The position numbers and the translations under genes are program-made. From Candidatus Aenigmatarchaeota archaeon (GTDB lineage Archaea; Aenigmatarchaeota; Aenigmatarchaeia; QMZS01), in contig JAFGCN010000018.1 of assembly GCA_016932615.1 (NCBI GenBank), positions 5,936-69,935 on the forward strand: 64,000 nucleotides of DNA, in the 5' to 3' direction. The notes beneath the pieces were generated by a model. That model did not search any database. It was not told the origin of the DNA and worked only from the letters and a program-made list of their open reading frames with translations. Shown in pieces: positions 1-64,000 of the stretch. The number at the start of each line of letters is the position of its first letter. Position 1 is the first letter of the stretch.

Positions 1-645
1 ATCCTTTCCGTACTTTCTCTCGCTATCTTCGAGAAACCAGAAACCCGAAAGGCCTAATAACGGAGGCCATCTTCTCAGGGCTTCTTCAGGGCCTTTCTCT
101 TTTGCAAATTTGTGGATTTCCCTCAAGCCCCCCTCTTTGAAGTGCCCAAGGTATTTCAGCAAAGAATGCTCCTCGTCACCAGCATGCATGCCAAATTCTT
201 CCCCAGGAAAAACGCAGGCAGTTTCTATTCCAATCTTTTTCTGGATAATGCCTCCAAAATCGCCAGGGATTCCTCCATGCCCAACCACAATGACTATCCT
301 TAGGCCCTCCCCTCCAAACAGGCTTCCCTTTTGCAGTATTCTTGCATTTTCCTCAACTACGGACTTCACAAATTTAAGGGACAGGGCGTAAAACTTTTCG
401 AGTGGAAGGTATGCCGGCGCCCAGGATTTTGCGATATCTCCCACCCCGTCTGTAGTGAATGGAATGTGCCCCGCATAAATTGCACCCGTTCTCCTGGCCG
501 CATCAGTTGCAGCAGTCATGGCAAAAAAGGAATCGGTATCATGAAACAGCGCGGGCCCATGAGCTTCCCCGCCATTCCCGATGCTAAAGACAAGAACATT
601 TGAGTTCTTCTGCCTTGCCAGCATCTCGCCATACTTGACGCCCAT
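1..645 (-). CDS. Creatininase-family amidohydrolase, copy A (3' end beyond window)
   Basis: Reading the minus strand from ATG at 645 gives an uninterrupted frame to the window edge, so the C-terminus is missing. The protein starts MGVKYGEML and has a creatininase-like metal site: GEAHGPALFHDTDS near residue 27, a GHGGIPGD segment and FGMHAGDEEHS. These correspond to the ExHG...TD and HAGxxE(T/H)S signatures of creatininase/ArfB-like metal-dependent amidohydrolases. The family hydrolyses cyclic or formyl amides, and archaeal ArfB acts in riboflavin/F420 synthesis. The substrate here cannot be assigned. It lies 2 nt downstream of a paralogue (648-1445), so this is a tandem duplication in one transcription unit. 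Confidence 0.75.
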   Translation of the reverse strand, partial: MGVKYGEMLARQKNSNVLVFSIGNGGEAHGPALFHDTDSFFAMTAATDAARRTGAIYAGHIPFTTDGVGDIAKSWAPAYLPLEKFYALSLKFVKSVVEENARILQKGSLFGGEGLRIVIVVGHGGIPGDFGGIIQKKIGIETACVFPGEEFGMHAGDEEHSLLKYLGHFKEGGLREIHKFAKEKGPEEALRRWPPLLGLSGFWFLEDSERKYGKD

Positions 646-647
646 AA

Positions 648-1445
648 TTAGCTTTCAATTGCCTTAACAACATCACTTACAAAACCTTCGTACGCCTTCT
701 GGCCTTTCTGGGCATCGATGCGCAGGTTTTTGTCCTGTAAAAAAGCCTCGACCCGCTCAACCTTCCCCGGCCTCCTGAGCATCTGGAAGTCATCTATATC
801 AAAGCCATCAAGAGCGTAAGGATGCCTTTTCTTGACCTCATCGAAAATTCCTTCATCGTACCAATAGCCGGAAAGCCCAAAAAGCTGAGGCCATCTGGCC
901 AGCGCTTCCCTTGGTTCCCTCTGGGCGGTTTCCTGAACCTCGTCCAGGCCCTCCTTGCTGAAATAGTCCAGGTAAACCATCAGTGAATGCTCTTCGTCGC
1001 CCGCGTGCATTCCAAAATCCGCCCCGGGGAAAACGCACTTTGCATCCACCCCAAGCGCTTCATGTATGACTGTTTCAAGCTCCCTTGGGATGCCGCCATG
1101 GCCTGCAACGATAACCACCTCGGGCTTCCTGCCGGAAATTCCCTGATAATATTCCACAATCGGCTTAAGGAAGCCCAAAGTGGAGCTGTAGAAGTCCTCA
1201 ACTGGAAGGTACGCTGGCATCCAGGCCCTGGCAGCTTCGCCGACACGGTCTGTCGTGTAAGGTATGCGGCCGGCATAACGCGCGCCCGTTTTTTCCGCTG
1301 CCTCTATCGCAGCAGAAGTTGCAACATAAGAATCAGTATCCTCATACAATGCGCCGCCATGGCATTCGCTTTCGTTTCCCATGCTAAACACCAAAGTCTC
1401 GGTATGCCCCAATTCCCTTAACATCTCCCCATAGGCGTCTTTCAT
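648..1445 (-). CDS. Creatininase-family amidohydrolase, copy B
   Basis: A 265-residue protein homologous to copy A immediately downstream. Its metal-site segments are ECHGGALYEDTDS (about residues 27-39), AGHGGIPRE and FGMHAGDEEHSLM, the creatininase fold signatures. The length is normal for the family (about 240-270). The start overlaps the stop of the upstream GNAT gene as ATGA, so the two are probably co-translated. The family includes creatinine amidohydrolase, mycofactocin MftE and archaeal FAPy deformylase ArfB. Specificity is not visible, and two diverged copies in tandem suggest either a heteromeric enzyme or two substrates. Confidence 0.78.
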   Translation of the reverse strand: MKDAYGEMLRELGHTETLVFSMGNESECHGGALYEDTDSYVATSAAIEAAEKTGARYAGRIPYTTDRVGEAARAWMPAYLPVEDFYSSTLGFLKPIVEYYQGISGRKPEVVIVAGHGGIPRELETVIHEALGVDAKCVFPGADFGMHAGDEEHSLMVYLDYFSKEGLDEVQETAQREPREALARWPQLFGLSGYWYDEGIFDEVKKRHPYALDGFDIDDFQMLRRPGKVERVEAFLQDKNLRIDAQKGQKAYEGFVSDVVKAIES

Positions 1446-1954
1446 ATTTCTTTATCCCCCAAATCCAAAAACCTTTCGTAAACCACCCTCATAAGCCCAT
1501 CGGTTCCCGGGACAGTGCCCATCCTGGTGTAGCCCTGGCCTTCGTAAAGCATATTTGCCGCATTGTTTCCCGTCAGGGCCTTAAGCTCAAGGCGCCGTAT
1601 GCCTTCCTTTTTGCATGCTTCGATATATAGCTCAAGCAGCTTTTTTCCAATTCCCGTTCTGCGTTGCTCTGAGCCCACAACAATCTTGTTAACCCTTGAC
1701 GTAACCTCGTCAAACCTGGAGCCAATAATATAGCCCACAACACGCCCATCGATTTCAGCGGCAAAGCTTAGTTTCCACTTAAGGGGAATCTCCATAAGGA
1801 AGTTCTCCCTCGTCCAGGGAGTTTCGCCAAGGGCGGTCCAGTTGCACTCAAGCGCGAAAAAATCCTTCTCGTGCCTGATAAAATACTCTCTTGTAAGCTT
1901 CACAAAAGCCACTTTTTCGCTATGATTGGTTCCAGTTTTAATAGTAATCACCAT
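1442..1954 (-). CDS. GNAT-family N-acetyltransferase
   Basis: A 170-residue single-domain GNAT protein. The acetyl-CoA loop is visible as QRRTGIGKKLLELYIEACK (about residues 95-113), preceded by the beta-strand VVGYIIGSRF and followed by the usual YEGQGYTRMG segment. The acceptor cannot be predicted; RimI-like protein N-acetylation is one possibility. The ATGA overlap with the creatininase gene points to a functional link. A TATA-like GGTATAACTAT lies about 15-25 nt upstream of the ATG. Confidence 0.8.
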   Translation of the reverse strand: MVITIKTGTNHSEKVAFVKLTREYFIRHEKDFFALECNWTALGETPWTRENFLMEIPLKWKLSFAAEIDGRVVGYIIGSRFDEVTSRVNKIVVGSEQRRTGIGKKLLELYIEACKKEGIRRLELKALTGNNAANMLYEGQGYTRMGTVPGTDGLMRVVYERFLDLGDKEI

Positions 1955-2004
1955 AATATAGTTATACCATCATTATATATTTCTATCCATAAATCTACAA
2001 GGAG

Positions 2005-3297
2005 TTACCACTTATTTCCCCAGTTTTTGCTCCTTCCCGTAAGAACCTCCAGCAAGACCCCGGAAAAGGACAGTATCCAAAGGGCGGAACTAAGGAACTT
2101 GAAGGCCATTATATGGTGATAATGGCGCGCGGTGTGCAGAAGCTCCCAAGGTATCTTCCTGGAGTCCCCTGAAAGCGCGGGCCCAAGCACCGGCGCGACG
2201 AAGGTAAGTGTAGTATCCCCTATCAGAAAATATGCTGCGTAAAGCGGATAAAAATAAAGGAGAAACGGAAAAAGCAATACCCCAACAGTATACACCGTAG
2301 CTTCTATCAGGCCGGGAAGGACGCTTAGGTATGCCAGCGACTTTGCTTTCGACCTCGGTCCAAAAATGCCCCTGCGTGTGTATATCACCTGCCAGGTTCC
2401 CTTGTACCACCGGTAGCTTTGCCGCAGCTGCCTTTGAAGGGTCGGGACATCCCCCGTGCTTACTATTGCGTCAGGCGCAAAGCTGATTTTGTATCCTTCT
2501 TCCTGCATCTTCCAGGTGTATGCCGTGTCCTCGGTCTGGACGTTCGTGGGTATAGGGATTTTCCTTGCAATCTCAGAGCGGACCATAAACGAAGCCCCGC
2601 AGACGACGAAAACTCCCCGCCGGTAGCTTTGGGCGCTCTTCCTGAACTTGCTTATCCGGTTAATCCATTCTTTTCCAAAGTGGAAATATTTTGCGGCCCG
2701 GTTTTTGGGAGGTTTTACATATCCAAAAGAGGTTACAGCCGCAGCCCCCTCCAACTCAATGCTTTCTACAAGCTTTCGTATAGTCCCGGAATGGAGTTTC
2801 AGCCCTGAATCAACAAAATAGACATACTCTCCCAGCTTTACTCCGGGGTCCCTTACAAGGGCGTTCAGCTTCTCTGATTTTGAGGTTATGCCCTTCCTGG
2901 ACCAGTAATAGATTGCAGGAAACTCCTTCCTGAATCGGGCCAAGATGTTCTCCAGCTTTTCAACCTCTTCCCAGGTGTTATCCAGGTTTGAGTCCGAGAC
3001 ATAGATGTTCTTTATCGGGTAGTCCTGGCGAAGAACACTCCTTATCGACTTCTCGATAATTCCTGATTCCCTGTGGGCAGAAATTACCACAGTAACTTCT
3101 CCCGCCTCACTAATGCTAACCCTGCCTGAAGGCCTCAGCTCTCCTTTCAGGTAGCCAGTGCCCTTTGGCTTAAGGGAAATTTTTCTGGATTTGACCCGGA
3201 TATGATGGCAGGCCAAAGTCAAAACATCTATTGTAAGCGTTATAGGAAGCACAGCAAAAGGGACCGCAAGAAGCGCCAATAGTGCAGATAGGGACAT
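2005..3297 (-). CDS. Membrane glycosyltransferase family 2 (processive type)
   Basis: A 430-residue protein with an N-terminal membrane helix (about 5-30), a GT-A catalytic domain and C-terminal membrane helices (about 310-420), as in NodC, hyaluronan and cellulose synthases. VVISAHRE (about 70-77) starts the nucleotide-sugar fold. The usual DxD position reads VDSG near 162-165. TEDTAY (255-260) supplies the catalytic-base TED motif, and RQSYRWYKG (292-300) is the QxxRW acceptor motif. It likely builds a cell-surface polysaccharide. It is co-directional with the WbqC-like and PIG-L genes with short gaps (11 and 8 nt), forming a glycan operon. Confidence 0.85.
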   Translation of the reverse strand: MSLSALLALLAVPFAVLPITLTIDVLTLACHHIRVKSRKISLKPKGTGYLKGELRPSGRVSISEAGEVTVVISAHRESGIIEKSIRSVLRQDYPIKNIYVSDSNLDNTWEEVEKLENILARFRKEFPAIYYWSRKGITSKSEKLNALVRDPGVKLGEYVYFVDSGLKLHSGTIRKLVESIELEGAAAVTSFGYVKPPKNRAAKYFHFGKEWINRISKFRKSAQSYRRGVFVVCGASFMVRSEIARKIPIPTNVQTEDTAYTWKMQEEGYKISFAPDAIVSTGDVPTLQRQLRQSYRWYKGTWQVIYTRRGIFGPRSKAKSLAYLSVLPGLIEATVYTVGVLLFPFLLYFYPLYAAYFLIGDTTLTFVAPVLGPALSGDSRKIPWELLHTARHYHHIMAFKFLSSALWILSFSGVLLEVLTGRSKNWGNKW

Positions 3298-3308
3298 TAT
3301 CTGGCCCC

Positions 3309-4028
3309 TTATCCTATAATTTCCCCGGAAGCGGGAAGCCGGCCCAGGTTAAAAAGCGCGTCGATTGCAGACATGTAGGGCTCAAAACCCGGAAACCTTT
3401 GGGGGTATACCGGGTGCTTATAATCCTGAAACCTGACCTCTACATCCTTGAACAAGCCCAGGTCCATATAACACCTTCCTCCATCGCCGGACAGGTAGAT
3501 TACCGCTCCGACAGCCCGGGAAATGTCTATCAGTGCCCTGGTTGCGCAAGTCGAGGAAATATCCCCTTGAAGTTCTGAGAACAGGATTATCTTTGCTTTT
3601 ATCCCAAAAGATTCCGCAAGGTACCTTATCAGTCTCAGGTTGAATTCTGCCAGGCTTTCGCCGGGATTTTCATATATTTCCTTCAGGCCAGGAAAGAATT
3701 TTTCAAAGAAAGGCGACTTCTTGTAGTTAGCCTCAATTTGCCTCAGGTGATATTGGTTCCAAGGGACATTTTTTATCCTTGCGTCCTTTTTTATCCTTAT
3801 TGCGCTTAGGGGGGCCATCTTTTTCTCAATAGGCACATTAAGCCAAATCCAGCCATCGTTTATTCTGATTTTGTTCCTGTTATGAAAGTCGGACTCGACA
3901 TACTGGCAGTCTTCCCTTATTACAAAAACTCCCGGCTCGCTGCCAAGCTCATCGACTGCCCTGAGCTTATCAAAAAAACCCAGGTATGGGAGAAAATTCG
4001 GCTGGTGCGCAGACATAACTTTTGACAT
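3309..4028 (-). CDS. WbqC-like family protein
   Basis: A 239-residue protein with the WbqC start pattern SAHQPNFLPYLGFFDKL (about 6-22), then DDCQY-like REDCQYVESDFHNRNKI and WLNVPIEKK. WbqC-family genes sit in O-antigen and nucleotide-sugar clusters; the biochemical role is poorly defined (proposed glycine/aminosugar modification). It lies between a GT2 and a PIG-L deacetylase gene, which fits surface glycan biosynthesis. A purine-rich GGGTGG lies just before the ATG, so within the operon this start may use a Shine-Dalgarno rather than a leaderless mode. Confidence 0.82.
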   Translation of the reverse strand: MSKVMSAHQPNFLPYLGFFDKLRAVDELGSEPGVFVIREDCQYVESDFHNRNKIRINDGWIWLNVPIEKKMAPLSAIRIKKDARIKNVPWNQYHLRQIEANYKKSPFFEKFFPGLKEIYENPGESLAEFNLRLIRYLAESFGIKAKIILFSELQGDISSTCATRALIDISRAVGAVIYLSGDGGRCYMDLGLFKDVEVRFQDYKHPVYPQRFPGFEPYMSAIDALFNLGRLPASGEIIG

Positions 4029-4036
4029 ATTCCACC

Positions 4037-4678
4037 CTAATCAAAATTCAGGATAAAATGATTTGCAAAAAACGGCTCTGCATAAAAGTTTTCTCCAAGC
4101 TGCAGAGTTGAGGCATAATAGCTTGCGTCAATCTTTATCCTCCTTAAGTCAAGGTTATTGTATTTGGCAAGCTGGGACTTGAAAAGCTTTATTGTTTCTT
4201 CCTTTTTCCTCATATCCTCCTCATTTCCGACATGAAAAAGGTGGGGATGAAACTCAGAAACTATTGTCGATGGGGACTTGTAGTTGAGTATTACCGGCAC
4301 CCTCCTGCAGGCAATCGATGACGCCTTGGAGACCGTCCTATGGTCCTGGTGGGTATCCTTGCGAAAATGGGTATAAACGACATCGGGCTTTTCCATTTCG
4401 ATAATTTTCTCAAGCATGTCTTTTACGGCAATGAGGTCTAAAAGATTAGCGTCTGGAAGGTGGAAGCAGTGCAGTTTTGCCAGCCCTAGCGACTTTGCGG
4501 AGCTTTCGGCCTCTTTTAGCCTTATTTGCGGGTCTCCGCCCCTCTCGCCATCAGTGCAGAGAACCCCCACAACATAATCGCCCTTTCTGATATGGTGTAT
4601 TATCCTCATTCCTGCCCCTATCTCAAAGTCGTCAGGGTGCGCCCCTATGACCACCACTCTTGAAACCTTCCCTTCCAT
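4037..4678 (-). CDS. PIG-L family deacetylase (LmbE-like)
   Basis: A 213-residue Zn-dependent N-acetylglucosaminide deacetylase-type protein. The motif GAHPDDFEIGAG (about 12-23) gives the catalytic Asp and metal ligands, and the distal His motif is HFRKDTHQDHRTVSKAS. I place the start at the ATG at 4678 rather than an in-frame TTG 15 nt upstream, because a TATA-like stretch at 4696-4710 lies about 25 nt before 4678. It heads the glycan operon PIG-L, WbqC-like, GT2. Its likely substrate is an acetylated amino sugar of a glycolipid or glycan precursor. Confidence 0.85.
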   Translation of the reverse strand: MEGKVSRVVVIGAHPDDFEIGAGMRIIHHIRKGDYVVGVLCTDGERGGDPQIRLKEAESSAKSLGLAKLHCFHLPDANLLDLIAVKDMLEKIIEMEKPDVVYTHFRKDTHQDHRTVSKASSIACRRVPVILNYKSPSTIVSEFHPHLFHVGNEEDMRKKEETIKLFKSQLAKYNNLDLRRIKIDASYYASTLQLGENFYAEPFFANHFILNFD

Positions 4679-4695
4679 AGGGGTAATATGCAAGA

Positions 4696-4710
4696 TATAT
4701 ATTTATACAC
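4696..4710 (-). promoter_or_regulatory. TATA-like promoter of the glycan operon
   Basis: An A/T-only run (tatatatttataca read on plus) centred about 25 nt upstream of the PIG-L ATG at 4678. The spacing fits an archaeal TATA box driving a nearly leaderless transcript. Confidence 0.5.
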
Positions 4711-4767
4711 TAGTTTCAAGTAGTAACTTATTGGTAATATCTTTCCTCAAGCGTAAACTCGCCTCAT

Positions 4768-4782
4768 GGGCTTTTTAAGCCC
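4768..4782 (-). terminator. Small hairpin downstream of uvrB
   Basis: A perfect 6-bp inverted repeat GGGCTT-TTT-AAGCCC 16 nt past the uvrB stop. It is short and lacks a long T-run on the minus strand, so a terminator role is only possible. Confidence 0.3.
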
Positions 4783-4797
4783 GCCTGATGGCTGAAA

Positions 4798-6726
4798 CTA
4801 AGCCAACCTTTCCTTCAAATGTCTTATCTCGTCCCTAAGCTCTATTGCCTTCTCGAAGTCAAGCTCTTCTGAGGCCTGCTTCATCTGGCTTTCCAGCTCG
4901 ACAAGCATGCCTGGAATGTCGGACTTGGGGATGTGCTTTGTGCCTTTCAGCTTTGTCTCGGCTTTCGGTATGGGCTTTATTATGGTCCTGGGCGTGATAT
5001 GGTGGCGCTTGTTGTAGGCCATCTGAATTGTCCTCCTCCTTTCCGTCTCCTCTATCGCCCGCTTCATCGAGTCGGTCATCTTATCGGCGTAAAGGACGAC
5101 TCTGGCGCTTGCGTTTCTCGAGGCCCTGCCGATAATCTGGATTAAGCTCTTTGTGTCCCGCAAAAAGCCCTCCTTGTCGGCGTCAAGTATCCCGATAAAG
5201 CCGACCTCAGGAATGTCGAGGCCTTCTCTCAGGAGGTTTATTCCGACCAGGACATCGAACTCGCCAAGCCGAAGCTGGCGTATTATTTCGGTCCTTTCCA
5301 GGGTGTCGATTTCCGAGTGGAGGTACCTTGTCCTGATTTTCTTCGAGGCGAGGAAATCCGTAAGCTCTTCGGCAAGCTTCTTGGTAAGGGTGGTTAGAAG
5401 GACTCTTTCTCCCTTTTTGACTGTCTTTTCGATTTCCCTCATAGCGTCCTCAATCTGGCCTTCGGTCTTTCTCACTTCCAGTTCGGGGTCAAGAAGGCCG
5501 GTCGGGCGGATTATCTGCTCTACAACCTGGCCGGAATGGTTTAGCTCGTACTCAGCCGGCGTAGCTGAGACGAAAATAACCGACTTCATGAATTTTTCGA
5601 ACTCGTGGAATTTTAACGGCCTGTTGTCAAAGGCGCTTGGAAGCCGGAAGCCATAGTCGATTAATGCCTGCTTGCGTGACCTGTCGCCGTTGTACATCGC
5701 GTGAAGCTGGGGGATTGTCTGGTGGCTTTCGTCGATGAAAAGAAGGAAATCCTCAGAGAAATAGTCCAGAAGGCAGTAAGGCGGCTCGCCTGGCTTTCTG
5801 CCGTCGAAGTGGCGGGAGTAGTTTTCAATGCCGTTGCAGTAGCCGGTCTCCTGAATCATCTCAAGGTCGTACAGCGTCCTTTGCTTTAGCCGGTGGGCTT
5901 CGACAAGGTCAAGCTCCGGCAGTCGAGCCTCAAGCTCCGCTTTTATGGAGTCAACCGCCCGGCTTATAGTGTCCTGGGGAGTCACAAAATGCCTTGCCGG
6001 AAAGACGAAAAAGGAGGGGTAGTCTGTTACCTGAGTTGCCGTGTTCTTGTCGATTTCCCTGATTCTCTCAATCTCGTCTCCGAACATCTCGATTCTTAGG
6101 ATGTTCTTGAAGTAGCCCGGGATAAAGTCAACCGTGTCGCCCTTTACCCTGAATCTTCCGGGCATAAGCTCGACGTCGTTACGCTCGAACTGTATGTCGA
6201 TTAGTTTCCTTAGAAGCTCGTTTCTCTGTATCTTCTGCCCTACCCGTAAGTCGAACCCCATGCCTTCGTAATTTTTCGGGTCTCCAAGGCCGTATATGCA
6301 GGATACCGAAGCGATTATTATCGTGTCCCTCCCCGAAAGAAGCGAGGCGGTTGCTGAGAGGCGCATCTGCTCGATCTTCTGGTTAATCTTTGCGTCCTTT
6401 TCGATATACATGTCCTTTTGGGGAATGTAGGACTCCGGCTGGTAATAGTCGTAATACGAGACGAAATATTCCACCCGGTTGTTTGGGAAAAACTCCCTGA
6501 ACTCGGTGTAAAGCTGTGAGGCAAGCGTCTTGTTGTGGGCGATTATAAGGGTGGGCCTTTGCGCCCTGTTGATGATGTTTGCCATCGTGAAGGTCTTGCC
6601 GCTCCCCGTAACTCCAAGGAGAGTCTGGCACCTCATCTTATTTTCAAGTCCCCTGACAAGCCCCTCTATAGCCTGCGGCTGTGAGCCCGCCGGCTTAAAA
6701 GAGGCAGATAATCTGAAATTCTCCAT
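4798..6726 (-). CDS. uvrB: UvrABC excision nuclease subunit B
   Basis: A 642-residue full-length UvrB. It has Walker A GVTGSGKT (38-45), the damage-verifying beta-hairpin region with YYDYYQPE, the DESHQT helicase motif, and the RxxR-type motif VI region QIIGRASRN. The C-terminal UVR motif (last about 36 residues, ELDFEKAIELRDEI) contacts UvrC. It acts in nucleotide excision repair after loading by UvrA. Neither uvrA nor uvrC is in the window. In archaea the Uvr system is patchy and usually considered acquired from bacteria. The ATG is preceded at about 29 nt by CTATATATAG, which suggests a leaderless transcript. Confidence 0.97.
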   Translation of the reverse strand: MENFRLSASFKPAGSQPQAIEGLVRGLENKMRCQTLLGVTGSGKTFTMANIINRAQRPTLIIAHNKTLASQLYTEFREFFPNNRVEYFVSYYDYYQPESYIPQKDMYIEKDAKINQKIEQMRLSATASLLSGRDTIIIASVSCIYGLGDPKNYEGMGFDLRVGQKIQRNELLRKLIDIQFERNDVELMPGRFRVKGDTVDFIPGYFKNILRIEMFGDEIERIREIDKNTATQVTDYPSFFVFPARHFVTPQDTISRAVDSIKAELEARLPELDLVEAHRLKQRTLYDLEMIQETGYCNGIENYSRHFDGRKPGEPPYCLLDYFSEDFLLFIDESHQTIPQLHAMYNGDRSRKQALIDYGFRLPSAFDNRPLKFHEFEKFMKSVIFVSATPAEYELNHSGQVVEQIIRPTGLLDPELEVRKTEGQIEDAMREIEKTVKKGERVLLTTLTKKLAEELTDFLASKKIRTRYLHSEIDTLERTEIIRQLRLGEFDVLVGINLLREGLDIPEVGFIGILDADKEGFLRDTKSLIQIIGRASRNASARVVLYADKMTDSMKRAIEETERRRTIQMAYNKRHHITPRTIIKPIPKAETKLKGTKHIPKSDIPGMLVELESQMKQASEELDFEKAIELRDEIRHLKERLA

Positions 6727-6749
6727 ACAAATGTTAGAAGGGCTTTAAA

Positions 6750-6759
6750 CTATATATAG
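6750..6759 (-). promoter_or_regulatory. TATA box of uvrB
   Basis: The near-palindromic CTATATATAG lies about 24-33 nt upstream of the uvrB ATG at 6726, between uvrB and the Xer gene stop at 6778. Its spacing fits archaeal TBP binding for leaderless transcription. Confidence 0.5.
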
Positions 6760-6777
6760 CCCTGCTTTGCTAGCAAA

Positions 6778-7596
6778 CTAGAGATCATCGATAGGGCTTT
6801 TTATGCTTTTTATTGATGCCGAACTTACGTGAGTATAGATTTGGGTTGTCGAAATATTCTCATGGCCAAGAAGCTTTTGTATCAGCCTTATGTCAGTTCC
6901 CCCTTCAAGCAAGTGCGTAGCAAAAGAGTGCCTCAGTGTATGGCAAGTTGCCTTCTTCTTTATTCCGGCTTTCCTCGCGGAGTTCTCAAAGACTTTCTGT
7001 ATCGTCTTTACCGGATATTTTCCGGACCTTCCCGAAAAAAGATAGGTTTCTGGCTTGTAGAGGCCAATATAATTAGCCAGGTCTTCCCTGAGAGTTTGGG
7101 GGAGCATCACATAGCGGTCTTTATTTCCCTTTGCTGAAACAATCTTAACCATGTCCCTGTCAAAATCTATGTCAAAAACCTTGAGGTTAGCCGCTTCAGA
7201 AACCCTTAAGCCCAGCCCGTAAAGGCACTTTAAAATGAGCTTATGCTTTGCGTTTTCAGTAGAGCTTATGATCTTTTTAACTTCCTCCTTTGACAAAACT
7301 GCTGGGAGGCGCTTCTCCCTTTTTGGCCTTGTTAACCCCAAGCAGGATTTTGTCTTCAGCACATCTCCAAGCCAGAAATTAAGAGCGCTTATCGCAAGGT
7401 TTGCAGTCAGGTTGGTATATTTTCTTTTCTCAATGAGGTAGGCCACATAAGATTTTACGTCCGCTCCATTAACCCCAGAAATATTTTTCCGTACGTATGC
7501 TGCAAAGTCCCTTGCAAAGAACAGGTATGCTTTCTTGGTCTTAGGGCTAAATCCCCTGGAATCAAGCTCGACAACAAGCCTCTCGAACTCATCCAT
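6778..7596 (-). CDS. Xer-type tyrosine recombinase (XerA-like)
   Basis: A 272-residue tyrosine recombinase. It has an N-terminal SAM-like core-binding domain (1-90) and a catalytic domain with Arg131 in GLRVSEAANL, Lys156 in SAKGNKDRY, His219/Arg222 in HTLRHSFATHLL, His245 in LLGHENISTTQ and Tyr254 as nucleophile. The length matches archaeal XerA (chromosome dimer resolution at dif). The extra helix that marks integron integrases between the GKGNKxR strand and the HxLRH motif is absent. Its ATG is next to a cassette-like island with repeats (7665-11640), so it may also act on those repeats. A chromosomal XerA role is the default. Confidence 0.9.
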   Translation of the reverse strand: MDEFERLVVELDSRGFSPKTKKAYLFFARDFAAYVRKNISGVNGADVKSYVAYLIEKRKYTNLTANLAISALNFWLGDVLKTKSCLGLTRPKREKRLPAVLSKEEVKKIISSTENAKHKLILKCLYGLGLRVSEAANLKVFDIDFDRDMVKIVSAKGNKDRYVMLPQTLREDLANYIGLYKPETYLFSGRSGKYPVKTIQKVFENSARKAGIKKKATCHTLRHSFATHLLEGGTDIRLIQKLLGHENISTTQIYTHVSSASIKSIKSPIDDL

Positions 7597-7664
7597 AATT
7601 ACAATGCTATTTCGTTAATACTCATAAAAGTTGAGGCAAAGGAGAATAAAGTTCGTTAAACAGT

Positions 7665-7730
7665 TGTTATACGCAATTCGAAAACCCGCTCTTCTACGGA
7701 GCAAGCACAACGTAAGGGGGGGCGTTCTCC
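7665..7730. repeat. Left arm of broken inverted repeat flanking the R-M cassette
   Basis: Three short blocks recur in reverse complement and reverse order at 10384-10518 on the other side of the restriction-modification pair. They are TGTTATACGC (7665-7674), TTCGAAAACCCGCT (7677-7690) and GGGGGGGCGTTCTCC (7716-7730), all perfect matches of 10, 14 and 15 bp. The spacers between blocks differ between arms (2 and 25 nt here; 46 and 50 nt on the right). The arm lies in the 137-nt gap between the Xer gene and the restriction gene. Confidence 0.8.
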
Positions 7731-7733
7731 AAA

Positions 7734-8795
7734 CTAACACTTCAGTAGCTTTCTGAAAATGTGCTTCAGGAATTCTTCTCTTTGGTCTTCATGCGTCAGA
7801 AGGGCAGTGAGGTTGTAAAAGTGTTTTATCGTTTTGTCTTTCTTGACTCTTTCCTCAACTTCTGAGGTGATGCAGCTTGCCACAAAGATTGTAACGACTT
7901 CCCGATTTTGCCTTATTGCTTCTTCAAATGATTTCTTTGCGGCTCCATATCGTTCCAAAGCACCCGCAGGATCAGCACCGCCTTTTACCTCAATAACTGC
8001 TATAGTGGAACCATCTTTATCTATTATCGAAACATCAGGCTCACTTGAAAATATTACTGATCTTTTGTTGCTAAGTGTAAATCCTTTGAACTCTCTAATC
8101 CTGTCTAGTTGAGACTTAGCCTTTTTCTTATCGAACTCCTCAATTCCTGAATGATTGTCCCTTAGCATGAATGCAGTGAGTTTGCATAAATCAATCGCTT
8201 CTTTGATTAGCAACTTCTGCACCACTTTTTCAGCTTCATCTCCTATCGCATTTCTCCATGAGCCATCTATCTGAGCGCCAGTCGATGCAAACAAAAGACC
8301 TTTGATATGCTCAGTGCTAAAGTCTTCAAGGGCACTCTCAATTATCAAAGAGATGTGCTCATTAAACAGCTTAGATAGTTCCTTTGCCTGCACTTCAGAA
8401 AGGTTGTTTTTCTCTCCAAGCTCAAACCTCATTGTGTGAACTCCGCTTAGATAGCTTACGGATTTTTGGGAAAGCGCAGCAACATTTCTGTAGTAAGCTA
8501 TCAGAACGGGATGTTCTCTTAGGATTCTTGGATGAGAGAATACCTGTATCAAACTCAGATTCGAATTCTTAATCTGCTCGAATGCTTCTTTTGTTATGCC
8601 CCAGGACTTATATTTCGTCCAGTCATAATCTTCAGACAAGGGAATCAGCTTTTGGATCGTTTCAGGAAACGTATAAGTGTTATACTCATGAAGTTTTCGG
8701 TAAAAGAAAGTAGACCTTAAGCGGTAATTGATTCTATGGGCCTCACTTAACAGCGCTTTTCTTTCTTCAGGGGACATACTCTTTTTCAGTGCCAT
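7734..8795 (-). CDS. Type II restriction endonuclease, PD-(D/E)XK fold (XcyI-like)
   Basis: A 353-residue protein. The C-terminal half carries a PD-(D/E)XK nuclease site: PD at 253-254 (SEPDVSI) and E-V-K at 269-271 (AVIEVKGGADPAGALERYG). This segment and the pairing with an SPPY-type methylase resemble the XcyI/Cfr9I group (CCCGGG cutters), although I recognise the family only from memory of the motif. The gene starts 4 nt after the methylase stop and is co-transcribed with it, methylase first. Base composition is more AT-rich than the neighbouring housekeeping genes, consistent with recent acquisition. Confidence 0.8.
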   Translation of the reverse strand: MALKKSMSPEERKALLSEAHRINYRLRSTFFYRKLHEYNTYTFPETIQKLIPLSEDYDWTKYKSWGITKEAFEQIKNSNLSLIQVFSHPRILREHPVLIAYYRNVAALSQKSVSYLSGVHTMRFELGEKNNLSEVQAKELSKLFNEHISLIIESALEDFSTEHIKGLLFASTGAQIDGSWRNAIGDEAEKVVQKLLIKEAIDLCKLTAFMLRDNHSGIEEFDKKKAKSQLDRIREFKGFTLSNKRSVIFSSEPDVSIIDKDGSTIAVIEVKGGADPAGALERYGAAKKSFEEAIRQNREVVTIFVASCITSEVEERVKKDKTIKHFYNLTALLTHEDQREEFLKHIFRKLLKC

Positions 8796-8799
8796 AATA

Positions 8800-10341
8800 C
8801 TATTTCTCCCAATAATAGACGCATTTTCTCACCTCTTTTCTTCCATGCTTGCCCATCTGTTGGCTGCTGTTTCCTTTTCCGCTTGGAAGCTTATATATTT
8901 TTTTGATCTTTAAGCCAGACTTCGAGGCAAATTCCGACAAAATCAGATCGACAGGTATAACTTCTCCGGCATATCTTACATTGTCATTTACATAGTAAAT
9001 TCTACCTCCTTTTTTAAGAGTCCTTGCGAGTTCCATGATTACGAAGGCGTGTTCGTAGAAGTAATTTCTGACCATTCGGGATATACCGGGATTGTTCAGT
9101 TTCTTTTCAGTCTTGTATTGTTCAAGAATCGTCAAAACTTCTTGTAGTGCCTCATTAGATTCAAATATCTTCTCCGCCTTCTTAAAATCCTCTTTTCTGC
9201 CCGCTTTCTCATATAGCGATCTTAAGTATTCTACCTTGTCCTTGTTTTCTACGGTTGCGGATAAGAGGGTCTGTCTTAGATTTCTTATGCCTTCTTCATC
9301 AATACCCAAATATGCTAATTCTAAGGCATAAGTTCGGGTATAATCATAGCGGTTACAATAAGGGGGCGAAGAGACTACTAAGTCAATGGATTCGCCTTTT
9401 ATTTTAGGGAGTATCTCTAGGCAAGATCCGGTCTTTAATTCAACTTCTGGACTTTTTCTATTCCTTGAATCAAAGAGTTTCATGTTTCTCAAATCCCCAA
9501 GGATTTGATTTAACTGAGAAAAAAGCGCCTCTTCAAATCCATAAATCTTCCCCTTGTCAAAACTGCCCTTTCCTTTTTCTGCTCTGAGATCCCATCTTAG
9601 GCATTGGCCATCCTTTCGGGTATGACTTATTCGTTCAAGTATGCTAAAGCACGCGAAGCTAAAGACGTTCCTTAACTCTGGGTCTTCAGTGGTTGAGAGA
9701 TAGTTTAGAAAACCATTGAGTTTTCTCTCAGTGATTTTTGGAAATGCCTTTTCAGTAATTTTTATATGTTTGAAGGAAGTCTCCATCTTCTCAGGATACG
9801 TCTCGAAGTTCACGCTTTTTAGTTCTTTGATTTTTTCTGAGAGGTAATCGGGGTCCATTTTTTCTAGAGACAGTTTGGCTTTAAGTATGAAGTTGCCAAG
9901 GGGCATAAGCTCTATGCCGAGAGACGAAAATCCAACTTCCTTTGCACTCAGCAAAGTGGTGCATGATCCAGCAAATGGGTCAAAGACCAAGCCTTTTTTG
10001 TTCGGATAGTCTTGCATGAACAGCTTAACCATATCTGATGAGAAACCTTCCTTAAAGCTAAACCAGTTGTATATTGGGATTTTCTTATTTGCTTGGAAAC
10101 TAACTAACTGACGATTTAGAAGCGAATAGGTTTCAATCAAGCCCTTGTATCTCTCTTCTAGTTTATCTCTTTCTGAATGTTCCGGCTCTTGAAGTTTAGA
10201 GTCGCCCATTGATATATCCTTAGCCATAAGTCCTTCTGTTTTTTGAGACAAAATATTAGAACTAGTGATCTGTGATTGTGTGCAAAGTTTATGTGCCTTC
10301 TCACAAGTAATCATATTTGGTTTAGCAGCAACCCTCACCAT
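8800..10341 (-). CDS. DNA methyltransferase of the type II R-M pair (SPPY class)
   Basis: A 513-residue amino-methyltransferase. The AdoMet-binding motif I is FDPFAGSCTT (120-129) and catalytic motif IV is SSPPYCNRYDY (324-334). SPPY with motif I N-terminal to IV fits N4-cytosine or N6-adenine methylases. With an XcyI-like partner, N4-cytosine methylation of a CCCGGG-type site is the best guess. I kept the first ATG (10341), which has an AT-rich TATA-like region about 20-30 nt upstream; internal Met39 is the alternative start. It protects host DNA from the downstream nuclease. Confidence 0.87.
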   Translation of the reverse strand: MVRVAAKPNMITCEKAHKLCTQSQITSSNILSQKTEGLMAKDISMGDSKLQEPEHSERDKLEERYKGLIETYSLLNRQLVSFQANKKIPIYNWFSFKEGFSSDMVKLFMQDYPNKKGLVFDPFAGSCTTLLSAKEVGFSSLGIELMPLGNFILKAKLSLEKMDPDYLSEKIKELKSVNFETYPEKMETSFKHIKITEKAFPKITERKLNGFLNYLSTTEDPELRNVFSFACFSILERISHTRKDGQCLRWDLRAEKGKGSFDKGKIYGFEEALFSQLNQILGDLRNMKLFDSRNRKSPEVELKTGSCLEILPKIKGESIDLVVSSPPYCNRYDYTRTYALELAYLGIDEEGIRNLRQTLLSATVENKDKVEYLRSLYEKAGRKEDFKKAEKIFESNEALQEVLTILEQYKTEKKLNNPGISRMVRNYFYEHAFVIMELARTLKKGGRIYYVNDNVRYAGEVIPVDLILSEFASKSGLKIKKIYKLPSGKGNSSQQMGKHGRKEVRKCVYYWEK

Positions 10342-10383
10342 ATACTATCATATCAACTTATACTTATATTGCAAAAACTTAAT

Positions 10384-10518
10384 GGAGAACGCCCCCCCAC
10401 TACGACCATTGCTTCGCAAAGTTACGCCTTCCAGGCAAATATTACACAAGCGGGTTTTCGAACTTCTCAGCCTGCGGGCTTCGACCCTTCCGGCTAAATT
10501 GGCCTGGGGCGTATAACA
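10384..10518. repeat. Right arm of broken inverted repeat flanking the R-M cassette
   Basis: Contains GGAGAACGCCCCCCC (10384-10398), AGCGGGTTTTCGAA (10449-10462) and GCGTATAACA (10509-10518), the exact reverse complements in mirrored order of the left-arm blocks at 7716-7730, 7677-7690 and 7665-7674. The outer GCGTATAAC/GTTATACGC pair resembles the simple sites of integron attC elements but departs from the strict RYYYAAC/GTTRRRY consensus. A further local inverted repeat (GGAATTT ... AAATTCC, 10519-10555) follows directly. Confidence 0.75.
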
Positions 10519-10617
10519 GGAATTTAGCGGCTCCGCTTCGCTCCGACCCAAATTCCCTTGTCTAGCTATAACTTTGGTTATCGGTCTGGGAACTTCGCCA
10601 AATTCCATCAGGTAAAC
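10470..10617. repeat. Direct repeat R1 beside the radical SAM gene
   Basis: Shares GACCCTTCCGGCTAAAT (10483-10499), a preceding CTTCTC plus small hairpin, and a later AACTTCGCCAAATTCCATCAG-like block (about 10591-10611) with R2 at 11561-11640. R1 carries about 75 nt extra between the two shared blocks. The hairpins preceding the 17-mer differ in sequence but keep pairing (AGCCTGCGGGCT here, GGACTTCGTCC in R2), which suggests structure is conserved. Confidence 0.7.
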
Positions 10618-10637
10618 TCGATTGCAAATCTACGTAC

Positions 10638-11519
10638 TCAAGTCACTGGGTTGGCTAAACGATTATTGCTCTCCAGCTCTGAGAATATTTTCTTGCAGAC
10701 CGCACAATCTTTTGCTGTAAATAGGCTTTCATATTCACTAATGTCCGTTCCAGTAATTCGGGCGGCTCCCTTAGGACCTTTGGTGATTAAAGCATTAAGA
10801 ACAGGATTTTGCCTCGATTTAATTATCAAGTCATCCACGGGATGGTATATCGCCGATCCTAGAGAAGCAGAGGGTTGTTCAAGCCCACATAAATAAACCT
10901 CCCCCCGCGGATTAACATTTATTTTCTCTAGCTTGGTTTGGGGTACTTCGCATCGATTATACCCTCTTAGCTCGTGCGGTGGCAGATTTGCTGCTCTGCC
11001 CAAAGGGCATGGGTAATAGTTAAATCTATCACCAAAAGTCCACAGAATAGTCTTTCCCCCATAGATTTGCCCTACTTCTTCTTTCATATCCCTAAGGAAT
11101 TGCGCAGAGAGAGGCGTAGCTTCCGGAGCATTTTTTCTGGCTGCTCTGACGTGAAACTTGTCAAAGCTAATCCCAATAACATACACATCATAGTAGTTCA
11201 ATTTTTCAATCAAGTCATAGGCTCTACTTTCGTCTGTAAGCCAAAGCCCGTTTGTAAAAACCCCTATTTCCTCCAGGTTTGGCATCATTTTCCGATTATC
11301 TTGGACATACTCTAAGCTACCAAATAATAGCTCTTCTGATTCGAAGGGCTCTCCTCCAGTCAGGATATATCTTTTCATGTTCTTGGGAAGGTTTGGCATT
11401 ACTGCCAGAACAGTTTCAAGCTCTGGGACAAATCCGTCAGGAGTGCAACTGTAGACACAATGATCACATACGAGACTGCATTTGTCAGTTATCCTGTGAA
11501 AGACATTCTCTCCTACCAT
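10638..11519 (-). CDS. Orphan radical SAM protein with C-terminal Cys clusters
   Basis: A 293-residue protein. The radical SAM cluster motif CX3CX2C is CSLVCDHC (about 14-21), followed by YSC. The GGEP SAM-binding motif (LTGGEPFESEE) and a FTNG strand follow. The C-terminal part has RCEVP, YLCGLEQP and a CAVCKK pair, reminiscent of SPASM-like auxiliary cluster ligands, so peptide or RiPP maturation is possible. No obvious precursor peptide was seen beside it. It is an isolated gene between direct repeats R1 and R2, with a palindrome just upstream of the ATG, and AT-rich relative to the chromosome. Confidence 0.8.
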   Translation of the reverse strand: MVGENVFHRITDKCSLVCDHCVYSCTPDGFVPELETVLAVMPNLPKNMKRYILTGGEPFESEELLFGSLEYVQDNRKMMPNLEEIGVFTNGLWLTDESRAYDLIEKLNYYDVYVIGISFDKFHVRAARKNAPEATPLSAQFLRDMKEEVGQIYGGKTILWTFGDRFNYYPCPLGRAANLPPHELRGYNRCEVPQTKLEKINVNPRGEVYLCGLEQPSASLGSAIYHPVDDLIIKSRQNPVLNALITKGPKGAARITGTDISEYESLFTAKDCAVCKKIFSELESNNRLANPVT

Positions 11520-11527
11520 AGAGTAAT

Positions 11528-11550
11528 CACTATTTATTGAGTAAATAGTG
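11528..11550 (-). promoter_or_regulatory. Palindrome upstream of the radical SAM gene
   Basis: A perfect 9-bp inverted repeat CACTATTTA-TTGAG-TAAATAGTG, 8 nt upstream of the ATG at 11519. It overlaps where the promoter should be and could be a repressor operator or an mRNA hairpin. Confidence 0.5.
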
Positions 11551-11560
11551 TGCCCTCGTG

Positions 11561-11640
11561 GCTTCTCGGACTTCGTCCTTGACCCTTCCGGCTAAATCCG
11601 CTATAGACCCAGAAACTTCGCCATAGTTCCATCAGTTATC
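11561..11640. repeat. Direct repeat R2 beside the radical SAM gene
   Basis: The second copy of the repeat at 10470-10617, shorter by about 75 nt. It shares the 17-mer GACCCTTCCGGCTAAAT (11581-11597) and the AACTTCGCC...TTCCATCAG block. It ends just before the DUF711 gene stop and closes the cassette-like island. Confidence 0.7.
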
Positions 11641-11649
11641 TCTGAAAAA

Positions 11650-13005
11650 CTAGTTCCTCATGCTTGTAACGGGTGCAGGAAAGCGCCCGCCCCGCTTCAT
11701 GAAATCCCTTGCGGAATAGGGGTTTACCTTCATTATGGGCGCCTCGCCCAAAAGCCCACCATAATTGACCGACTCGCCCGCTTCCTTTCTGGGAACCGGA
11801 ATCACCCTCACGGCAGTTGTCTTGTTGTTGATAATCCCGATTGCAAGCTCGTCTGCGATTATCGCGTTTATCGTTTCCTCAGGCGTGCTTCCGGGGATTG
11901 CAAACATATCAAGCCCCACAGAGCAGACTGCGGTAAGCGACTCAAGCTTGTCGAGCGTAAGCGCCCCTAGCTTTACCGCCTCTATCATCCCAAGGTCCTC
12001 GCTTACAGGTATGAAAGTGCCGCTAAGCCCACCTACATTTCCGCTCGCCATGGCGCCGCCCTTCTTGACAGCGTCCATCAAAAGCGCAAGTGCAAGAGTC
12101 GAGCCGTGAGTTCCTACCCGTTCGATGCCAAAGCGCTCGATTATCCTTGCAACGGAGTCGCCATTCGAGGTTGTCGAGGCAAGGGAAATGTCCACGACGC
12201 CAAAGGAAACCCCAAGGTTTCCTGCAAGCTCCCTCCCGACAAGCTCCCCACAGCGGGTAATCTTGAATACTGTCCTCTTTATCACCTCAGAAAGCTGCGT
12301 AAGGTCGCACTCCCGGTTTTTTTCCACCACGCTTCTTATTACTCCAGGCCCGCTGATTCCGACGTTAAGCGCCATGTCCGCTTCGCCCACTCCGTGAAAA
12401 GCGCCTGCCATGAAGGGATTGTCTTCGGGGGCATTTACAAACACCACGAATTTTGCGCACCCAACTGCGTCCTTGCTCAGCGCAGCGGTTTTCTTCAGCA
12501 TCCCCCCCAGCAGGTTAACCGCATCCAGGTTCATGCCACTGGTGTTCGTCCCGACATTAAGAAAAGAGCACACTCTTTCAGTTTTAGAAAGCACATCGGG
12601 CAGGGACTCGACAAGCATCCGGTCAGAGGGGGTCATCCCCTTTTGCACCAGGGCGCCAAAGCCACCAATAAAGTCAATTCCAGCATCTTTTGCCGCCCTG
12701 TCCAGGGTTTCTGCCATCTGCAAAAACTTTTCTCTTTCGCAGTGGCCTTCCATTATCAGGCTGACCGGGGTTACGGAAACCCTCTTGTTTACGATAGGTA
12801 TCCCATACTTGGACTCCAGTTTCCTTGCCTCCTCAACTAGCTTTTTAGCGTTAGGGCAGACCTTGCCATACACTTTTTTCTTAAAATTCGCAAAGTCCGA
12901 ATCGATGCAGTCCTTGAGATTTATGCCCAGAGTAACCGTGCGAATATCCAGGTTCTGGTGCAGTATCATGCTGTTAGTTTCATACACCTCCTCGACTGTT
13001 ATCAT
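11650..13005 (-). CDS. UPF0210 / DUF711 (PFL-like) protein
   Basis: A 451-residue full-length member of the UPF0210/DUF711 family. It is recognisable from its N-terminal [13 protein letters not shown] segment, the [14 protein letters not shown] region, the VGISGPGV motif and the C-terminal [12 protein letters not shown]. The family has a pyruvate-formate-lyase-like fold without a glycyl radical, and its function is unknown. It is transcribed right after the ACT-domain gene (1 nt gap), the conserved UPF0237-UPF0210 pair seen in bacteria and archaea, so the ACT protein probably regulates it by ligand binding. Confidence 0.92.
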
Positions 13006-13006
13006 A

Positions 13007-13285
13007 TTAAACCCTATGCATCATCTTGAAAATATTTTCATGCTGAAGCTGTACTTTTAGTCCCATCTGAAGGCCAATAGACTCCAAATCCGCCCGGAGC
13101 TTTTCCATGGGAACTTTGCAGTCCTTCACGTCCACAAGCATGGTCATGACAAAGTACCCCTCTACAACCTTCTGGCTTATGTCTTCGATATTGATGCCCT
13201 GCTCATACAGCAGGCCGGAAATCTTTGCGACAATCCCCTTTTTGTCCTCCCCAATTACAGTAATAAAAGACAACTCCTTGCCCAT
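13007..13285 (-). CDS. ACT-domain protein, UPF0237 type
   Basis: A 92-residue single or double-ACT small protein ([19 protein letters not shown] at 4-22, GcvR-like). UPF0237 proteins bind small ligands, probably amino acids, and pair with UPF0210. The start is fixed by the ACT strand beginning at residue 4. It diverges from a secreted Cys-rich protein gene with only 31 nt between start codons. Confidence 0.92.
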
Positions 13286-13316
13286 AATTAAGATAGTATA
13301 TATACGGAGTCTAGTT
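13286..13316. promoter_or_regulatory. 31-bp shared divergent promoter
   Basis: The whole space between the ACT gene ATG (13285, minus) and the Cys-rich gene ATG (13317, plus) is 31 bp and contains a single symmetric AGTATATATAC box near its middle. Both genes must be read from it or from sequences inside each other's 5' ends. The box is only about 15-17 nt from each start, shorter than the usual TATA-TSS distance. Confidence 0.4.
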
Positions 13317-13625
13317 ATGAAACCATTACTCCTTGCGCTGCTTTTGATGCTGCCTGTAGTAATCGGGGGCTATATAATTTACAGCGAAACCGCAGAATGC
13401 AACCTTATCACCCGAGAAGGATGTGAAAACCTGCCTCCTGCCTGCGACGATGGAGATATTTTTTCGGAAAAAGATTGCACCTGTGTTCCCGACCCTTCCG
13501 GATGCAGCGGGCTTGATGAAGAATCCTGCGGCAAAAATCCCGACTGTTTCTCGTTTCAGAGAGGCGGCACATGCGCCTGCCCTTCGTGCGAAATTTACCT
13601 GAGTCACCAGTGCCTGCCAAAATAG
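13317..13625 (+). CDS. Secreted or membrane-anchored Cys-rich small protein
   Basis: A 102-residue protein with an N-terminal hydrophobic segment (LLLALLLMLPVVIGGYIIY, about 4-22) that acts as signal peptide or anchor. A Cys-rich outer domain follows, with about a dozen Cys in short loops (CNLITREGC, CTCVPD, CSGLDEESCGKNPDC, CACPSC). The pattern suggests a disulfide-stabilised extracytoplasmic domain. No family is recognised. I use ATG 13317 (TTATG context) rather than earlier in-frame ATGs that overlap the divergent ACT gene. Confidence 0.7.
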   Translation: MKPLLLALLLMLPVVIGGYIIYSETAECNLITREGCENLPPACDDGDIFSEKDCTCVPDPSGCSGLDEESCGKNPDCFSFQRGGTCACPSCEIYLSHQCLPK

Positions 13626-13666
13626 CACCCCCCGAGATTGCTTTTGAGTTAACCCCTAATATAATT

Positions 13667-14317
13667 ATGGCGCACCTCATCCCCGACAAAGAGCTTGCAA
13701 AAGTCCCTTTAAGGGACAATGGCGAAAAAATGGTTTCTGTCAAAGATGCCTGCCCCAAAATCGCAATACGGCTTGGTCATTACATCAGAAAGGAAGGCAG
13801 GAAATTCTGCGAGGATGCGTGCCTGGTGAGAGAAAGTGTGGCGGAAAAGCTAAACCTTGCGCAGTCCCTCTTGCCAAACGGCCATCGCCTGCTTCTTCGC
13901 TGCGGATACCGTCCGCTTTCCATACAGATAAAAAGGTACAATTGGATGGAAAATAAACTAAAAAAGAAGCACCCTGACTGGAGCAAGGAAAAGCTAAAAG
14001 TGGAAACGGGCAAGTGTGTTGCGCCCCTCGACATAGTTCCTCCGCACTCGACTGGCGGGGCAGTTGACGTATCCATAATCGGGCCTGACGGGCGCCGGCT
14101 TGACATGGGGTCTCAACTGGGAAGGTTTACAGAAAAAACATACACCTGCTCAAAAAAGATTTCCACCGAAGGGATAAAAAACCGGAAGATCCTTATAAGG
14201 GTAATGAAAAAGGCGGGCTTTGTCAATTACCCTACAGAATACTGGCACTGGTCCTACGGCGACCAGTACTGGGCAGCCATTCTGAAGAAGAAACACTCCA
14301 TTTACAAAGGATTATAG
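13667..14317 (+). CDS. M15-family D-alanyl-D-alanine dipeptidase-like protein (VanX type)
   Basis: A 216-residue Zn peptidase fold. Key features are RCGYRPLS (substrate Arg region), the HxxxxxxD metal motif in PPHSTGGAVDVSI, and ExWH in EYWHWSYGDQYW. These are the M15D (VanX/DdpX) ligands and catalytic Glu. Such enzymes cleave D-Ala-D-Ala dipeptides. An archaeon without murein might use it to scavenge or attack bacterial peptides. I start at ATG 13667 (TTATGG context), because the upstream in-frame extension overlaps the preceding gene. No signal peptide is seen, so it is probably cytoplasmic. Confidence 0.88.
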   Translation: MAHLIPDKELAKVPLRDNGEKMVSVKDACPKIAIRLGHYIRKEGRKFCEDACLVRESVAEKLNLAQSLLPNGHRLLLRCGYRPLSIQIKRYNWMENKLKKKHPDWSKEKLKVETGKCVAPLDIVPPHSTGGAVDVSIIGPDGRRLDMGSQLGRFTEKTYTCSKKISTEGIKNRKILIRVMKKAGFVNYPTEYWHWSYGDQYWAAILKKKHSIYKGL

Positions 14318-14339
14318 ATATAGAGACAAATATAGAATT

Positions 14340-15602
14340 ATGAACGAAGTCGAGATATTCCTGCGGCTCATTCTTGCAATCGGAATCGGCGCCCTGGTGG
14401 GAACAGAAAGGGAAAAGTTTGCCAAAAAAAGGGATGAGTATGTCTTTGGGGGGATAAGGACATTCATATTAATTTCCCTGCTGGGAGCACTTTCCGGAAT
14501 TTTCGCGCTTGAAGGAAATTTCGCCGTTTTCGCACTTGCCTTTCTTGCAACTTCTGCCCTTGTTGCCATAAGCTACCATTATTCAACAAAGCTCAGCGGA
14601 GGAAAAAGCATGGGGCTTGCAGGCGAAATTGGCGCTCTTCTTGTCTTCATTCTGGGACATTTTGTTTTCACGGACCACCTCATCCTATCAGTAGCGCTAT
14701 CCATACTGATTGCAACTGTCCTCTACCTTAAGGAAAAGTTGCATAAAACACTGCAGAGTATCAGCGAGGAGGAGGTTTACGGAACGCTTGCCTTTGCCAT
14801 AATCGCCTTTGTGGTTCTTCCATTTCTTCCAAACCAGGCATACGGGCCGCTTGAGGTCCTAAACCCCTACACAATCTGGCTGATGGTTGTTCTTATCTGC
14901 GCAATCGGGTATATCGGCTACCTTCTAACGCGGATTTTCGGCTCAAGAAATGGAATAGGCCTCACCGGATTTTTGGGTGGGCTTGTCTCAAGCACTGCCG
15001 TAACCCTGGCCATGGCTGAAAAGTCAAAGGATGAAAAAAACAAGACGCCGGCAAATATGCTCGTGCTTGGGGCAGTGGTTGCAAATACGGTTATGTTTAT
15101 CAGAGTCGCTACCGCGGTGCTAATTGTCAACAGTTCCCTTTTGCCCGCTCTTCTCCCAGCGCTCCTTGTGATGGGGATTGTTGGCATTATTTTTGCCGGC
15201 CTTCTCTGGCAGTCTTCAGGGAAATCCTGCTGCGAAACTGAAGTTGAGCATAAAAGCCCCTTCCGGCTTGAGCCCGCCCTGACGTTTGGCGCCTTTTTCG
15301 CGGTTGTCCTTTTCGGCCTGAAAGCAGCCCAGGTGTATTTTGGAAGCGCAGGGATTTACCTTGCAAGCGTCCTTTCGGGTTTCATCGATGTTGATGCAGT
15401 CACATTGTCTATGGCGACAATTGCAGGAAATGGCCTCACTGCCGAAATTGCTGCTTCAGCCATAATCCTTGCTGTAATGAGCAACACGATGATCAAGCTT
15501 GGCTACGCCTTTTTCTTTGGCTCAAGGGAATTTTCAAAGAAGCTCGGCCTCATCATGGGAATCATGATAGCCCTCGGACTTCTGGCGGTTTTCATGCTCT
15601 AG
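14340..15602 (+). CDS. MgtC/SapB-DUF4010 membrane protein
   Basis: A 420-residue polytopic protein with about a dozen hydrophobic helices. The N-terminal third has the MgtC/SapB pattern (LRLILAIGIGALVGTERE, then GGIRTFILISLLGAL). The C-terminal two thirds match DUF4010 (GFLGGLVSSTAVTLAMAEKS; LSGFIDVDAVTLSMA). The fusion is a common full-length form in archaea and bacteria and is presumed to be an ion transport or homeostasis protein. It follows the M15 gene by 22 nt on the same strand. Confidence 0.88.
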   Translation: MNEVEIFLRLILAIGIGALVGTEREKFAKKRDEYVFGGIRTFILISLLGALSGIFALEGNFAVFALAFLATSALVAISYHYSTKLSGGKSMGLAGEIGALLVFILGHFVFTDHLILSVALSILIATVLYLKEKLHKTLQSISEEEVYGTLAFAIIAFVVLPFLPNQAYGPLEVLNPYTIWLMVVLICAIGYIGYLLTRIFGSRNGIGLTGFLGGLVSSTAVTLAMAEKSKDEKNKTPANMLVLGAVVANTVMFIRVATAVLIVNSSLLPALLPALLVMGIVGIIFAGLLWQSSGKSCCETEVEHKSPFRLEPALTFGAFFAVVLFGLKAAQVYFGSAGIYLASVLSGFIDVDAVTLSMATIAGNGLTAEIAASAIILAVMSNTMIKLGYAFFFGSREFSKKLGLIMGIMIALGLLAVFML

Positions 15603-15639
15603 GCCTTTGTAAGCCCCCCTTTTCAATCATATCCCTGCG

Positions 15640-16506
15640 TCAGATAAAAACCGCCAAGGCAATGCTTGAAAAAATTGCAAGCGCTGCGCCAAGGTACTGG
15701 TGCCCGTTTATTTTTTCCCTATTCAGCCACACTCCCAGAAACAAAGCAACTGCAGGGTAGCTTTCCGTAATGGCCGTGACAATACCGACGCTTTCACCAA
15801 AAACCGCAAAAGAATAAAAAATCCAGGCAGCAGTGTCGATTATGCCCATTCCCAGCAAAAACCACCTAAACCGGGAGGCGTTCTTAACAAACCGAGGGAA
15901 CTCTCCCCTCCGGTAAATTAGCGTAAGGCAGAATAGCGTAAGTATCAGCCACGGAGCCCAGACCGCCATAATAGGGGATATTGCCCGTGAAGTGGCGGAA
16001 GTCAGGAAGTTAATAAATCCCATCCCAATTGCGCCAATAACCGCCAAAATCACCCCTTTTTCCCAGCGGATGGCCCAATGTGAAAAAGACTTAGTCGCTA
16101 CGAGCAAAATTCCGGCAAATATAAGGCCCACCATGAAAATCTGCATTGGTGCCAATACCTCATTGAAAAATAGGTACCCAAGCATTATCGTGATGGGAAG
16201 CTCAATCTCCATCAAAATGTCTACCGTGGAAAGCTTTGCCACACGTAAAGCTTCACAGTCAAACATCGCAGCCACAAAGGTCAGGACTCCAAGCACCAAA
16301 ATTAAAGCAAGGTTAGAGGCAGAAAATATAAGGCCAAAATCCCGGATGACAAGCGGAAAAAGAGAGACAGTTCCAACGATTCCGATAACTGCAAGGGACT
16401 CTAGATTTCCAATTTTTCTTGTTGATTTTTGTACCAGAAAATCGGCAACAGCCCAGCACAGCATTGCGGAGAACGCAGCAACCAGCACACCGGTCTCCAG
16501 AGCCAT
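15640..16506 (-). CDS. EamA-family (DMT superfamily) transporter
   Basis: A 288-residue protein with ten predicted membrane helices in two EamA repeats (about 3-135 and 150-288). FNEVLAPMQIFMVGLIFAGI ends the first repeat and LNREKINGHQYLGAALAI the second, the usual GE/NE...G..LI pattern. DMT carriers export amino acids, nucleotides or drugs; the substrate is unknown. It converges with the MgtC gene. Confidence 0.85.
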   Translation of the reverse strand: MALETGVLVAAFSAMLCWAVADFLVQKSTRKIGNLESLAVIGIVGTVSLFPLVIRDFGLIFSASNLALILVLGVLTFVAAMFDCEALRVAKLSTVDILMEIELPITIMLGYLFFNEVLAPMQIFMVGLIFAGILLVATKSFSHWAIRWEKGVILAVIGAIGMGFINFLTSATSRAISPIMAVWAPWLILTLFCLTLIYRRGEFPRFVKNASRFRWFLLGMGIIDTAAWIFYSFAVFGESVGIVTAITESYPAVALFLGVWLNREKINGHQYLGAALAIFSSIALAVFI

Positions 16507-16772
16507 ACATAACTATTACAGAGAGATTTAATAAACCTCTGCCCATCTAAACTAAATATCTATTTTTTCCGGAGCACAAAAAGAAAATGCCTGCATCGAC
16601 CCGCACAAAGCGAAGCGAGACATTATTCAAAATAATTGAACATAGAGTCTAAAAAACAAAAATTATTTGATATTCAAATGAGCATTAGGCAAACCTAAAA
16701 TATCCGCATGCGTTACGTATTTCATCGGTGATGCAAAGGCGAAACGCTTTTATAATATCACCAAGTTTTGTT

Positions 16773-16952
16773 ATGGAAGAAGAAAATAAAAGAATGGATG
16801 AGACGTCAGAAACACCTTCAGAAAAAACGGCAGAAGAATCCTCTGAGGGGAATCCTGTAAGTCAGACAGAAGAGACTTCGGAAACGTCAGAAAGCCAAAC
16901 GGAAGAGAAAAAAGAGGCTGTCGAAGACAGCCAAGAAACTGCTTCAATTTAA
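16773..16952 (+). CDS. Acidic low-complexity microprotein
   Basis: 59 residues, almost entirely Glu/Ser/Thr/Lys (EEENKRMDETSETPSEKTAE...), no hydrophobic segment, presumably disordered. The ATG at 16773 (TTATGG) has TTTATAATAT about 16-25 nt upstream, which supports real expression. No family recognised. The 266 nt before it (16507-16772) hold only AT-rich sequence with no convincing gene. Confidence 0.5.
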   Translation: MEEENKRMDETSETPSEKTAEESSEGNPVSQTEETSETSESQTEEKKEAVEDSQETASI

Positions 16953-17084
16953 GAAAAACAATTTCTGAAAATTAACTTTTTTATTTTTTTGTGTTTCATT
17001 CCACCCTGTGAAGAAAAACTACACTCTACTAAGAGCCCGGTTTCAGGCAGGAAGTTGATTTATAAAATTCCGGAGAATCAATAT

Positions 17085-18002
17085 ATGGAGCAAAAGAGCA
17101 TTTTGTTCGTCTGCACTGGAAACACTTTCCGAAGCGCGATTGCCGAGCAGTCATTCAGGAAGTATCTCAACGATAACAACATCCCAGGATGGAAGGTAGG
17201 TTCCGCAGGAATAATCGCAAGAAAAGATTCGATGGACCCAAAAACAGTAAGCTCACTTGAAATGCTTGGCGTCTCCAGCATCAAGCACAGGCAAAAAAAG
17301 CTGACCCGGAAGATGCTAAAGCGCCACGACATAATTGTCGCCATGGCTGAAAATCATGCAGAATTCATAAAGACAAAGCTCGGATTCAGCCGGGTTCTTC
17401 TATTTAATGAGCTGGCCACCAACAAAAAGACCTCTGTTCTGGACATTCAGGACGAGGTAAAGGATTACAGGACAAACCGCAGGGCGGTGGAAAGGAAAAT
17501 CGAAAAGACGGCCTGCCACATTTTCAGAAACATTCCAAATCTTTTCAAAAACGCCTCCGAAAGGTACTACCTGTTTTCCGACTTTGTCGATGGGTACAAG
17601 ACCCACCGAAACGGGTTTCCCTTCATACGACTCCACGAAACAAAAAACACGGTCTCGTTTATGTCCATAAACATCCCTTCAAAGGAGGACGGGCACATCC
17701 TGATTATTCCAAAGAAAAGATACCCCGACCTTTCGGAGATTCCAAAGAACGTCCTAAATGAGCTTTCCCTATCAATCCAGCAGATAGGCGCTGCCATAAG
17801 CAAAAACCATGGCGGCTACAACCTCCTCCTGAACAATGGCATAGAAGCCGGGCAGTGGATATACCACACACACTTCCACATCGTCCCAAGAAAATACAAT
17901 GATGGGATAAAAATAGAAGTCTGGAAGCACCAGAACATTTCAATTAAAAAATTTATCTATTTGAACCGGCGGCTCAGGCGCCAAATTCAGTCTGCCGGAT
18001 AA
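17085..18002 (+). CDS. Fusion of low-molecular-weight phosphatase and HIT-family domain
   Basis: A 305-residue protein. Residues 1-145 are an LMW protein-tyrosine-phosphatase/arsenate-reductase fold with the CX5R loop CTGNTFRS (Cys10, Arg16) and the characteristic GSAGI segment. Residues about 160-305 are a HIT domain ending in the catalytic histidine triad HTHFHIVPRK (His261/263/265), preceded by ILIIPKKRYPDLSEI. HIT proteins are nucleotide hydrolases or transferases. ATG 17085 is chosen (TATA-like TTTATAAAAT about 20 nt upstream). Both catalytic motifs look intact. The fusion suggests coupled phosphate removal, perhaps on a nucleotidylated or phosphorylated substrate. Confidence 0.85.
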   Translation: MEQKSILFVCTGNTFRSAIAEQSFRKYLNDNNIPGWKVGSAGIIARKDSMDPKTVSSLEMLGVSSIKHRQKKLTRKMLKRHDIIVAMAENHAEFIKTKLGFSRVLLFNELATNKKTSVLDIQDEVKDYRTNRRAVERKIEKTACHIFRNIPNLFKNASERYYLFSDFVDGYKTHRNGFPFIRLHETKNTVSFMSINIPSKEDGHILIIPKKRYPDLSEIPKNVLNELSLSIQQIGAAISKNHGGYNLLLNNGIEAGQWIYHTHFHIVPRKYNDGIKIEVWKHQNISIKKFIYLNRRLRRQIQSAG

Positions 18003-18044
18003 GCCCGGTAAAAACCCTCCTCCCCTATCCTAGCAATACATATT

Positions 18045-18716
18045 ATGCTAAAGGTTATTGCTTTCGACTGGGATGATGTCATAACGCTTGGCGCCAAGGA
18101 TGGTTATACCCGGTGCTACCATGAAACCCTGCAGGAACTTGGCGTAATCCTAAAACCCAAAGAAGAGAAAGCTCGGATTATGGCCAGATGGAGCGAGCCG
18201 CACAGGGAAAAATTCGGGAAGCTCCTGAAGGAAAATCCAACCCTACTGGATAAAGCTTGCAGAATATATGAAGAGAAGCTTCTTGGGGACACTTTTGTCA
18301 AAAACCTATCGTTAGTAAGTGGAGTAAACAAACTGCTCGAACGGCTCAGCAAAAAATACATACTTTGTGTTGCTACTGGCCAGCACCCGTACCTGCTGAA
18401 AAACAAGGTGATTCCTAAGTTTAGCATCCCAAATGTTTTCAGCCAGATTGTATCTTCCTACGAAATCAACGACCCCGACAAGCACAAGCCGCATCCACAT
18501 ATCCTGAACCTGATTATGGAAAAGCAGAAAGTCCTGCCCGAAGAGATGATTTTTGTTGGGGACGCAAAGGGAGATGTACAGGCCGCCCGTGCAGCCGGCG
18601 TCGAGCCAGTTGTCGTCCTGACCGGCCACCTTACAAAAAGCCAGGCAGAAGAGCTTGGCGTCAGGCATATAATACAAGACGTCACAAAGCTAGAGGCAGT
18701 CCTCCCGAAAATCTAA
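18045..18716 (+). CDS. HAD-superfamily hydrolase
   Basis: A 223-residue HAD phosphatase with an alpha-helical cap. Motif I is FDWDDV (Asp nucleophile and Asp+2; Trp replaces the usual hydrophobic, D replaces G). Motif II lies in the CVATGQ region. Motif III/IV gives IFVGDAKGDVQAARAAGV. It is most like phosphoglycolate-phosphatase/GmhB-type HADs; the substrate is not predictable. It follows the phosphatase-HIT gene by 42 nt, with its own TATA-like sequence. Confidence 0.85.
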   Translation: MLKVIAFDWDDVITLGAKDGYTRCYHETLQELGVILKPKEEKARIMARWSEPHREKFGKLLKENPTLLDKACRIYEEKLLGDTFVKNLSLVSGVNKLLERLSKKYILCVATGQHPYLLKNKVIPKFSIPNVFSQIVSSYEINDPDKHKPHPHILNLIMEKQKVLPEEMIFVGDAKGDVQAARAAGVEPVVVLTGHLTKSQAEELGVRHIIQDVTKLEAVLPKI

Positions 18717-18765
18717 AATGGCCCTTAGTGTATGGCTTTTTCAAGGAATTACCCCCGACAGACCT

Positions 18766-20523
18766 CTATGCTGATTTACTCTCAGGCCCAGCCCCATAAT
18801 ATCCCTGCCATAGGCCGCTAAAGAAAGCCGCCGCATTTTCACCCAGAGAAACCGTATTGTACCCGCCCTCCTGAACAACAAGAGTAGGAATCCGAAGCGA
18901 GCCAATCAAAAGCCCAAGCTCCCGGAAATCTTTTGATTCAAACTTCCAGCTTCCGGTAGGGTCATTTTTCGAAGTGTCAAAACCCAAAGCCACCACCAGA
19001 TGGTCTGGGGCAAACCGGGAAATCCTCTTCAATGCTTTTTCGAGAAAACCACGGTACTCTTCAAAAGACAGGTCTTCCTTCAGGGGAAAATTTAAGTTGT
19101 GCCCCTTACCCAGCCCTTCCCCTTTTTCCTCTGCAAAACCTGAAAAGTACGGGTAGGCAAAACTCGGGTGGCCGTGAAGGGAAATTGTCAGGACGTCTTT
19201 TCGGCCATAAAATATTACCTGCTGCCCGTTTCCGTGGTGGTAATCTATATCGAGAATTGCAACCTTTCCCGCCTTGCTAAGGTAATTTGCAGCAATTGCT
19301 GCTGAGTTAAGGTAACAAAACCCGCCAAAGGACTTTTTCTCCACATGGTGGCCTGGCGGCCTTGTCAGGGCATAAGCAAGCCCGCCATTAAGGTTCACCA
19401 GCTTCGCTCCAGTAAGGGCAGAATTAACCGCGCTTCTGGCTGCGATAAAAGCGTTGCGGTTTAGCGGGGTAAAAGTGTCTATGCAGTAATACCCTGCCCT
19501 TATGTCCAGGTCCTTTGGCTTTTTCACGCTGTTTCTTATAGGGAAGACATAGGGGTAAATTGATTTTTCGGGTGGAGTATCGATGCAAATCTTCTTGAGA
19601 TACCGGAAGAACTCGGGAGAATGGACTTCGAGAATGTGCCTGTCGGAAAAAACTTCTCTAGGAAATTTCCTGAAAAGAGGCATCTTTTCAATAGACGCAA
19701 GTATGCTCCTAATCCTTACCGGAGACTCGACGTACCCCCTTTCAGGCACGTGATGGAGCTTATGGTCCTCGTTTACTATCAGGGCAATTTTCTTTCTCTC
19801 CGGGACCTGCTGGTGATAGTCCTTGGAAGGCGTGCTGTACTTGTAGCTCCTTAGCCGGACTGGATCTTCAGAGAATGAGGAGAGCACCATTTCATTGTAC
19901 TTCGTGCCGCAGAGGTGCTCGTATTTTCTTTCAAGGATTCCCCTTACAACTTCCCTTGCGAAGTCCCTTGAAAGAGGCCTTCCGCTGTCCAGGTCATCAT
20001 ATACCAGGTAAGGGGGATTTTCCGGCTTTTTCGGGTTTACTGGAGTCTCATACTTAGTGCCTGCTATGGGCCTTGCGCCATACCTTTCATAAAACTTCAG
20101 GCGGGAAATATTCTGCCTCAGGATTTTAGGGTCAGAGCAAAGCTTAGGGTCATCCGGCAGGCACTCAAAAAAAAGCCCCTTGCAATTGCGTATTTTCGCC
20201 TCTTTTCTTATGACAGAATAAAGCGCGCCGCCGATCCCACGGCCGCCGTACTTCGGGTTTATTCCCATGAAGTCAAGGTAGCAAAAGCTGATTTTGGGAA
20301 AATAGGACAGGATTGCAAAGCCCCGAAGGTTTCCCCTTATTCCCTCCACGACAAAAAGTATGGACCTAAAACCGTACTTTTCGGGGTGATTTAGCGCAAG
20401 GGCAATCTCTTCGGCCTTCTCCTTCTCCAGAGGGAAAAGGGCAAGCATAAGCGCTCGAACATCCCCAATAATTTTCTTGCTCCGTTTTGAAGTGCCGTCA
20501 TGGATTTTCCTTATCCTTATCAT
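18766..20523 (-). CDS. Fusion of GNAT acetyltransferase and HDAC-family deacetylase
   Basis: A 585-residue protein. The N-terminal about 170 residues are a GNAT domain (acetyl-CoA loop GGRGIGGALYSV, 93-104). From about 245 to the end is a histone-deacetylase/acetylpolyamine amidohydrolase fold with RPPGHHVEKKSFGGFCYLN (388-406), the Zn ligands in DIDYHHGNG (425-433), GFDTSKNDPTGSW and EGGYN. All deacetylase catalytic residues seem present. The start is at ATG 20523, about 23 nt downstream of GGATATAATG; an upstream in-frame extension would run into the neighbouring gene. It possibly cycles acetylation on the same target (polyamine, Lys of a chromatin protein). Confidence 0.87.
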   Translation of the reverse strand: MIRIRKIHDGTSKRSKKIIGDVRALMLALFPLEKEKAEEIALALNHPEKYGFRSILFVVEGIRGNLRGFAILSYFPKISFCYLDFMGINPKYGGRGIGGALYSVIRKEAKIRNCKGLFFECLPDDPKLCSDPKILRQNISRLKFYERYGARPIAGTKYETPVNPKKPENPPYLVYDDLDSGRPLSRDFAREVVRGILERKYEHLCGTKYNEMVLSSFSEDPVRLRSYKYSTPSKDYHQQVPERKKIALIVNEDHKLHHVPERGYVESPVRIRSILASIEKMPLFRKFPREVFSDRHILEVHSPEFFRYLKKICIDTPPEKSIYPYVFPIRNSVKKPKDLDIRAGYYCIDTFTPLNRNAFIAARSAVNSALTGAKLVNLNGGLAYALTRPPGHHVEKKSFGGFCYLNSAAIAANYLSKAGKVAILDIDYHHGNGQQVIFYGRKDVLTISLHGHPSFAYPYFSGFAEEKGEGLGKGHNLNFPLKEDLSFEEYRGFLEKALKRISRFAPDHLVVALGFDTSKNDPTGSWKFESKDFRELGLLIGSLRIPTLVVQEGGYNTVSLGENAAAFFSGLWQGYYGAGPESKSA

Positions 20524-20572
20524 AACATAGACTGGAAGAGTTGGATATAATGTTTCGGGTGTTGCTAAAAAC

Positions 20573-21856
20573 CTAAACAACCTTGACTTTCTCCCCGGCA
20601 AGCTCGGACAGGAGGGACTCAAGCTTCATGCGCTCGACAAGATGCTTTCTTGAGGCAATTTTTGAAAACTCACGTTTGTCCTCCTCCAAGACGCTCTTTT
20701 TCTCCTCCAGGTCTTTTATCTGGGCGTCCAGCCCATCAGTAACGACAGCTTTTCTGAGCCGCTCAATCTCACCTGAAATCTTCTTCTCGCAGCTTATTGT
20801 CTTCTGTAACTCTGCGGCAAGATTCATTACAGATTCGGCAGCCGAGGGCTTAACCTCAGCGGGCTTTTTCTTTTTCTTCTTTCCTGCGATTGCCTTAGAG
20901 GCAGCCGCCCGCTCTGCCTTCTTTAGAATCTGCTCATATGTGGGAAGTTGCGACAGGGATTCTCCGGGATTTCTGAAAAACTCATCCAGGGCGGCAAGGT
21001 CCGATTTCTTTACGTCCTTATGGCTATGAAGATAAACCCCCACAAGCTTTTCTGTCCCGGCGACCTGAATATTGAGTTCCTTAAGCTGCGCTTCCTTCTC
21101 CCTGGCTATTTCCTCAAGCTCATCCTTGAGCCGCTCGTAATGCATATAATCCTTGGACTTGTAAACCTTGTCTCTCCGGGAATAGGCCTCATCCAAACTC
21201 CCCGAAACCTCATTGAGCGCTGCTTCAACTTTTGAAAGCTTCTTTCTGGCGGTTTCCTCCTCCTCCCTTGCCGCGATAAGCTCCTTTGCAACGCTTCTTG
21301 CCTCCTCAAGCCGGCTTACCCAGGAATAGTCCTTTCGAAGGACCTCCTCATAAAACTTGATGTCTGTATAAAGGTCCTTAAGGTCATTCGTGATGTCCCG
21401 CATCTCGTCCTTGAAGGTTATGAGGATTATCTGGGCCTGCCTGGAGAAGCTGTTAAGCTTTTCAAAAGCATGGACAACCATGTCCCGGACTTTCTCCGGG
21501 TCATCCTGAACCTTTATATGCACAAGCGTGTCCTCAAGAAGCTTCTTTGAGGAAGTGCAGTAGTGCGCGCGGCTTGACCTCACTACCTCCGTAATGTCCC
21601 GGTTCGTTTCAAGCACAATTTTTTCTACATCTGCATCTTCGAGCTTTCCAAAGTCATCGATAAGAAGGTTAAGCCGGTGCGCAAACCTTGACTTGTGGTG
21701 GTCAAGCTTGTCCCTAAATCCCGCGATATCGCCTTCGGTTCGCTCAAGTACAAATTTATCGACCTCCTCAAGCCGGACCCTGCGCCCGCTGCCTGAGGGA
21801 ATTGGCGCCTGCTCTTCTGGCTTATTCCTGGAAAAAAGCTTTTTCAGAAAGTCCAT
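20573..21856 (-). CDS. Long coiled-coil protein of unknown function
   Basis: A 427-residue, highly charged, mostly helical protein. Heptad-rich segments occur at about 60-160, 195-275 and 345-425, with a basic Ala/Lys linker (KKKKKKPAEVKP, about 325-336) between. No membrane segment, no catalytic motif. It looks like an SMC-like or scaffold-type coiled coil conserved only among small archaea, as far as I can judge. It is transcribed toward the HDAC fusion gene with a 49 nt gap. Confidence 0.6.
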   Translation of the reverse strand: MDFLKKLFSRNKPEEQAPIPSGSGRRVRLEEVDKFVLERTEGDIAGFRDKLDHHKSRFAHRLNLLIDDFGKLEDADVEKIVLETNRDITEVVRSSRAHYCTSSKKLLEDTLVHIKVQDDPEKVRDMVVHAFEKLNSFSRQAQIILITFKDEMRDITNDLKDLYTDIKFYEEVLRKDYSWVSRLEEARSVAKELIAAREEEETARKKLSKVEAALNEVSGSLDEAYSRRDKVYKSKDYMHYERLKDELEEIAREKEAQLKELNIQVAGTEKLVGVYLHSHKDVKKSDLAALDEFFRNPGESLSQLPTYEQILKKAERAAASKAIAGKKKKKKPAEVKPSAAESVMNLAAELQKTISCEKKISGEIERLRKAVVTDGLDAQIKDLEEKKSVLEEDKREFSKIASRKHLVERMKLESLLSELAGEKVKVV

Positions 21857-21979
21857 AATTATAGTGCCAGATATGGCTTATATAGTTTGGAAAATCGCTT
21901 TTGAAAAAGCCCCTGAAGTGAAAAAATACCGTCAGAAGCAATTATGTGGTCTTTTTAAGTTATTTTGCAAGAAGGTTTT

Positions 21980-22279
21980 ATGGCACGATTAGGTCACGGC
22001 AAGATCAGCAAGGCAAGGAAAAAGCTGATCAGGCCAAAGGAGAAGAAGGGGATAACAAAATACCTTAAAGAGCTTGAAGTAGGCCAAAAAGCGGTCGTAA
22101 AGCTGGATTCCTCTTCCCAGAATTACCCTCACCCAAGGCACCAGGGGCTTATCGGCGAAATAGTCGAAAAAAGGGGAAGGGGCTATGTTTTGAAGGTAAG
22201 GGTTGGAAACAGCTACAAGAAGATAATCACCTCCCCCGAGCACTTAAAGGAAATTCAGGCGCAACAGGCCAAAAAATAG
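21980..22279 (+). CDS. rpl21e: Large ribosomal subunit protein eL21
   Basis: A 99-residue eL21. It starts MARLGHGKISKARKKLIRP and has YPHPRHQGLIGEIVEKRG and VRVGNSYKKIITSPEHL. The ATG at 21980 is chosen over one 15 nt upstream because eL21 begins here and the TTTTATGG context fits a leaderless start. It heads the conserved archaeal order eL21-rpoF-DUF655. Confidence 0.95.
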   Translation: MARLGHGKISKARKKLIRPKEKKGITKYLKELEVGQKAVVKLDSSSQNYPHPRHQGLIGEIVEKRGRGYVLKVRVGNSYKKIITSPEHLKEIQAQQAKK

Positions 22280-22381
22280 ACGGGACTCTCTAAATCCATT
22301 TATAGGCAGACCTTCCTAGAACTGGGCTAAAATCCCACAAACGGCGGTAATTGGTTAATTTAAACTTATCTAAGGTAAATT

Positions 22382-22702
22382 ATGATAATAAAGAATAAGG
22401 TTCCAATATCCAACGCGGAAGGGCTTAAGATTCTCTCCGACAAGATGAAAAAAAGAGAGTTGGCCGCCGAGCAGCAGCAGGCATACGATTTCCTCAAAGA
22501 CACGGTAAAACTAAAGGAAAGCCAGGCAGCTAAGCTCAAGGGAGAATTGGCCGATTTCGGGCTTGCAGAGGAGGAAGTCCTGAATATCCTAAACATTCTT
22601 CCCTCAGACGAGACCCTCCTCAAGCTGATTCTAAAGGAGGAAAAAGACCAGAAAAAGGAAACCTTAAAGAAGATTTTGGACATTGTATCCAAGTACGCAT
22701 AA
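22382..22702 (+). CDS. rpoF: DNA-directed RNA polymerase subunit Rpo4 (RpoF/Rpb4)
   Basis: A 106-residue Rpb4 homologue. The N-terminal tip-associated strand (MIIKNKVPISNAEGLKIL) is followed by an HRDC-like helical domain ending ILPSDETLLKLILKEEKDQ. It forms the polymerase stalk with Rpo7, assisting open-complex formation and RNA binding. It sits downstream of eL21 with a 102 nt gap. Confidence 0.92.
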   Translation: MIIKNKVPISNAEGLKILSDKMKKRELAAEQQQAYDFLKDTVKLKESQAAKLKGELADFGLAEEEVLNILNILPSDETLLKLILKEEKDQKKETLKKILDIVSKYA

Positions 22703-22775
22703 GCACTATGGCAGGATTTTTGGCAGTTTTGTACAGAGTAATTCTGAAATATATACTTAATAGCCCGGGTAATAT

Positions 22776-23312
22776 ATGAATATGAGAGAGAGAAAAGTAA
22801 TTGTTTTGGATTATCTTCCTAATGGATATCCCGGGATGAGAAAGATTGAGCCGATAGTGCAAAGCATCGGCTTCAGCCATTTTACGCTTCTTGAGCTTAG
22901 CACCGGAAATGACATAAAGCCGGGAGACACGCTTTCCCTGGAAGACCCGGAAAAGGTAACTGGAATCAGGAGAAAGCTTACTGAAAAAGAGCTTACAAAC
23001 TATGCAAAGGGGCAGTTGGAAAAGGTAATCGCCGGGATTGTCAAGGAAAGAGAACCCGAATTCGTGACATTCTTCAACAAAGCCACTCGCTTATCTATAC
23101 GGACACACCAGCTTGAGCTTCTTCCGGGCATCGGAAAAAAGCACATTCAGATAATACTTCGGGAAAGGAAAACCCCATTCAATTCATTTGAAGACATAAA
23201 AAAGAGGACCGGGATGACTGTGGAGATTGAAAAGCTAATAGCCAAGAGAATTGCAGATGAGCTTGCAGGAGACGAAAAAACATTCCTGTTTATACCCAAA
23301 AGGATGCCTTAA
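22776..23312 (+). CDS. DUF655 family RNA/DNA-binding protein
   Basis: A 178-residue DUF655 protein. It has an N-terminal OB-like segment (KVIVLDYLPNGYPG) and a helix-hairpin-helix (LELLPGIGKKHIQIILRERK, about 115-134, then FNSFEDIKKRTGM). The family follows rpoF in most archaea and is often next to ksgA (absent here). It is presumed to bind nucleic acid in rRNA maturation or translation. A TATA-like ATATACTTA lies about 22 nt upstream. Confidence 0.9.
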   Translation: MNMRERKVIVLDYLPNGYPGMRKIEPIVQSIGFSHFTLLELSTGNDIKPGDTLSLEDPEKVTGIRRKLTEKELTNYAKGQLEKVIAGIVKEREPEFVTFFNKATRLSIRTHQLELLPGIGKKHIQIILRERKTPFNSFEDIKKRTGMTVEIEKLIAKRIADELAGDEKTFLFIPKRMP

Positions 23313-23392
23313 GCAAGCGGCTTGAAACTATCCAAAGGCAGGATTTTTAATTTGGCTGAACCTTCTGAAAATTAAATCTTATTCTTGCCTGA

Positions 23393-25012
23393 TTATTCCC
23401 CGACTCCAGCGTCAGACATGAGCTTCTTTACCAGAACCCCATAAAAATCTGACCCCTCGGTTGCAAGATATGGGGTTGCGATTCTGTCAGCAAAGTTGTG
23501 CTCATAGGGGCCGTGGCGGTACATAACAAACGGAAAGCCAAAAACATCGGAAACCTTTTTCCAGCCGTTCTTTACGGGCGAAAAGTTAAGATAATTTTTC
23601 AGCTTTTCCCTCGCGGCGCTTGCTTTCCCGGCGGCGCCTTCTTTGTTTTCCTGCTCCTTCCATTTCTTGACTATGGCTTCAAGCTCCTTGTCAGAGGCCT
23701 TTCCTTCAGCATTCGAATATCCGATGAGCTGGTCGATATAATCATCAAACTCCTTCTGTATTGCCTTGAGCCGTATGAGAAGCACCATGAGCGTGTTCTG
23801 GCTGAAAAAATACATTTTCGGCGTAAAGGTGACGTCATCACATTCGCTGCCGTCCGGCAGCCGTATGATTGTCCTGTTATACTTGAGCCGGAGAAATGCA
23901 TAGTAGAGGTCTGTCTTCTTGAATGAATCCGACTTCTTTAGCTCTTCTGCAGTTGAATTTGCCCATTCCTTAGTAATCCAGGGGTGAAGGCCCTTGAGCC
24001 CGATTCCATAGGTCTTGCCGCCGATTTTCACCTTTTCGGCAAGTACTATATTGTCTCTTACAAAATCGTCAAAGGGGTCTATGCCAAAGCCATCGGACCT
24101 CGAAACTTCCATGCTGCCCGTCCTTGCGTACATTCCCATCATCGACTGCCAGCCCCATACCTCAAAGTCATTGGAGGATATTGCCTGCGCGGGGGAATTA
24201 AATGTCCCAAAGGCCATTCCTAGTGCCCCGCCCCGCTCGCCTATGCTTTCCTTCAGCATCTTGTGCCTCGTAACAACAGGCCGGAGCCACTCCCGGTACT
24301 CCTTTATTGTCATCTCCCTCGAGTTCTTGAGCGCAAGAATCCTGTGGCAGCGGTTTCTCACCTCGCCTCCAAACATCTCCTTCCAGTTCAGGTAGAGCCG
24401 CTGCTTTGTCGAAAGTATCACCGCTTCAGCCCTTGAAACCCCAATCTCTTTTGAAATCTTATCAACATCAACGAGCCCTCTTGTCTCGGGCTTGTCGCCA
24501 AGCTTCAGGAAGTCTGAAACCATCGTGGGCCACCGTGCAATCATCGTCTTTATCGCATTGTTCCCTGTGCTGATGTCCACCTCATCCATGAAAGTTGCCC
24601 TGAGAGAGTGCTCGTCTCCTGTCTCAAGCATCTTCAAAAAGCCGGCGTATTTCCGGAAGTCGTGGGAAACAAGCTCAAAGTCAGCGACCGCCTGGGCAAC
24701 AGATCCAAGCCCCTGCTTAATTTTTCCCTCCAGGTCCTCTTTCTGGCGGATAGTCAGGTTGTAATATCCCTGGTCAACCGGCGAAATGTCCAGAGTTTCA
24801 TCGACCTTAACTTGCTTGTAGCCCTTATTGTCCAGAAAAGACATTAGCCCAATCCAGATGCCGCTCCCTTTGCCTTTTGTAAGCGTGAAATTGAAAACCT
24901 CATCCTGCCCAAGCGGCGGAACTGCGACAAGCTTTCCTAAAAATGGCTTCTGGTAGGTCGCCATCTCTGGAAGCATCCTGAATAAGGCATCATTGTCTCC
25001 GACGACGCTCAT
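23393..25012 (-). CDS. Large orphan protein, 539 residues
   Basis: No family recognised. It appears soluble, mixed alpha/beta. An N-terminal domain (about 1-110) precedes a helical middle (110-270), a Gly/Ala-rich stretch (GERGGALGMAFGTFNSPAQA, about 270-290) and a helical C-terminal third with a charged Lys/Glu/Ala linker (about 440-475). No nucleotide-binding, metal or membrane motifs stand out. The start ATG at 25012 has AT-rich sequence (ATATAATT) about 15-22 nt upstream. Monocistronic. Confidence 0.65.
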   Translation of the reverse strand: MSVVGDNDALFRMLPEMATYQKPFLGKLVAVPPLGQDEVFNFTLTKGKGSGIWIGLMSFLDNKGYKQVKVDETLDISPVDQGYYNLTIRQKEDLEGKIKQGLGSVAQAVADFELVSHDFRKYAGFLKMLETGDEHSLRATFMDEVDISTGNNAIKTMIARWPTMVSDFLKLGDKPETRGLVDVDKISKEIGVSRAEAVILSTKQRLYLNWKEMFGGEVRNRCHRILALKNSREMTIKEYREWLRPVVTRHKMLKESIGERGGALGMAFGTFNSPAQAISSNDFEVWGWQSMMGMYARTGSMEVSRSDGFGIDPFDDFVRDNIVLAEKVKIGGKTYGIGLKGLHPWITKEWANSTAEELKKSDSFKKTDLYYAFLRLKYNRTIIRLPDGSECDDVTFTPKMYFFSQNTLMVLLIRLKAIQKEFDDYIDQLIGYSNAEGKASDKELEAIVKKWKEQENKEGAAGKASAAREKLKNYLNFSPVKNGWKKVSDVFGFPFVMYRHGPYEHNFADRIATPYLATEGSDFYGVLVKKLMSDAGVGE

Positions 25013-25088
25013 AAATATACTTGAATTATATCACTAAAAAACTCTATAGGAAAGAATATCCTCTCGCTCAGGCATAAATCACCAGTGG

Positions 25089-25451
25089 CTAAAACAAAAG
25101 CCAGTAGATCCCAAAAAAGGTAGAGAAAAGCCCCAGGAAGAATCCGAGCCAGAAAAAGCCCTCCGGCTGCCAGTCAGAGGAGGTCGGAAACTTGGTAAGC
25201 ATGAAAAAGCCAAAGGCAAACAGGACAAATCCCACGAACTTTTTCAGTATCACCCAGAATCCAAAAAAGTGTACCAGTATAAGCGCCGTAAGCGCAATCG
25301 CCCCTATCGCAAATATTACCAGCCCCCATGCCTGCTGGTGGCCATGCTTCGGGTGTCCCTTGTACCCTTCAGAGAAGAAAACCTTGCCAAGGACGTAGAA
25401 AGCAAGAGTCAGAAGAAGCGCAACAAGGATGCCTACAAGGTTCTCCCACAT
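25089..25451 (-). CDS. Small multi-pass membrane protein
   Basis: 120 residues with four hydrophobic stretches (about 6-24, 43-65, 68-88, 96-118), rich in Phe/Gly/Leu and with little outside the membrane. No family recognised. It lies between the 539-residue orphan and lysS on the same strand; leaderless-type start TAATTATGTGG. Confidence 0.6.
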   Translation of the reverse strand: MWENLVGILVALLLTLAFYVLGKVFFSEGYKGHPKHGHQQAWGLVIFAIGAIALTALILVHFFGFWVILKKFVGFVLFAFGFFMLTKFPTSSDWQPEGFFWLGFFLGLFSTFFGIYWLLF

Positions 25452-25494
25452 AATTATCTAAGCTATTATATCCTTGTTTTAATTGAAACCGATT

Positions 25495-27033
25495 TTACTG
25501 GCACTCGGAAAGTTCCCTTAGCCGCTCGACAACCTTTTCCCGACCAAGTATCAGGACAAGGACTCCAAACCGGGGACCCCGGTCCTTGCCTATCAGGGTG
25601 CGGTATAGGAAAGTAAACATTTCTTTTGGCTTGAGGCCCGCGGACTTTATCGTCTCGTAAGTGACGTTCAAAATCTCTTCTTCCCCGTCAAGCCCGATTA
25701 TGTTTTCGGCGATTTGCTTCAGGAGAAGCTTTTGCGGCTCGTCAAGAGAAACCGGCTCCTCAATAAGCGAAAGCTGCATGTCTTTAGGCGCGTAGTTTTC
25801 AAGCCAGAATCTCGCCTTGTCCATGCGAGAAAGTGCCCTGCCCAGGTCTGAGAAGTCTGCCTGGCTGTCTTTCTGCTTCAGGAGCGCTTCTGCCTGGTCC
25901 TGAAGCTTGTCTGGGGAGACTGTCTGGAGTAAGTTTACCAGCTCAGAAAACGAAATCCGCACAGGGCAGCGCTCGTAGTTTTCAAGCCGGCTAAGCTCGT
26001 ACCTCCTCTTGGTTTCGTCTTCTGACTCTGCAAGGCCATAGTGCCCCTTTTCGGCGCAGTCAAAGGAGTCATAGATTGAATAAATATCCGTGTCAAAAGG
26101 CACGAAAACCGCCTTTTTGAGCCGCTGTGTGTACATGAACCGCACAACTTCCGGCTCGTAAATCTCAAGAAGCGTGGTGAGAGTTGCCACATTTCCCTTG
26201 GACTTGCTCATCTTCTCCTCCTGCCCCTTAAGGTAGATAAACTCGTACATTGTGCCGACAGGCGGCTCGTAGCCAAAAACTTCCTTCGAGATGAGAGTGC
26301 CTGTGTCCCAGGAGCCGCCCGATGCCATGTGGTCTTTCCCTGCGCTCTCGAAATCAACTCCAAAATAAGCCCACCTAGAAGGCCAGTCCACCCTCCACTT
26401 GAGCTTTACAATTCCAACCTTCCTGAAGTCAATCTTGTTTGAAAACCCGCACTCGCAGGAATATTCTATTTCATATCCTCCGGGGTATTTTACCTTAGTG
26501 TTGTCTTTTCCGCACTTTTCGCAGTAAACGGTGACTGGGAGCCATTCAGGCGTCAGGACTTCAGCCCTTGCGGCATTAAGAACCTTCTTTATCTCCTCGG
26601 TCTTTTCAAGCGCAGTCTTTATGTTCTCGGCAAACTTGCACTTTCCATAAAGCTCCGCTGCAGAAATAAACTCTGTCTCGACTCCGATTAGTTTTAGCTC
26701 CTTTACAAGGCCCTCCTTGTAGTGGTCAGCGTACGTCTTGTGGCAGCCAAAAGGGTCAGGAACCCTTGAGACAGGAAGGCCCAGATGCGCCCCAAAGCTT
26801 TCAGGCACGCCGCTTGGAACCTTTCTAAACCTGTCAAAATCATCCCACACATACTGGAAAGTGGACTTTCTTCCAAGGTCCAAAAGCGCCCTATGCACAA
26901 AATACTGAGTCATTATCTCCCTTGCATTTCCTATGTGAACTATCCCTGAGGGAGTAATCCCGCTCTCTACGACAAAACGGTCTTTCTGGCGGGTTTCGGT
27001 TATTTCCTTTGCAAAACTGTCTGCCCAGTGCAT
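25495..27033 (-). CDS. lysS: Lysyl-tRNA synthetase, class I
   Basis: A 512-residue class I LysRS of archaeal type. HIGH-like motif HIGN (33-36, in TPSGIVHIGNARE) and KMSKS (about 274-278). A Zn-binding insert CEKCGKDN...CECG follows the connective region, and a helical C-terminal anticodon-binding cage ends the protein. It charges tRNA-Lys. I start at ATG 27033 (MHWADSFAKE), the family start; the in-frame upstream extension would overlap the divergent gene at 27113. Confidence 0.96.
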   Translation of the reverse strand: MHWADSFAKEITETRQKDRFVVESGITPSGIVHIGNAREIMTQYFVHRALLDLGRKSTFQYVWDDFDRFRKVPSGVPESFGAHLGLPVSRVPDPFGCHKTYADHYKEGLVKELKLIGVETEFISAAELYGKCKFAENIKTALEKTEEIKKVLNAARAEVLTPEWLPVTVYCEKCGKDNTKVKYPGGYEIEYSCECGFSNKIDFRKVGIVKLKWRVDWPSRWAYFGVDFESAGKDHMASGGSWDTGTLISKEVFGYEPPVGTMYEFIYLKGQEEKMSKSKGNVATLTTLLEIYEPEVVRFMYTQRLKKAVFVPFDTDIYSIYDSFDCAEKGHYGLAESEDETKRRYELSRLENYERCPVRISFSELVNLLQTVSPDKLQDQAEALLKQKDSQADFSDLGRALSRMDKARFWLENYAPKDMQLSLIEEPVSLDEPQKLLLKQIAENIIGLDGEEEILNVTYETIKSAGLKPKEMFTFLYRTLIGKDRGPRFGVLVLILGREKVVERLRELSECQ

Positions 27034-27112
27034 AATTAAACAGCTTTTGAAAAATAAAGCCAAGTTGCCTTCACAGCTTAAGTATAAATACTCCTGAAAT
27101 GTAGTAACTGTT

Positions 27113-27541
27113 ATGGGAAAAAGCAAAGGCAGTTATTGGGTGGAAGTTGGACACCGATTCGACAGAGAGCCGGAATCTGTCCGCAAAATATCCTCTGCAA
27201 AAGGTCCCCTACAACTGAATCTTTATCAGATACCCCCCTCCTTGAAGGAGGCAAACAAAATACTCCGGGGGGAAAATGGCAGAGGGGCAGGGACCCATTT
27301 GGGGACAAGATACCGAATAGAGTGGACAGGAAATGGTCCCGCGTCTGCTGTGCATGGATATATCCTTGACGGTAGCGGCGAACCTTATCCCGCAATAGAG
27401 TTAACTCTCCCAAAAACAACCCTTGGACCCAACAATCTTGCCACCGTCGGGCGGGCGCTTTTTGATATGGATGGGCGGTTGAGAGACCATATTGAACAGA
27501 CACAAGTTTACAGAGGAAATAAACTACCCTCTGCCTTTTAA
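27113..27541 (+). CDS. Hypothetical protein, 142 residues
   Basis: No recognised family; soluble, beta-rich by appearance (GTRYRIEWTGNGPASAVHGYILDG). Its ATG (GTTATGGG) has AGTATAAATAC about 25 nt upstream, good evidence that it is expressed. It diverges from lysS and is followed 18 nt later by the tRNA-Arg gene. Confidence 0.55.
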   Translation: MGKSKGSYWVEVGHRFDREPESVRKISSAKGPLQLNLYQIPPSLKEANKILRGENGRGAGTHLGTRYRIEWTGNGPASAVHGYILDGSGEPYPAIELTLPKTTLGPNNLATVGRALFDMDGRLRDHIEQTQVYRGNKLPSAF

Positions 27542-27559
27542 GAAATCATCTATTTTTAT

Positions 27560-27933
27560 GGGCCCGTAGCTCAGTCCGTATCCCTTTCTTTCCAAAAGAA
27601 AGGTCTAAGGGTCACCCCAAAGAAAGGGTTTCCCTTGGCTAATTTGGTCAGGAGAATAGGATACGGGAGCAATTTGGATAGAGCGCTTGGCTTCGGTTGA
27701 GCCCTTTTCTCGCGAGAAAAGGTTTCAATCCCAAAAGAGGCATATTCCTGCTTCGCAGAAAGAATGCCTCAGGGGAAGGACTTGTTCAGCCAAAATGCCT
27801 GCATTCGTCCAGAAGTATCAGAAGGTACCAGGAGGTCGGGGGTTCAAAGTCAGGCTTTCTTTCTAAAGAAAGAACGCCCGACACCTCTAAGAAAGAACTC
27901 TTCTTGGAGAAGATGAAAATCCTCCCGGGCTCA
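27560..27933 (+). tRNA. tRNA-Arg(UCG) with three introns
   Basis: Acceptor GGGCCCG (27560-27566) pairs with CGGGCTC (27926-27932), discriminator A 27933. Proposed exons are 27560-27574, 27673-27696, 27827-27848 and 27920-27933, which join to a 75-nt class I tRNA. D stem is GCTC/GAGC, anticodon stem CTTGG/CCAGG, anticodon TCG at 27693-27695, and T arm GGGGG-TTCAAAT-CCTCC. The introns are about 98 nt (D-loop), 130 nt (after G37) and 71 nt (T-loop, 59/60). Intron 1 ends pair perfectly (CCGTATCC/GGATACGG). Splice points are my inference from secondary structure. A T-run follows the gene. Confidence 0.8.
27579..27628 (+). repeat. Intron repeat copy 1 (tRNA-Arg D-loop intron)
   Basis: TATCCCTTTCTTT, a short loop, AAAGAAAGGTCT, then a GGGTCACCCCAAAGAAAG tail. 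It is nearly identical to the inverted copy in the T-loop intron of tRNA-Leu(CAA) (43008-43052) and related to the GGTCTGACAACCCC version in the tRNA-Leu D-loop introns. Confidence 0.7.
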
Positions 27934-27942
27934 TTTTTTTAA
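27933..27942 (+). terminator. T-run terminator after tRNA-Arg
   Basis: A run of eight T directly follows the discriminator A, typical of archaeal polymerase termination. Confidence 0.5.
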
Positions 27943-27999
27943 AAAATTTGACATATGCCAGATTCCTTCAGAACGACAATTTGAGAGTGGGTTTTTCTT

Positions 28000-28165
28000 T
28001 GGGGTTGTCAGCCCTTTCTTTTTAGTGAAACTCCCGGAAAAGAAAGGTATGACCCCGGGCTTATATTTTAAAAACTGCAACCGAGGAAAACACACAAAAA
28101 TACCCCTTAAGCAGTTTTCTTCTGGGGTTGTTAGACCTTTTCTTTTTCTAAAGAAAGGGGCTGAC
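28000..28165 (-). repeat. Two solo copies of the tRNA-intron repeat outside a recognisable tRNA
   Basis: This 166-nt part of the 259-nt gap between tRNA-Arg and the FTR-like gene holds two minus-strand copies. At about 28003-28062 the minus strand reads GGTCATACCTTTCTTTTC ... AAAGAAAGGGCTGACAACCCC. At about 28112-28162 it reads CCCCTTTCTTT ... AAAGGTCTAACAACCCC. No cloverleaf could be assembled around them. They may be relics of a decayed tRNA or insertions of the element itself. Confidence 0.6.
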
Positions 28166-28192
28166 TTTTAAGCTTTTAATCCTGAATTATCT

Positions 28193-28486
28193 ATGAAAAA
28201 GGAGGCAAAGGACCAATCAACCGAGGAAAAGGTCGCCCAATTGATGAAAAATTATGAAGCTTATGCTGACGAGGAGGGAATCCGGCTCAACCCAAACAAG
28301 GTAATCGTCGAGGCGGTAATCCGGCGGCTCGTCCATAACGAAAATATTTACGGCTGCGCCTATTGCCCCTGCCGGAAAGTCACCGGAAAAAAGGCGGAAG
28401 ACAAGAAAATTATCTGCCCCTGCATATTTCACAGGGACGAAATCCGGGAAAAAGGCCATTGCCACTGCATGCTGTTTGTAAGGTGA
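28193..28486 (+). CDS. Ferredoxin:thioredoxin reductase catalytic subunit-like protein
   Basis: A 97-residue FTR beta-type protein. Its Cys pattern CAYCPC (55-60), CPC (75-77) and CHC (90-92) matches the CPC/CPC/CHC signature that binds the [4Fe-4S] cluster next to a redox disulfide. It is expected to reduce thioredoxin-like partners with electrons from ferredoxin. Full length for the family. The upstream alpha subunit of plants is not expected in archaea. Confidence 0.88.
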   Translation: MKKEAKDQSTEEKVAQLMKNYEAYADEEGIRLNPNKVIVEAVIRRLVHNENIYGCAYCPCRKVTGKKAEDKKIICPCIFHRDEIREKGHCHCMLFVR

Positions 28487-28513
28487 TTTAAAAACATTTT
28501 TGCAGATTAAGGT

Positions 28514-29716
28514 ATGGCTTACCAACCGCCCCAAAAAATTCTAGACAAATACGCTGATTTATTGGTAAATTTTGCGCTGGGTGGAGGAAAAGGTGTAAAG
28601 CCGGGGGAAGTAGTATTCCTTCAGGTGCCTGAATGCGCTAAGCCCATGCTTGCCCCACTTCAGAGGGCGGTCCTCAAGGCAAAAGCGCATGCGATAATCC
28701 AGTACCTGCCTGAAGGCATTTCGAGGGATTTTTTTGAGATAGGAAGCGAAAAGCAGTTCACATATTTCCCAAAAAAATTTATGAAGTCGCGAGTCGATAC
28801 AATAGACCACAACATAAGCATTATTTCTGAAACAAATCCGCATGAGCTTGAGGGAATAAACCCGAAAAAGATAATGGCCCGGCAGAATGCCTGGAAACCG
28901 TACCTGGACTGGATTAACGAAAAGGAAAACAAAAAGAAATTCACCTGGACTCTTGCACTCTATGGTACAGAAGGCATGGCAAAGGAGGCTAAAATGACCC
29001 TTAAGGAGTATTGGGCGGAGATCATAAAAGCATGCTACCTTGACAATCCAAATCCAATAAAGAAATGGAAGGAAATCTCGGCAGAGGTCAACAGAATAAA
29101 AAGCAAGCTGGATAAGCTCAAGATAAAAAAAGTCAGAGTCGAGGCCAGAGGAACAGACCTGACCATTGGAATCGGAAAAAAGCGCAAGTGGTGTGGCTGC
29201 GAAGGAAGAAACATTCCAAGCTTCGAGATCTATACAAGCCCCGACTGCAGAGACATAAACGGACACATATCCTTCAATGTTCCGCTTTACAGATTTGGAA
29301 ATCTCATTAAAGATATCCAGCTCGACATTGAACACGGGAAAATCGTAAGGGCAAAAGCAAAGCAAGGAGAAAAATTCCTGAAAGAAATGATAAAAACGCC
29401 TGGAGGAGACCACATCGGAGAGTTTTCCATGACTGACAAGAGACTTTCAAGAATCACAAAATATATGGCAACCACCCTATTTGACGAAAATGTTGGAGGA
29501 AAATTTGGGAATTCTCACTTAGCTCTTGGAAAATCCCTATGGAACACCTATGACGGCGACCTGTCAAAAACCTCTAAAGGTGCGCTAATGAAGCTTGGCT
29601 TCAATGATTCCCCAATTCACGTAGACATCTTCAACACAGAAAACAGAAAAGTCACCGCAACGCTCGAAGGTGGAAAAGAAGTCGTAATTTACAAAGACGG
29701 AAAATTCCAAGTCTGA
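28514..29716 (+). CDS. M29-family metalloaminopeptidase
   Basis: A 400-residue aminopeptidase of the AmpS/T/PepS family. The conserved C-terminal metal segments are seen: EIYTSPD, GDHIGEFSMTD, then TLFDENVGGKFGNSHLALG, with the usual Glu/His ligands. It removes N-terminal residues in the cytoplasm. Length matches the family (about 370-410). It starts 27 nt after the FTR-like stop. Confidence 0.88.
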   Translation: MAYQPPQKILDKYADLLVNFALGGGKGVKPGEVVFLQVPECAKPMLAPLQRAVLKAKAHAIIQYLPEGISRDFFEIGSEKQFTYFPKKFMKSRVDTIDHNISIISETNPHELEGINPKKIMARQNAWKPYLDWINEKENKKKFTWTLALYGTEGMAKEAKMTLKEYWAEIIKACYLDNPNPIKKWKEISAEVNRIKSKLDKLKIKKVRVEARGTDLTIGIGKKRKWCGCEGRNIPSFEIYTSPDCRDINGHISFNVPLYRFGNLIKDIQLDIEHGKIVRAKAKQGEKFLKEMIKTPGGDHIGEFSMTDKRLSRITKYMATTLFDENVGGKFGNSHLALGKSLWNTYDGDLSKTSKGALMKLGFNDSPIHVDIFNTENRKVTATLEGGKEVVIYKDGKFQV

Positions 29717-29726
29717 CCCTTGTATA

Positions 29727-29744
29727 AAACTCGCCGACGAGTTT
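29727..29744. terminator. Hairpin between convergent genes
   Basis: A perfect 7-bp inverted repeat AAACTCG-CCGA-CGAGTTT lies in the 36-nt space between the convergent M29 and 207-residue genes, a plausible bidirectional terminator. Confidence 0.35.
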
Positions 29745-29752
29745 ATTGATTC

Positions 29753-30376
29753 TTATTTGTATAGGGTTTCTGCCCAGGCCTTCGCAAGCTCTTTACTTCC
29801 CATTTGAAAAGGGTAGTTAAGCCCTTCAAGCTCTTTTATCAATGCCTGCATCCCGTGAGGCCGGACAGGCATCAGCATTGTTTCAAGTTCCTCTGGCTCT
29901 TTCATGCGCTTCATCACGAGATAGTGCAGGTAAAATTCTGCAAATTCCTTTTTGGAAAGGGGCGTTGAGGAGTAAACCTTCGAGGCAATAAGCTCGACAA
30001 AAAACTGCTTCATAATCTTGAGGTACCCGTGCTTTGCCGCCCGAAGGTCAGCAAAAAAATCCTGAACCTGCGGCACCAGGCGCGGGCAGTCTATCCTTTC
30101 CTGGATTTCCTTATTCACGCCTTCCTTTTCGTTCAGCAAAAGAAAGATAAACCGCACAAAGTAGCCCCGGAAAAGCTGGCGGTTTTTCACCTTTTCGTTT
30201 TCTGGGTTTACGAAAATCTCCATGTCCTTTCCGGTGTCTCCTTTCAGGAACTCGACCTTGCAGCTTTGGGTTATAATTATTCTCTCGAATCTTAGCGGGT
30301 AATCTAATTTTGTAATAAGGTCGGCAATCTCTTGCTTAAGAGACTCGTCGTCCATCTCAAAAACAAGATGGGTCAT
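29753..30376 (-). CDS. Hypothetical protein, 207 residues
   Basis: Soluble alpha-rich protein; no motif recognised. It has a leaderless-type start (ATATTATGAC) and normal base composition for the region. The single Cys pair and absence of membrane segments give no functional clue. Confidence 0.6.
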   Translation of the reverse strand: MTHLVFEMDDESLKQEIADLITKLDYPLRFERIIITQSCKVEFLKGDTGKDMEIFVNPENEKVKNRQLFRGYFVRFIFLLLNEKEGVNKEIQERIDCPRLVPQVQDFFADLRAAKHGYLKIMKQFFVELIASKVYSSTPLSKKEFAEFYLHYLVMKRMKEPEELETMLMPVRPHGMQALIKELEGLNYPFQMGSKELAKAWAETLYK

Positions 30377-30421
30377 AATATTCTTCTTCTGGTAATCTTA
30401 AGTGTTTAATCGCTCGTGTAG

Positions 30422-31288
30422 CTACTCCCGCCTGCAAAAAATATAGCTTAGGAAAGCATATACCAGCTTTGCTGCCAGGAAATCGGGCGCCTTGTTCTGA
30501 GGATTTGGCGAAAGCTCAACAAGGTCAAACCCCACAATTTCTTTTTCCTCGGCGAGCCGCTTTAAGAACTTAAGAACTTGGTACCACTGGAGCCCGCCCG
30601 GCTCGGGAGAGCCCGTCGAAGGCATGATTCCTGTGTCAAAAACGTCCAAATCAATTGTCACATAGACCTTCTGCCCTGCGGACCTGACTGCCTCTTCAAT
30701 CCAGCTCTCAGTATTCCAGAGGTCTTTGGCGTAGAAGATTTTTCCGGTTTCCGTTTTTTCGAGTTCCGTGTCATCCATGCTCCGGATTCCAACCTGAACA
30801 ATATCTGCAACTTCCCTTGCCCTTGCCATCACGCTGGCGTGGCTTAAGGGATCTTCATTGTATTCGTCCCTCAGGTCCGTGTGGGCGTCAAGCTGGACAA
30901 CCGTCAGGACGCCCTGTTTTGCGTGAGCCCTTATCGCGCCGATGCTCACGGTGTGCTCGCCTCCAAGAATCACAGTAAACTTGCCCTTTGAAGAAAGCCG
31001 CGCCACTTCAGCTTCAACTGTTTCCACAAGCTCTTTTGAACTATCCGCACCAATCGGCTCGGCTGTATAAATTCCCTTTTCACAAACTGAAAAATCCGTC
31101 TCGATGTCGTAAAGCTCCATGTACTGGGAGGCCTTGATTATCGCCTCAGGACCTTTTTCAGAGCCCTCTGTCCAGCCCCGAAGCCAAAAGCTGGTCTTAT
31201 CAAACGGAACGGGAAGAATTACAATCTTGGCTTTTTCCAGCTCAGAATATTCTCCGGTAAGCCCTGCAAAGTTGAGTTTTTCTTCCAT
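30422..31288 (-). CDS. speB: Agmatinase / arginase-family ureohydrolase
   Basis: A 288-residue ureohydrolase with the binuclear Mn site: GGEHTVSIG, DAHTDLRDE, and TIDLDVFDTGIMPSTGSPEPGGL. The length and the short N-terminus match archaeal agmatinases, which convert agmatine to putrescine plus urea for polyamine (and hypusine) synthesis. No eIF5A gene is adjacent here. A link to the GNAT-HDAC fusion (possible acetylpolyamine turnover) is speculative. Confidence 0.9.
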   Translation of the reverse strand: MEEKLNFAGLTGEYSELEKAKIVILPVPFDKTSFWLRGWTEGSEKGPEAIIKASQYMELYDIETDFSVCEKGIYTAEPIGADSSKELVETVEAEVARLSSKGKFTVILGGEHTVSIGAIRAHAKQGVLTVVQLDAHTDLRDEYNEDPLSHASVMARAREVADIVQVGIRSMDDTELEKTETGKIFYAKDLWNTESWIEEAVRSAGQKVYVTIDLDVFDTGIMPSTGSPEPGGLQWYQVLKFLKRLAEEKEIVGFDLVELSPNPQNKAPDFLAAKLVYAFLSYIFCRRE

Positions 31289-31356
31289 AATAATAGCGCC
31301 TAGGAAAGCTCAAAAAAAGAGTAAAACTCAATGAGGATGCAGTAAGCACAGTACTG

Positions 31357-31767
31357 CTAGAACTGAATTTTTCTGGCAGTACCTAGAACCAAGTCTCTCA
31401 TTGGACATATCTGACAATCCGAATTTTCAGATAGATACTTTATTTGTTTATCCCTAATCTCCATAACATCTCCTGTTTCCAAGGGCAAAACTCCCGTGTG
31501 TTTTAATTGATTAAACAGATTGTACGTTGCTCCACAGGAATCGCAAATATCCCCCCTCCATTTGAGGTAACTAACTTCGGCAATCTCTTTAGCAAAACTT
31601 GCGGTATCTAATCCGCCTAATCCTGAAGCATCACACCACCTCTCATAGGTATCACCGGGAAGTAATTTTAGATTAAGCGCCTGCCGCTCCAGAATTCTTT
31701 CTGGGGTCTTCTTGCCCGGCCTTCCGCACATCACAGGTTCGCCATCGCCAGAATATTCAAAAACCAT
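31357..31767 (-). CDS. Hypothetical protein with Cys pairs
   Basis: 136 residues. A CDSC pair (about 74-77) and a CQICPM pair near the C-terminus could form a zinc site or bind a cluster. The start is supported by an AGGTG Shine-Dalgarno-like element 6 nt before the ATG at 31767. It lies just downstream of the uL23 gene on the same strand, so it may be the last gene of that unit. Confidence 0.55.
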   Translation of the reverse strand: MVFEYSGDGEPVMCGRPGKKTPERILERQALNLKLLPGDTYERWCDASGLGGLDTASFAKEIAEVSYLKWRGDICDSCGATYNLFNQLKHTGVLPLETGDVMEIRDKQIKYLSENSDCQICPMRDLVLGTARKIQF

Positions 31768-31784
31768 AATCGCACCTCAAAAAC

Positions 31785-32051
31785 CTAAATTACGCCAAGC
31801 TTAACGGCAATATCTCCTGCAGGGCTTTCTGGCTTCAATTTAACGATTGCCTTCTTGCTCCCTGTCCGGTCAATAAGCGTGTTAACCTTTTCCACTTTGA
31901 CCTTGAATTCCTCTTCAAAGGCCTGCTTTACCACCATCCGGGGCGTTTTAAGGACTTTCAGCTTGAAAATCAGCTTGTTTTCGCTCTCTATGAGCCGAAC
32001 CGCCTTTTCGCTCGTAACCGGATGCTCCACTAGCTCCCAAAATGATACCAT
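31785..32051 (-). CDS. rplW: Large ribosomal subunit protein uL23
   Basis: An 88-residue uL23: LVEHPVTSEKAVRLIESENK and the C-terminal KKAIVKLKPESPAGDIAVKLGVI are characteristic. It lies near the peptide exit tunnel and contacts SRP and Sec61. The canonical neighbours uL4 (upstream) and uL2 (downstream) are missing from direct contact: uL4 is at 35283-36080, same strand, with five unrelated genes in between. Confidence 0.95.
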   Translation of the reverse strand: MVSFWELVEHPVTSEKAVRLIESENKLIFKLKVLKTPRMVVKQAFEEEFKVKVEKVNTLIDRTGSKKAIVKLKPESPAGDIAVKLGVI

Positions 32052-32129
32052 AAGATAAATAGCAAAAGATTAAAAGGGTCTAAAAGGCAAAAAATTCGCC
32101 CCTCTTGTATATTATAGCAGATATGTATT

Positions 32130-32903
32130 ATGGCTGATTCCTCAGCAAAAGGAGCATATTCTGGATACTCTGAAAATAAAGGTGCGAAGGCACGGTCGGC
32201 AGGCAATGTCAATCCCCCCGTTGGCTTTGACCCAAATTACTTCAGGCAGACCTCCAAAGGAGATGCTAATAACCCGGAGGCAAAAAAAGCCGCCGAGGAA
32301 TTATACGAGGCGCTTCCCCCAGCAATCCAAAACTATCTTGCCCGGGAGCAGGCGGCAACTTCAAGAGCAAACTACGGCCCACCCACAAACCACAAAATCA
32401 TGTCTGGTGTAGATGCGGCATATATGAAGCAGGGCTCAAAAAGCCCAGTTAACTATGCCGCCACTCCTGGAAAATCGCCGGGGCAGATGCAGGTCGCGCC
32501 AAATTATGATAGCAAAATGGCGCAGCAGCTGGGCCCGGGCAAGGGGCCAAATCCTCAGATGCCCGTCCCCCCAAGCCCCGGACGAATGCTGGCTTCCATG
32601 TTTATCCCCTTAATCCCCTCAGCACTTGTTTACAAAGCCGGATTCAACATAGCCCAGTCAGCATTCCCTGGATTGGCATACTCTAGTCTACCCTATATTG
32701 GGAGTCTAGGAGGACCCGGAGGACTCGCCCTGGGAATCGGCATGGCCTACGGACTAACCAAGGTATCTGGAGCAGTTTTCAAGGGCGCAAGCAAAGTCGT
32801 CCAGAAAGTGTACCAGAAAAAAGACAAGCTGAATAAGGGCTACGAAGCCCTTCAAAAGCCAGGCGCCGCGCCGGCAGGCCCGATGCCTGCAAGAGGAATA
32901 TGA
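32130..32903 (+). CDS. Orphan membrane protein A (disordered N-terminus, two TM)
   Basis: A 257-residue protein. Residues 1-150 are low-complexity, rich in Ala/Gly/Pro/Asn/Gln, with no signal peptide. Two hydrophobic segments follow (about 152-174 and 185-208). A basic helical tail ends it (VFKGASKVVQKVYQKKDKLN). It shares segments with protein D (33986-34792): MSGVDAAYMKQGSKSPV versus VSGVNGTYSSGGIQSPV, YDSKMAQQL versus YDSGMASQL, and the FKG...GYE tail. Its stop overlaps the start of gene B as ATGA. Function unknown. Confidence 0.7.
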   Translation: MADSSAKGAYSGYSENKGAKARSAGNVNPPVGFDPNYFRQTSKGDANNPEAKKAAEELYEALPPAIQNYLAREQAATSRANYGPPTNHKIMSGVDAAYMKQGSKSPVNYAATPGKSPGQMQVAPNYDSKMAQQLGPGKGPNPQMPVPPSPGRMLASMFIPLIPSALVYKAGFNIAQSAFPGLAYSSLPYIGSLGGPGGLALGIGMAYGLTKVSGAVFKGASKVVQKVYQKKDKLNKGYEALQKPGAAPAGPMPARGI

Positions 32904-33463
32904 CCGAAGGAGAAATCAAGGCAGGAGGAAAAACAATCCTGGAAAATGTGCAGGGTGCGTACCGACAGGAAAAATCAGCTCCACCTGTAGTGAATCGGGC
33001 AGGAATGGCGCAATACAACTCCTCAATTGCTTCGCCCTACCTGGCAAACACAGCCCCATACTCTGCTTTCCCCCCACCAGGCGCAAAGCCCGCCCAGCTA
33101 TCCAAAAAAGCGCAGCTTGGAGTTTACCTTGCAATCGGAGCGCCAATTACATATTGGATTGGCGCAAAAATCGCCCAAAAAAGCGAACCTGTGGCAGAAT
33201 ACCTGCAGGAACATGGAGGTGTTCTTGGAAGGGATTGGATTGGGCTCGAGCCGCTAGCCATTGGAATCCCGACAATCCTTGGGCTTTACCTTGCAACAGA
33301 TAAAATCGTCGAGCGCCTTAGGCCAACTGCAGAAAAAATTGCAAAAGGCCCTGCAAAAAAGCTTGTAGACGGATACAAAAAGCTGGAAGACCGCGCGGCA
33401 GATTCCCTTTTGGCCGCAGATTCCATAGTGCAAAAGGCCAAAAAAGCGCAGGAAAGGAGATAA
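32900..33463 (+). CDS. Orphan membrane protein B (two TM, helical tail)
   Basis: 187 residues with the same layout as A and D. A polar N-terminus with AGMAQYNSSIASPYLANTAPY precedes TM segments at about 72-90 and 112-132 and a helical basic tail (about 135-187, KKLVDGYKKLEDRAADSLL). It overlaps gene A by 4 nt and converges on gene C with 3 nt between the stops. Confidence 0.65.
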   Translation: MTEGEIKAGGKTILENVQGAYRQEKSAPPVVNRAGMAQYNSSIASPYLANTAPYSAFPPPGAKPAQLSKKAQLGVYLAIGAPITYWIGAKIAQKSEPVAEYLQEHGGVLGRDWIGLEPLAIGIPTILGLYLATDKIVERLRPTAEKIAKGPAKKLVDGYKKLEDRAADSLLAADSIVQKAKKAQERR

Positions 33464-33466
33464 ATA

Positions 33467-33859
33467 CTACTCAAGAATTTTTCTGAGCCGTCCCGCTTTT
33501 CCCTCGCTAAGCTTCTTGTCGATCTCACCGGAAAGAATTTCAAAAAATTTCATCTGCCCATCTATGAATTCTTCAGCTGCCTTCAACCCTTCCTTATCGT
33601 CTTTTGCGCATTTCTTTAGTGCCTTTTTAACCTCAGCAAAATATTCTATCCATGTCTCTGAAACCCCTTTTGCAACCTTCAGCCGCTCAAGATCTCCCTC
33701 TCGCTCTGCCTCGTCAATCGCCCTCAAAAGAACAGTAACCTGCTCGTTATACCTGCCTTCTGTTTCCTTGAGAAGCTGGTCAAAATCAATCTGAATGGGA
33801 GAAAAATCCTCCATTGGGCACGAGGTCTTCCTTGAAGCCCTCTTTTTACAGGCAGCCAT
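33467..33859 (-). CDS. Orphan helical protein C (paralogue of E)
   Basis: 130 residues, all-helical, charged. It shares QVTVLLRAIDEAEREGDLE and FFEILSGEIDKKL with protein E at 34821-35213, so the two are paralogues. Start set at ATG 33859, with AT-rich TATA-like sequence upstream; an earlier in-frame ATG at 33949 would overlap the divergent promoter of gene D. It has a conserved WIEYF centre but no catalytic motif. Confidence 0.68.
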   Translation of the reverse strand: MAACKKRASRKTSCPMEDFSPIQIDFDQLLKETEGRYNEQVTVLLRAIDEAEREGDLERLKVAKGVSETWIEYFAEVKKALKKCAKDDKEGLKAAEEFIDGQMKFFEILSGEIDKKLSEGKAGRLRKILE

Positions 33860-33985
33860 AACTTTCCTAAGGAAATATATATTCAAGACAGGTAAAGCTT
33901 GTTCGCAGATCCTTGCTTTCCTGCAAACCTCCCCAAACCACTCTGACAAACCAAAACCGCTTAAGTACTCCCGCCAGCTAATATT

Positions 33986-34792
33986 ATGGAAAGCCCGCCC
34001 AAAAAGGGAACTCCTGGCAATATTCAGGATATAACTGGGCCATATATCGCTTCTTTAGCTTTACCGCAAGGAAAATACACTTCAACTGCAGCCGCTCCGC
34101 CCACAGGCGCAAGCTATAATTCTTCCGGGAGCTCCGCAACTTCCGGAAACACAATTGTAAACAATACCATGGCTCAGTATGAAAACGCCACTGGCAAAAC
34201 TGCAGTTCCTGTTTCTGCTTCCGGACAGTATAACGGCGCTCATGCTCCAGGAAGCAGGCAAAGCATAGTTTCAGGCGTTAATGGCACATATTCTTCGGGA
34301 GGAATTCAAAGCCCCGTTGCAGGGCGTCCGGGCGCGCCTGCTTACGATAGTGGTATGGCTTCCCAGTTAAAAGCGAACCCTCAGGTTCCAGGAAGAAGGT
34401 CTCCAGCGAGCAGTGGAACCCAAATGGCAGGAACTGCACTAAAAACCTTTCTTCCGGTAGGGCTTGGGCTAATGGCTTCTTCTGCCTGGTACGGAATTGC
34501 AATTAAGGGCTCCTATGCAGCATCCAAGGATGCAGCCACCTCGCCCCAGTTTGCCGAATTTATGAGCCAGCACAGCTGGTTTGCCCCTGCACCCCTTATT
34601 GCAGGAACCGTAGCGATATACCTTGGCTCAAGGGTTTCAGGCCGGATTTTCAAAGGGGTCATGAAATATTCCTCAGGCATTATGAAAAAAATAGAAAACA
34701 AAAAAGCCGCCAGAGAGCTTGAAGCGGGCTATGAGCGGCTTGCAAAGGCCGCGGCACTTCCCGTCACTCCAAAAGCAGCCCCAATTTCCTAA
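33986..34792 (+). CDS. Orphan membrane protein D (paralogue of A)
   Basis: 268 residues. The N-terminal about 150 are low-complexity Ser/Ala/Gly/Pro/Asn-rich, followed by two hydrophobic segments (about 153-175 and 197-218) and a helical tail ending AGYERLAKAAALPV. It is homologous to A over shared linker motifs. The ATG lies in CTAATATTATGG context (leaderless). It converges on gene E. Confidence 0.7.
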   Translation: MESPPKKGTPGNIQDITGPYIASLALPQGKYTSTAAAPPTGASYNSSGSSATSGNTIVNNTMAQYENATGKTAVPVSASGQYNGAHAPGSRQSIVSGVNGTYSSGGIQSPVAGRPGAPAYDSGMASQLKANPQVPGRRSPASSGTQMAGTALKTFLPVGLGLMASSAWYGIAIKGSYAASKDAATSPQFAEFMSQHSWFAPAPLIAGTVAIYLGSRVSGRIFKGVMKYSSGIMKKIENKKAARELEAGYERLAKAAALPVTPKAAPIS

Positions 34793-34820
34793 AAATTAAG
34801 AGCCCATAAAGCATTACGGC

Positions 34821-35213
34821 TTATTCCAGAACTGCCCTGAATCGTCCTGTACTGAGATCATGAAGCTTTTTGTCTATCTCACCTGAAAGTATTCTGAAAA
34901 AATGAACCTGCTCGTCAATAAAGCTGTTTACAACACTTATGCCTTCCCTATCTTTTCCCGCCATATCCTTCGCTCCGCTTTTCAGCGCCTCAAAATATTT
35001 TATCCAGGACTCCGCAATCGACTTTGAAATCTGAAGCTTTTCCCTGTTGCCCTCACGTTCCGCCTCCTCGATGAACCTGAGAAGAATTGTTACCTGCCCG
35101 TCATATTTTTCCTGGGCAAGGCGCACAAATTTTTCAGAATCGACCTCGACAAACTTTTCCGAGTTTTTAGCAGGTTTTTTCCTGCAAGCCGCTCTTTTTA
35201 CCAAAGCGCCCAT
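34821..35213 (-). CDS. Orphan helical protein E (paralogue of C)
   Basis: 130 residues, paralogous to C: QVTILLRFIEEAEREGNREKL, SWIKYFEALKS, HFFRILSGEIDKKLHDLSTGRFRAVLE. Soluble and helical. The D/E convergent pair repeats the A(B)/C convergent arrangement, so the unit membrane gene plus helical gene has duplicated. Confidence 0.68.
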   Translation of the reverse strand: MGALVKRAACRKKPAKNSEKFVEVDSEKFVRLAQEKYDGQVTILLRFIEEAEREGNREKLQISKSIAESWIKYFEALKSGAKDMAGKDREGISVVNSFIDEQVHFFRILSGEIDKKLHDLSTGRFRAVLE

Positions 35214-35282
35214 AATATTTGCTAAATCGATATACTTAATAGCCGCCCTGCACAGACTGCAATCAAAAAAATCCCATTCAAA

Positions 35283-36080
35283 TTACTTCCACTTGCCGAC
35301 CTGCTCTATTGCGGACTTTGTCCACACGGTCAGCCGGCCCGCATGCGCTCCTGGAGCCAAAAGCTCGGCGTTAAGCTGGTCAACGGTTGAAATATCAAGC
35401 CCCGCAATGTTTCTTGCAGCTTTCTGAAGCTCGCATTTCTTTGAGACAATCACCAAAGGGCCTTTTTTCTTCTTGTACCGCCTTCCCCTCATTGTTCCGA
35501 TTCCCTGCCGGACCTTTTTTTCCTTTGACCTCTCAAGCTCCTCAACCAAGCCCAGGGAAACCAGAGCGCCATAAGCATCCTTGGTTTTGTCAATCTGCTC
35601 AAAATCATCGACAAGCACAAGAGGAATTTCCTTAAGGGCTTCAACCTTGTGGCCCCTTTTAAGAACAATATCCTTATTGGCGGAAGCTGCAATCGCGGAC
35701 ATGATGGCAAGCTTTTTCTCTTTCTTGTTCAGGTCCTTGCTCCAGTCCTTCTCAGCTACAGGCGGGTGGCATTCCCTGCCCTTTACTGCCTGAGGCACAA
35801 ATCTTGCGACAAACAGGAGCGGGCCTTCGCCGTGGATTCTCGACATTCTTGCCATCTCCCTTTTCGCCATCTTTGCCCTCCCGTAAACATGGGAAGAGCC
35901 GTGGTAGTGGGCAGAAGTCCTCTTTCCTGCCAAAGGGTCAGCTCCATAACGTTTCCTCTTGTTTGACTGCTGTGAAACTACTACTTTTCTTATAAGGTCT
36001 GCCCTAAGAGGAGTTTTGAACACCTCTCCAAGCTTTACTGTCCCTACTTTCTCGCCCTTTAGCGAATAAACATTAGCCAT
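35283..36080 (-). CDS. rplD: Large ribosomal subunit protein uL4
   Basis: A 265-residue archaeal/eukaryotic-type uL4: KRYGADPLAGKRTSAHYHG, GRAKMAKREMARM, and VRQGIGTMRGRRYKKKKGPLVIV are typical. It binds 23S rRNA and lines the exit tunnel. uL3 is not upstream (an unrelated ORF is), and uL23 is 3.2 kb downstream, so the S10-type operon is broken up here. Confidence 0.96.
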   Translation of the reverse strand: MANVYSLKGEKVGTVKLGEVFKTPLRADLIRKVVVSQQSNKRKRYGADPLAGKRTSAHYHGSSHVYGRAKMAKREMARMSRIHGEGPLLFVARFVPQAVKGRECHPPVAEKDWSKDLNKKEKKLAIMSAIAASANKDIVLKRGHKVEALKEIPLVLVDDFEQIDKTKDAYGALVSLGLVEELERSKEKKVRQGIGTMRGRRYKKKKGPLVIVSKKCELQKAARNIAGLDISTVDQLNAELLAPGAHAGRLTVWTKSAIEQVGKWK

Positions 36081-36173
36081 AAACTACCTAGATAAAAATT
36101 AAAATAGGTGTATTGTGTTGATGAAAATAGAGAAATAGAGTTATTTTAGTGCCAGCCCACATAATCCAAACCT

Positions 36174-36803
36174 CTATATCCTAAAACCTAAAGGTAGTAC
36201 TCTTTTTGCAGGAGGTGGTCTTATGCCAGTTCTTTCCAGAACAACACTTGCTTTGATGGGACGACCTATCAGAGAAAGACCTCGCTTCGCCCTCTCTTCC
36301 TCTTCCATAGCTCCCGTAAAGACTTCCTGTCCAAACTCTGGCTGCCTTATCTCACCACCAGAATACCTTAAGTCAAGCTTAAACCTACCCTCAGGGGTCC
36401 TGCTTCTTCCAACTACATCAAACCTAAGCAAAACATCGCGGTATTTAAGATATATCTCCTTTCCCATATCGCCCCGATACAAAAGATTACCTCCACTCAA
36501 AAAAGCCCCCTCCAGCTTGCTTGCCGGGTCTGAGCCAAGAATATGCCTCATTGCGGGGTCATCCCCACGGTAGTCGGACTCACCAAAAGCATAGTAAAAA
36601 GCCCTTTCAACCAACCCTGGATTATGCCCCGATTCATTGGAAGGGACAGTAACCTGTACTTCATACCGACCCGGGCGATATATCCACCCTTTGCCTTTTA
36701 GGTAATCATATTTCCCAGGGGGGCGCCTTTTTTTCAGGGAAGGGGGAGGATCATAACCATTATATGTATCAAACGCTTCTGTTGGAGCAGGTATCATCAG
36801 CAT
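36174..36803 (-). CDS. Hypothetical protein, about 209 residues
   Basis: Predicted from MLMIPAPTEAFDTYNGYD; an upstream in-frame extension to 36905 is possible but its start context is poor. It appears beta-rich, with a Pro/Lys-rich N-terminus and many Gly/Arg/Tyr (GWIYRPGRYEVQVTVPSNES). No family recognised. Confidence 0.5.
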   Translation of the reverse strand: MLMIPAPTEAFDTYNGYDPPPSLKKRRPPGKYDYLKGKGWIYRPGRYEVQVTVPSNESGHNPGLVERAFYYAFGESDYRGDDPAMRHILGSDPASKLEGAFLSGGNLLYRGDMGKEIYLKYRDVLLRFDVVGRSRTPEGRFKLDLRYSGGEIRQPEFGQEVFTGAMEEEERAKRGLSLIGRPIKASVVLERTGIRPPPAKRVLPLGFRI

Positions 36804-36964
36804 CCAGCACCGTATCCTGACATAATAAACTACTTGGATAAAAAATAAAATACACAATCGGGCAGAACCCGGGGGCATCCCAACTCCAATAACACAAGCA
36901 ACCACACCAGTTATAACAATTAAAGTGAACCACCCTCATGTCAAGAACACGGAGAGTTCAAGGA

Positions 36965-37210
36965 TTAGAATAGGCGTCTTCCGAAAAAAGCTACTGACGT
37001 CAGTCCATTAAGCCAGTTGGAAGCGCACCTGCACCCTCCAACAGTGGTATCTGTTAGGCCAAAAAACAGGGGAAAGGCAAAAACCGAAACTCCGGAAAGG
37101 GCTAAAATAGTACCCATAGTAATTCTTGTAAGCCCCCTGCCCAATTGATATACCGGGTTTTTTGGGAGTGGCCTGACAAGCTCAAAAAGCCGCCTTATAT
37201 GCTCAAACAT
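36965..37210 (-). CDS. Small membrane protein
   Basis: 81 residues starting MFEHIRRLFELVRPLP, with two hydrophobic segments (about 27-50 and 60-75). ATG 37210 is chosen because GGTGA lies 6 nt upstream (Shine-Dalgarno); the GTG 9 nt upstream is part of that element. Unknown function. Confidence 0.5.
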   Translation of the reverse strand: MFEHIRRLFELVRPLPKNPVYQLGRGLTRITMGTILALSGVSVFAFPLFFGLTDTTVGGCRCASNWLNGLTSVAFFGRRLF

Positions 37211-37294
37211 AATCTTCACCAGATAATTGGTTTACCATTCAGGGCTTAAATACTTTTCTTAGAACGGCAATAGTCGATAATCTGGGAATTCTGC

Positions 37295-37644
37295 CTATTT
37301 CCAGGTCTTGTCCAGCCCGGTTACGATCCCAAGTGTTGCGGAAATTCCCCCATAAAATCCGCTGTGCTCGCATCCATAATTGACGATATCCCAAAATGTT
37401 GCCGTTTGGTCCATCGCGGCCTCAACAGCGCAGAGGACTCCAAATGATGCAAGCCCTACCGGGAGGGCATATCTAGTGAACTTAAGATCCCACTGCTGAT
37501 CTTCATCCAGGTCATGAAACTTTGGAATTCGGGAGCCAATTTCCCCGGCAGCTCATTTCTGGGCGTTCCTGCCCCATAGAGAGAGGTACTCCTCCACAAG
37601 TCAAGCCCATGTCGCAACTTATCAGTAATGTATGCTTCCCCCAT
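37295..37644 (-). pseudogene. Small two-segment gene split by a frameshift
   Basis: From ATG 37644 the frame MGEAYITDKLRHGLDLW... stays open to 37456. In another frame, starting near 37510, a well-formed continuation reads LDEDQQWDLKFTRYALPVG and on to a hydrophobic Gly/Ala-rich segment, ending GLDKTWK at a TAG (37295-37297). The second part has no good start codon and a TGA precedes it, so a disrupted gene is likelier than two genes. A programmed frameshift or sequencing error is also possible. Confidence 0.4.
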
Positions 37645-37689
37645 AAATAGCAAATGGCTTATTTTTAAACAAAATTGAGCTTAAGTTAT

Positions 37690-38027
37690 GCGGGGGTCGC
37701 CAAGTCTGGTCTCATCCCTTTCTTAAAAGAAAGGTCTTACAACCCCAAAGAACGGGATACCAGAAAAAGGTGCAAGGCTTAGGTGTCTTACCGGCACCTG
37801 CAGGTGCAATGCCCAGGAGCTTGGCTGAGAAACCTTGTGGGTAAATCTTTTTCTTTGGAAAAGAAAAAGCTTTAATCCAAAAAGAAATAAGATTCCACAA
37901 TAGTCCCTACGTGAGTTCGAATGAAGCTTTTTCTCGCAAGAAAAAGCTCCAGGACCAAAAAGAGGCAGTTTCACCGCTTCGCGGATAAAACTTGCCGAAT
38001 TGGTTTACGAAAGTCTCACCCCCCGCA
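37690..38027 (+). tRNA. tRNA-Leu(UAG) with four introns
   Basis: Acceptor GCGGGGG (37690-37696) pairs with CCCCCGC (38020-38026), discriminator A 38027. Proposed exons are 37690-37710, 37764-37783, 37832-37846, 37905-37921 and 38014-38027, joining to an 87-nt class II tRNA. Anticodon stem is CAAGG/CCTTG with TAG at 37780-37782. Variable stem is GTGGG/CCTAC and T arm GTGAG-TTCGAAT-CTCAC. Introns are about 53 nt (D-loop), 48 nt (after G37), 58 nt (variable arm) and 92 nt (T-loop 59/60). D-intron flanks pair (TCTGGT/ACCAGA). Boundaries are inferred from folding only. Confidence 0.78.
37713..37754 (+). repeat. Intron repeat copy 2 (tRNA-Leu(UAG) D-loop intron)
   Basis: CATCCCTTTCTT-AA-AAGAAAGGTCT followed by TACAACCCCAAAGAA. 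It matches the D-loop intron of tRNA-Leu(CAA) on the other strand and, at lower identity, the tRNA-Arg D-loop intron. Confidence 0.7.
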
Positions 38028-38057
38028 TTATCTTTTAAGCCCTGCCAAGTACTGTAA

Positions 38058-38450
38058 CTATTCAATTGTTTCGTTCGGGCTCGGAACCGCCGGAATCCAG
38101 ACGCACTTGTTCTGACGGCACTTAATCTCAGTCTCCTTCGGCCCGGTTCCGCACTGATAGCTGCACTCCGCGCATTCCTCCCGATATTCAAGAACAGACT
38201 CTTCCAAGCGGGTAATGTTTGCATCAAGACTAACCAGGGTGTGGCAGCCAAAGGGGCAGCCAAATGAAGCAACGCTACAGTCAGAATCGCTCTGGCAGTG
38301 ATTTTCCTCGCCCAGAAGCGCAAATAGATCATCCTGGCGGCCCTGGCAGGCGGTTTGTGACACCTGCCCCGCAAAGTGCCCAATCAAGAATATAGCGCCA
38401 ACCGCCATAAGAAAGACAAAAGAAACCGCAAAAAACACCTTTTTGCCCAT
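38058..38450 (-). CDS. Secreted or membrane-anchored Cys-rich protein
   Basis: 130 residues. The N-terminal hydrophobic segment (about 4-27, FFAVSFVFLMAVGAIFLIGHF) acts as anchor or signal, followed by an outer domain with about 11 Cys (CQGRQ, CQSDSDCSVASFGCPFGC, CAECSYQC, CRQNKC). I use ATG 38450 (TTATGGGC context). Disulfide-rich extracytoplasmic protein of unknown role; similar in design to 13317-13625. Confidence 0.65.
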   Translation of the reverse strand: MGKKVFFAVSFVFLMAVGAIFLIGHFAGQVSQTACQGRQDDLFALLGEENHCQSDSDCSVASFGCPFGCHTLVSLDANITRLEESVLEYREECAECSYQCGTGPKETEIKCRQNKCVWIPAVPSPNETIE

Positions 38451-38549
38451 AATTCTCTTACCGCAGGATATAATTACCATTCGGTGCCTTATTGCCCCTA
38501 ATAGATAGGTCAGAAGAAACCTAGCTTTAATATATCTGCAAGGGAAATT

Positions 38550-39074
38550 ATGAGACCTGAAATCGACTTGATTCCCCTTGATAATGTAGACCAAACGACC
38601 GTCGAGGAGCTTAAGCGCTCTCTCAAGGAGAAAGGGTGCATTGTACGGCTTTATGCAAGGACACACAGCCCTAAAACGGCAGAGAACCTCTACAGAAAGC
38701 AGTGCCTTGTAGACGTGATTGTCGACGCCCTGAAGGGGCTTTCAGGAAAGGTCATCGCCATAACAGACAAGGACCTATACTCAAACAAGCTTAATTTCGT
38801 ATTTATGTCGGTCCAGCCAAACGGGCCTGTAGTCCTTTCTACCCATCGGCTAAGGCCGGAATTTTATCAGGAAAGGCCGAACAATGACCGGACAACAAGC
38901 CGTCTCCTGAAAGAAACAATCTACTGCATAGGAAAGATGAATGGGATTGGTGACTGCCCTAATCCCAGGTGCATAATGCACAAGTCCGCTTCAGCCAGGG
39001 ACATAGACTTCAAGTCCGAGGAATTCTGCAAGGACTGCAAGATAAACAATATTGTAGACAATATGAGATTATGA
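38550..39074 (+). CDS. Archaemetzincin homologue lacking the catalytic site
   Basis: A 174-residue protein with the archaemetzincin (AmzA) scaffold: ITDKDLYSNKLNFVFM, VVLSTHRLRPEFY, and the structural Cys4 site CPNPRC ... FCKDC (Cys136, 141, 160, 163). Where the family has the zinc motif KExxHELGHxxGLxHC, it reads KETIYCIGKMNGIGDC. All three metal His and the catalytic Glu are replaced (Tyr125, Cys126, Lys129, Asp135). It is therefore a probable pseudoenzyme. Its stop overlaps the start of endA (ATGA), so they are translationally coupled. Confidence 0.85.
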   Translation: MRPEIDLIPLDNVDQTTVEELKRSLKEKGCIVRLYARTHSPKTAENLYRKQCLVDVIVDALKGLSGKVIAITDKDLYSNKLNFVFMSVQPNGPVVLSTHRLRPEFYQERPNNDRTTSRLLKETIYCIGKMNGIGDCPNPRCIMHKSASARDIDFKSEEFCKDCKINNIVDNMRL

Positions 39075-39931
39075 GCGCAAAAAAACAGTCCGGAACAAAG
39101 AAAAGAGCAAAGGCTGTCGACTTTGAGGAAAGTGCAAGTTTTTCCGAAGAGGAAGAAACTGCAGAGGTTTTGAAAAGCGCCAAAAAGCCAAAGGGCGTGA
39201 GCAAAAAGAAAGAAACCGGGGCAAAGACAAAAAAGGCCAAAGCTCAGGAAGAAGCCACCATTGACGAAGAATTTGCTGAAGAACGGGATGATGATTCCGG
39301 TGAGGAAGAAACAGACGAAGATTACGGGGAAGGAGATTACGACGAGGCAAAGCCAAAAGTATTCCAGGAAGAGCCGTTTTCAAAAGCCCCAAAAAAAGTC
39401 TATTCCGGAAAATTCTTTGAAAACAAAGTCCACATCTGGGGAAAGCAGGACGCCGAGGAGATTTATGACCTTGGCTGCTTTGGAAAGGTAGACGAGGAAA
39501 AAAATGAGCTTTCCTTTGAGGAAGCCCTTTTGCTGATGAGGCGAAACAAGCTTCGGGTTTCAAAAGATGGCACGGAGGTAAGCTCTGAAGAATTCTACCA
39601 GATTGCCTGCAATGCCGACAAAGAGTTTCCCTGGAAGTTCAAGGTTTACGAGGAGCTTAGGGGAAGAGGCCTTCTTGTCAGGACTGGCTTCAAGTTCGGC
39701 ACCCATTTCAGGGTTTACGGCAGGGGAGTCAAGCTGAAGAGAGGGCCAAAGTCAGTAAAGGAGCACACAAAGTGGATTGTCCATGCAGTCCCCGAGAACT
39801 ACACCTGCTCATTTCCAGAGCTTTCCAGAGCCGTCCGGCTGGCGCACAACATCCGGGCAAAGATGCTCTGGGCAGTTGTTGACGAGGAGGGAGATGTGAC
39901 CTATTACGAGGTTTTAAGGAAGACTCCTTAA
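39071..39931 (+). CDS. endA: tRNA-splicing endonuclease with acidic N-terminal extension
   Basis: A 286-residue archaeal EndA. The catalytic triad is Tyr216 (THFRVY), His232 (KEHTKWIVHAV) and Lys264 (NIRAKMLWAVVD). Residues about 105-286 are the standard single-unit enzyme. Residues 1-100 are a Lys- then Asp/Glu-rich disordered extension not found in typical about 180-residue EndA. It cleaves bulge-helix-bulge introns from tRNAs; this window alone has ten candidate introns. It starts inside the archaemetzincin-like gene. The subunit type looks like alpha4, not the fused epsilon2 form of ARMAN. Confidence 0.93.
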   Translation: MSAKKQSGTKKRAKAVDFEESASFSEEEETAEVLKSAKKPKGVSKKKETGAKTKKAKAQEEATIDEEFAEERDDDSGEEETDEDYGEGDYDEAKPKVFQEEPFSKAPKKVYSGKFFENKVHIWGKQDAEEIYDLGCFGKVDEEKNELSFEEALLLMRRNKLRVSKDGTEVSSEEFYQIACNADKEFPWKFKVYEELRGRGLLVRTGFKFGTHFRVYGRGVKLKRGPKSVKEHTKWIVHAVPENYTCSFPELSRAVRLAHNIRAKMLWAVVDEEGDVTYYEVLRKTP

Positions 39932-39949
39932 ATAGCGGCTAATTAGATT

Positions 39950-40513
39950 ATGGATTTGATTGCTTTGCTGCAGAATACGCTCTACTTTTTTGTAGCTTCT
40001 GGAATCATAGCTTTGTTGATTAAGTCATTGATTAAATTATACTTGGATAAAGACTTGGAAGCTTATAAAGAGAAACTGAAGCAAGAAACGATACGGTATT
40101 CAAAACTGCACGAAAAGAGAGCAGATGCTATAGAGGAACTATTTGAAAAACTTGTTGATTATAAGAATTATGCTGAAGGTGTGAAATGGGCTAAGGAAAG
40201 TAATATTTCTGGAAAAGAATTGAAGGAAATCGAAGAAAATTTCAGGATAGCACATAGAACATTTTTGGATTGTTTGAATAAAAAAGGCAATCTTTATTTC
40301 GGCGGCAAGACTCCAGAGCTTTTGGAAGCACTACACTTTGAAATAATGCGAACCAAAACACACACCGAGGCAAAATGCAAAGATGGAAAGAACATGGACT
40401 TTACAAGCTTAAAGAACATTCTCGAGGATATCAAAAACGCAGAAAAGGCAGTAGCAAACTCAGAAAAAGAATTAATCAATGAATTTCAAACCATCTTGGG
40501 TGTCAAAAACTAA
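39950..40513 (+). CDS. Single-TM protein with cytoplasmic helical domain
   Basis: 187 residues. An N-terminal membrane helix (about 10-28) precedes a charged, helical domain (EAYKEKLKQETIRYSKLHEKRADAIEELFEKL). The gene is more AT-rich than its neighbours, with different codon choice (many TTG, AAA, TTT), which suggests acquisition. Proteins of this design occur near bacterial defence loci, but nothing diagnostic is seen. 18 nt after endA. Confidence 0.6.
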   Translation: MDLIALLQNTLYFFVASGIIALLIKSLIKLYLDKDLEAYKEKLKQETIRYSKLHEKRADAIEELFEKLVDYKNYAEGVKWAKESNISGKELKEIEENFRIAHRTFLDCLNKKGNLYFGGKTPELLEALHFEIMRTKTHTEAKCKDGKNMDFTSLKNILEDIKNAEKAVANSEKELINEFQTILGVKN

Positions 40514-40529
40514 GCCCAAGAATCTTCAG

Positions 40530-40703
40530 CTAGTCGTACTTCACTTTCCAGGCCGAATACGCCTTGTCTTTTCTCTCTTTCTCATTCCACCTTGTCAGTT
40601 CCATCAGCCGCACCCAATTCCTGCCCACCCTTTCCTCTCCCACCTGCCTGAAATCTCGCCTACTCGCTAAATCCCTCCCAACATCCACAACCTCAGCGCC
40701 CAT
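40530..40703 (-). CDS. Hypothetical 57-residue microprotein
   Basis: A short minus-strand frame MGAEVVDVGRDLASRRDFRQ ... AYSAWKVKYD. The ATG at 40703 has CTTAAATAC about 25 nt upstream, the usual leaderless promoter spacing of this genome. It fills the gap between two plus-strand genes and is rich in Arg/Glu/Trp. No family recognised; coding status rests on the frame and promoter only. Confidence 0.4.
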   Translation of the reverse strand: MGAEVVDVGRDLASRRDFRQVGEERVGRNWVRLMELTRWNEKERKDKAYSAWKVKYD

Positions 40704-40790
40704 ATGCGGCTTTATCTGTCGGGGTATTTAAGCTAAACTCCGGAAGGGAGCAAATGTCGAAATTTTTGGCTTCTAATTTGAAGATATTTT

Positions 40791-41561
40791 ATGGTATCAG
40801 GCCTCATTATTCTCGATAAACCCTCAGGCCCCACAAGCTTTGACTGCGTCGAGAGAGTCGGGAAAATATTTGGGGAAAAACGGTGCGGCCACACCGGGAC
40901 ACTTGACCCGAAAGTCACTGGGGTCCTGCTGGTCTTGGTTGGCGAGGCAAGAAAGCTCGTTCCCTTTTTCGAAAAAGCTGACAAGACCTACACAGGCATA
41001 ATGCATATGCACTCCGAATTTGATACAGATAAACTACACGAGATAATTTACGAGTTTACCGGAGACATAACGCAACTTCCGCCCCGGCTTTCAAGAGTAA
41101 AAAGAGTTGAGAGGCAAAGGACAATCCACTGCATGAAAATTGACAGAATTGAGGGGCAGGACGCAACAATAATAATCCACTGCCAGCACGGGACTTACGT
41201 CAGGAAGCTCTTCCATGACATGGGCGAAAAGCTTGGGACGGGCGCGCACATGAAATACCTTCGGAGAATCGCAGCCGGAAAATTCGGGATTGATGAAGCA
41301 GTAACTTTCGAGGAACTGGAAAAAGCCCCGGAAAAGCACCTAATACCTATGGAAGAGGTTATCGAACGGCTTGGAATAAAAAAGCTGGTTTTGCCAAAGG
41401 AAATGGAAAAGCAGGTTTCAAATGGTGTTCCGATAGTGCTTGAAACTCCAGAAGACTACCCGTCAGAAGAGAAAATTGCAATATTCGTAGAAGAGAATCT
41501 AAGGGCACTTGGAAAGGAAAGGGGTAGAAAAGTGGCAATAGAGCGGCTTATTTTAATATAA
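40791..41561 (+). CDS. Cbf5/TruB-type RNA pseudouridine synthase
   Basis: 256 residues. The catalytic motif GHTGTLDPKVTGVL (33-46) contains Asp39; QHGTYVRKLFHDMG and LRRIAAGKFGIDEA also fit Cbf5. A short PUA-like end (about 195-256) is reduced compared with archaeal Cbf5 (about 330), so this is a compact form. Cbf5 uses H/ACA guide RNAs with Nop10, Gar1 and L7Ae, and can make Psi55 in the tRNA T-loop. Relevant here because T-loops of the tRNAs are intron-split. Confidence 0.88.
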   Translation: MVSGLIILDKPSGPTSFDCVERVGKIFGEKRCGHTGTLDPKVTGVLLVLVGEARKLVPFFEKADKTYTGIMHMHSEFDTDKLHEIIYEFTGDITQLPPRLSRVKRVERQRTIHCMKIDRIEGQDATIIIHCQHGTYVRKLFHDMGEKLGTGAHMKYLRRIAAGKFGIDEAVTFEELEKAPEKHLIPMEEVIERLGIKKLVLPKEMEKQVSNGVPIVLETPEDYPSEEKIAIFVEENLRALGKERGRKVAIERLILI

Positions 41562-41574
41562 ATAGCCAAAAACC

Positions 41575-41730
41575 CTAGAAGATTATCCTCGAAAGAACCA
41601 AAATAAGGCAGATTCCAAAACCAAGAGCCAGAACGACTTCCGGCTTCAGGTTAATCCCTTCTTCAACCTCATCGCTGTAGTTTATAAGCCCTGCCATTGT
41701 CTGAGGCATCCTCTTTTTTTCCTGCGCCAT
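41575..41730 (-). CDS. Preprotein translocase subunit Sec61-beta
   Basis: A 51-residue reading frame starting MAQEKKRMPQTMAGLINYSD. The cytosolic N-terminal half with the AGL...Y motif, EVEEGINLKPE, and one C-terminal TM helix (VVLALGFGICLILVLSRIIF) are classic archaeal Sec61-beta. Tail-anchored, part of SecYE-beta. Its start is leaderless-type (TATTATGGC). Confidence 0.9.
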   Translation of the reverse strand: MAQEKKRMPQTMAGLINYSDEVEEGINLKPEVVLALGFGICLILVLSRIIF

Positions 41731-41780
41731 AATAGATAATCTCAGCAATAACTATATAAAAAAGAGGCAAAAACAAAAAA

Positions 41781-41999
41781 TTACTCCTTGGAAGAAGCAG
41801 GCCTGCTTTGGTACGGCTCTGGGTACTTGTTATCTCCTCCAAGGTATGCGCCGACATGCGCTCCTGCACCCACGCCCAAAGCTGTGTATAGGGCGTCCGA
41901 AGCAGTGACACCATCCGAAAGGTACGCCACAACACCGGCACCGACCAAGGCAAGCAAGGCCGTAGGCAGATAGTTTATGTGGTTAGATATTTTTCCCAT
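41781..41999 (-). CDS. Two-TM Gly/Ala-rich microprotein, array member 1
   Basis: 72 residues: TM1 about 12-30, a short acidic loop (SDGVTASDAL), TM2 about 38-52, ending GAHVGAYLGGDNKYPEPY. The ending resembles members 2 and 3: VGxY, then Gly and Tyr/Pro. Between Sec61-beta and two related genes, all on the minus strand. Function unknown. Confidence 0.6.
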   Translation of the reverse strand: MGKISNHINYLPTALLALVGAGVVAYLSDGVTASDALYTALGVGAGAHVGAYLGGDNKYPEPYQSRPASSKE

Positions 42000-42127
42000 A
42001 TTCTGCTTTCGATCAATGTATATTTGATATAAATGTAGCCCTCACTACAGAAGTAGTTCAATTGTAATGGAAGATAGCTCCCGCTGAATGGATGAAATAA
42101 GCAAAAATAAAGCAAAAAGAAAAGACC

Positions 42128-42421
42128 TTATGCCTTAGCCGCTGCTGGGTAAGCTGAGTATGCCTTTGGACCAGACACGGCGTTCTCCGCGTAGCTTCCG
42201 ACGGTACCACCGATAAGGGTGGCTGCACCTGCGTACAGGGCGTTCATGAAGCTAAGAGGGTCGACTGCCTCTGTGGTTGTTGCAGCGGTTGTTGCTCCCT
42301 CTGCGACGGTTTTTGCAGCCTCTACTGCGGTTGCAGGGTCAATAAGTGATGCGACTGCGTAAAGACCTGCCAAAGCACCCAAGGTTGCTCCGATGTATCC
42401 TATTTTTGTCATTTTTGTCAC
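42128..42421 (-). CDS. Two-TM Ala-rich microprotein, array member 2
   Basis: 97 residues: TM1 about 7-25, an Ala/Thr/Glu-rich linker, then DPLSFMNALYAGAATLIGG as TM2 and VGSYAENAVSGPKAYSAYP. Shares the DPL...AL...G..VG.Y core with member 3 (DPLGYWQAL). The start has AGGTGA upstream (Shine-Dalgarno). Confidence 0.62.
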   Translation of the reverse strand: MTKMTKIGYIGATLGALAGLYAVASLIDPATAVEAAKTVAEGATTAATTTEAVDPLSFMNALYAGAATLIGGTVGSYAENAVSGPKAYSAYPAAAKA

Positions 42422-42621
42422 CTAAATTTAATAGTATATTTTAAATAAATAGTTTTCGCCTGTGGAGTTACACTATAGTGCCTTTGTAGTTCAAAAGCAT
42501 TACAAAAGTAATGTTTTTTTGGAACATATGCTCCTCTAGCCCACCAAATACCCTTTAAAGCCAAAAAAGCGCATGGCGCCAAAGACACTAAAAAAACCAA
42601 AAACAAGCCAAAATAAAACAA

Positions 42622-42888
42622 TTATGCTGTGGCCTTTGCTGACTCAACGCCGGGGTAAGCCATCGCGTAAGAAGGAGGGCGACTGTCGCCTCCGGCAACA
42701 TACTCGCCAACCTTGTAGCCAAGTATGCCTGCAGCAGCGGCCTCCAGGGCCTGCCAGTATCCAAGAGGGTCTGCTCCGGCAACGCCATCCACAATCTCTG
42801 GCCCTATAAGGTAAGCAGCGCCAAGCGCAGCCAGGCCGCCAACCACAAGCCCTGCAATAGTAGGACTTCCGCCATTATTTCTTGCCAT
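42622..42888 (-). CDS. Two-TM Ala/Gly-rich microprotein, array member 3
   Basis: 88 residues: TM1 about 10-28, DPLGYWQALEAAAAGILGY as TM2, then VGEYVAGGDSRPPSYAMAYP. AGGTGA lies 9 nt before the ATG. The tail Tyr/Pro repeats (PPSYAMAYPG) are shared in style with member 2. Three such genes in 1.1 kb form a tandem family. Confidence 0.62.
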   Translation of the reverse strand: MARNNGGSPTIAGLVVGGLAALGAAYLIGPEIVDGVAGADPLGYWQALEAAAAGILGYKVGEYVAGGDSRPPSYAMAYPGVESAKATA

Positions 42889-43007
42889 TTTAGTTCACCT
42901 TTTTTTATAAGGCAATTCTGGTATTTATTGTTTTATTATTTTATCGTCACAATGCGCATAGTAACTGCCAAACCTCAAAAAATGATGCAGGAGGGCGGAT
43001 TTTCGCC

Positions 43008-43052
43008 TATCCCTTTCTTTAAAAAGAAAGGTCTGTGGGTCACCCCAAAGAA
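43008..43052 (+). repeat. Intron repeat copy 3, inverted (tRNA-Leu(CAA) T-loop intron)
   Basis: On plus: TATCCCTTTCTTT-AAA-AAGAAAGGTCTG then TGGGTCACCCCAAAGAAA. It is opposite in orientation to its host tRNA and almost the same as the tRNA-Arg D-loop intron (27579-27628). Confidence 0.7.
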
Positions 43053-43181
43053 AAAACTTTTCGTTCTTCCCAGGTGCCACATTATCCCCGTTCTGGTTAA
43101 AGAACGGAGATTACTTCGAACCGCCGAACTTACTAAAAGACTGGATGTCTCAATCGCCATCGTTTCTGCGAAGCGAATTTG

Positions 43182-43218
43182 CTTCTTGGGGTTGTCAGAC
43201 CTTCTTGCAAGAAGGGAT
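43182..43218 (-). repeat. Intron repeat copy 4 (tRNA-Leu(CAA) anticodon intron)
   Basis: On minus: CATCCCTTCTTGCAAGAAGG then TCTGACAACCCCAAGAAG. The same element as in the D-loop intron of this tRNA (43272-43316), with a shorter hairpin. Confidence 0.7.
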
Positions 43219-43271
43219 GACCTTGAGTCCAGCGCCTTTTTCTGGTATACTATAACCCAAATTTTTGTTTC

Positions 43272-43316
43272 TTTGGGGTTGTCAGACCTTCTTTCTTTTC
43301 AAAGAAAGAAGGGATG
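43272..43316 (-). repeat. Intron repeat copy 5 (tRNA-Leu(CAA) D-loop intron)
   Basis: On minus: CATCCCTTCTTTCTTT-GA-AAAGAAAGAAGG then TCTGACAACCCCAAAGAAA. Closest to copies 2 and 4. Confidence 0.72.
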
Positions 43317-43397
43317 AGACCAGACTTGGCTACTCCTGCATAAACTTAGTAGTAGATTCTTAAAAATAGCCCTAAAAGATTAAGCAATTCTAAAATA

Positions 43398-44027
43398 ATG
43401 ATAAAGGCGGTGCTTTTCGACTTTGACCTGACACTTGTCGATTCAGAGCAGGCACTTGAATGTGCGCTTCTCGAATTCGAAAAAGCTCACGGACTTTCAG
43501 GAAAAAAACTGACAACTGATGAAAAGTGGGGAAATACCCTGAAGGGTTTCCTGACAAGATTGGCAGAACTAAATGGAAATCCCATTAGGATTGAAGAACT
43601 TGAGAAAAAATGGGAAGCTTGCATAACAAAAACCTACAAGGAATGCGAGATAAGGGAAAGGGAATATCTAAAGCGCCTTTCAGAAAGAGGGATACTCTTG
43701 GGCATAATCTCAGGGTGTGGGGCTAAGCGGATACGCAAAGTTCTGGGCACAGAGAAAAACAAAGGGCTGACGTTTGAAATCGTTTTCGGTGGAGAAAAAG
43801 GGATAAAAAAGCCGGAACTAATCAGGGAAGCTCTTACGAAACTTGAAGTAAAGCCGGAAGAAGCAATATATGTTGGAGACCACCCAAAGGACATAGTCGC
43901 ATCAAAGGAAGCGGGAGTAATTCCTGTTTCGATAACAACGGGCTTTTACAGCAAAAGCCAGCTTGAAGAATATAAGCCCGCACAAATAATAGATATGCTG
44001 GAAGAGCTTGAGCCAATGCTAAAATAA
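43398..44027 (+). CDS. HAD-superfamily phosphatase (phosphoglycolate phosphatase-like)
   Basis: 209 residues. Motif I is FDFDLTLVDSEQA (Asp8 nucleophile), motif II IISGCG, motif III Lys in GIKKPEL, and motif IV VGDHPKDIVASKEAGV. Cap type C1 helical. Substrate unknown; pyrimidine or phosphoglycolate phosphatase are typical roles. Confidence 0.87.
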   Translation: MIKAVLFDFDLTLVDSEQALECALLEFEKAHGLSGKKLTTDEKWGNTLKGFLTRLAELNGNPIRIEELEKKWEACITKTYKECEIREREYLKRLSERGILLGIISGCGAKRIRKVLGTEKNKGLTFEIVFGGEKGIKKPELIREALTKLEVKPEEAIYVGDHPKDIVASKEAGVIPVSITTGFYSKSQLEEYKPAQIIDMLEELEPMLK

Positions 44028-44050
44028 ATATATAAATAATGCTAACAGTT

Positions 44051-44110
44051 ATGAAGCCCCTTTTGGTGCTCATCGGAGTAATCCTTCTTGTTGCCACAGT
44101 AATTGCATAA
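44051..44110 (+). CDS. Possible 19-residue membrane microprotein
   Basis: MKPLLVLIGVILLVATVIA, a single hydrophobic helix, directly followed by TAA. The ATG (GTTATGAAG) lies about 20 nt after AAATATATAAAT, the layout used by longer genes here. An in-frame ATG at 44039 would add 4 residues. Coding is uncertain because of the size. Confidence 0.3.
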   Translation: MKPLLVLIGVILLVATVIA

Positions 44111-44214
44111 GGCATCTATCTGCTTTTCAGGCCGTGCATAACTCTGGCAGCATCGGATTGTAAGAATTTGCAAAGAGCCAGCAGGCAGGAGTATATCTTC
44201 CGTACATCTCTATT

Positions 44215-44793
44215 ATGAAAAAACTCATTTTGCTTTTTGGGATATTGCTTATGTTTGGAGTTTGCTATGCAGTGGAGTGCCCCTTTGGAGAGGTAAACTG
44301 CGAAGGAAAGTGTGGAATGTTTGTCGACGAAAACAATAACGGAATATGCGACCTCTCTGAGAGTCCTGAAGAAGACCTTATCGGAGAGAAGCAGTCTGGC
44401 GTAGTTGATACCTTAACAGGTAATGTGTCAGGAAAACAGACCCAAACCCGTACCAGAGGAACGGAGTATTATCTCATATCCTTGACGCTTATTCTCTGCG
44501 CTCTTTATGCCTTGACCTACTTCCTTACTAAAAAAGGCACTCTGGCTATGGTGACCCACAGGAAAGTATGGAATATAATTCTTCTTCTAAGCTTTGTTGT
44601 TTGCGGCCTCACTGGAATGATAATTGCAATGAACCTCGACCTCGGTCTTGGCATAAGCGTCCCCTTCAATCTTTCATTCTGGCACTATGAAAGCGGAATC
44701 GTCATGACTGTCGTTTCTGTCTTCCACACGCTCTGGCACACCAGCTATTATAAAGCCATTTTTACGGGCGGCAAAAAAAGAAAGCAGGACTAG
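44215..44793 (+). CDS. Secreted-loop membrane protein with DUF4405/cytochrome-b-like helices
   Basis: 192 residues. Signal peptide (1-19, LFGILLMFGVCYA), then an outer domain with CPFGEVNCEGKCG and a DENNNGICD calcium-loop-like motif. Three to four TM helices (about 85-105, 118-140, 158-178) carry conserved His (HRKVWN, FWHYESG, FHTLWH), as in DUF4405 heme-binding four-helix proteins. Possible membrane redox protein. 2 nt before the NUDIX gene. Confidence 0.65.
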   Translation: MKKLILLFGILLMFGVCYAVECPFGEVNCEGKCGMFVDENNNGICDLSESPEEDLIGEKQSGVVDTLTGNVSGKQTQTRTRGTEYYLISLTLILCALYALTYFLTKKGTLAMVTHRKVWNIILLLSFVVCGLTGMIIAMNLDLGLGISVPFNLSFWHYESGIVMTVVSVFHTLWHTSYYKAIFTGGKKRKQD

Positions 44794-44795
44794 TT

Positions 44796-45218
44796 ATGAA
44801 AACAACCTACAGCGCGGGCGGAATAGTAGTGGGGCCCGGCGAAAAAATACTTGTGGTAAACCAAAACGGAAATTCCTGGTCGCTTCCCAAAGGCCACATC
44901 GACCCCGGAGAAGATGCGCTCACTGCAGCAAGGCGCGAGATTTACGAGGAGTCTGGAGTGAGCGAACTTGGGCTTGTAAGTGACCTTGGCTCTTACTCTA
45001 GGTTCAAGATTGGAAAAGGCGGCCAGGGTGATGACGAACATGAAACAAAAAACATCCACATGTTTCAGTTCAGGACAAGCCAGGAAACGCTCAAGCCTAT
45101 TGACCCACTTAATCCTGAGGCAAAGTGGGTTGAAAAGGGAAAGGTTGCGTCCCTTCTGACCCACCCAAAAGACAAGCATTTTTTTGAGGGTTGGCTTAAA
45201 TGCAACACTGAGAAGTGA
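44796..45218 (+). CDS. NUDIX hydrolase (Ap4A-type)
   Basis: 140 residues with a complete Nudix box GHIDPGEDALTAARREIYEESG (23-residue GX5EX7REUXEEXGU, written here in part). It follows SLPKGHIDPGE, typical of diadenosine tetraphosphate hydrolases. It would cleave dinucleoside polyphosphates or sanitise nucleotides. ATG in TTATGAAAAC context, 2 nt after the upstream gene. Confidence 0.92.
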   Translation: MKTTYSAGGIVVGPGEKILVVNQNGNSWSLPKGHIDPGEDALTAARREIYEESGVSELGLVSDLGSYSRFKIGKGGQGDDEHETKNIHMFQFRTSQETLKPIDPLNPEAKWVEKGKVASLLTHPKDKHFFEGWLKCNTEK

Positions 45219-45302
45219 AGTACTCATTATGTCCTGACCAGATTCACGACAGAAATTAAGTATCTTAAATACCAAAATGCACTAATTAATTCAGGTGAAA
45301 GC

Positions 45303-45656
45303 ATGATTGTACGTGAAATAAGGACTTCAGGAACAACGCTTGTCGTATCTGAAGGTAAAGACAAAAGCGCAACAAAAGAGTACACCTTAGACACCCTTGC
45401 AGGCACGCTGAAATCTTATGAAAAGGAGGTAAGAAGCGGAAAGTACGGAGAAGAAACGCTAAGAAACCTCGCCCAACTTGAGGGCCTGCTTGAACAGGCA
45501 AAGCTATACACAAAGGACAAGCACAGCTTGGCTTATTCCCCCGTATCCTCCAGAAAATGGGGCCTCTTAAAAGACTATGCTGAAGAAATAATCGAATGGG
45601 TCGAGCAATCCATCAAGCTGGATTCACTGAGCCGTCAGGCAGATTCAGTTTACTAA
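45303..45656 (+). CDS. Hypothetical protein, 117 residues
   Basis: Soluble, mostly helical from residue 30 (LDTLAGTLKSYEKEVRSGKYGEETLRNLAQLEGLLEQAK). The AGGTGA 4 nt before ATG shows a Shine-Dalgarno start. No family recognised; just upstream of enolase on the same strand. Confidence 0.6.
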   Translation: MIVREIRTSGTTLVVSEGKDKSATKEYTLDTLAGTLKSYEKEVRSGKYGEETLRNLAQLEGLLEQAKLYTKDKHSLAYSPVSSRKWGLLKDYAEEIIEWVEQSIKLDSLSRQADSVY

Positions 45657-45709
45657 CCTCTTCTAGGTATTGCCTAAATAGTTTTCTCGACAAATAGTCA
45701 TGACGCAAA

Positions 45710-46954
45710 ATGCAGATAAAATCAATTAAGGCAGATTGGATAGCGGATTCTGAACTGAATAAAACTGTGGGCGTATGGATTGAGACGGATGATGGAACAT
45801 TTTTTGGTTCGGCGCCTCAGGGAACTTCAGACGGAGACTACGAAGCGGTTGCAGCCCCGGTTGACGAAGCGGTCAAAAACATACGGGAGATTGTGCCAAA
45901 GCTGATGCTCTTCGACCCTTCAGACCTGAAAACGCTTGACGAGTACCTTGTGCAGCTTGGAGGCCACCAGATGCAAAGTTTTGGCGGAAACGCATCGGTC
46001 GCGCTGAGCTCTGCCTGGGCAAAAATGGCGGCGCACTCGAAAGGAGTTAGCGTCCCGGAGTACCTTGCAGAGGAGCTTGGAACAAGAATGAGAATGCCTG
46101 TGCCCTGCTTCAACATAATAAACGGCGGGCTTCACGGCGCTCTCGACCCATCGGGAAAGCCATACAACCCCATACAGGAGTTGATGCTCGTTCCCGCCTC
46201 TGCAGAAAGCTTCGAGGAGGGCTACTGCATGGTAATGCAGGTCTTCAAGAACCTGAGAAATGCCACGGGAGAAGCACTGGTCGGAAAAGAAGGTGGGTTC
46301 TCCCCGGCACAGCACCTGGACTGGTCTATTGGCAAGGTAAAAGAAGCAATAGAAATGTCGGGCTATGAGACCAAAGATTTCCGGCTGGCTCTTGACTGCG
46401 CGGCAAGCGAGTTCTTCAAGGACGGGCTGTACACACCGGTTGCTGGCGACAAGCAAAGAAACGTTGAGGAAATGGTAGAGTTCTACAAAGGCCTGATTTC
46501 AAATTCCCCAATAAAGGTAATGTCCATAGAAGACCCTCTTGACCAGAATGATTTCAGGGGATTTGCAGAAGTTACAAAGGCCCTTGATGGAATGATGATT
46601 GTCGGCGACGACCTGTATGTCACACAGCTTGAGAGAGTAAAAAAAGGAGTCGAGCAGAAATCCACCAATGCGGTTCTCGTCAAGATAAACCAGAACGGAA
46701 CCGTAACTGGAACACTGGACACCATCAGGTTCGGTCTTGAAAACCGGCTCCTCCACATGATTTCCCACAGGAGCAAAAGGGCGCCGGGAGATTTCATAGA
46801 CGCATACCTCTCGGTTGCCGTCGGGCAGTTCATAAAGCACGGCTCAAGCAGGGGCGAAAGGGTGGAAATCTACAACGAGCTGCTCAGGATAGAAAGAGAG
46901 GCAAAAGAGATGAACCGCCCACTTCCTTATGCTGGAAGAAGCCTCGTCAAGTAA
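45710..46954 (+). CDS. eno: Enolase (divergent)
   Basis: 414 residues. Enolase blocks: FNIINGGLHG, QELMLVP, GKEGGFSPAQ, the metal-ligand strands LALDCAASEF, SIEDPLDQNDF and VGDDLYVT, and LVKINQNGTVTGTL (catalytic Lys). It converts 2-phosphoglycerate to phosphoenolpyruvate. Oddities: the flexible loop reads SAPQGTSDG rather than PSGASTG, and the SHRSGETED stretch reads SHRSKRAPGDF. The core metal and Lys positions look intact, so activity is likely, but the loops that close on substrate have changed. Confidence 0.85.
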   Translation: MQIKSIKADWIADSELNKTVGVWIETDDGTFFGSAPQGTSDGDYEAVAAPVDEAVKNIREIVPKLMLFDPSDLKTLDEYLVQLGGHQMQSFGGNASVALSSAWAKMAAHSKGVSVPEYLAEELGTRMRMPVPCFNIINGGLHGALDPSGKPYNPIQELMLVPASAESFEEGYCMVMQVFKNLRNATGEALVGKEGGFSPAQHLDWSIGKVKEAIEMSGYETKDFRLALDCAASEFFKDGLYTPVAGDKQRNVEEMVEFYKGLISNSPIKVMSIEDPLDQNDFRGFAEVTKALDGMMIVGDDLYVTQLERVKKGVEQKSTNAVLVKINQNGTVTGTLDTIRFGLENRLLHMISHRSKRAPGDFIDAYLSVAVGQFIKHGSSRGERVEIYNELLRIEREAKEMNRPLPYAGRSLVK

Positions 46955-47053
46955 ATTCAAATTACAAATTTTATTTTTCATTTCATTATCTCACATGCCT
47001 GGACGCTATACCCAATCCTTGCAAAAAGCAATACTATATCAAAAGAGTAGTTT

Positions 47054-47431
47054 ATGGAAAAAGGATTGGTAATCATTTCGGTCCTCCTGCTTGTCTGCCT
47101 TATCGCATTTAGCGGTTGCACTGAAAAGCCCCCGGTAGAAAACCAGACCCAAGGGCCGGAAAAGACTCCAGAAGAGTTGTACCTTGAAACCCTTGTGGAT
47201 GCCTGCGTGCAGGAATGCAAAAACGCAAAACTTCTGGATAAGGACCTCTCAAACGGGCCATGCCTTCTTGACCCGATGCCGCAAAACAAATCCTGGGTTT
47301 GCGATGTAGCTCATGTGCCAAGAATCGCAGCTGACGCAAGGGCTGAAAATCAGTGCCTGTCTTTCCGGCAGGAACTTGCAACGCACTTCATTGAAGTCGA
47401 CCCGGAGTGCAATTACCTGAGGAAGTGGTAA
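47054..47431 (+). CDS. Predicted lipoprotein
   Basis: 125 residues with a hydrophobic signal (about 5-20) ending in a lipobox-like AFSGC (Cys21). A Pro/Glu-rich stalk and a Cys-containing domain (CVQECKNAK, CLLDP, CDVAH, CLSF, CNYL) follow. Probably anchored outside the membrane. No family recognised. Confidence 0.65.
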   Translation: MEKGLVIISVLLLVCLIAFSGCTEKPPVENQTQGPEKTPEELYLETLVDACVQECKNAKLLDKDLSNGPCLLDPMPQNKSWVCDVAHVPRIAADARAENQCLSFRQELATHFIEVDPECNYLRKW

Positions 47432-47455
47432 AGCATATTTGATAGATGTACCTTT

Positions 47456-48484
47456 ATGGCAAGAGTGTATTTCAGACCGGTCGATTCCTATGAAAAGACC
47501 TGTGAGGTTAGCAAAGCTGCCAGGGGGCTGCTAGAGAGGGTTATTTCAGAAGAAAAAATCCCTCTTGAAAAGAGCATTCCTGTGAAAGTCCACTTTGGCG
47601 AAAAAGGAAATGTCACCTTCATCGAGCCAAAAAACTTCAAAGGGCTTTTAGATTTCCTGAAGGAAAAGAAAATAGACTCCTGCTTTATCGAGACAAATGC
47701 CTTGTATGTCGGCTCAAGAAACACCAAAGAGAAGCATGTGCAAACCGCTCTGGAACACGGCTTTACTGCCCTTCCAATTGTTATTGCTGATGGAGAGAAT
47801 GGCGAGGAAGTTTCTGAAGTAGAGATAAATAAGCGCCGCTTCAAAAAGTGCAAAATCGGAAAAGCTATTGCTGAAAGCAGGCAGTTAATAGTCCTGTCCC
47901 ACTTCAAGGGCCATTCCTTTTCAGGTTTTGGCGGAGCCATAAAGCAGCTCGGCATGGGTTGCAGCGCAAGAAGCGGAAAGCTTGACCAACACGCCAATTC
48001 ACACCCAACGCTAAATCCCCTCAAATGCAAAAAGTGCGGCCTTTGTGTAAAGAACTGCCCTGGAGACGCTATTGAGCTGGGGCTTGTTCCCAGGGTAAAC
48101 ACAAAGAAATGCCTTGGATGCGCCCGGTGCATTAGCGTCTGCCCAAATGGCGCAATGGATATAAACTGGCTTTCAACCATGCCAAAAACCTTTCATGAAA
48201 AGTTGGCGGAGTACGCCTATGCCGCCCATCAGGGAAAGAAAAATATCTATATAAGCTTCCTCCTGAGAATCGCAAAGGACTGCGACTGCTGGGGGTGCAA
48301 GCAGGACATCGTCGCCAAAGATATTGGAGTTTTCGCTTCCACTGACCCGGTTGCCATTGACAAGGCGTGCTGGGACCTGCTAAACAAAATGGAAGGCAGA
48401 AAGGTCTTTGGCGGGGAGGACATCTTTGAATATGCTGAAAATATTGGCCTAGGTACTTCCCAGTATGAGTTGATTGAAATATAG
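47456..48484 (+). CDS. DUF362 protein with two 4Fe-4S ferredoxin motifs
   Basis: 342 residues. The N-terminal DUF362 fold (KVHFGEKGN, FIETNALYVGSR, HFKGHSFSGFGGAIKQLGMG) is followed by a bacterial-type ferredoxin insert, CKKCGLCVKNCPG and CLGCARCISVCPNG (about 182-230). DUF362 resumes with CDCWGCKQD and FASTDPVAIDKACWDLL. Family members are widespread iron-sulfur proteins of uncertain function. Confidence 0.9.
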   Translation: MARVYFRPVDSYEKTCEVSKAARGLLERVISEEKIPLEKSIPVKVHFGEKGNVTFIEPKNFKGLLDFLKEKKIDSCFIETNALYVGSRNTKEKHVQTALEHGFTALPIVIADGENGEEVSEVEINKRRFKKCKIGKAIAESRQLIVLSHFKGHSFSGFGGAIKQLGMGCSARSGKLDQHANSHPTLNPLKCKKCGLCVKNCPGDAIELGLVPRVNTKKCLGCARCISVCPNGAMDINWLSTMPKTFHEKLAEYAYAAHQGKKNIYISFLLRIAKDCDCWGCKQDIVAKDIGVFASTDPVAIDKACWDLLNKMEGRKVFGGEDIFEYAENIGLGTSQYELIEI

Positions 48485-48491
48485 CCTTACT

Positions 48492-48803
48492 CTATTTCAT
48501 CGCCCTTTTCGCCAAAACTATTACCGGAATTGCCAAGTAAACCATAACATCCCAAAAGCTGAATAGGCCCGTGTAAGAGGCAACTGCAAAAACTCCCAAA
48601 AGCCAGCCCAGACTATAACTTGTACTCCAGTACTTCATCCCGGCCAGGAGGACAACTAGACCAACTATCAAAAGCGCCTTGAAAAGCAAAATATATTCTG
48701 CCGGAAGAAAGTATGCCGCTATGCCTTCAATAATAAGCAGAGTAATAACTCCCATCACAGCTTCACCAACTCCCCTGAAAAGCCCGCCCTTGACCCGGCC
48801 CAT
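48492..48803 (-). CDS. Small multi-pass membrane protein
   Basis: 103 residues, four hydrophobic segments (about 15-33, 36-55, 62-80, 82-99) and very short loops; no charged residue in the middle of the helices. Converges on the DUF362 gene. Unknown. Confidence 0.6.
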   Translation of the reverse strand: MGRVKGGLFRGVGEAVMGVITLLIIEGIAAYFLPAEYILLFKALLIVGLVVLLAGMKYWSTSYSLGWLLGVFAVASYTGLFSFWDVMVYLAIPVIVLAKRAMK

Positions 48804-48867
48804 AAAATCATGGGCTTCAAAGGCTTATGTTTGGAAAAACTAAGAATATTCAATATTTACACTACTT

Positions 48868-49527
48868 ATGGAAAGATACGGGGTAGATCTGATTAATCTT
48901 GGCAGAGTTATTGAGGAAACTCTTAGGGGTTATGAGTCTGCATACTTTACACAGAACCTGAACTTTGGGCAATTATCCGGACCAACCTATGTTGAAGGAA
49001 AACCTTACTCATTAAGGGGGGAAGCTTCAGTTTCTTTAGGGGAAACTCCTCTTGGCAATATGACTGTTGTGGGCTTACTCCCTGGCGAAGCAACCGGAAA
49101 AGAACCTCGGCCAAAGGAGGATCTTTTTGCTGAAGCATGTTTGCCCCTATTTTCTGTTACAGGTGTTGGAAAAATAAATCACAATCTAATTTCCCTGGCG
49201 GAAATGGTTCCAAATGATCGCTCTGAAGGAATTCGCAAGGGTTGGGATTTAGGCGTTTATCTAGGCCGTTATGGATTAAATCTGACTTTGGGGTTATCAG
49301 TAGAACCTCGCATTTACTATACGGTGGGATATGCAAATTGCGGCCAAAGGTTTGGAGACTTACACTTCATAAAAAACGAAACCAAAGAATTGCAATTTGC
49401 AGGATTTATTCCGATAACAAGGGAAAGCGGTCTGCAGAACAATGCCTCCATTCAGGGTTGGATGAGGTATTGGGATTTTCCTGAAGGATATAGAACTATC
49501 CGGATACCAATTCCGACTAAAGAGTGA
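48868..49527 (+). CDS. Hypothetical protein, 219 residues
   Basis: Soluble, with Gly/aromatic-rich beta-type composition (LGVYLGRYGLNLTLGLSVEPRI). No motif recognised. TTATGG start with an AT-rich region upstream. Converges with the metallophosphoesterase gene, 6 nt apart. Confidence 0.55.
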   Translation: MERYGVDLINLGRVIEETLRGYESAYFTQNLNFGQLSGPTYVEGKPYSLRGEASVSLGETPLGNMTVVGLLPGEATGKEPRPKEDLFAEACLPLFSVTGVGKINHNLISLAEMVPNDRSEGIRKGWDLGVYLGRYGLNLTLGLSVEPRIYYTVGYANCGQRFGDLHFIKNETKELQFAGFIPITRESGLQNNASIQGWMRYWDFPEGYRTIRIPIPTKE

Positions 49528-49533
49528 CGTTCC

Positions 49534-50679
49534 CTAAACCCTTACATTCTTGTAAGCAACCTTGTCGCCACTTACCTTAAGAATTCCTGCCTGCCCTTCG
49601 ACGATAGCCCCCGCGTTATAGAACAAGCTGTCTACAAAGGTGTTCTCGGGCACGGGCTTTTCGTACAGGTCGTTTGCATGCCCTGCACTTTCGTGTATGT
49701 GGCCGTTAACCGCTTTTTTTATTCCAAGCTCCTTGTAGATTTTTGCCAGCGCCTCGCTTCCGACGTTTCCATAATCGATTGACATCGGGGCGCCAAGGGA
49801 TTTCAGTTCAGCAGCCATTTCTTTCGAACAGACCGACCCCTTTTCTATTGCATACATCGGCTGAACCGCTTCAGCTCCGGCTTTCTTAAGTTTTTCGGCT
49901 GTCTTGCTGGCGCCTTCAGCGGAGTCGATTGCAACATACTCGATGGCCATGTCCTTGTACTGCACCGCCCAGACCTCAAAACTTTTTTCGGCCTTTCCGT
50001 AAGCGGCATAGTCAACAGAAGTAGAAGCCGTGAATTTTGGAGGTATATGCGACACTACTATTGTTTTGCTTGGGTCGGTCACAAGCCGCCTCAAATCATC
50101 CATGTTTGATACATGCATAAGGTCAACCATCACAACTTTTTCGGCAGTTTCGCCTTCCCCCTCCTTCTCACCAGCTTTGCCTTTTTTCTTGGTTTCTTTC
50201 TTATTTCCTTCTTCTCGGGGGGACTCTTCATCGCCCGCTTCAGCAAGCTTTGCCATAATGGGAACATATCCTGAGCCAGCTCCGGGCCTGTCTACCAGAT
50301 AATAACCGCTTCCGCTCCCGACATCCGCCCCGGGAAGGAAAACTATCTCGTGGTCTTTTTCTGTAAGTTTTGGCTCAAGCAAGGCGTCGTGAATGTTCGA
50401 GTATTTCTTTAGTGCCTCCTTCATTGCAGAGCCATAAATAACTGTAGTTTCGTGGTTTCCGGGAAGAACATAGGTTGGGATTTTACTTTTTCCTGCCGCC
50501 TCCAGAACCGAAGCAAGGTAGTTCTGGCTCTCCTCAGGTGTCATTCCGCTGTCGCTAAGGTCACCATTAAGGACTAGGTAGTTGATTCCCTCCTTTTTGA
50601 GCATATCTATCGCTTTTGGCACTTTCTCTTCCATAGTGTGCGCATCTGAAATAAACCCGTATTTTGTTTCGACGGACAT
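49534..50679 (-). CDS. Calcineurin-like metallophosphoesterase
   Basis: 381 residues with the dimetal site: ISDAHT (Asp, His), LNGDLSDSG, LPGNHETT and a later VVSHIPPK and NGHIHESAGH. Most members cleave phosphodiesters or nucleotides. A charged Glu/Lys/Gly-rich insert (about 150-180) is unusual and probably disordered. No signal peptide. Confidence 0.88.
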   Translation of the reverse strand: MSVETKYGFISDAHTMEEKVPKAIDMLKKEGINYLVLNGDLSDSGMTPEESQNYLASVLEAAGKSKIPTYVLPGNHETTVIYGSAMKEALKKYSNIHDALLEPKLTEKDHEIVFLPGADVGSGSGYYLVDRPGAGSGYVPIMAKLAEAGDEESPREEGNKKETKKKGKAGEKEGEGETAEKVVMVDLMHVSNMDDLRRLVTDPSKTIVVSHIPPKFTASTSVDYAAYGKAEKSFEVWAVQYKDMAIEYVAIDSAEGASKTAEKLKKAGAEAVQPMYAIEKGSVCSKEMAAELKSLGAPMSIDYGNVGSEALAKIYKELGIKKAVNGHIHESAGHANDLYEKPVPENTFVDSLFYNAGAIVEGQAGILKVSGDKVAYKNVRV

Positions 50680-50881
50680 AATAATACTCTTACAGGTATA
50701 AATACTTTTATTACTACCTTAAAGATACAACTTTACTCTTATTATTCTAGCACACTCCCTCTACGGCCAGCCAATCCTGCCCTGGCTGCATACTGCTTCT
50801 CCAAGGGCCGCTTTTCTAAACAAAAGCCCAAAAAGGCCTATAGCAAATATATACCTTGCCTTCCTAATTACTATAAAGAAA

Positions 50882-51565
50882 ATGACTATGAAGATAAACT
50901 CCCCTCTCCTGATTGCCCTGCTGGTTCTTGCCATGCCCCTGGCCTTATGCCACCAGCCAAGAATTGTGTTTGATAGGGAGGCCTCTTTTGAAAACCCCGT
51001 AATTGTCAGCCAGCCGGAAATATCAAAAGCTTACTACGGGCAGCTTAACGGAAGCCCGGAGTATTACCGTATATACAGCCCAGTGAGCTTTAAGCTCTAT
51101 GCAGGGCTTCTTTCCCCCAACATCAGCGGCTCCAGAACAGACTTCATAGCGGAAGTATCCAATAAAAGCAGGATTATCCTGATTCTAAACGGGCCTGCCC
51201 GGAACTGGACACCCTATTACGAGGAATTCGCGGGAGACTACTACCTCAGGGGCCCTGACTCAGAGAAGGTGGTTCCTTCGGGGACATATTATATACGCGT
51301 TTTCAACAGGGACAACCAGGGAAAATACATTCTGGCCATAGGCAAGGAAGAGTCATTCACGCCCGACGAGATGGCAAGGACGGTCTTTACGCTGCCCCGG
51401 ATAAAACGGGAATTTTTTGGAAAGCCCGGCTACGAGGCATTTTTCAACTTCACGGGCGTTTTCCTGCTGATTGTCCTGTCAATTATCGCCATAATCTCCT
51501 ACCTCATCTGCAAAGCCGCCTCGAAGCTCAAAAAAGAGGAAACTTGTGATGGAGAGTTATTTTAG
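50882..51565 (+). CDS. Secreted membrane-anchored protein with beta-sandwich-like ectodomain
   Basis: 227 residues: signal peptide (about 1-22), an ectodomain (24-185) with several Asn-x-Ser/Thr sites and a PSGTYYIRVFNRDNQGKYILAIG strand pattern, a C-terminal TM helix (about 190-212) and a basic tail. Resembles a cell-surface Ig-like domain. Family not recognised. Confidence 0.65.
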   Translation: MTMKINSPLLIALLVLAMPLALCHQPRIVFDREASFENPVIVSQPEISKAYYGQLNGSPEYYRIYSPVSFKLYAGLLSPNISGSRTDFIAEVSNKSRIILILNGPARNWTPYYEEFAGDYYLRGPDSEKVVPSGTYYIRVFNRDNQGKYILAIGKEESFTPDEMARTVFTLPRIKREFFGKPGYEAFFNFTGVFLLIVLSIIAIISYLICKAASKLKKEETCDGELF

Positions 51566-51643
51566 GGCTAAAGCCCACTTTTCCAAAATCGCCAAAAATA
51601 CCAAAATGTATGAATTTCCTACTCTACTAAAGAATCCTTTCGA

Positions 51644-51820
51644 TTAAAATCTCTTCTTTTTCGCGTAGCACGCTCTGCATAAGACTGGTTTGCCCTCGGT
51701 TGGCTTGAAAGGAACTTCGCATTCCTCTCCGCATTCCGTGCAAGTCGCCTTGTGCATTTCCCTGGGACCGAAACTTTTTCCAGACCCACCCCGGTTGAAA
51801 CCGGTTCTTCTCTGTTCCAT
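51644..51820 (-). CDS. CxxC-x(20)-CxxC zinc-ribbon microprotein
   Basis: 58 residues from ATG 51820 (MEQRRTGFNRGG). A zinc ribbon CTECGEEC ... CRACYAKKKRF (CxxC, about 20 spacer, CxxC) and an Arg/Gly-rich start match the probable zinc-binding family of DNA/RNA-associated microproteins. An in-frame ATG 12 nt upstream is possible. Confidence 0.75.
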   Translation of the reverse strand: MEQRRTGFNRGGSGKSFGPREMHKATCTECGEECEVPFKPTEGKPVLCRACYAKKKRF

Positions 51821-51853
51821 TGAATAATTCAAGATTATGTCTTTAGTATCCCT

Positions 51854-52303
51854 TTAAAAAGCCCTAAAACGCCTGTATTTACCCATCAGCACTGCCTCTG
51901 CAAGCACATGGCCAGACATGGACCTTAAAAGGTCCTGCTTTCTTGCGCCTTCCCTAAGCCCCACTGCCTTATCCAGGGCATAAAGCCGAAAGAAATACCT
52001 GTGTGCGCCCGAAGGCGGGGCGGGCCCTCCATACTCAAGCCGCCCAAAATCATTCATGCCCAGTACCGCTCCAATCGGAATCTCCCCTTCCTCGATCCTT
52101 TTGGTGGCTGGAGAGATATTCCAAACCAGCCAGTGTGTCCAGGAGCCGGAAGGCGCATCTGGGTCATCCACAATTACAACAAGCGACTCTGCTTTTCCCG
52201 GCACTCCCTCTATCTCAAGAGGCGGGCTTACGTCAAGCCCATCGCACGTGTAAATGTCCGGAATCATGGAATCGTCCTTGAACGCAGGGCTTGTCAGTTT
52301 CAT
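51854..52303 (-). CDS. PEBP/YbhB-YbcL family protein (Raf kinase inhibitor-like)
   Basis: 149 residues with the PEBP signature SLVVIVDDPDAPSGSWTHWLVWNI (part), GGPAPPSGAHRYFFRLYALD. The small ligand-binding fold is found in all domains; the substrate is unknown. Leaderless start TATTATGAAACTG. Confidence 0.92.
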   Translation of the reverse strand: MKLTSPAFKDDSMIPDIYTCDGLDVSPPLEIEGVPGKAESLVVIVDDPDAPSGSWTHWLVWNISPATKRIEEGEIPIGAVLGMNDFGRLEYGGPAPPSGAHRYFFRLYALDKAVGLREGARKQDLLRSMSGHVLAEAVLMGKYRRFRAF

Positions 52304-52422
52304 AATATATTCTTACAGCCAATAGGTATGTGCATTCCAGAGGCAGTCTAGAAAATAGCACCCGCATAGCCCCCTTAAGGTTTTCTAAAAGTAAACAAAA
52401 AAACAAACTAAAATTCCTGGTA

Positions 52423-52599
52423 TTACAAGTCGTAGCCTCTAAGTGTTTTCCTGCCGTTTGCCTTTGCCCTGTTGCCTGCTTCCTTGATCATTCCCTCAAC
52501 TTTCTTTGAAAGCACTTCGGCAAAGTCGCCGGACATGTTGACGTCCATTTTTCTGGCTATGTCCTTGATTTTTGATTGTACTACAAGGATTTCTACCAT
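52423..52599 (-). CDS. Miniature histone-fold protein
   Basis: A 58-residue frame from ATG 52599: MVEILVVQSKIKDIARKMDV then NMSGDFAEVLSKKVEGMIKE, ending RAKANGRKTLRGYDL. The loop NGRKTLRGYD at the end of the long helix is the hallmark of archaeal histone folds (K-x-R-T-L/V-x-x-x-D). It lacks the first helix, giving the short one-unit form seen in small archaea (DUF1931-like). Probably dimerises and binds DNA. Confidence 0.7.
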   Translation of the reverse strand: MVEILVVQSKIKDIARKMDVNMSGDFAEVLSKKVEGMIKEAGNRAKANGRKTLRGYDL

Positions 52600-52847
52600 A
52601 AAATAACTCTAAAGGTATATTTAAAGGCATTTAAACAGCGTTTGGGGAATGCTAAAGAATATGTCTTTAGTAGGTAAATATTGATGGTACTTTATAATAG
52701 TTTATTTTTCGAGAATATCTTTCATGAAGTGCTGGGCACTAAACGCTCAATCATTCTTCGGACTACAAAGAAGACCTGCCAATATCTCCAGACGAGTGTA
52801 GATAATTGACGATAATTTAATAGTATTTACTATCTGAATATTGAATT

Positions 52848-53960
52848 ATGGCGGAAATTAAAAAATCGCAAGCCGGGAAACCAAAAAAAGAGGACATTAT
52901 CGGCTTTCTGGAAGAAACAAAGCCGGAAGTCGACAAAACCATAGAGAAGTACCTCCCAAAAAAAGTGAGCAGGAAATGGCTGGAAATGGTTTTTGGAAAG
53001 CCCCGGTACGAGTACAGCATCGAATCTGCACAGAAGTCGCTTTTAGACCCTTTATGGGACCTTCTTGAGAGGGGCGGAAAAAGATGGAGGCCTGCGTTAT
53101 TCCTGCTCGTTGCCGAAGCGGTCGGTGGAGACACAAAACGGCTGAAAGACTTTGCCATAATACCGGAGATCGTCCATAATGGAACGCTTATGATTGATGA
53201 TATCGAGGACATGGGCGAGCTCAGGCGGGGACTTCCATGCACTCACAAAAAATTCGGTGAAGATATTGCGATAAACGCAGGAAACTTCATGTATTATTTC
53301 CCACTTATCGTCCTGATGAGGCGAAAGAGTGAGTTCAAAAAAGACCGGGTGGTCAAAGCTTACGAGGTTTACGTGCAGGAAATGATTAATATAAGCCTGG
53401 GGCAGGGCACTGACATTTATTGGCACAGGGGACAGGCAGAAAGCATAAAGGAAGCCGAATACCTCCAGATGTGCGCCTACAAGACCGGGTGCCTGTCAAG
53501 AATGTCTGCAAAGCTTGCGGCAGCCCTTTCGGGATGCAACAGCGAAAAGATTGAAAAGCTAGGCGCATTTGCCGAAGCCATCGGAGTCGCATTCCAGGTT
53601 CAGGATGATGTGCTTGACATAGCCCTGGACGAAAAAGAGAGATTGGAGTTTGGAAAGCCGTTTGGAAACGACATAAAGGAAGGAAAAAGAACGCTGATGG
53701 TAATACACGCACTTGAAAAAGCAGACAAAAAAGACAGGGCACGGCTTTTGGAAATATTAAACAAGCACACCGATGACCTAAAGGAAAGAAAAGAAGCAAT
53801 AGGCATAATCAAAAAATACGGGGGTCTGGAGCATGCAAAAGGAGTTGCAAAATTAATTGTAACTAATGCCTGGAAAGATGCAGACAAAATTCTGGAAGAA
53901 AGCCCTGCAAAGGAAAAGCTGAGGAGCTTTGCAAATTATTTGATTGAACGAAAAGTTTAG
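52848..53960 (+). CDS. Isoprenyl diphosphate synthase (polyprenyl synthetase family)
   Basis: 370 residues. The first Asp-rich motif is DDIED (117-121, in HNGTLMIDDIEDMGELRRG). The second is QVQDDVLDI (about 249-257), and KPFGNDIKEGKRTL follows. Makes geranylgeranyl or farnesyl diphosphate for archaeal lipids. The N-terminal extension of about 55 residues is longer than usual. Confidence 0.92.
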   Translation: MAEIKKSQAGKPKKEDIIGFLEETKPEVDKTIEKYLPKKVSRKWLEMVFGKPRYEYSIESAQKSLLDPLWDLLERGGKRWRPALFLLVAEAVGGDTKRLKDFAIIPEIVHNGTLMIDDIEDMGELRRGLPCTHKKFGEDIAINAGNFMYYFPLIVLMRRKSEFKKDRVVKAYEVYVQEMINISLGQGTDIYWHRGQAESIKEAEYLQMCAYKTGCLSRMSAKLAAALSGCNSEKIEKLGAFAEAIGVAFQVQDDVLDIALDEKERLEFGKPFGNDIKEGKRTLMVIHALEKADKKDRARLLEILNKHTDDLKERKEAIGIIKKYGGLEHAKGVAKLIVTNAWKDADKILEESPAKEKLRSFANYLIERKV

Positions 53961-54017
53961 CGCTAAAGGTGTCCTTAATCCAATACTCTAAAAATATTAA
54001 TCTAAATTACCACCATT

Positions 54018-54620
54018 ATGTTACAAGAAAATTCAAACCCGGAATCACCCGATAAAGCATATATCGCCCTTATCGAAAATGCTCCACTCACCCTGTCTGA
54101 CAGAATTGATACTTTATTAGTCTACTGCCAGGAAAAGCCAGCGACGGAAGTCATGATTTACAAAACAGAAGACTCTAGCCCTATTGGAAAAGCATGCCCC
54201 CTGGATGAGGGGCAAATTGAAGAAGTGGCTTCAATACTGGAAAAACTGGGATTATTTTACAAAGTGGGAGACATGCGTTCCTGGAAAAGGGGGCAGTACG
54301 GGCCTGTTGAATTCGTGGATATCGCCCTGGCCAGGGATGAAAGTACTCTTTCAAGATTCGCAAAAGCAAAAGAAAATGGCGACGAACGTGAACTTGAGCG
54401 GCTTTATGGATTTCCTGAATCCGCAATCAGCGCTTATTTAGGTGAAGTTCCTGCTTGCCGATATGAAGAAATCCTGGATTATATTGGCCCAAGCCCGCTG
54501 GCATTTTTTACAAACTATGTTTTCTCAAGGGAAAAATATGAGGAGGAAATAGAAAACACTTCAAAAAGGTGGCATGAAGCAGTTAAAAGATTAAGCCCAA
54601 AGCTTTACGAAATGATATAA
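54018..54620 (+). CDS. Hypothetical protein, 200 residues
   Basis: Soluble alpha/beta protein with no recognised motif (DRIDTLLVYCQEKPATEVMI; FLxCRYEEILDYIGPSP-type). TTATG start. 52 nt before the TerC-like gene and on the same strand. Confidence 0.55.
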   Translation: MLQENSNPESPDKAYIALIENAPLTLSDRIDTLLVYCQEKPATEVMIYKTEDSSPIGKACPLDEGQIEEVASILEKLGLFYKVGDMRSWKRGQYGPVEFVDIALARDESTLSRFAKAKENGDERELERLYGFPESAISAYLGEVPACRYEEILDYIGPSPLAFFTNYVFSREKYEEEIENTSKRWHEAVKRLSPKLYEMI

Positions 54621-54672
54621 TTCCTATCAAGACCGAAAAAATTATCTTTAAGCTATTTTTCTAAATTTTTAA

Positions 54673-55635
54673 ATGGACCTCCTTCCACTCATTATAACGG
54701 TAATTGGTTTGTGTATCTTCGAAACAATCAGCAGCATAGACAATGCGATAATAAATGCAGATGTGCTTTCGACAATGAAAGCAAAATACCGAAGATGGTT
54801 TCTTATATGGGGACTTCTTTTCGCGGTATTCATCATAAGAGGCGTTCTTCCCTGGCTGATTGTCTGGGCCACAAACCCCTCACTTGGGCCTGTAGGCGCT
54901 TTTATGAGCACGCTTAGCAGCGACCCCAAGGTAATTGAAACAATAGAAAGCACCGCGCCAATACTTCTCATTGCAGGTGGAACCTTCCTGGTTTTCCTTT
55001 TCTTCCACTGGCTTTTTTTGGAGCCAAAGCATTACGGACTCAAGGGCGAAAAGTATATAGGCGAGCAAGGTGTCTGGTTTTACGCGATAGTTTCACTCCT
55101 GCTGCTGGTTCTTGTATGGGAAGCCATACAGATTAACTCCTTAATGGCACTCGGAGCCGTCGCGGGGTCAACCGCATTTTTCATAACCCACGGCTTCAAG
55201 CAAAACGCCGAGGCAAGCGAGAAGAAGCTCATGCACGGCAATGCCTCAGACATAAGCAAGATACTGTATCTTGAGGTAATAGATGCCACCTTTTCCATAG
55301 ACGGCGTTATCGGAGCTTTTGCCTTTACTCTCTCGGTTCCTCTAATACTAATCGGAAACGGGCTTGGCGCTTTCGTCGTAAGGGAAATGACAATAAAAAA
55401 CGTAGAAAATATCAAAAAGTTCAAATACCTCAAAAATGGGGCAATGTATTCGATACTCTGCCTTGGGACAATCATGATTCTCGATAGCTTCGGCTACCAC
55501 ATACCTTACTGGGTTTCTCCAAGCATAACCTTCCTGGTAGTGGGCTATTTCCTGTACAAGTCCTTTTGTGAGATGAAGCCGGATAGCAAAAAGGAAACCG
55601 CAATAAAGAAAAAGAAACGCCAATCTAAAAAATAA
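54673..55635 (+). CDS. TerC-superfamily membrane protein (DUF475)
   Basis: 320 residues, eight to nine membrane helices. The TerC/DUF475 signature is in the first helix (FETISSIDNAIINADVLSTM, acidic Asp/Glu/Asn in TM1) and its repeat LEVIDATFSIDGVIGAFAFT. The family is proposed to export metal ions such as Mn(II) or tellurite. Basic C-terminal tail (KKKKRQSKK). Confidence 0.85.
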   Translation: MDLLPLIITVIGLCIFETISSIDNAIINADVLSTMKAKYRRWFLIWGLLFAVFIIRGVLPWLIVWATNPSLGPVGAFMSTLSSDPKVIETIESTAPILLIAGGTFLVFLFFHWLFLEPKHYGLKGEKYIGEQGVWFYAIVSLLLLVLVWEAIQINSLMALGAVAGSTAFFITHGFKQNAEASEKKLMHGNASDISKILYLEVIDATFSIDGVIGAFAFTLSVPLILIGNGLGAFVVREMTIKNVENIKKFKYLKNGAMYSILCLGTIMILDSFGYHIPYWVSPSITFLVVGYFLYKSFCEMKPDSKKETAIKKKKRQSKK

Positions 55636-55653
55636 GAGATTGAATAAAAATCA

Positions 55654-56898
55654 TTACCGGGTCCCTCGCCTGCAAACCGGAGGCAATGAAAGCTTATGCA
55701 GGTTTGATCTTTTTCGCAGGATTATCGATTCTACCTTTTCTAAGGGTACGGCTGTCAGGCGGGAAATTTCTTTTGCGCTAAATCCCAGGGAAAGCATCTT
55801 AAGGACAGTGTCTATGCCAAAATAGCTTAGCCCTATCTCGCCCTCGTCAGTCTGCCCTTCCCAAAGCCCTGCAGAAGGAGTGCTCTGGATAATTTCTTCA
55901 GGCACGCCAATCTTCCTCGCAAGAGCAAAAAGTTCCGACTTGTAGAGGTCAGCAATCGGCTCAATGTCGGCCCCGCCGTCGCCATATTTTGTAAAGTATC
56001 CCAGCTCCATCTCCGAGCGGTTCGTAGTCCCCATGACCAAAAGCCCTCCCTGGTTTGCAAAATAATACAGTGCGCACATCCGAAGGCGCGACTGGAGGTT
56101 TCCTCTTGAAACGGGATTCCCATTTGGAAGGGCCTTAATGAAAGTTTCATAAACCCCCTCCAGCGAAAGAGTTTTTATCTCGAGCATTTCCGAAAGAAGC
56201 TTTATGCTAGGGCAGGGCTTTTCACCAAAAGGAATATAGACAAAAAAAGCTTTGTCTCCAAGTGCCTTTTTTGCTAAGAGGGCTGTTACCGCAGAGTCCA
56301 CTCCGCCACTCACTCCAACAATGCAGCCCTTCGCCCCAGAGTCCGAAACTGCGCCCCGGATAAAAGAAACTATCTTTTTTTCGGGAGAGGCAGAAAGATT
56401 GCGGATTCTTGAAATTCCGCCGATGCTTTCTACAAATCTTGCAGTGGCTTTCGAGACCATATGCTTCCACTTAAGCCCCCTGGCAATTTTTGAGCGCACT
56501 TGGGTTGCCGAAAGCCCAAAGTAAAGCGGGTTTTTTATGACCCTTATTCCCGCGCCATCAAGGCAGCGCTTCGTCCAGCTGTTTCGGGTGTGAACGATAA
56601 TGTTCCTGGTGCCTGCAAGGGAAATGAGCTTTTCCGACCATTGCGTATCGTCATTATAGTCGGGAATGCCAAATATGCGGAAGTCTATTATCCCCTGCTC
56701 TTCAAGCGCAATTTCAAGCATTTTTTTCCGCTGCCAAAAATCCAGTGGGTTTTCGTAAGTGCCTGACTCCTGCATTGAGCCAATAGCAATTGCAAACTCT
56801 CCGCCCGCGGAAAGCTGCTTTATTACCTCCATATGCCCCAGATGAAGCGGCTGGAACCTCCCTACAAATACAGGAAGCAGTTCTTTGGTGCGGACCAT
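55654..56898 (-). CDS. Bifunctional NadM-NadE: NMN adenylyltransferase plus NAD synthetase
   Basis: 414 residues. Residues 1-about 165 are archaeal NadM: GRFQPLHLGHMEVI (13-26, the HxGH nucleotide site) and FGLSATQVRSKIARG (the ISSTxxR region). Residues about 172-414 are NAD synthetase: GVSGGVDSA (195-203, PP-loop), then GTTNRSEMELGYFTKYGDGGADI and STPSAGLWEGQTDEGEIG. Together they convert nicotinate/nicotinamide mononucleotide to the dinucleotide and then amidate to NAD. The two final steps sit in one chain. Confidence 0.92.
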   Translation of the reverse strand: MVRTKELLPVFVGRFQPLHLGHMEVIKQLSAGGEFAIAIGSMQESGTYENPLDFWQRKKMLEIALEEQGIIDFRIFGIPDYNDDTQWSEKLISLAGTRNIIVHTRNSWTKRCLDGAGIRVIKNPLYFGLSATQVRSKIARGLKWKHMVSKATARFVESIGGISRIRNLSASPEKKIVSFIRGAVSDSGAKGCIVGVSGGVDSAVTALLAKKALGDKAFFVYIPFGEKPCPSIKLLSEMLEIKTLSLEGVYETFIKALPNGNPVSRGNLQSRLRMCALYYFANQGGLLVMGTTNRSEMELGYFTKYGDGGADIEPIADLYKSELFALARKIGVPEEIIQSTPSAGLWEGQTDEGEIGLSYFGIDTVLKMLSLGFSAKEISRLTAVPLEKVESIILRKRSNLHKLSLPPVCRRGTR

Positions 56899-56969
56899 AA
56901 AATAAGAAAAAGCAAGAAAAAGAAGGCCATTCTCCGGAGCCGCTTAAAGAATCTGATCCATGCCCCGGA

Positions 56970-57308
56970 CTAGAATTCCGGCGGCTGAATCCACCCCGCA
57001 AGAATTAATATGACCACAAGAAGGGTGTAAACCAGGGATATTGCAAGATCTTTTGACATTTCCCGCCGGTTTTCTTTTTCTCTCAGTTCTGAAAAGCCCC
57101 AGTGCATCAGGACAAAGCCAAGCACATTCGTAAGCCAGTAACCCAGAACCATTGCCGGAAGAAACAAGTCCCTGGAAAGGAAAGTAAAAGGCATGGCAAA
57201 AAGGTAGGCCAGAGGTATGTTTATGAGAAGGTCATTCCACCAGGACAGTGGAGAAAGCAGATAGCCCGCGCACATCAAAACTCCGCCGCGAATCTTCCTC
57301 TGGGACAC
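56970..57308 (-). CDS. Small membrane protein, 112 residues
   Basis: Three TM segments (about 27-47, 51-72, 90-108) and a basic linker (LREKENRREMSKDL). The start at 57308 is GTG in an AATATT-GTG context like the other leaderless starts; ATG 57275 is an alternative. Unknown function. Confidence 0.5.
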   Translation of the reverse strand: MSQRKIRGGVLMCAGYLLSPLSWWNDLLINIPLAYLFAMPFTFLSRDLFLPAMVLGYWLTNVLGFVLMHWGFSELREKENRREMSKDLAISLVYTLLVVILILAGWIQPPEF

Positions 57309-57466
57309 AATATTGCTTGCACTTCCATTAAGTACCTCCTGGTGCTTAAAGGCAGATTTCAGCTTATTGCAAGTGCCCTCTGCCTATTACGAAAAGAGTC
57401 TCAAGCGAACACGGGTCTGCTAAGAAATATAGCAATGTGATGCAAATTATATCAAGGTGAAGCATT

Positions 57467-57937
57467 ATGGTAAAATTCGACCCGGGGTCTCCAAAAACCT
57501 ATTTTATGAAGACGTTACCCGAGGTTTTAAGTCAAGAAGTGCCAACACCATTCTTAATCTATGACGTAACTGGTCCAAGCCCGGAGATAACACTCAGCCC
57601 AACAATGGTTGCCAAGCATTCAAGCCCCATTGAAAGATTGTCAATGGGCCAAACATACGCTATTGTAGCCGAGGGAAATGCCAAGAGGGAATACTCCTTT
57701 GAATATATTCCAAAAGAGCGCCCAAAAGAGCAGATTTCCATAAGCACCATTATCCCAGGTCCAGCAGGAGTAACAATAACCGGCATGGCAGTGCCTGTAA
57801 AAGGCGGAAAAACAAAACCAGCCCGGCTAGTACTTGCATACGACGAAGCCAATGAACTGCTTTTTCCCAAGAAAAACTCTATTTGGGACAAACTGGGGGT
57901 TGACCACTCCTGTTACAATCTAGATTTTGACCCCTAA
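57467..57937 (+). CDS. Hypothetical protein, 156 residues
   Basis: Soluble, beta-rich (FLIYDVTGPSPEITLSPTMV; ISTIIPGPAGVTITGMAVPV). AGGTGA 7 nt before ATG gives a Shine-Dalgarno start. No family recognised. Confidence 0.55.
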   Translation: MVKFDPGSPKTYFMKTLPEVLSQEVPTPFLIYDVTGPSPEITLSPTMVAKHSSPIERLSMGQTYAIVAEGNAKREYSFEYIPKERPKEQISISTIIPGPAGVTITGMAVPVKGGKTKPARLVLAYDEANELLFPKKNSIWDKLGVDHSCYNLDFDP

Positions 57938-58053
57938 GACTCAATTTTAGGGCCCTTGGATTTCGAAGACTAAAGAGTTCAGTTTTGCTCTATGTCCTAG
58001 ACCTAAAGCCACGGTCAGCAGAAGAAACAAAAGCAATTTTGGCTGAATTACTA

Positions 58054-58725
58054 ATGGTGAAAATATGCGCGACAACGGTGCTGGCCATACTGTGCGTGGC
58101 GGCAAGCTTGTATGCCTGGAACTCAGGAGACCCCGACCAGTTTGTCAGGGATTACGGATACTCGACCGTAAATATGCTCTCAGGAAATTTTTACGTGCTT
58201 TTGACATCGATATTTCTCCATTCCGATTTCAGCCACCTTATCTCAAACATATTCGTGCTTACGATATTCGGGCTGACGCTTGAAGGCGAAATCGGGTGCC
58301 GGCGGTTTTTGCTCCTGTTCTTCGGGGGGGCTTTTTTCGGCGACCTTCTTTCGTCCCTCATATACAACCCGGCAGTCCCGGCAATCGGGGCTTCAGGAGG
58401 AGTTTTCGCGATAATTGCGGCAACTATGCTCATAAAGCCAATTCCAACAGACTATTATTTCCCGATGCCTCTCGGAGTTATAGCCATCGGCTACCTCATT
58501 TATGCCCTTGCAGGGCTTATTACAAACTACCCGCCAAACGTCTCCCACATCGCCCACCTTGGTGGAGCCCTTGTCGGTCTTATCTACGGCTGCCAAAGGC
58601 AGGGGCTTAAAAAGACCCTCCAGATTCTGATGGTGGTTACAGTAATCCTTCTGGCAGTGCCGATAATATGGAATTTCTGGTCCATACTCCTTGGCTTAAT
58701 CACCGGCTCAATATCTCTTTCCTGA
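58054..58725 (+). CDS. Rhomboid-family intramembrane protease
   Basis: 223 residues, six TM helices. Catalytic Ser114 is in GASGGVFA, preceded by the HLISNIFVLTIFG oxyanion His/Asn region, and catalytic His165 in SHIAHLGGALVG. I start at ATG 58054 (MVKICATTVLAI) because the frame upstream can only be opened with a TTG. Cleaves membrane proteins. Confidence 0.88.
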   Translation: MVKICATTVLAILCVAASLYAWNSGDPDQFVRDYGYSTVNMLSGNFYVLLTSIFLHSDFSHLISNIFVLTIFGLTLEGEIGCRRFLLLFFGGAFFGDLLSSLIYNPAVPAIGASGGVFAIIAATMLIKPIPTDYYFPMPLGVIAIGYLIYALAGLITNYPPNVSHIAHLGGALVGLIYGCQRQGLKKTLQILMVVTVILLAVPIIWNFWSILLGLITGSISLS

Positions 58726-58814
58726 TGCCCTCCAGCCCATTTAGAAAGTAAAATGCCCTGTTGGAAGATAAACTATTTATTGGTTAAATACAATATCTAT
58801 TTGTTGAATTACTT

Positions 58815-61142
58815 ATGGCTGAAGAAGTTAAATTGAAGGTAGGGGAACTAACCAACAGGGAAGAGTTCGGAAAGGGCATAGCCCGCCTTGGAACAAGTTT
58901 CATGCAAAAAATTGGTGTCCGTGAAGGGGGTTACATTCAACTTGAAGGCGCCAAAAAAACATACTCTATAGCGGTCAGGTCGTACCCGTCAGACATAGGG
59001 CTTGATGTAGTCAGGATTGATGGAATTTCGAGAAAAAACTGCAATACGGGCGTAGGGGAAACCGTTTCCGTAAAAAAGGCCAGTATCAAGGAAGCCCAAA
59101 AGATAACACTTGCGCCCGCTCAGGAAGGGATGATGATTCATGTTGACCCCGATTACATGAAACAAAACCTTTTTAAAAGGCCATTTGCAAAAGGGGATAT
59201 CGTGGTGCCTAACCCTGTAAGCAAAAGAAGGCAATCCCAGGAAGACATTTTTGACGAAGACCTGCCTGAACTGTTTAAGACCATGCTTGCCCCTTTCGGT
59301 GAGATGCGGGAAATACGGCTCGACAATCTCTTCGGGGGAATGAAATTTATTGTTGTGGACGTTTCGCCCAAGGAAGGCGGCTACATAGGAGAAACTACAG
59401 AACTTGAAGTCCTTTCAAAGGCAGTCGAAATTAAGGAAGAGCAGATTCCGGAAGTTACCTATGATAATGTGGGGGGGCTTAAAGAAGAGATAAATGCAGT
59501 AAGGGAAGTAATCGAGCTTCCTATGCGCCATCCGGAATTGTTCCAGCGGCTTGGAATAAAGCCGCCCAAGGGTGTGCTTATGCATGGGCCCCCAGGGACT
59601 GGAAAGACGCTTCTTGCCAAAGCCCTTGCAAATGAAAGCGGGGCAAATTTCTATTCCATTGCAGGCCCTGAGATAATGAGCAAATATTATGGACAGTCGG
59701 AAGAAAATCTGAGGAAAAAATTCGACGAGGCGGAGAAAAACGCGCCTTCGATAATATTCATAGATGAGATTGACGCAATTGCCCCCAAGAGAGAGGAGGT
59801 GACTAACGAAGTCGAAAGGAGAGTTGTTTCGCAGCTCCTAACTATGATGGATGGGCTTAAAAGCAGGGGACAGGTGATTGTGATTGGCGCGACGAACAGG
59901 CCGGATTCGCTTGACCCTGCACTTAGAAGGCCGGGAAGATTCGACCGGGAAATTGTTATCGGAGTTCCAAACCAGGAAGGCCGGCTTGAGATTTTGCAGA
60001 TACACTCCAGAAATATGCCTCTGGCTGAAGATGTAGACCTAAAAAGCATATCAGAAAAAACCTATGGCTTCGTTGGAGCTGACCTCGAGGCCCTTTGCAA
60101 GGAAGCGGCAATGCATGCCCTTAGAAGAGTCGTGCCCGACCTTTCGATGCTTAAGGGGCAGGAAACGCTGCCAAAGGAAACAATAGAAAAACTCATGGTT
60201 ACGCAGAAAGATTTCGAGGATGCTATGAAAAAGGTTGAGCCCTCGGCAATGAGGGAAGTTCTTGTGGAAGTTCCAAACGTTCACTGGAGCGACATTGGTG
60301 GGCTTGAAGGCGTCAAGCAGCAGCTTGTGGAAGTGGTCGAGTGGCCTCTCAAGTACTCAGAAAAGTTTGGTCAGCTCAATATCAAGCCGCCAAGAGGGGT
60401 TCTCCTATATGGCCCTCCGGGAACTGGAAAAACTATGCTTGCAAAAGCCGTTGCAAATGAAAGCGGGGCAAACTTTATCACCGTAAAAGGACCTGAGCTT
60501 CTAAGCAAATGGGTCGGCGAAAGCGAGAAAAAGCTCAGGGAGATATTCAAGAAAGCAAAGCAGGCAGCACCCTCAGTAATCTTCTTTGATGAAATTGACG
60601 CAATGACTAAGACTAGGGGTGGCAGCTCAGCTGGAAGAAGTGACGTTGTCGACAGCATAGTCTCCCAGCTTCTGACCGAACTTAGCGGAATCGAAGAGCT
60701 TAAAGGTGTCGTCGTAATGGCTGCCACAAACAGGCCTGACCTTATAGACTCTTCTCTAATGAGGCCTGGAAGGTTTGACCGGCACATACTGGTCCCGAAC
60801 CCCGACAAGGCCGCCCGGCTTCAGATACTTAAAATCCACTCGAAGGGCGTCCCTCTCGACAAGGACGTAAACCTCGAAGACATCGCTGAAAAGGCCAACG
60901 GCTACTCAGGTGCGGACTTGGAGGCGCTTGTAAGGGAAGCTGCAATACTGGTTCTTCGTGACAGCATAAAGGACAACAAAGACGTCAAAAAGGTCAGCAA
61001 AAAAGAGTTTGAAAAAGTAATGAAGACAGTCCGGCCATCAGTCCCGGAAAAGCTCAGCAAGTGGTATGAGGACTTCGAAAAAACCATTAAGACCCCGGAC
61101 GAGGAAAAAAAGAAAGCTTCAACGCCGGAATATACTAATTAA
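58815..61142 (+). CDS. Cdc48/VCP-like AAA ATPase
   Basis: 775 residues. An N-domain (about 1-200; double-psi barrel and CDC48-2) precedes two AAA modules, each with GPPGTGKT (about 258-265 and 533-540), [14 protein letters not shown] or [14 protein letters not shown] Walker B, and the Arg fingers RPGRFDR. Length and organisation match archaeal VAT/Cdc48. It unfolds proteins for the proteasome and other partners. The C-terminal tail is Lys/Glu-rich. Confidence 0.97.
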
Positions 61143-61184
61143 ATGGGATTACCCAAAGGTATACTCTTTATAGATATCTCTAGT

Positions 61185-61889
61185 ATGGCCACCAGAAATA
61201 TTGAGCCAATAAGCTTCATACGCAAAGATTACGGCGACGCAAGTCTCCTGAGAGAACTTTCCAGCCGATCCAAAACAAGTTCCCCAATGACGGTTTCCGA
61301 ACTGCAGGAACAACTAAACCCTGGAGTTTTTAATGAAATTTTCGATTTTCCAGGAACTGTTATCGATGAAACAGAGAAAACAGTATATCTTCCAAGCAGG
61401 ACCCTTTATGAAAAAATCTGGGATATTCAGGAAAGAGAAGATAGTCTTGGCTCAAAGGGGCTCATTGAAAAAGCTCTTTTCTATAGATATTCGCCTTTTC
61501 GCCCAATCAACTACTTGTCAAGAAAAATAATTGAAAAGGGTGAGAAAAGCATTCCTGTCAACATAACACTCGAGGAAATATCCAAATCGCACAGAAAAGA
61601 TAATTTGATTATGAATGGAACCATAGTTCCCGTAGCAGCCCCTGCCCTCTACATTCCCTATGACCCACTCTGCGGTGCAATGGCACTCTGCCTTTCAAGC
61701 GCAATAGGAAAGCTATTCTTTTGCTATTTTGTTGCAAGAGATGCGACACTTAAGGCACGGGAGAGCAAGTACCTTGCAGAGGAGGTTACAGACAGGTTTG
61801 GTGATTATATTGTAGCAAGGTATAACTGGCGGTTTCAAAAAAACGAAACTCCCAATCACAACAGAGAGTCAGAATTTTCTTACGATTAA
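61185..61889 (+). CDS. Hypothetical protein downstream of Cdc48
   Basis: 234 residues from ATG 61185; an upstream in-frame ATG at 61143 abuts the cdc48 stop. GTATGG context with TATA-like GGTATACTC about 22 nt upstream supports 61185. One hydrophobic segment (about 167-188, CGAMALCLSSAIGKLFFCYFV) may cross the membrane. No family recognised. Confidence 0.5.
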   Translation: MATRNIEPISFIRKDYGDASLLRELSSRSKTSSPMTVSELQEQLNPGVFNEIFDFPGTVIDETEKTVYLPSRTLYEKIWDIQEREDSLGSKGLIEKALFYRYSPFRPINYLSRKIIEKGEKSIPVNITLEEISKSHRKDNLIMNGTIVPVAAPALYIPYDPLCGAMALCLSSAIGKLFFCYFVARDATLKARESKYLAEEVTDRFGDYIVARYNWRFQKNETPNHNRESEFSYD

Positions 61890-61915
61890 AGAAATGGATT
61901 CTATCAAAATACCCT

Positions 61916-62782
61916 CTACTTATGCGCCTGTTTTTGTGAAGGCAAGGTCTGCTTTCTCTGGTTCTCCTGGTCAATATGCTCCATCAGCCGCTGCATCCTC
62001 ACAACAAACCTTGAGGTCTTCTCGGAGAAATCATCGATGTCCCCCCAGTGGAGGCCGGACTCTCCATGCTCATATTTCTTCCAGTATGCAAAAACATCCT
62101 GGACATACTTTACATATTCCTGCTCAAGAAGGCCCTTGTCAACAAAATGCACCTGAAGGCCTTCGGCAAGCTTTTTTGGAATCGGCGGGGCAACTCCTGC
62201 AAGTATAAGCGGCGCCTGTCCGCCCTCGACTATCGCATTGAACAAGTGCTCAAGAACCCTTGCCTTGAAAGAATTTTCAATCTGGCGCACTCTCGTAGGG
62301 GCCCTTGAGATAAGGTCATAGATTGCTTCTTTTGTCCCAGGAATTTTTCCCTGCGCAAGAAGGCGCTTTAGTGGAACGAAAAACCCTGAAGGGTCATAGA
62401 GGGGAATTCCTTCCCTGATCTCGCAAAAAGTTGTCGGCGAGCCGTGGCGTATAAGGTCCCAGTAATCGGAAAGAAGGTAAAAACTTGTGTGTATCCCTAT
62501 CCTGTGGCTTTTGTGAACCTTTTTTTCAAGCTCAAATGCCTTGAGCTTTAGCGTGCCAAGGGTTATATGGTCTACTGTTTTCGTGTCGTCAAAAATTATC
62601 ACAAGTATCGCACCCTCAGATTCCTGCTCATGCGAAAGCATCCAGATAGATTTTATGAGCGGGCGATAATTTTCCAGAAGAGATGTGCAGAATTCCTTTA
62701 CAGCGGCAAACTGCCTTTCCTCAACCGAAATCTGCTTTTGGCCCTCGTCGGGCTTGTGCTCCGAAATAGTCTCGGCAGGCAT
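61916..62782 (-). CDS. Nucleotidyltransferase-like paralogue lacking active-site residues
   Basis: 288 residues homologous along its length to the gene at 62856-63956: DYWDLIRHGSPTTFCEIREG versus WWDLLRSGEPWVTTAISDA, FVPLKRLLAQGKIPGTKEA versus VTPLKTLINQGRIHGTREK, then APLILAGVAPPIPKKLAEGL. In the N-terminal NTase core the GS...DVD triad is degenerate (GAILVIIFDD without GS or the Asp pair). Probably a non-catalytic partner. C-terminal half helical (HEPN-like in outline, no RxxxxH seen). Confidence 0.65.
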   Translation of the reverse strand: MPAETISEHKPDEGQKQISVEERQFAAVKEFCTSLLENYRPLIKSIWMLSHEQESEGAILVIIFDDTKTVDHITLGTLKLKAFELEKKVHKSHRIGIHTSFYLLSDYWDLIRHGSPTTFCEIREGIPLYDPSGFFVPLKRLLAQGKIPGTKEAIYDLISRAPTRVRQIENSFKARVLEHLFNAIVEGGQAPLILAGVAPPIPKKLAEGLQVHFVDKGLLEQEYVKYVQDVFAYWKKYEHGESGLHWGDIDDFSEKTSRFVVRMQRLMEHIDQENQRKQTLPSQKQAHK

Positions 62783-62855
62783 AATTATATCCTTATATAG
62801 TTAAATAGAGCCCATCCCGTACTAAAAACTAAATTTTGAAGGGAACGCTTACATT

Positions 62856-63956
62856 TCATTTTATCTCCTGCTCAAGCGTCACTTCATCCCTGGACTGTGT
62901 CTTCTTTATTATTTCCTCAAGGTTCTTTGCATACACCACGCTAGAATAGATATCCCGTTCAGGAATCTCTTTCAGCTTTCCTTTCTCGGAAAGGTTCTTC
63001 AGGTTGAATATCTTTTCGATTATGGCCAGATAGCTATGAGAAACCATTCCTGTATCTATAAACTCCTGCTTGAACTTTTCAATCGCCTTCTTGTCAAAGG
63101 CCTTAACATGAAGAGTTTCTGTGCAGGCCCTTGCCACTCGGTCATAAGACTTATTTATGATTTCCGTCTTCTTGTTTGCTTCAATAATCACAAAAAGCTG
63201 GTCAACCCTTTCGATAAAGTAAACTGCTCTCTGAAGGTGCTTTTTTATGTCCTTTCCCGTCACACGGGTTATCTCTCCATGCGAAATTTTTTCTGTGAAC
63301 TCAAAAAAGTCCTCGTAATACTCAACTGCCCTTGGGTCAAGCATCTTCGTGTCGATAAAGTATTTCCTTAGCTCAAAGCCAAGGTTCTTTGCCGCCGGAG
63401 GGGGAACACCGTAAAACATTAGGACTGCCTGGGCAGTTTCCGCCATTGCGCAAAGCATCTCAGCGGTTATGTCTTCAAGAAGCACTCTTCTCGCCTCTTT
63501 CAGCCGATATGGCGCCCGCTCTATAAGCGCCTGAGCTTTTTCCCTTGTTCCGTGGATTCTTCCCTGGTTTATCAGTGTCTTCAGAGGAGTCACATAGTCT
63601 GAAGGATCATAGACAACATAAGCGTCCGATATTGCAGTCGTGACCCACGGCTCTCCGGACCTAAGAAGGTCCCACCAAATCGAAAGCGGCTTTGGCGACT
63701 GAAAGTGCAGGTCAACGCCAATAACTTCCTGGCCTTTCCTCGACAATGCAGACATCTCTTCTGAGAGGTAATCAAGGAGGTTTGGAGTAAATTTTTCGGA
63801 AGTGTCATCCACTATGACCAGTATATCTACATCACTTCCTTTTGTAAGCTCTTTTCTTGTTGCAGATCCATAAACAAAAACGGCCTTCAGTGGAGGGTAT
63901 TTTTTCACAAGCTCGCCAATATGTTCATTCAAGAACTCCAGGACCCTTTGATCCAT
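62856..63956 (-). CDS. Nucleotidyltransferase-domain protein with helical C-terminus
   Basis: 366 residues from ATG 63956 (TATA-like TATATATATA about 20 nt upstream). The NTase core has VYGSATRKELTKGSDVDILV (about 31-50: GS plus DxD metal pair). The C-terminal region is helical, with FFEFTEKISHGEI and a long charged helix. MNT-like minimal nucleotidyltransferases can be antitoxins or RNA/protein adenylyltransferases. The paralogue downstream on the same strand lacks the active site. Confidence 0.75.
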   Translation of the reverse strand: MDQRVLEFLNEHIGELVKKYPPLKAVFVYGSATRKELTKGSDVDILVIVDDTSEKFTPNLLDYLSEEMSALSRKGQEVIGVDLHFQSPKPLSIWWDLLRSGEPWVTTAISDAYVVYDPSDYVTPLKTLINQGRIHGTREKAQALIERAPYRLKEARRVLLEDITAEMLCAMAETAQAVLMFYGVPPPAAKNLGFELRKYFIDTKMLDPRAVEYYEDFFEFTEKISHGEITRVTGKDIKKHLQRAVYFIERVDQLFVIIEANKKTEIINKSYDRVARACTETLHVKAFDKKAIEKFKQEFIDTGMVSHSYLAIIEKIFNLKNLSEKGKLKEIPERDIYSSVVYAKNLEEIIKKTQSRDEVTLEQEIK

Positions 63957-64000
63957 AAGAATAGCTGTATTATATATATAAAGAAGGTGCACAGAGACAG

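Follow-up and report, generated by a model that had tools for sequence, protein, structure and literature searches.

Transfer RNA genes interrupted by several introns, and the transposition of those introns, have been reviewed for the Thermoproteales (PMC4090602, PMC4033280), and counts are available, with 71 introns in 46 tRNA genes of Pyrobaculum calidifontis (PMC8450103). Multi-intron tRNAs are also listed for Nanoarchaeum, ARMAN and others (PMC4033280). In the Asgard Atabeyarchaeia and Freyarchaeia 92-95% of tRNA genes are interrupted, more than half with several introns and at non-canonical sites, giving 228 introns in three genomes (PMC11291895). The statement of the original prediction that multi-intron tRNAs are known mainly in Thermoproteales is therefore outdated. 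Thus multi-intron tRNAs, the insertion site 59/60 and intron transposition (PMC4090602, PMC4033280, PMC8450103) are already known, as are nearly fully interrupted sets (PMC11291895). What is new here is the lineage, Aenigmatarchaeota, the presence of four introns in one gene where a maximum of three is stated in the reviews of the Thermoproteales, and a conserved module at the 5′ end of the introns. A search of the open-access literature gave no publication dealing with tRNA introns in Aenigmatarchaeota.

The window analysed here is a stretch of 64,000 nucleotides contained in a genome of 29 contigs and 1.26 Mb that is ~97% complete by estimate. The host is a small, uncultivated archaeon of the Candidatus Aenigmatarchaeota (DPANN). 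The top matches of its tRNA-splicing endonuclease EndA are from Aenigmatarchaeota, at up to 77% identity, placing it outside the Thermoproteales in an unrelated lineage. No tRNA was recognised in the raw window by ARAGORN or Rfam. A finder was built for the purpose, in which the scored cloverleaf may be broken by as many inserts as needed, an insert being permitted only at a motif resembling a bulge-helix-bulge (BHB). Applied to both strands of the whole 64 kb window, with two dinucleotide shuffles as control, it gave exactly three strong matches; the next score in the window was 41.0 and the best in the shuffles 41.5. In intron-poor Nanohaloarchaeota most results of the finder were intact tRNAs or tRNAs with one intron, at 37/38; introns are thus not forced by the method. 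Since the finder itself rewards BHBs, the BHBs were also ranked alone (i.e. disregarding the cloverleaf) against every possible pair of sites within a gene.

The gene for tRNA-Arg(UCG) (27560..27933, + strand, finder score 64.3) is interrupted by three introns, whose BHBs are the three best among 59,384 site pairs. The D-loop intron (27575..27672, 98 nt, top 2) follows G15 and falls within the large similarity cluster of the hairpin-box family discussed below, the anticodon intron (27697..27826, 130 nt, top 1) lies at 37/38, and the T-loop intron (27849..27919, 71 nt, top 3) lies at 59/60 and is predicted to fold with a bulge at its 3′ site. The gene for tRNA-Leu(UAG) (37690..38027, + strand, score 60.2) contains four introns, with BHBs ranked among 51,896 site pairs. 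These are a type A intron in the D-loop (37712..37765, 54 nt, top 11), an intron at 37/38 (37784..37831, 48 nt, top 2), a hairpin-box intron in the variable arm (37843..37900, 58 nt, top 3) and a type B intron at 59/60 (37922..38013, 92 nt, top 1). The third gene, for tRNA-Leu(CAA), is on the opposite strand (42986..43339, - strand, score 55.5; 55,224 site pairs). Its type A D-loop intron (43240..43317, 78 nt) has a BHB that is weak when taken alone (p 0.0097), while the type A anticodon intron at 37/38 (43147..43221, 75 nt) ranks in the top 9 and the T-loop intron at 59/60 (43000..43114, 115 nt) in the top 3. The 3′ part of the latter contains a reverse-complement copy of type A, with a score of 72 compared to a shuffled maximum of 28.

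Removal of the inserts leaves complete cloverleaves whose anticodons are plausible, both for the three window genes and in the genome-wide set, and the spliced window sequences are read by ARAGORN as Arg(tcg), Leu(tag) and Leu(caa). The original prediction had proposed these genes with 3, 4 and 3 introns in the D-loop, anticodon loop, variable arm and T-loop, the last being split between positions 59 and 60 in all three, and the finder agrees on the gene coordinates, the intron numbers and these locations. The predicted spliced lengths of 75 nt for Arg(UCG) and 86 nt for Leu(CAA) were also correct; that for Leu(UAG) should be 86 and not 87 nt. The D-loop junction given with this length, GGTC^AAAGG, is backed by an intron-free relative (L026).

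BHBs, each with a 4 bp helix between two 3 nt bulges, are present at the junctions. The central helix has all four base pairs in 10 out of 10 window introns, and nine of these rank very high, the exception being the Leu(CAA) D-loop intron. Across the genome the 4 bp central helix is complete in 45 of 53 introns, a number to be read with the preference of the finder for good BHBs in mind. The strict form of the motif, hBHBh′, has an outer helix on either side. At least two pairs are formed in outer helix h1 in 36 of the 53, and in the second outer helix h2 in only 29, so many of the motifs are relaxed. At the level of sequence, the strongest test of the junctions is comparison with intron-free relatives. 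A tRNA-Leu(CAA) gene is found near EndA in several Aenigmatarchaeota, and alleles lacking single introns exist for all three sites; the D-loop intron is absent in L026 (the site being filled in other relatives), the anticodon intron in L021, and the T-loop intron in both L024 and L027. At each empty site the uninterrupted sequence agrees with the predicted joined exons. Sequence, BHB motifs and comparison thus uphold the proposal of multi-intron tRNAs outside the Thermoproteales with a common T-loop site and four introns in one gene, the host being an aenigmatarchaeote.

The interruption extends beyond the window. All 30 tRNA genes that were resolved automatically are interrupted, by one to four introns each (mean ~1.8), giving a total of 53, or 52 if the T-arm of Arg(UCU), which is compatible with one or two introns, has just one. 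The introns are short (27-164 nt), with BHBs at both ends, and are located at 37/38 (14), 59/60 (12), in the D-loop (11), at 53/54 (10), 54/55 (3) and elsewhere (3). Ser(UGA), with two further introns, lies beyond the 30, as do initiator Met and Lys(UUU), whose genes were made out by visual inspection, bringing the number located to ~33 of ~46 expected, so that the set is incomplete. The Rfam tRNA model finds 8 matches in this genome (18 at E values up to 10), compared with up to 40 in related families; all those resolved are interrupted, and a weak tRNA-like match at C17:42150-42227 was left outside the resolved set. ARAGORN run without introns on ~781 kb of the genome (stretches of about 717 kb plus the window) reported a single tRNA, Thr(CGU), which itself bears an intron. 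Thus neither the Rfam model, applied to the whole genome, nor ARAGORN in the ~781 kb revealed an intact tRNA gene, and no intact copy of Arg(UCG), Leu(UAG) or Leu(CAA) was found elsewhere in the genome. Most of the tRNAs of this genome escape standard finders, and the apparent genome quality of such archaea is lowered as a result. Near-fully interrupted sets with multiple introns at non-canonical sites are a feature shared with the Asgard lineages (PMC11291895).

Most of the introns belong, judging by their sequences, to a single family, which has spread across numerous tRNAs and sites. Single-linkage clustering at a threshold score of 40 (shuffled maximum 28) brings 37 of the 53 introns into one cluster, so that similar introns are shared between different tRNAs and different locations (37/38, 53/54, 54/55, 59/60, D-loop and variable arm); part of the similarity is supplied by a pyrimidine-purine hairpin. 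In 31 members aligned from intron base 1, a 5′ hairpin begins at base 1-2 and leads into a CAAAAGAA-type box. The hairpin covaries, with 85% of cells paired in these 31 introns and changes on both sides at 12 out of 15 pairs; there are 68 cells with double changes, compared with 21.4 on shuffling and no more than 20 on sliding one strand along the other. A box of the form C-A(3-5)-GAA follows the hairpin in 28 of the 53 introns, compared with 4.4 in shuffled sequences. The introns of the relatives have the same plan with different sequences, and the type A core, present in 11 copies in this genome, occurs at most once in each relative. The Thermoproteales also have several BHB introns per gene, use non-canonical sites including 53/54 and 59/60, and carry near-identical introns across different tRNAs and positions. 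In contrast, the available text on the Asgard introns, from another lineage again, describes no common family or 5′ module (PMC11291895).

Some copies lie outside recognised tRNAs. Two type A elements are found in the window on the - strand at 27995..28047 (nhmmer E 8e-6) and 28119..28159 (E 5e-6), and a further copy is at C11:42472. Neither window element gave a credible result when examined as an additional tRNA, on either strand, or as a known RNA family. A truncated 5′ fragment of tRNA-Val also carries an element.

The very high intron load, together with the tRNA-Val fragment, might suggest that these genes are pseudogenes in decay, with translation served by other, intact tRNA genes. However, no intact gene was found in a genome that is ~97% complete, and the exons retain all their stems and match the Leu(CAA) sequences of relatives; we regard this explanation as almost certainly wrong. 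Self-splicing introns of groups I and II were also considered and set aside, as nothing was found in their favour, no catalytic core was recognised in the window by the covariance models of Rfam, and the introns, at 27-164 nt, are short and have BHBs at their ends.

The hairpin-box repeat could alternatively be a MITE-type DNA element that inserts in both orientations and between genes; within tRNA genes only those insertions that can be spliced would survive. The copies outside tRNAs and the reversed copy in the Leu(CAA) T-loop intron are what this would predict, but for each of the type A and B cores 10 of 11 genome-wide matches lie inside tRNA introns, and family copies start right from the 5′ splice site. 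Moreover, no Y1 (IS200/IS605) transposase, this being the transposase family searched, was found by gene search. On this evidence a MITE-type origin seems unlikely. A gene search for reverse transcriptase also gave no match. Mobile elements favour anticodon and T-arm sequences for integration, and introns might be retained as a shield against them. The concentration of introns at 37/38, 53/54 and 59/60 would fit such a role, yet D-loop introns are also common and the favoured sites are equally those where the stems of the tRNA provide a BHB helix, so that we think shielding very improbable as the reason for their presence. The reading we prefer, that these are functional tRNA genes with BHB introns, mostly of one spread family, cut by a single EndA and joined by RtcB, is very probably correct as judged from the sequence data.

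Cleavage by EndA and ligation by RtcB is the established route of splicing for such introns, and both proteins are encoded in this genome. The endA gene (39071..39931, + strand; 286 aa from ATG) is located between the two Leu tRNA genes; its ORF opens at 38969, the start probably being the ATG at 39071. The protein has one N and one C domain (Pfam tRNA_int_endo 2.1e-25, N-domain 1.4e-14), with the catalytic Tyr, His and Lys region present. It is the only match to PF01974 in the genome at E values up to 10. Thus this search revealed no second subunit, and the domain layout is not the three-unit epsilon architecture; the sole match suggests a homotetramer. Published endonucleases of broad specificity carry a CSL or an ASL loop (PMC12397907). 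Alignment with PDB structures gave no long insertion at the CSL/ASL site, which was placed from residue numbers only, and EndA thus appears to be without the loops that have been associated with broad specificity and relaxed cutting, which sits uneasily with the many relaxed motifs described above. In lacking such a loop it would differ from the two-subunit (αβ)2 enzyme of the Thermoproteales with its lineage loop. The ARMAN (Micrarchaeota) and Nanoarchaeum equitans are, like this host, DPANN with non-canonical introns (PMC12397907, PMC4033280), but their enzymes are either ε2 with an ASL loop or two-subunit, unlike the single gene with no ASL or CSL insertion seen here. Moreover, no split tRNAs were seen here, the exons of each gene being collinear within one locus. 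A Lys-rich insertion between the catalytic Tyr and His is shared with NEQ205 of N. equitans. It is also present in intron-poor Nanohaloarchaeota and so does not explain the intron load; it was rejected as the cause. Over ten related genomes the intron load shows only a weak trend with the N-terminal tail of EndA, and we claim no link between the two.

In the predicted motifs at 37/38 and 59/60 the stem of the tRNA itself acts as the outer helix, while the last four bases of exon 1 before the 5′ bulge pair with the 3′ end of the intron to form the 4 bp central helix. In the T-loop the T-stem is thus the outer helix, and positions 54-57 (TTCA or TTCG) supply the exon side of the central helix, as seen in the predicted fold. 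Each cut would be made within a 3 nt bulge, those in the T-loop coming after position 59. The predicted BHB introns would then be excised from the transcripts by the single EndA, and the exons ligated by RtcB. In many introns of the family the two ends pair little with each other (h2 of 0-1), although there is a stable hairpin directly at the 5′ site; for this reason we propose that the hairpin may replace the second outer helix, making a portable half-BHB. We place the chance of this at a little short of even. If it does so, a short match of the 3′ end to a new exon would suffice, and the intron could be spliced almost anywhere.

A broader interpretation would be that of an introner-like archaeal element, i.e. 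a module of hairpin and CAAAAGAA box with its own half-BHB, copied into a variety of sites in the majority of tRNA genes and occasionally between genes, with neither Y1 transposase nor reverse transcriptase detected, and spliced by a single-gene endonuclease without known broad-specificity loops. This is tentative, and we consider it somewhat doubtful.

The breaking of all resolved tRNA genes by one to four short introns, mostly of one family, is real, and near-total interruption of tRNA genes is now placed in the DPANN phylum Aenigmatarchaeota. With one large family whose 5′ module can be recognised and whose empty sites can be traced, the manner in which archaeal introns multiply becomes testable, as does the question of whether non-canonical intron loads need a two-subunit or loop-bearing endonuclease.

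Two intron elements of type A (on the minus strand at 27995-28047 and 28119-28159 of the window) lie between the tRNA-Arg gene and the next gene, each with a TATA-like stretch upstream, and no tRNA could be built that includes either of them. A type B element is similarly intergenic elsewhere in the source genome (L112, G000:C11:42472-42494). Its core is identical to that of the tRNA copies, and it is placed immediately upstream of a gene that, by eye, resembles that of a replication factor C subunit.

At about 2312-2400 of the stretch L165 a 5′ fragment of tRNA-Val (GGGCTCGTAGTCC) continues into an intron element, directly upstream of a complete tRNA-Val(CAC) gene; the fragment is possibly a tandem remnant or a half-gene. 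We note some odd features of other tRNAs, i.e. C33 in the initiator tRNA-Met (stretch L013), and, among the stretches L119, L128 and L005, a leucine tRNA with anticodon AAG, an isoleucine tRNA with anticodon UAU and a tRNA-Asn with C55.

The splicing endonuclease EndA has an N-terminal tail of ~105 residues that is lysine-rich and acidic (window 39071-39386). Lysine-rich tails like this are present in several of the nearest relatives (L021-L025 and L027), while the tail is shorter in most others.

Four short introns are also predicted in a tRNA-Asn of another Aenigmatarchaeota, NC_groundwater_1917 (L040); carrying four in one gene may therefore not be a unique state. A genome of the same class (G025, completeness 87%) has just two Rfam tRNA matches, and is a candidate for still heavier tRNA interruption.
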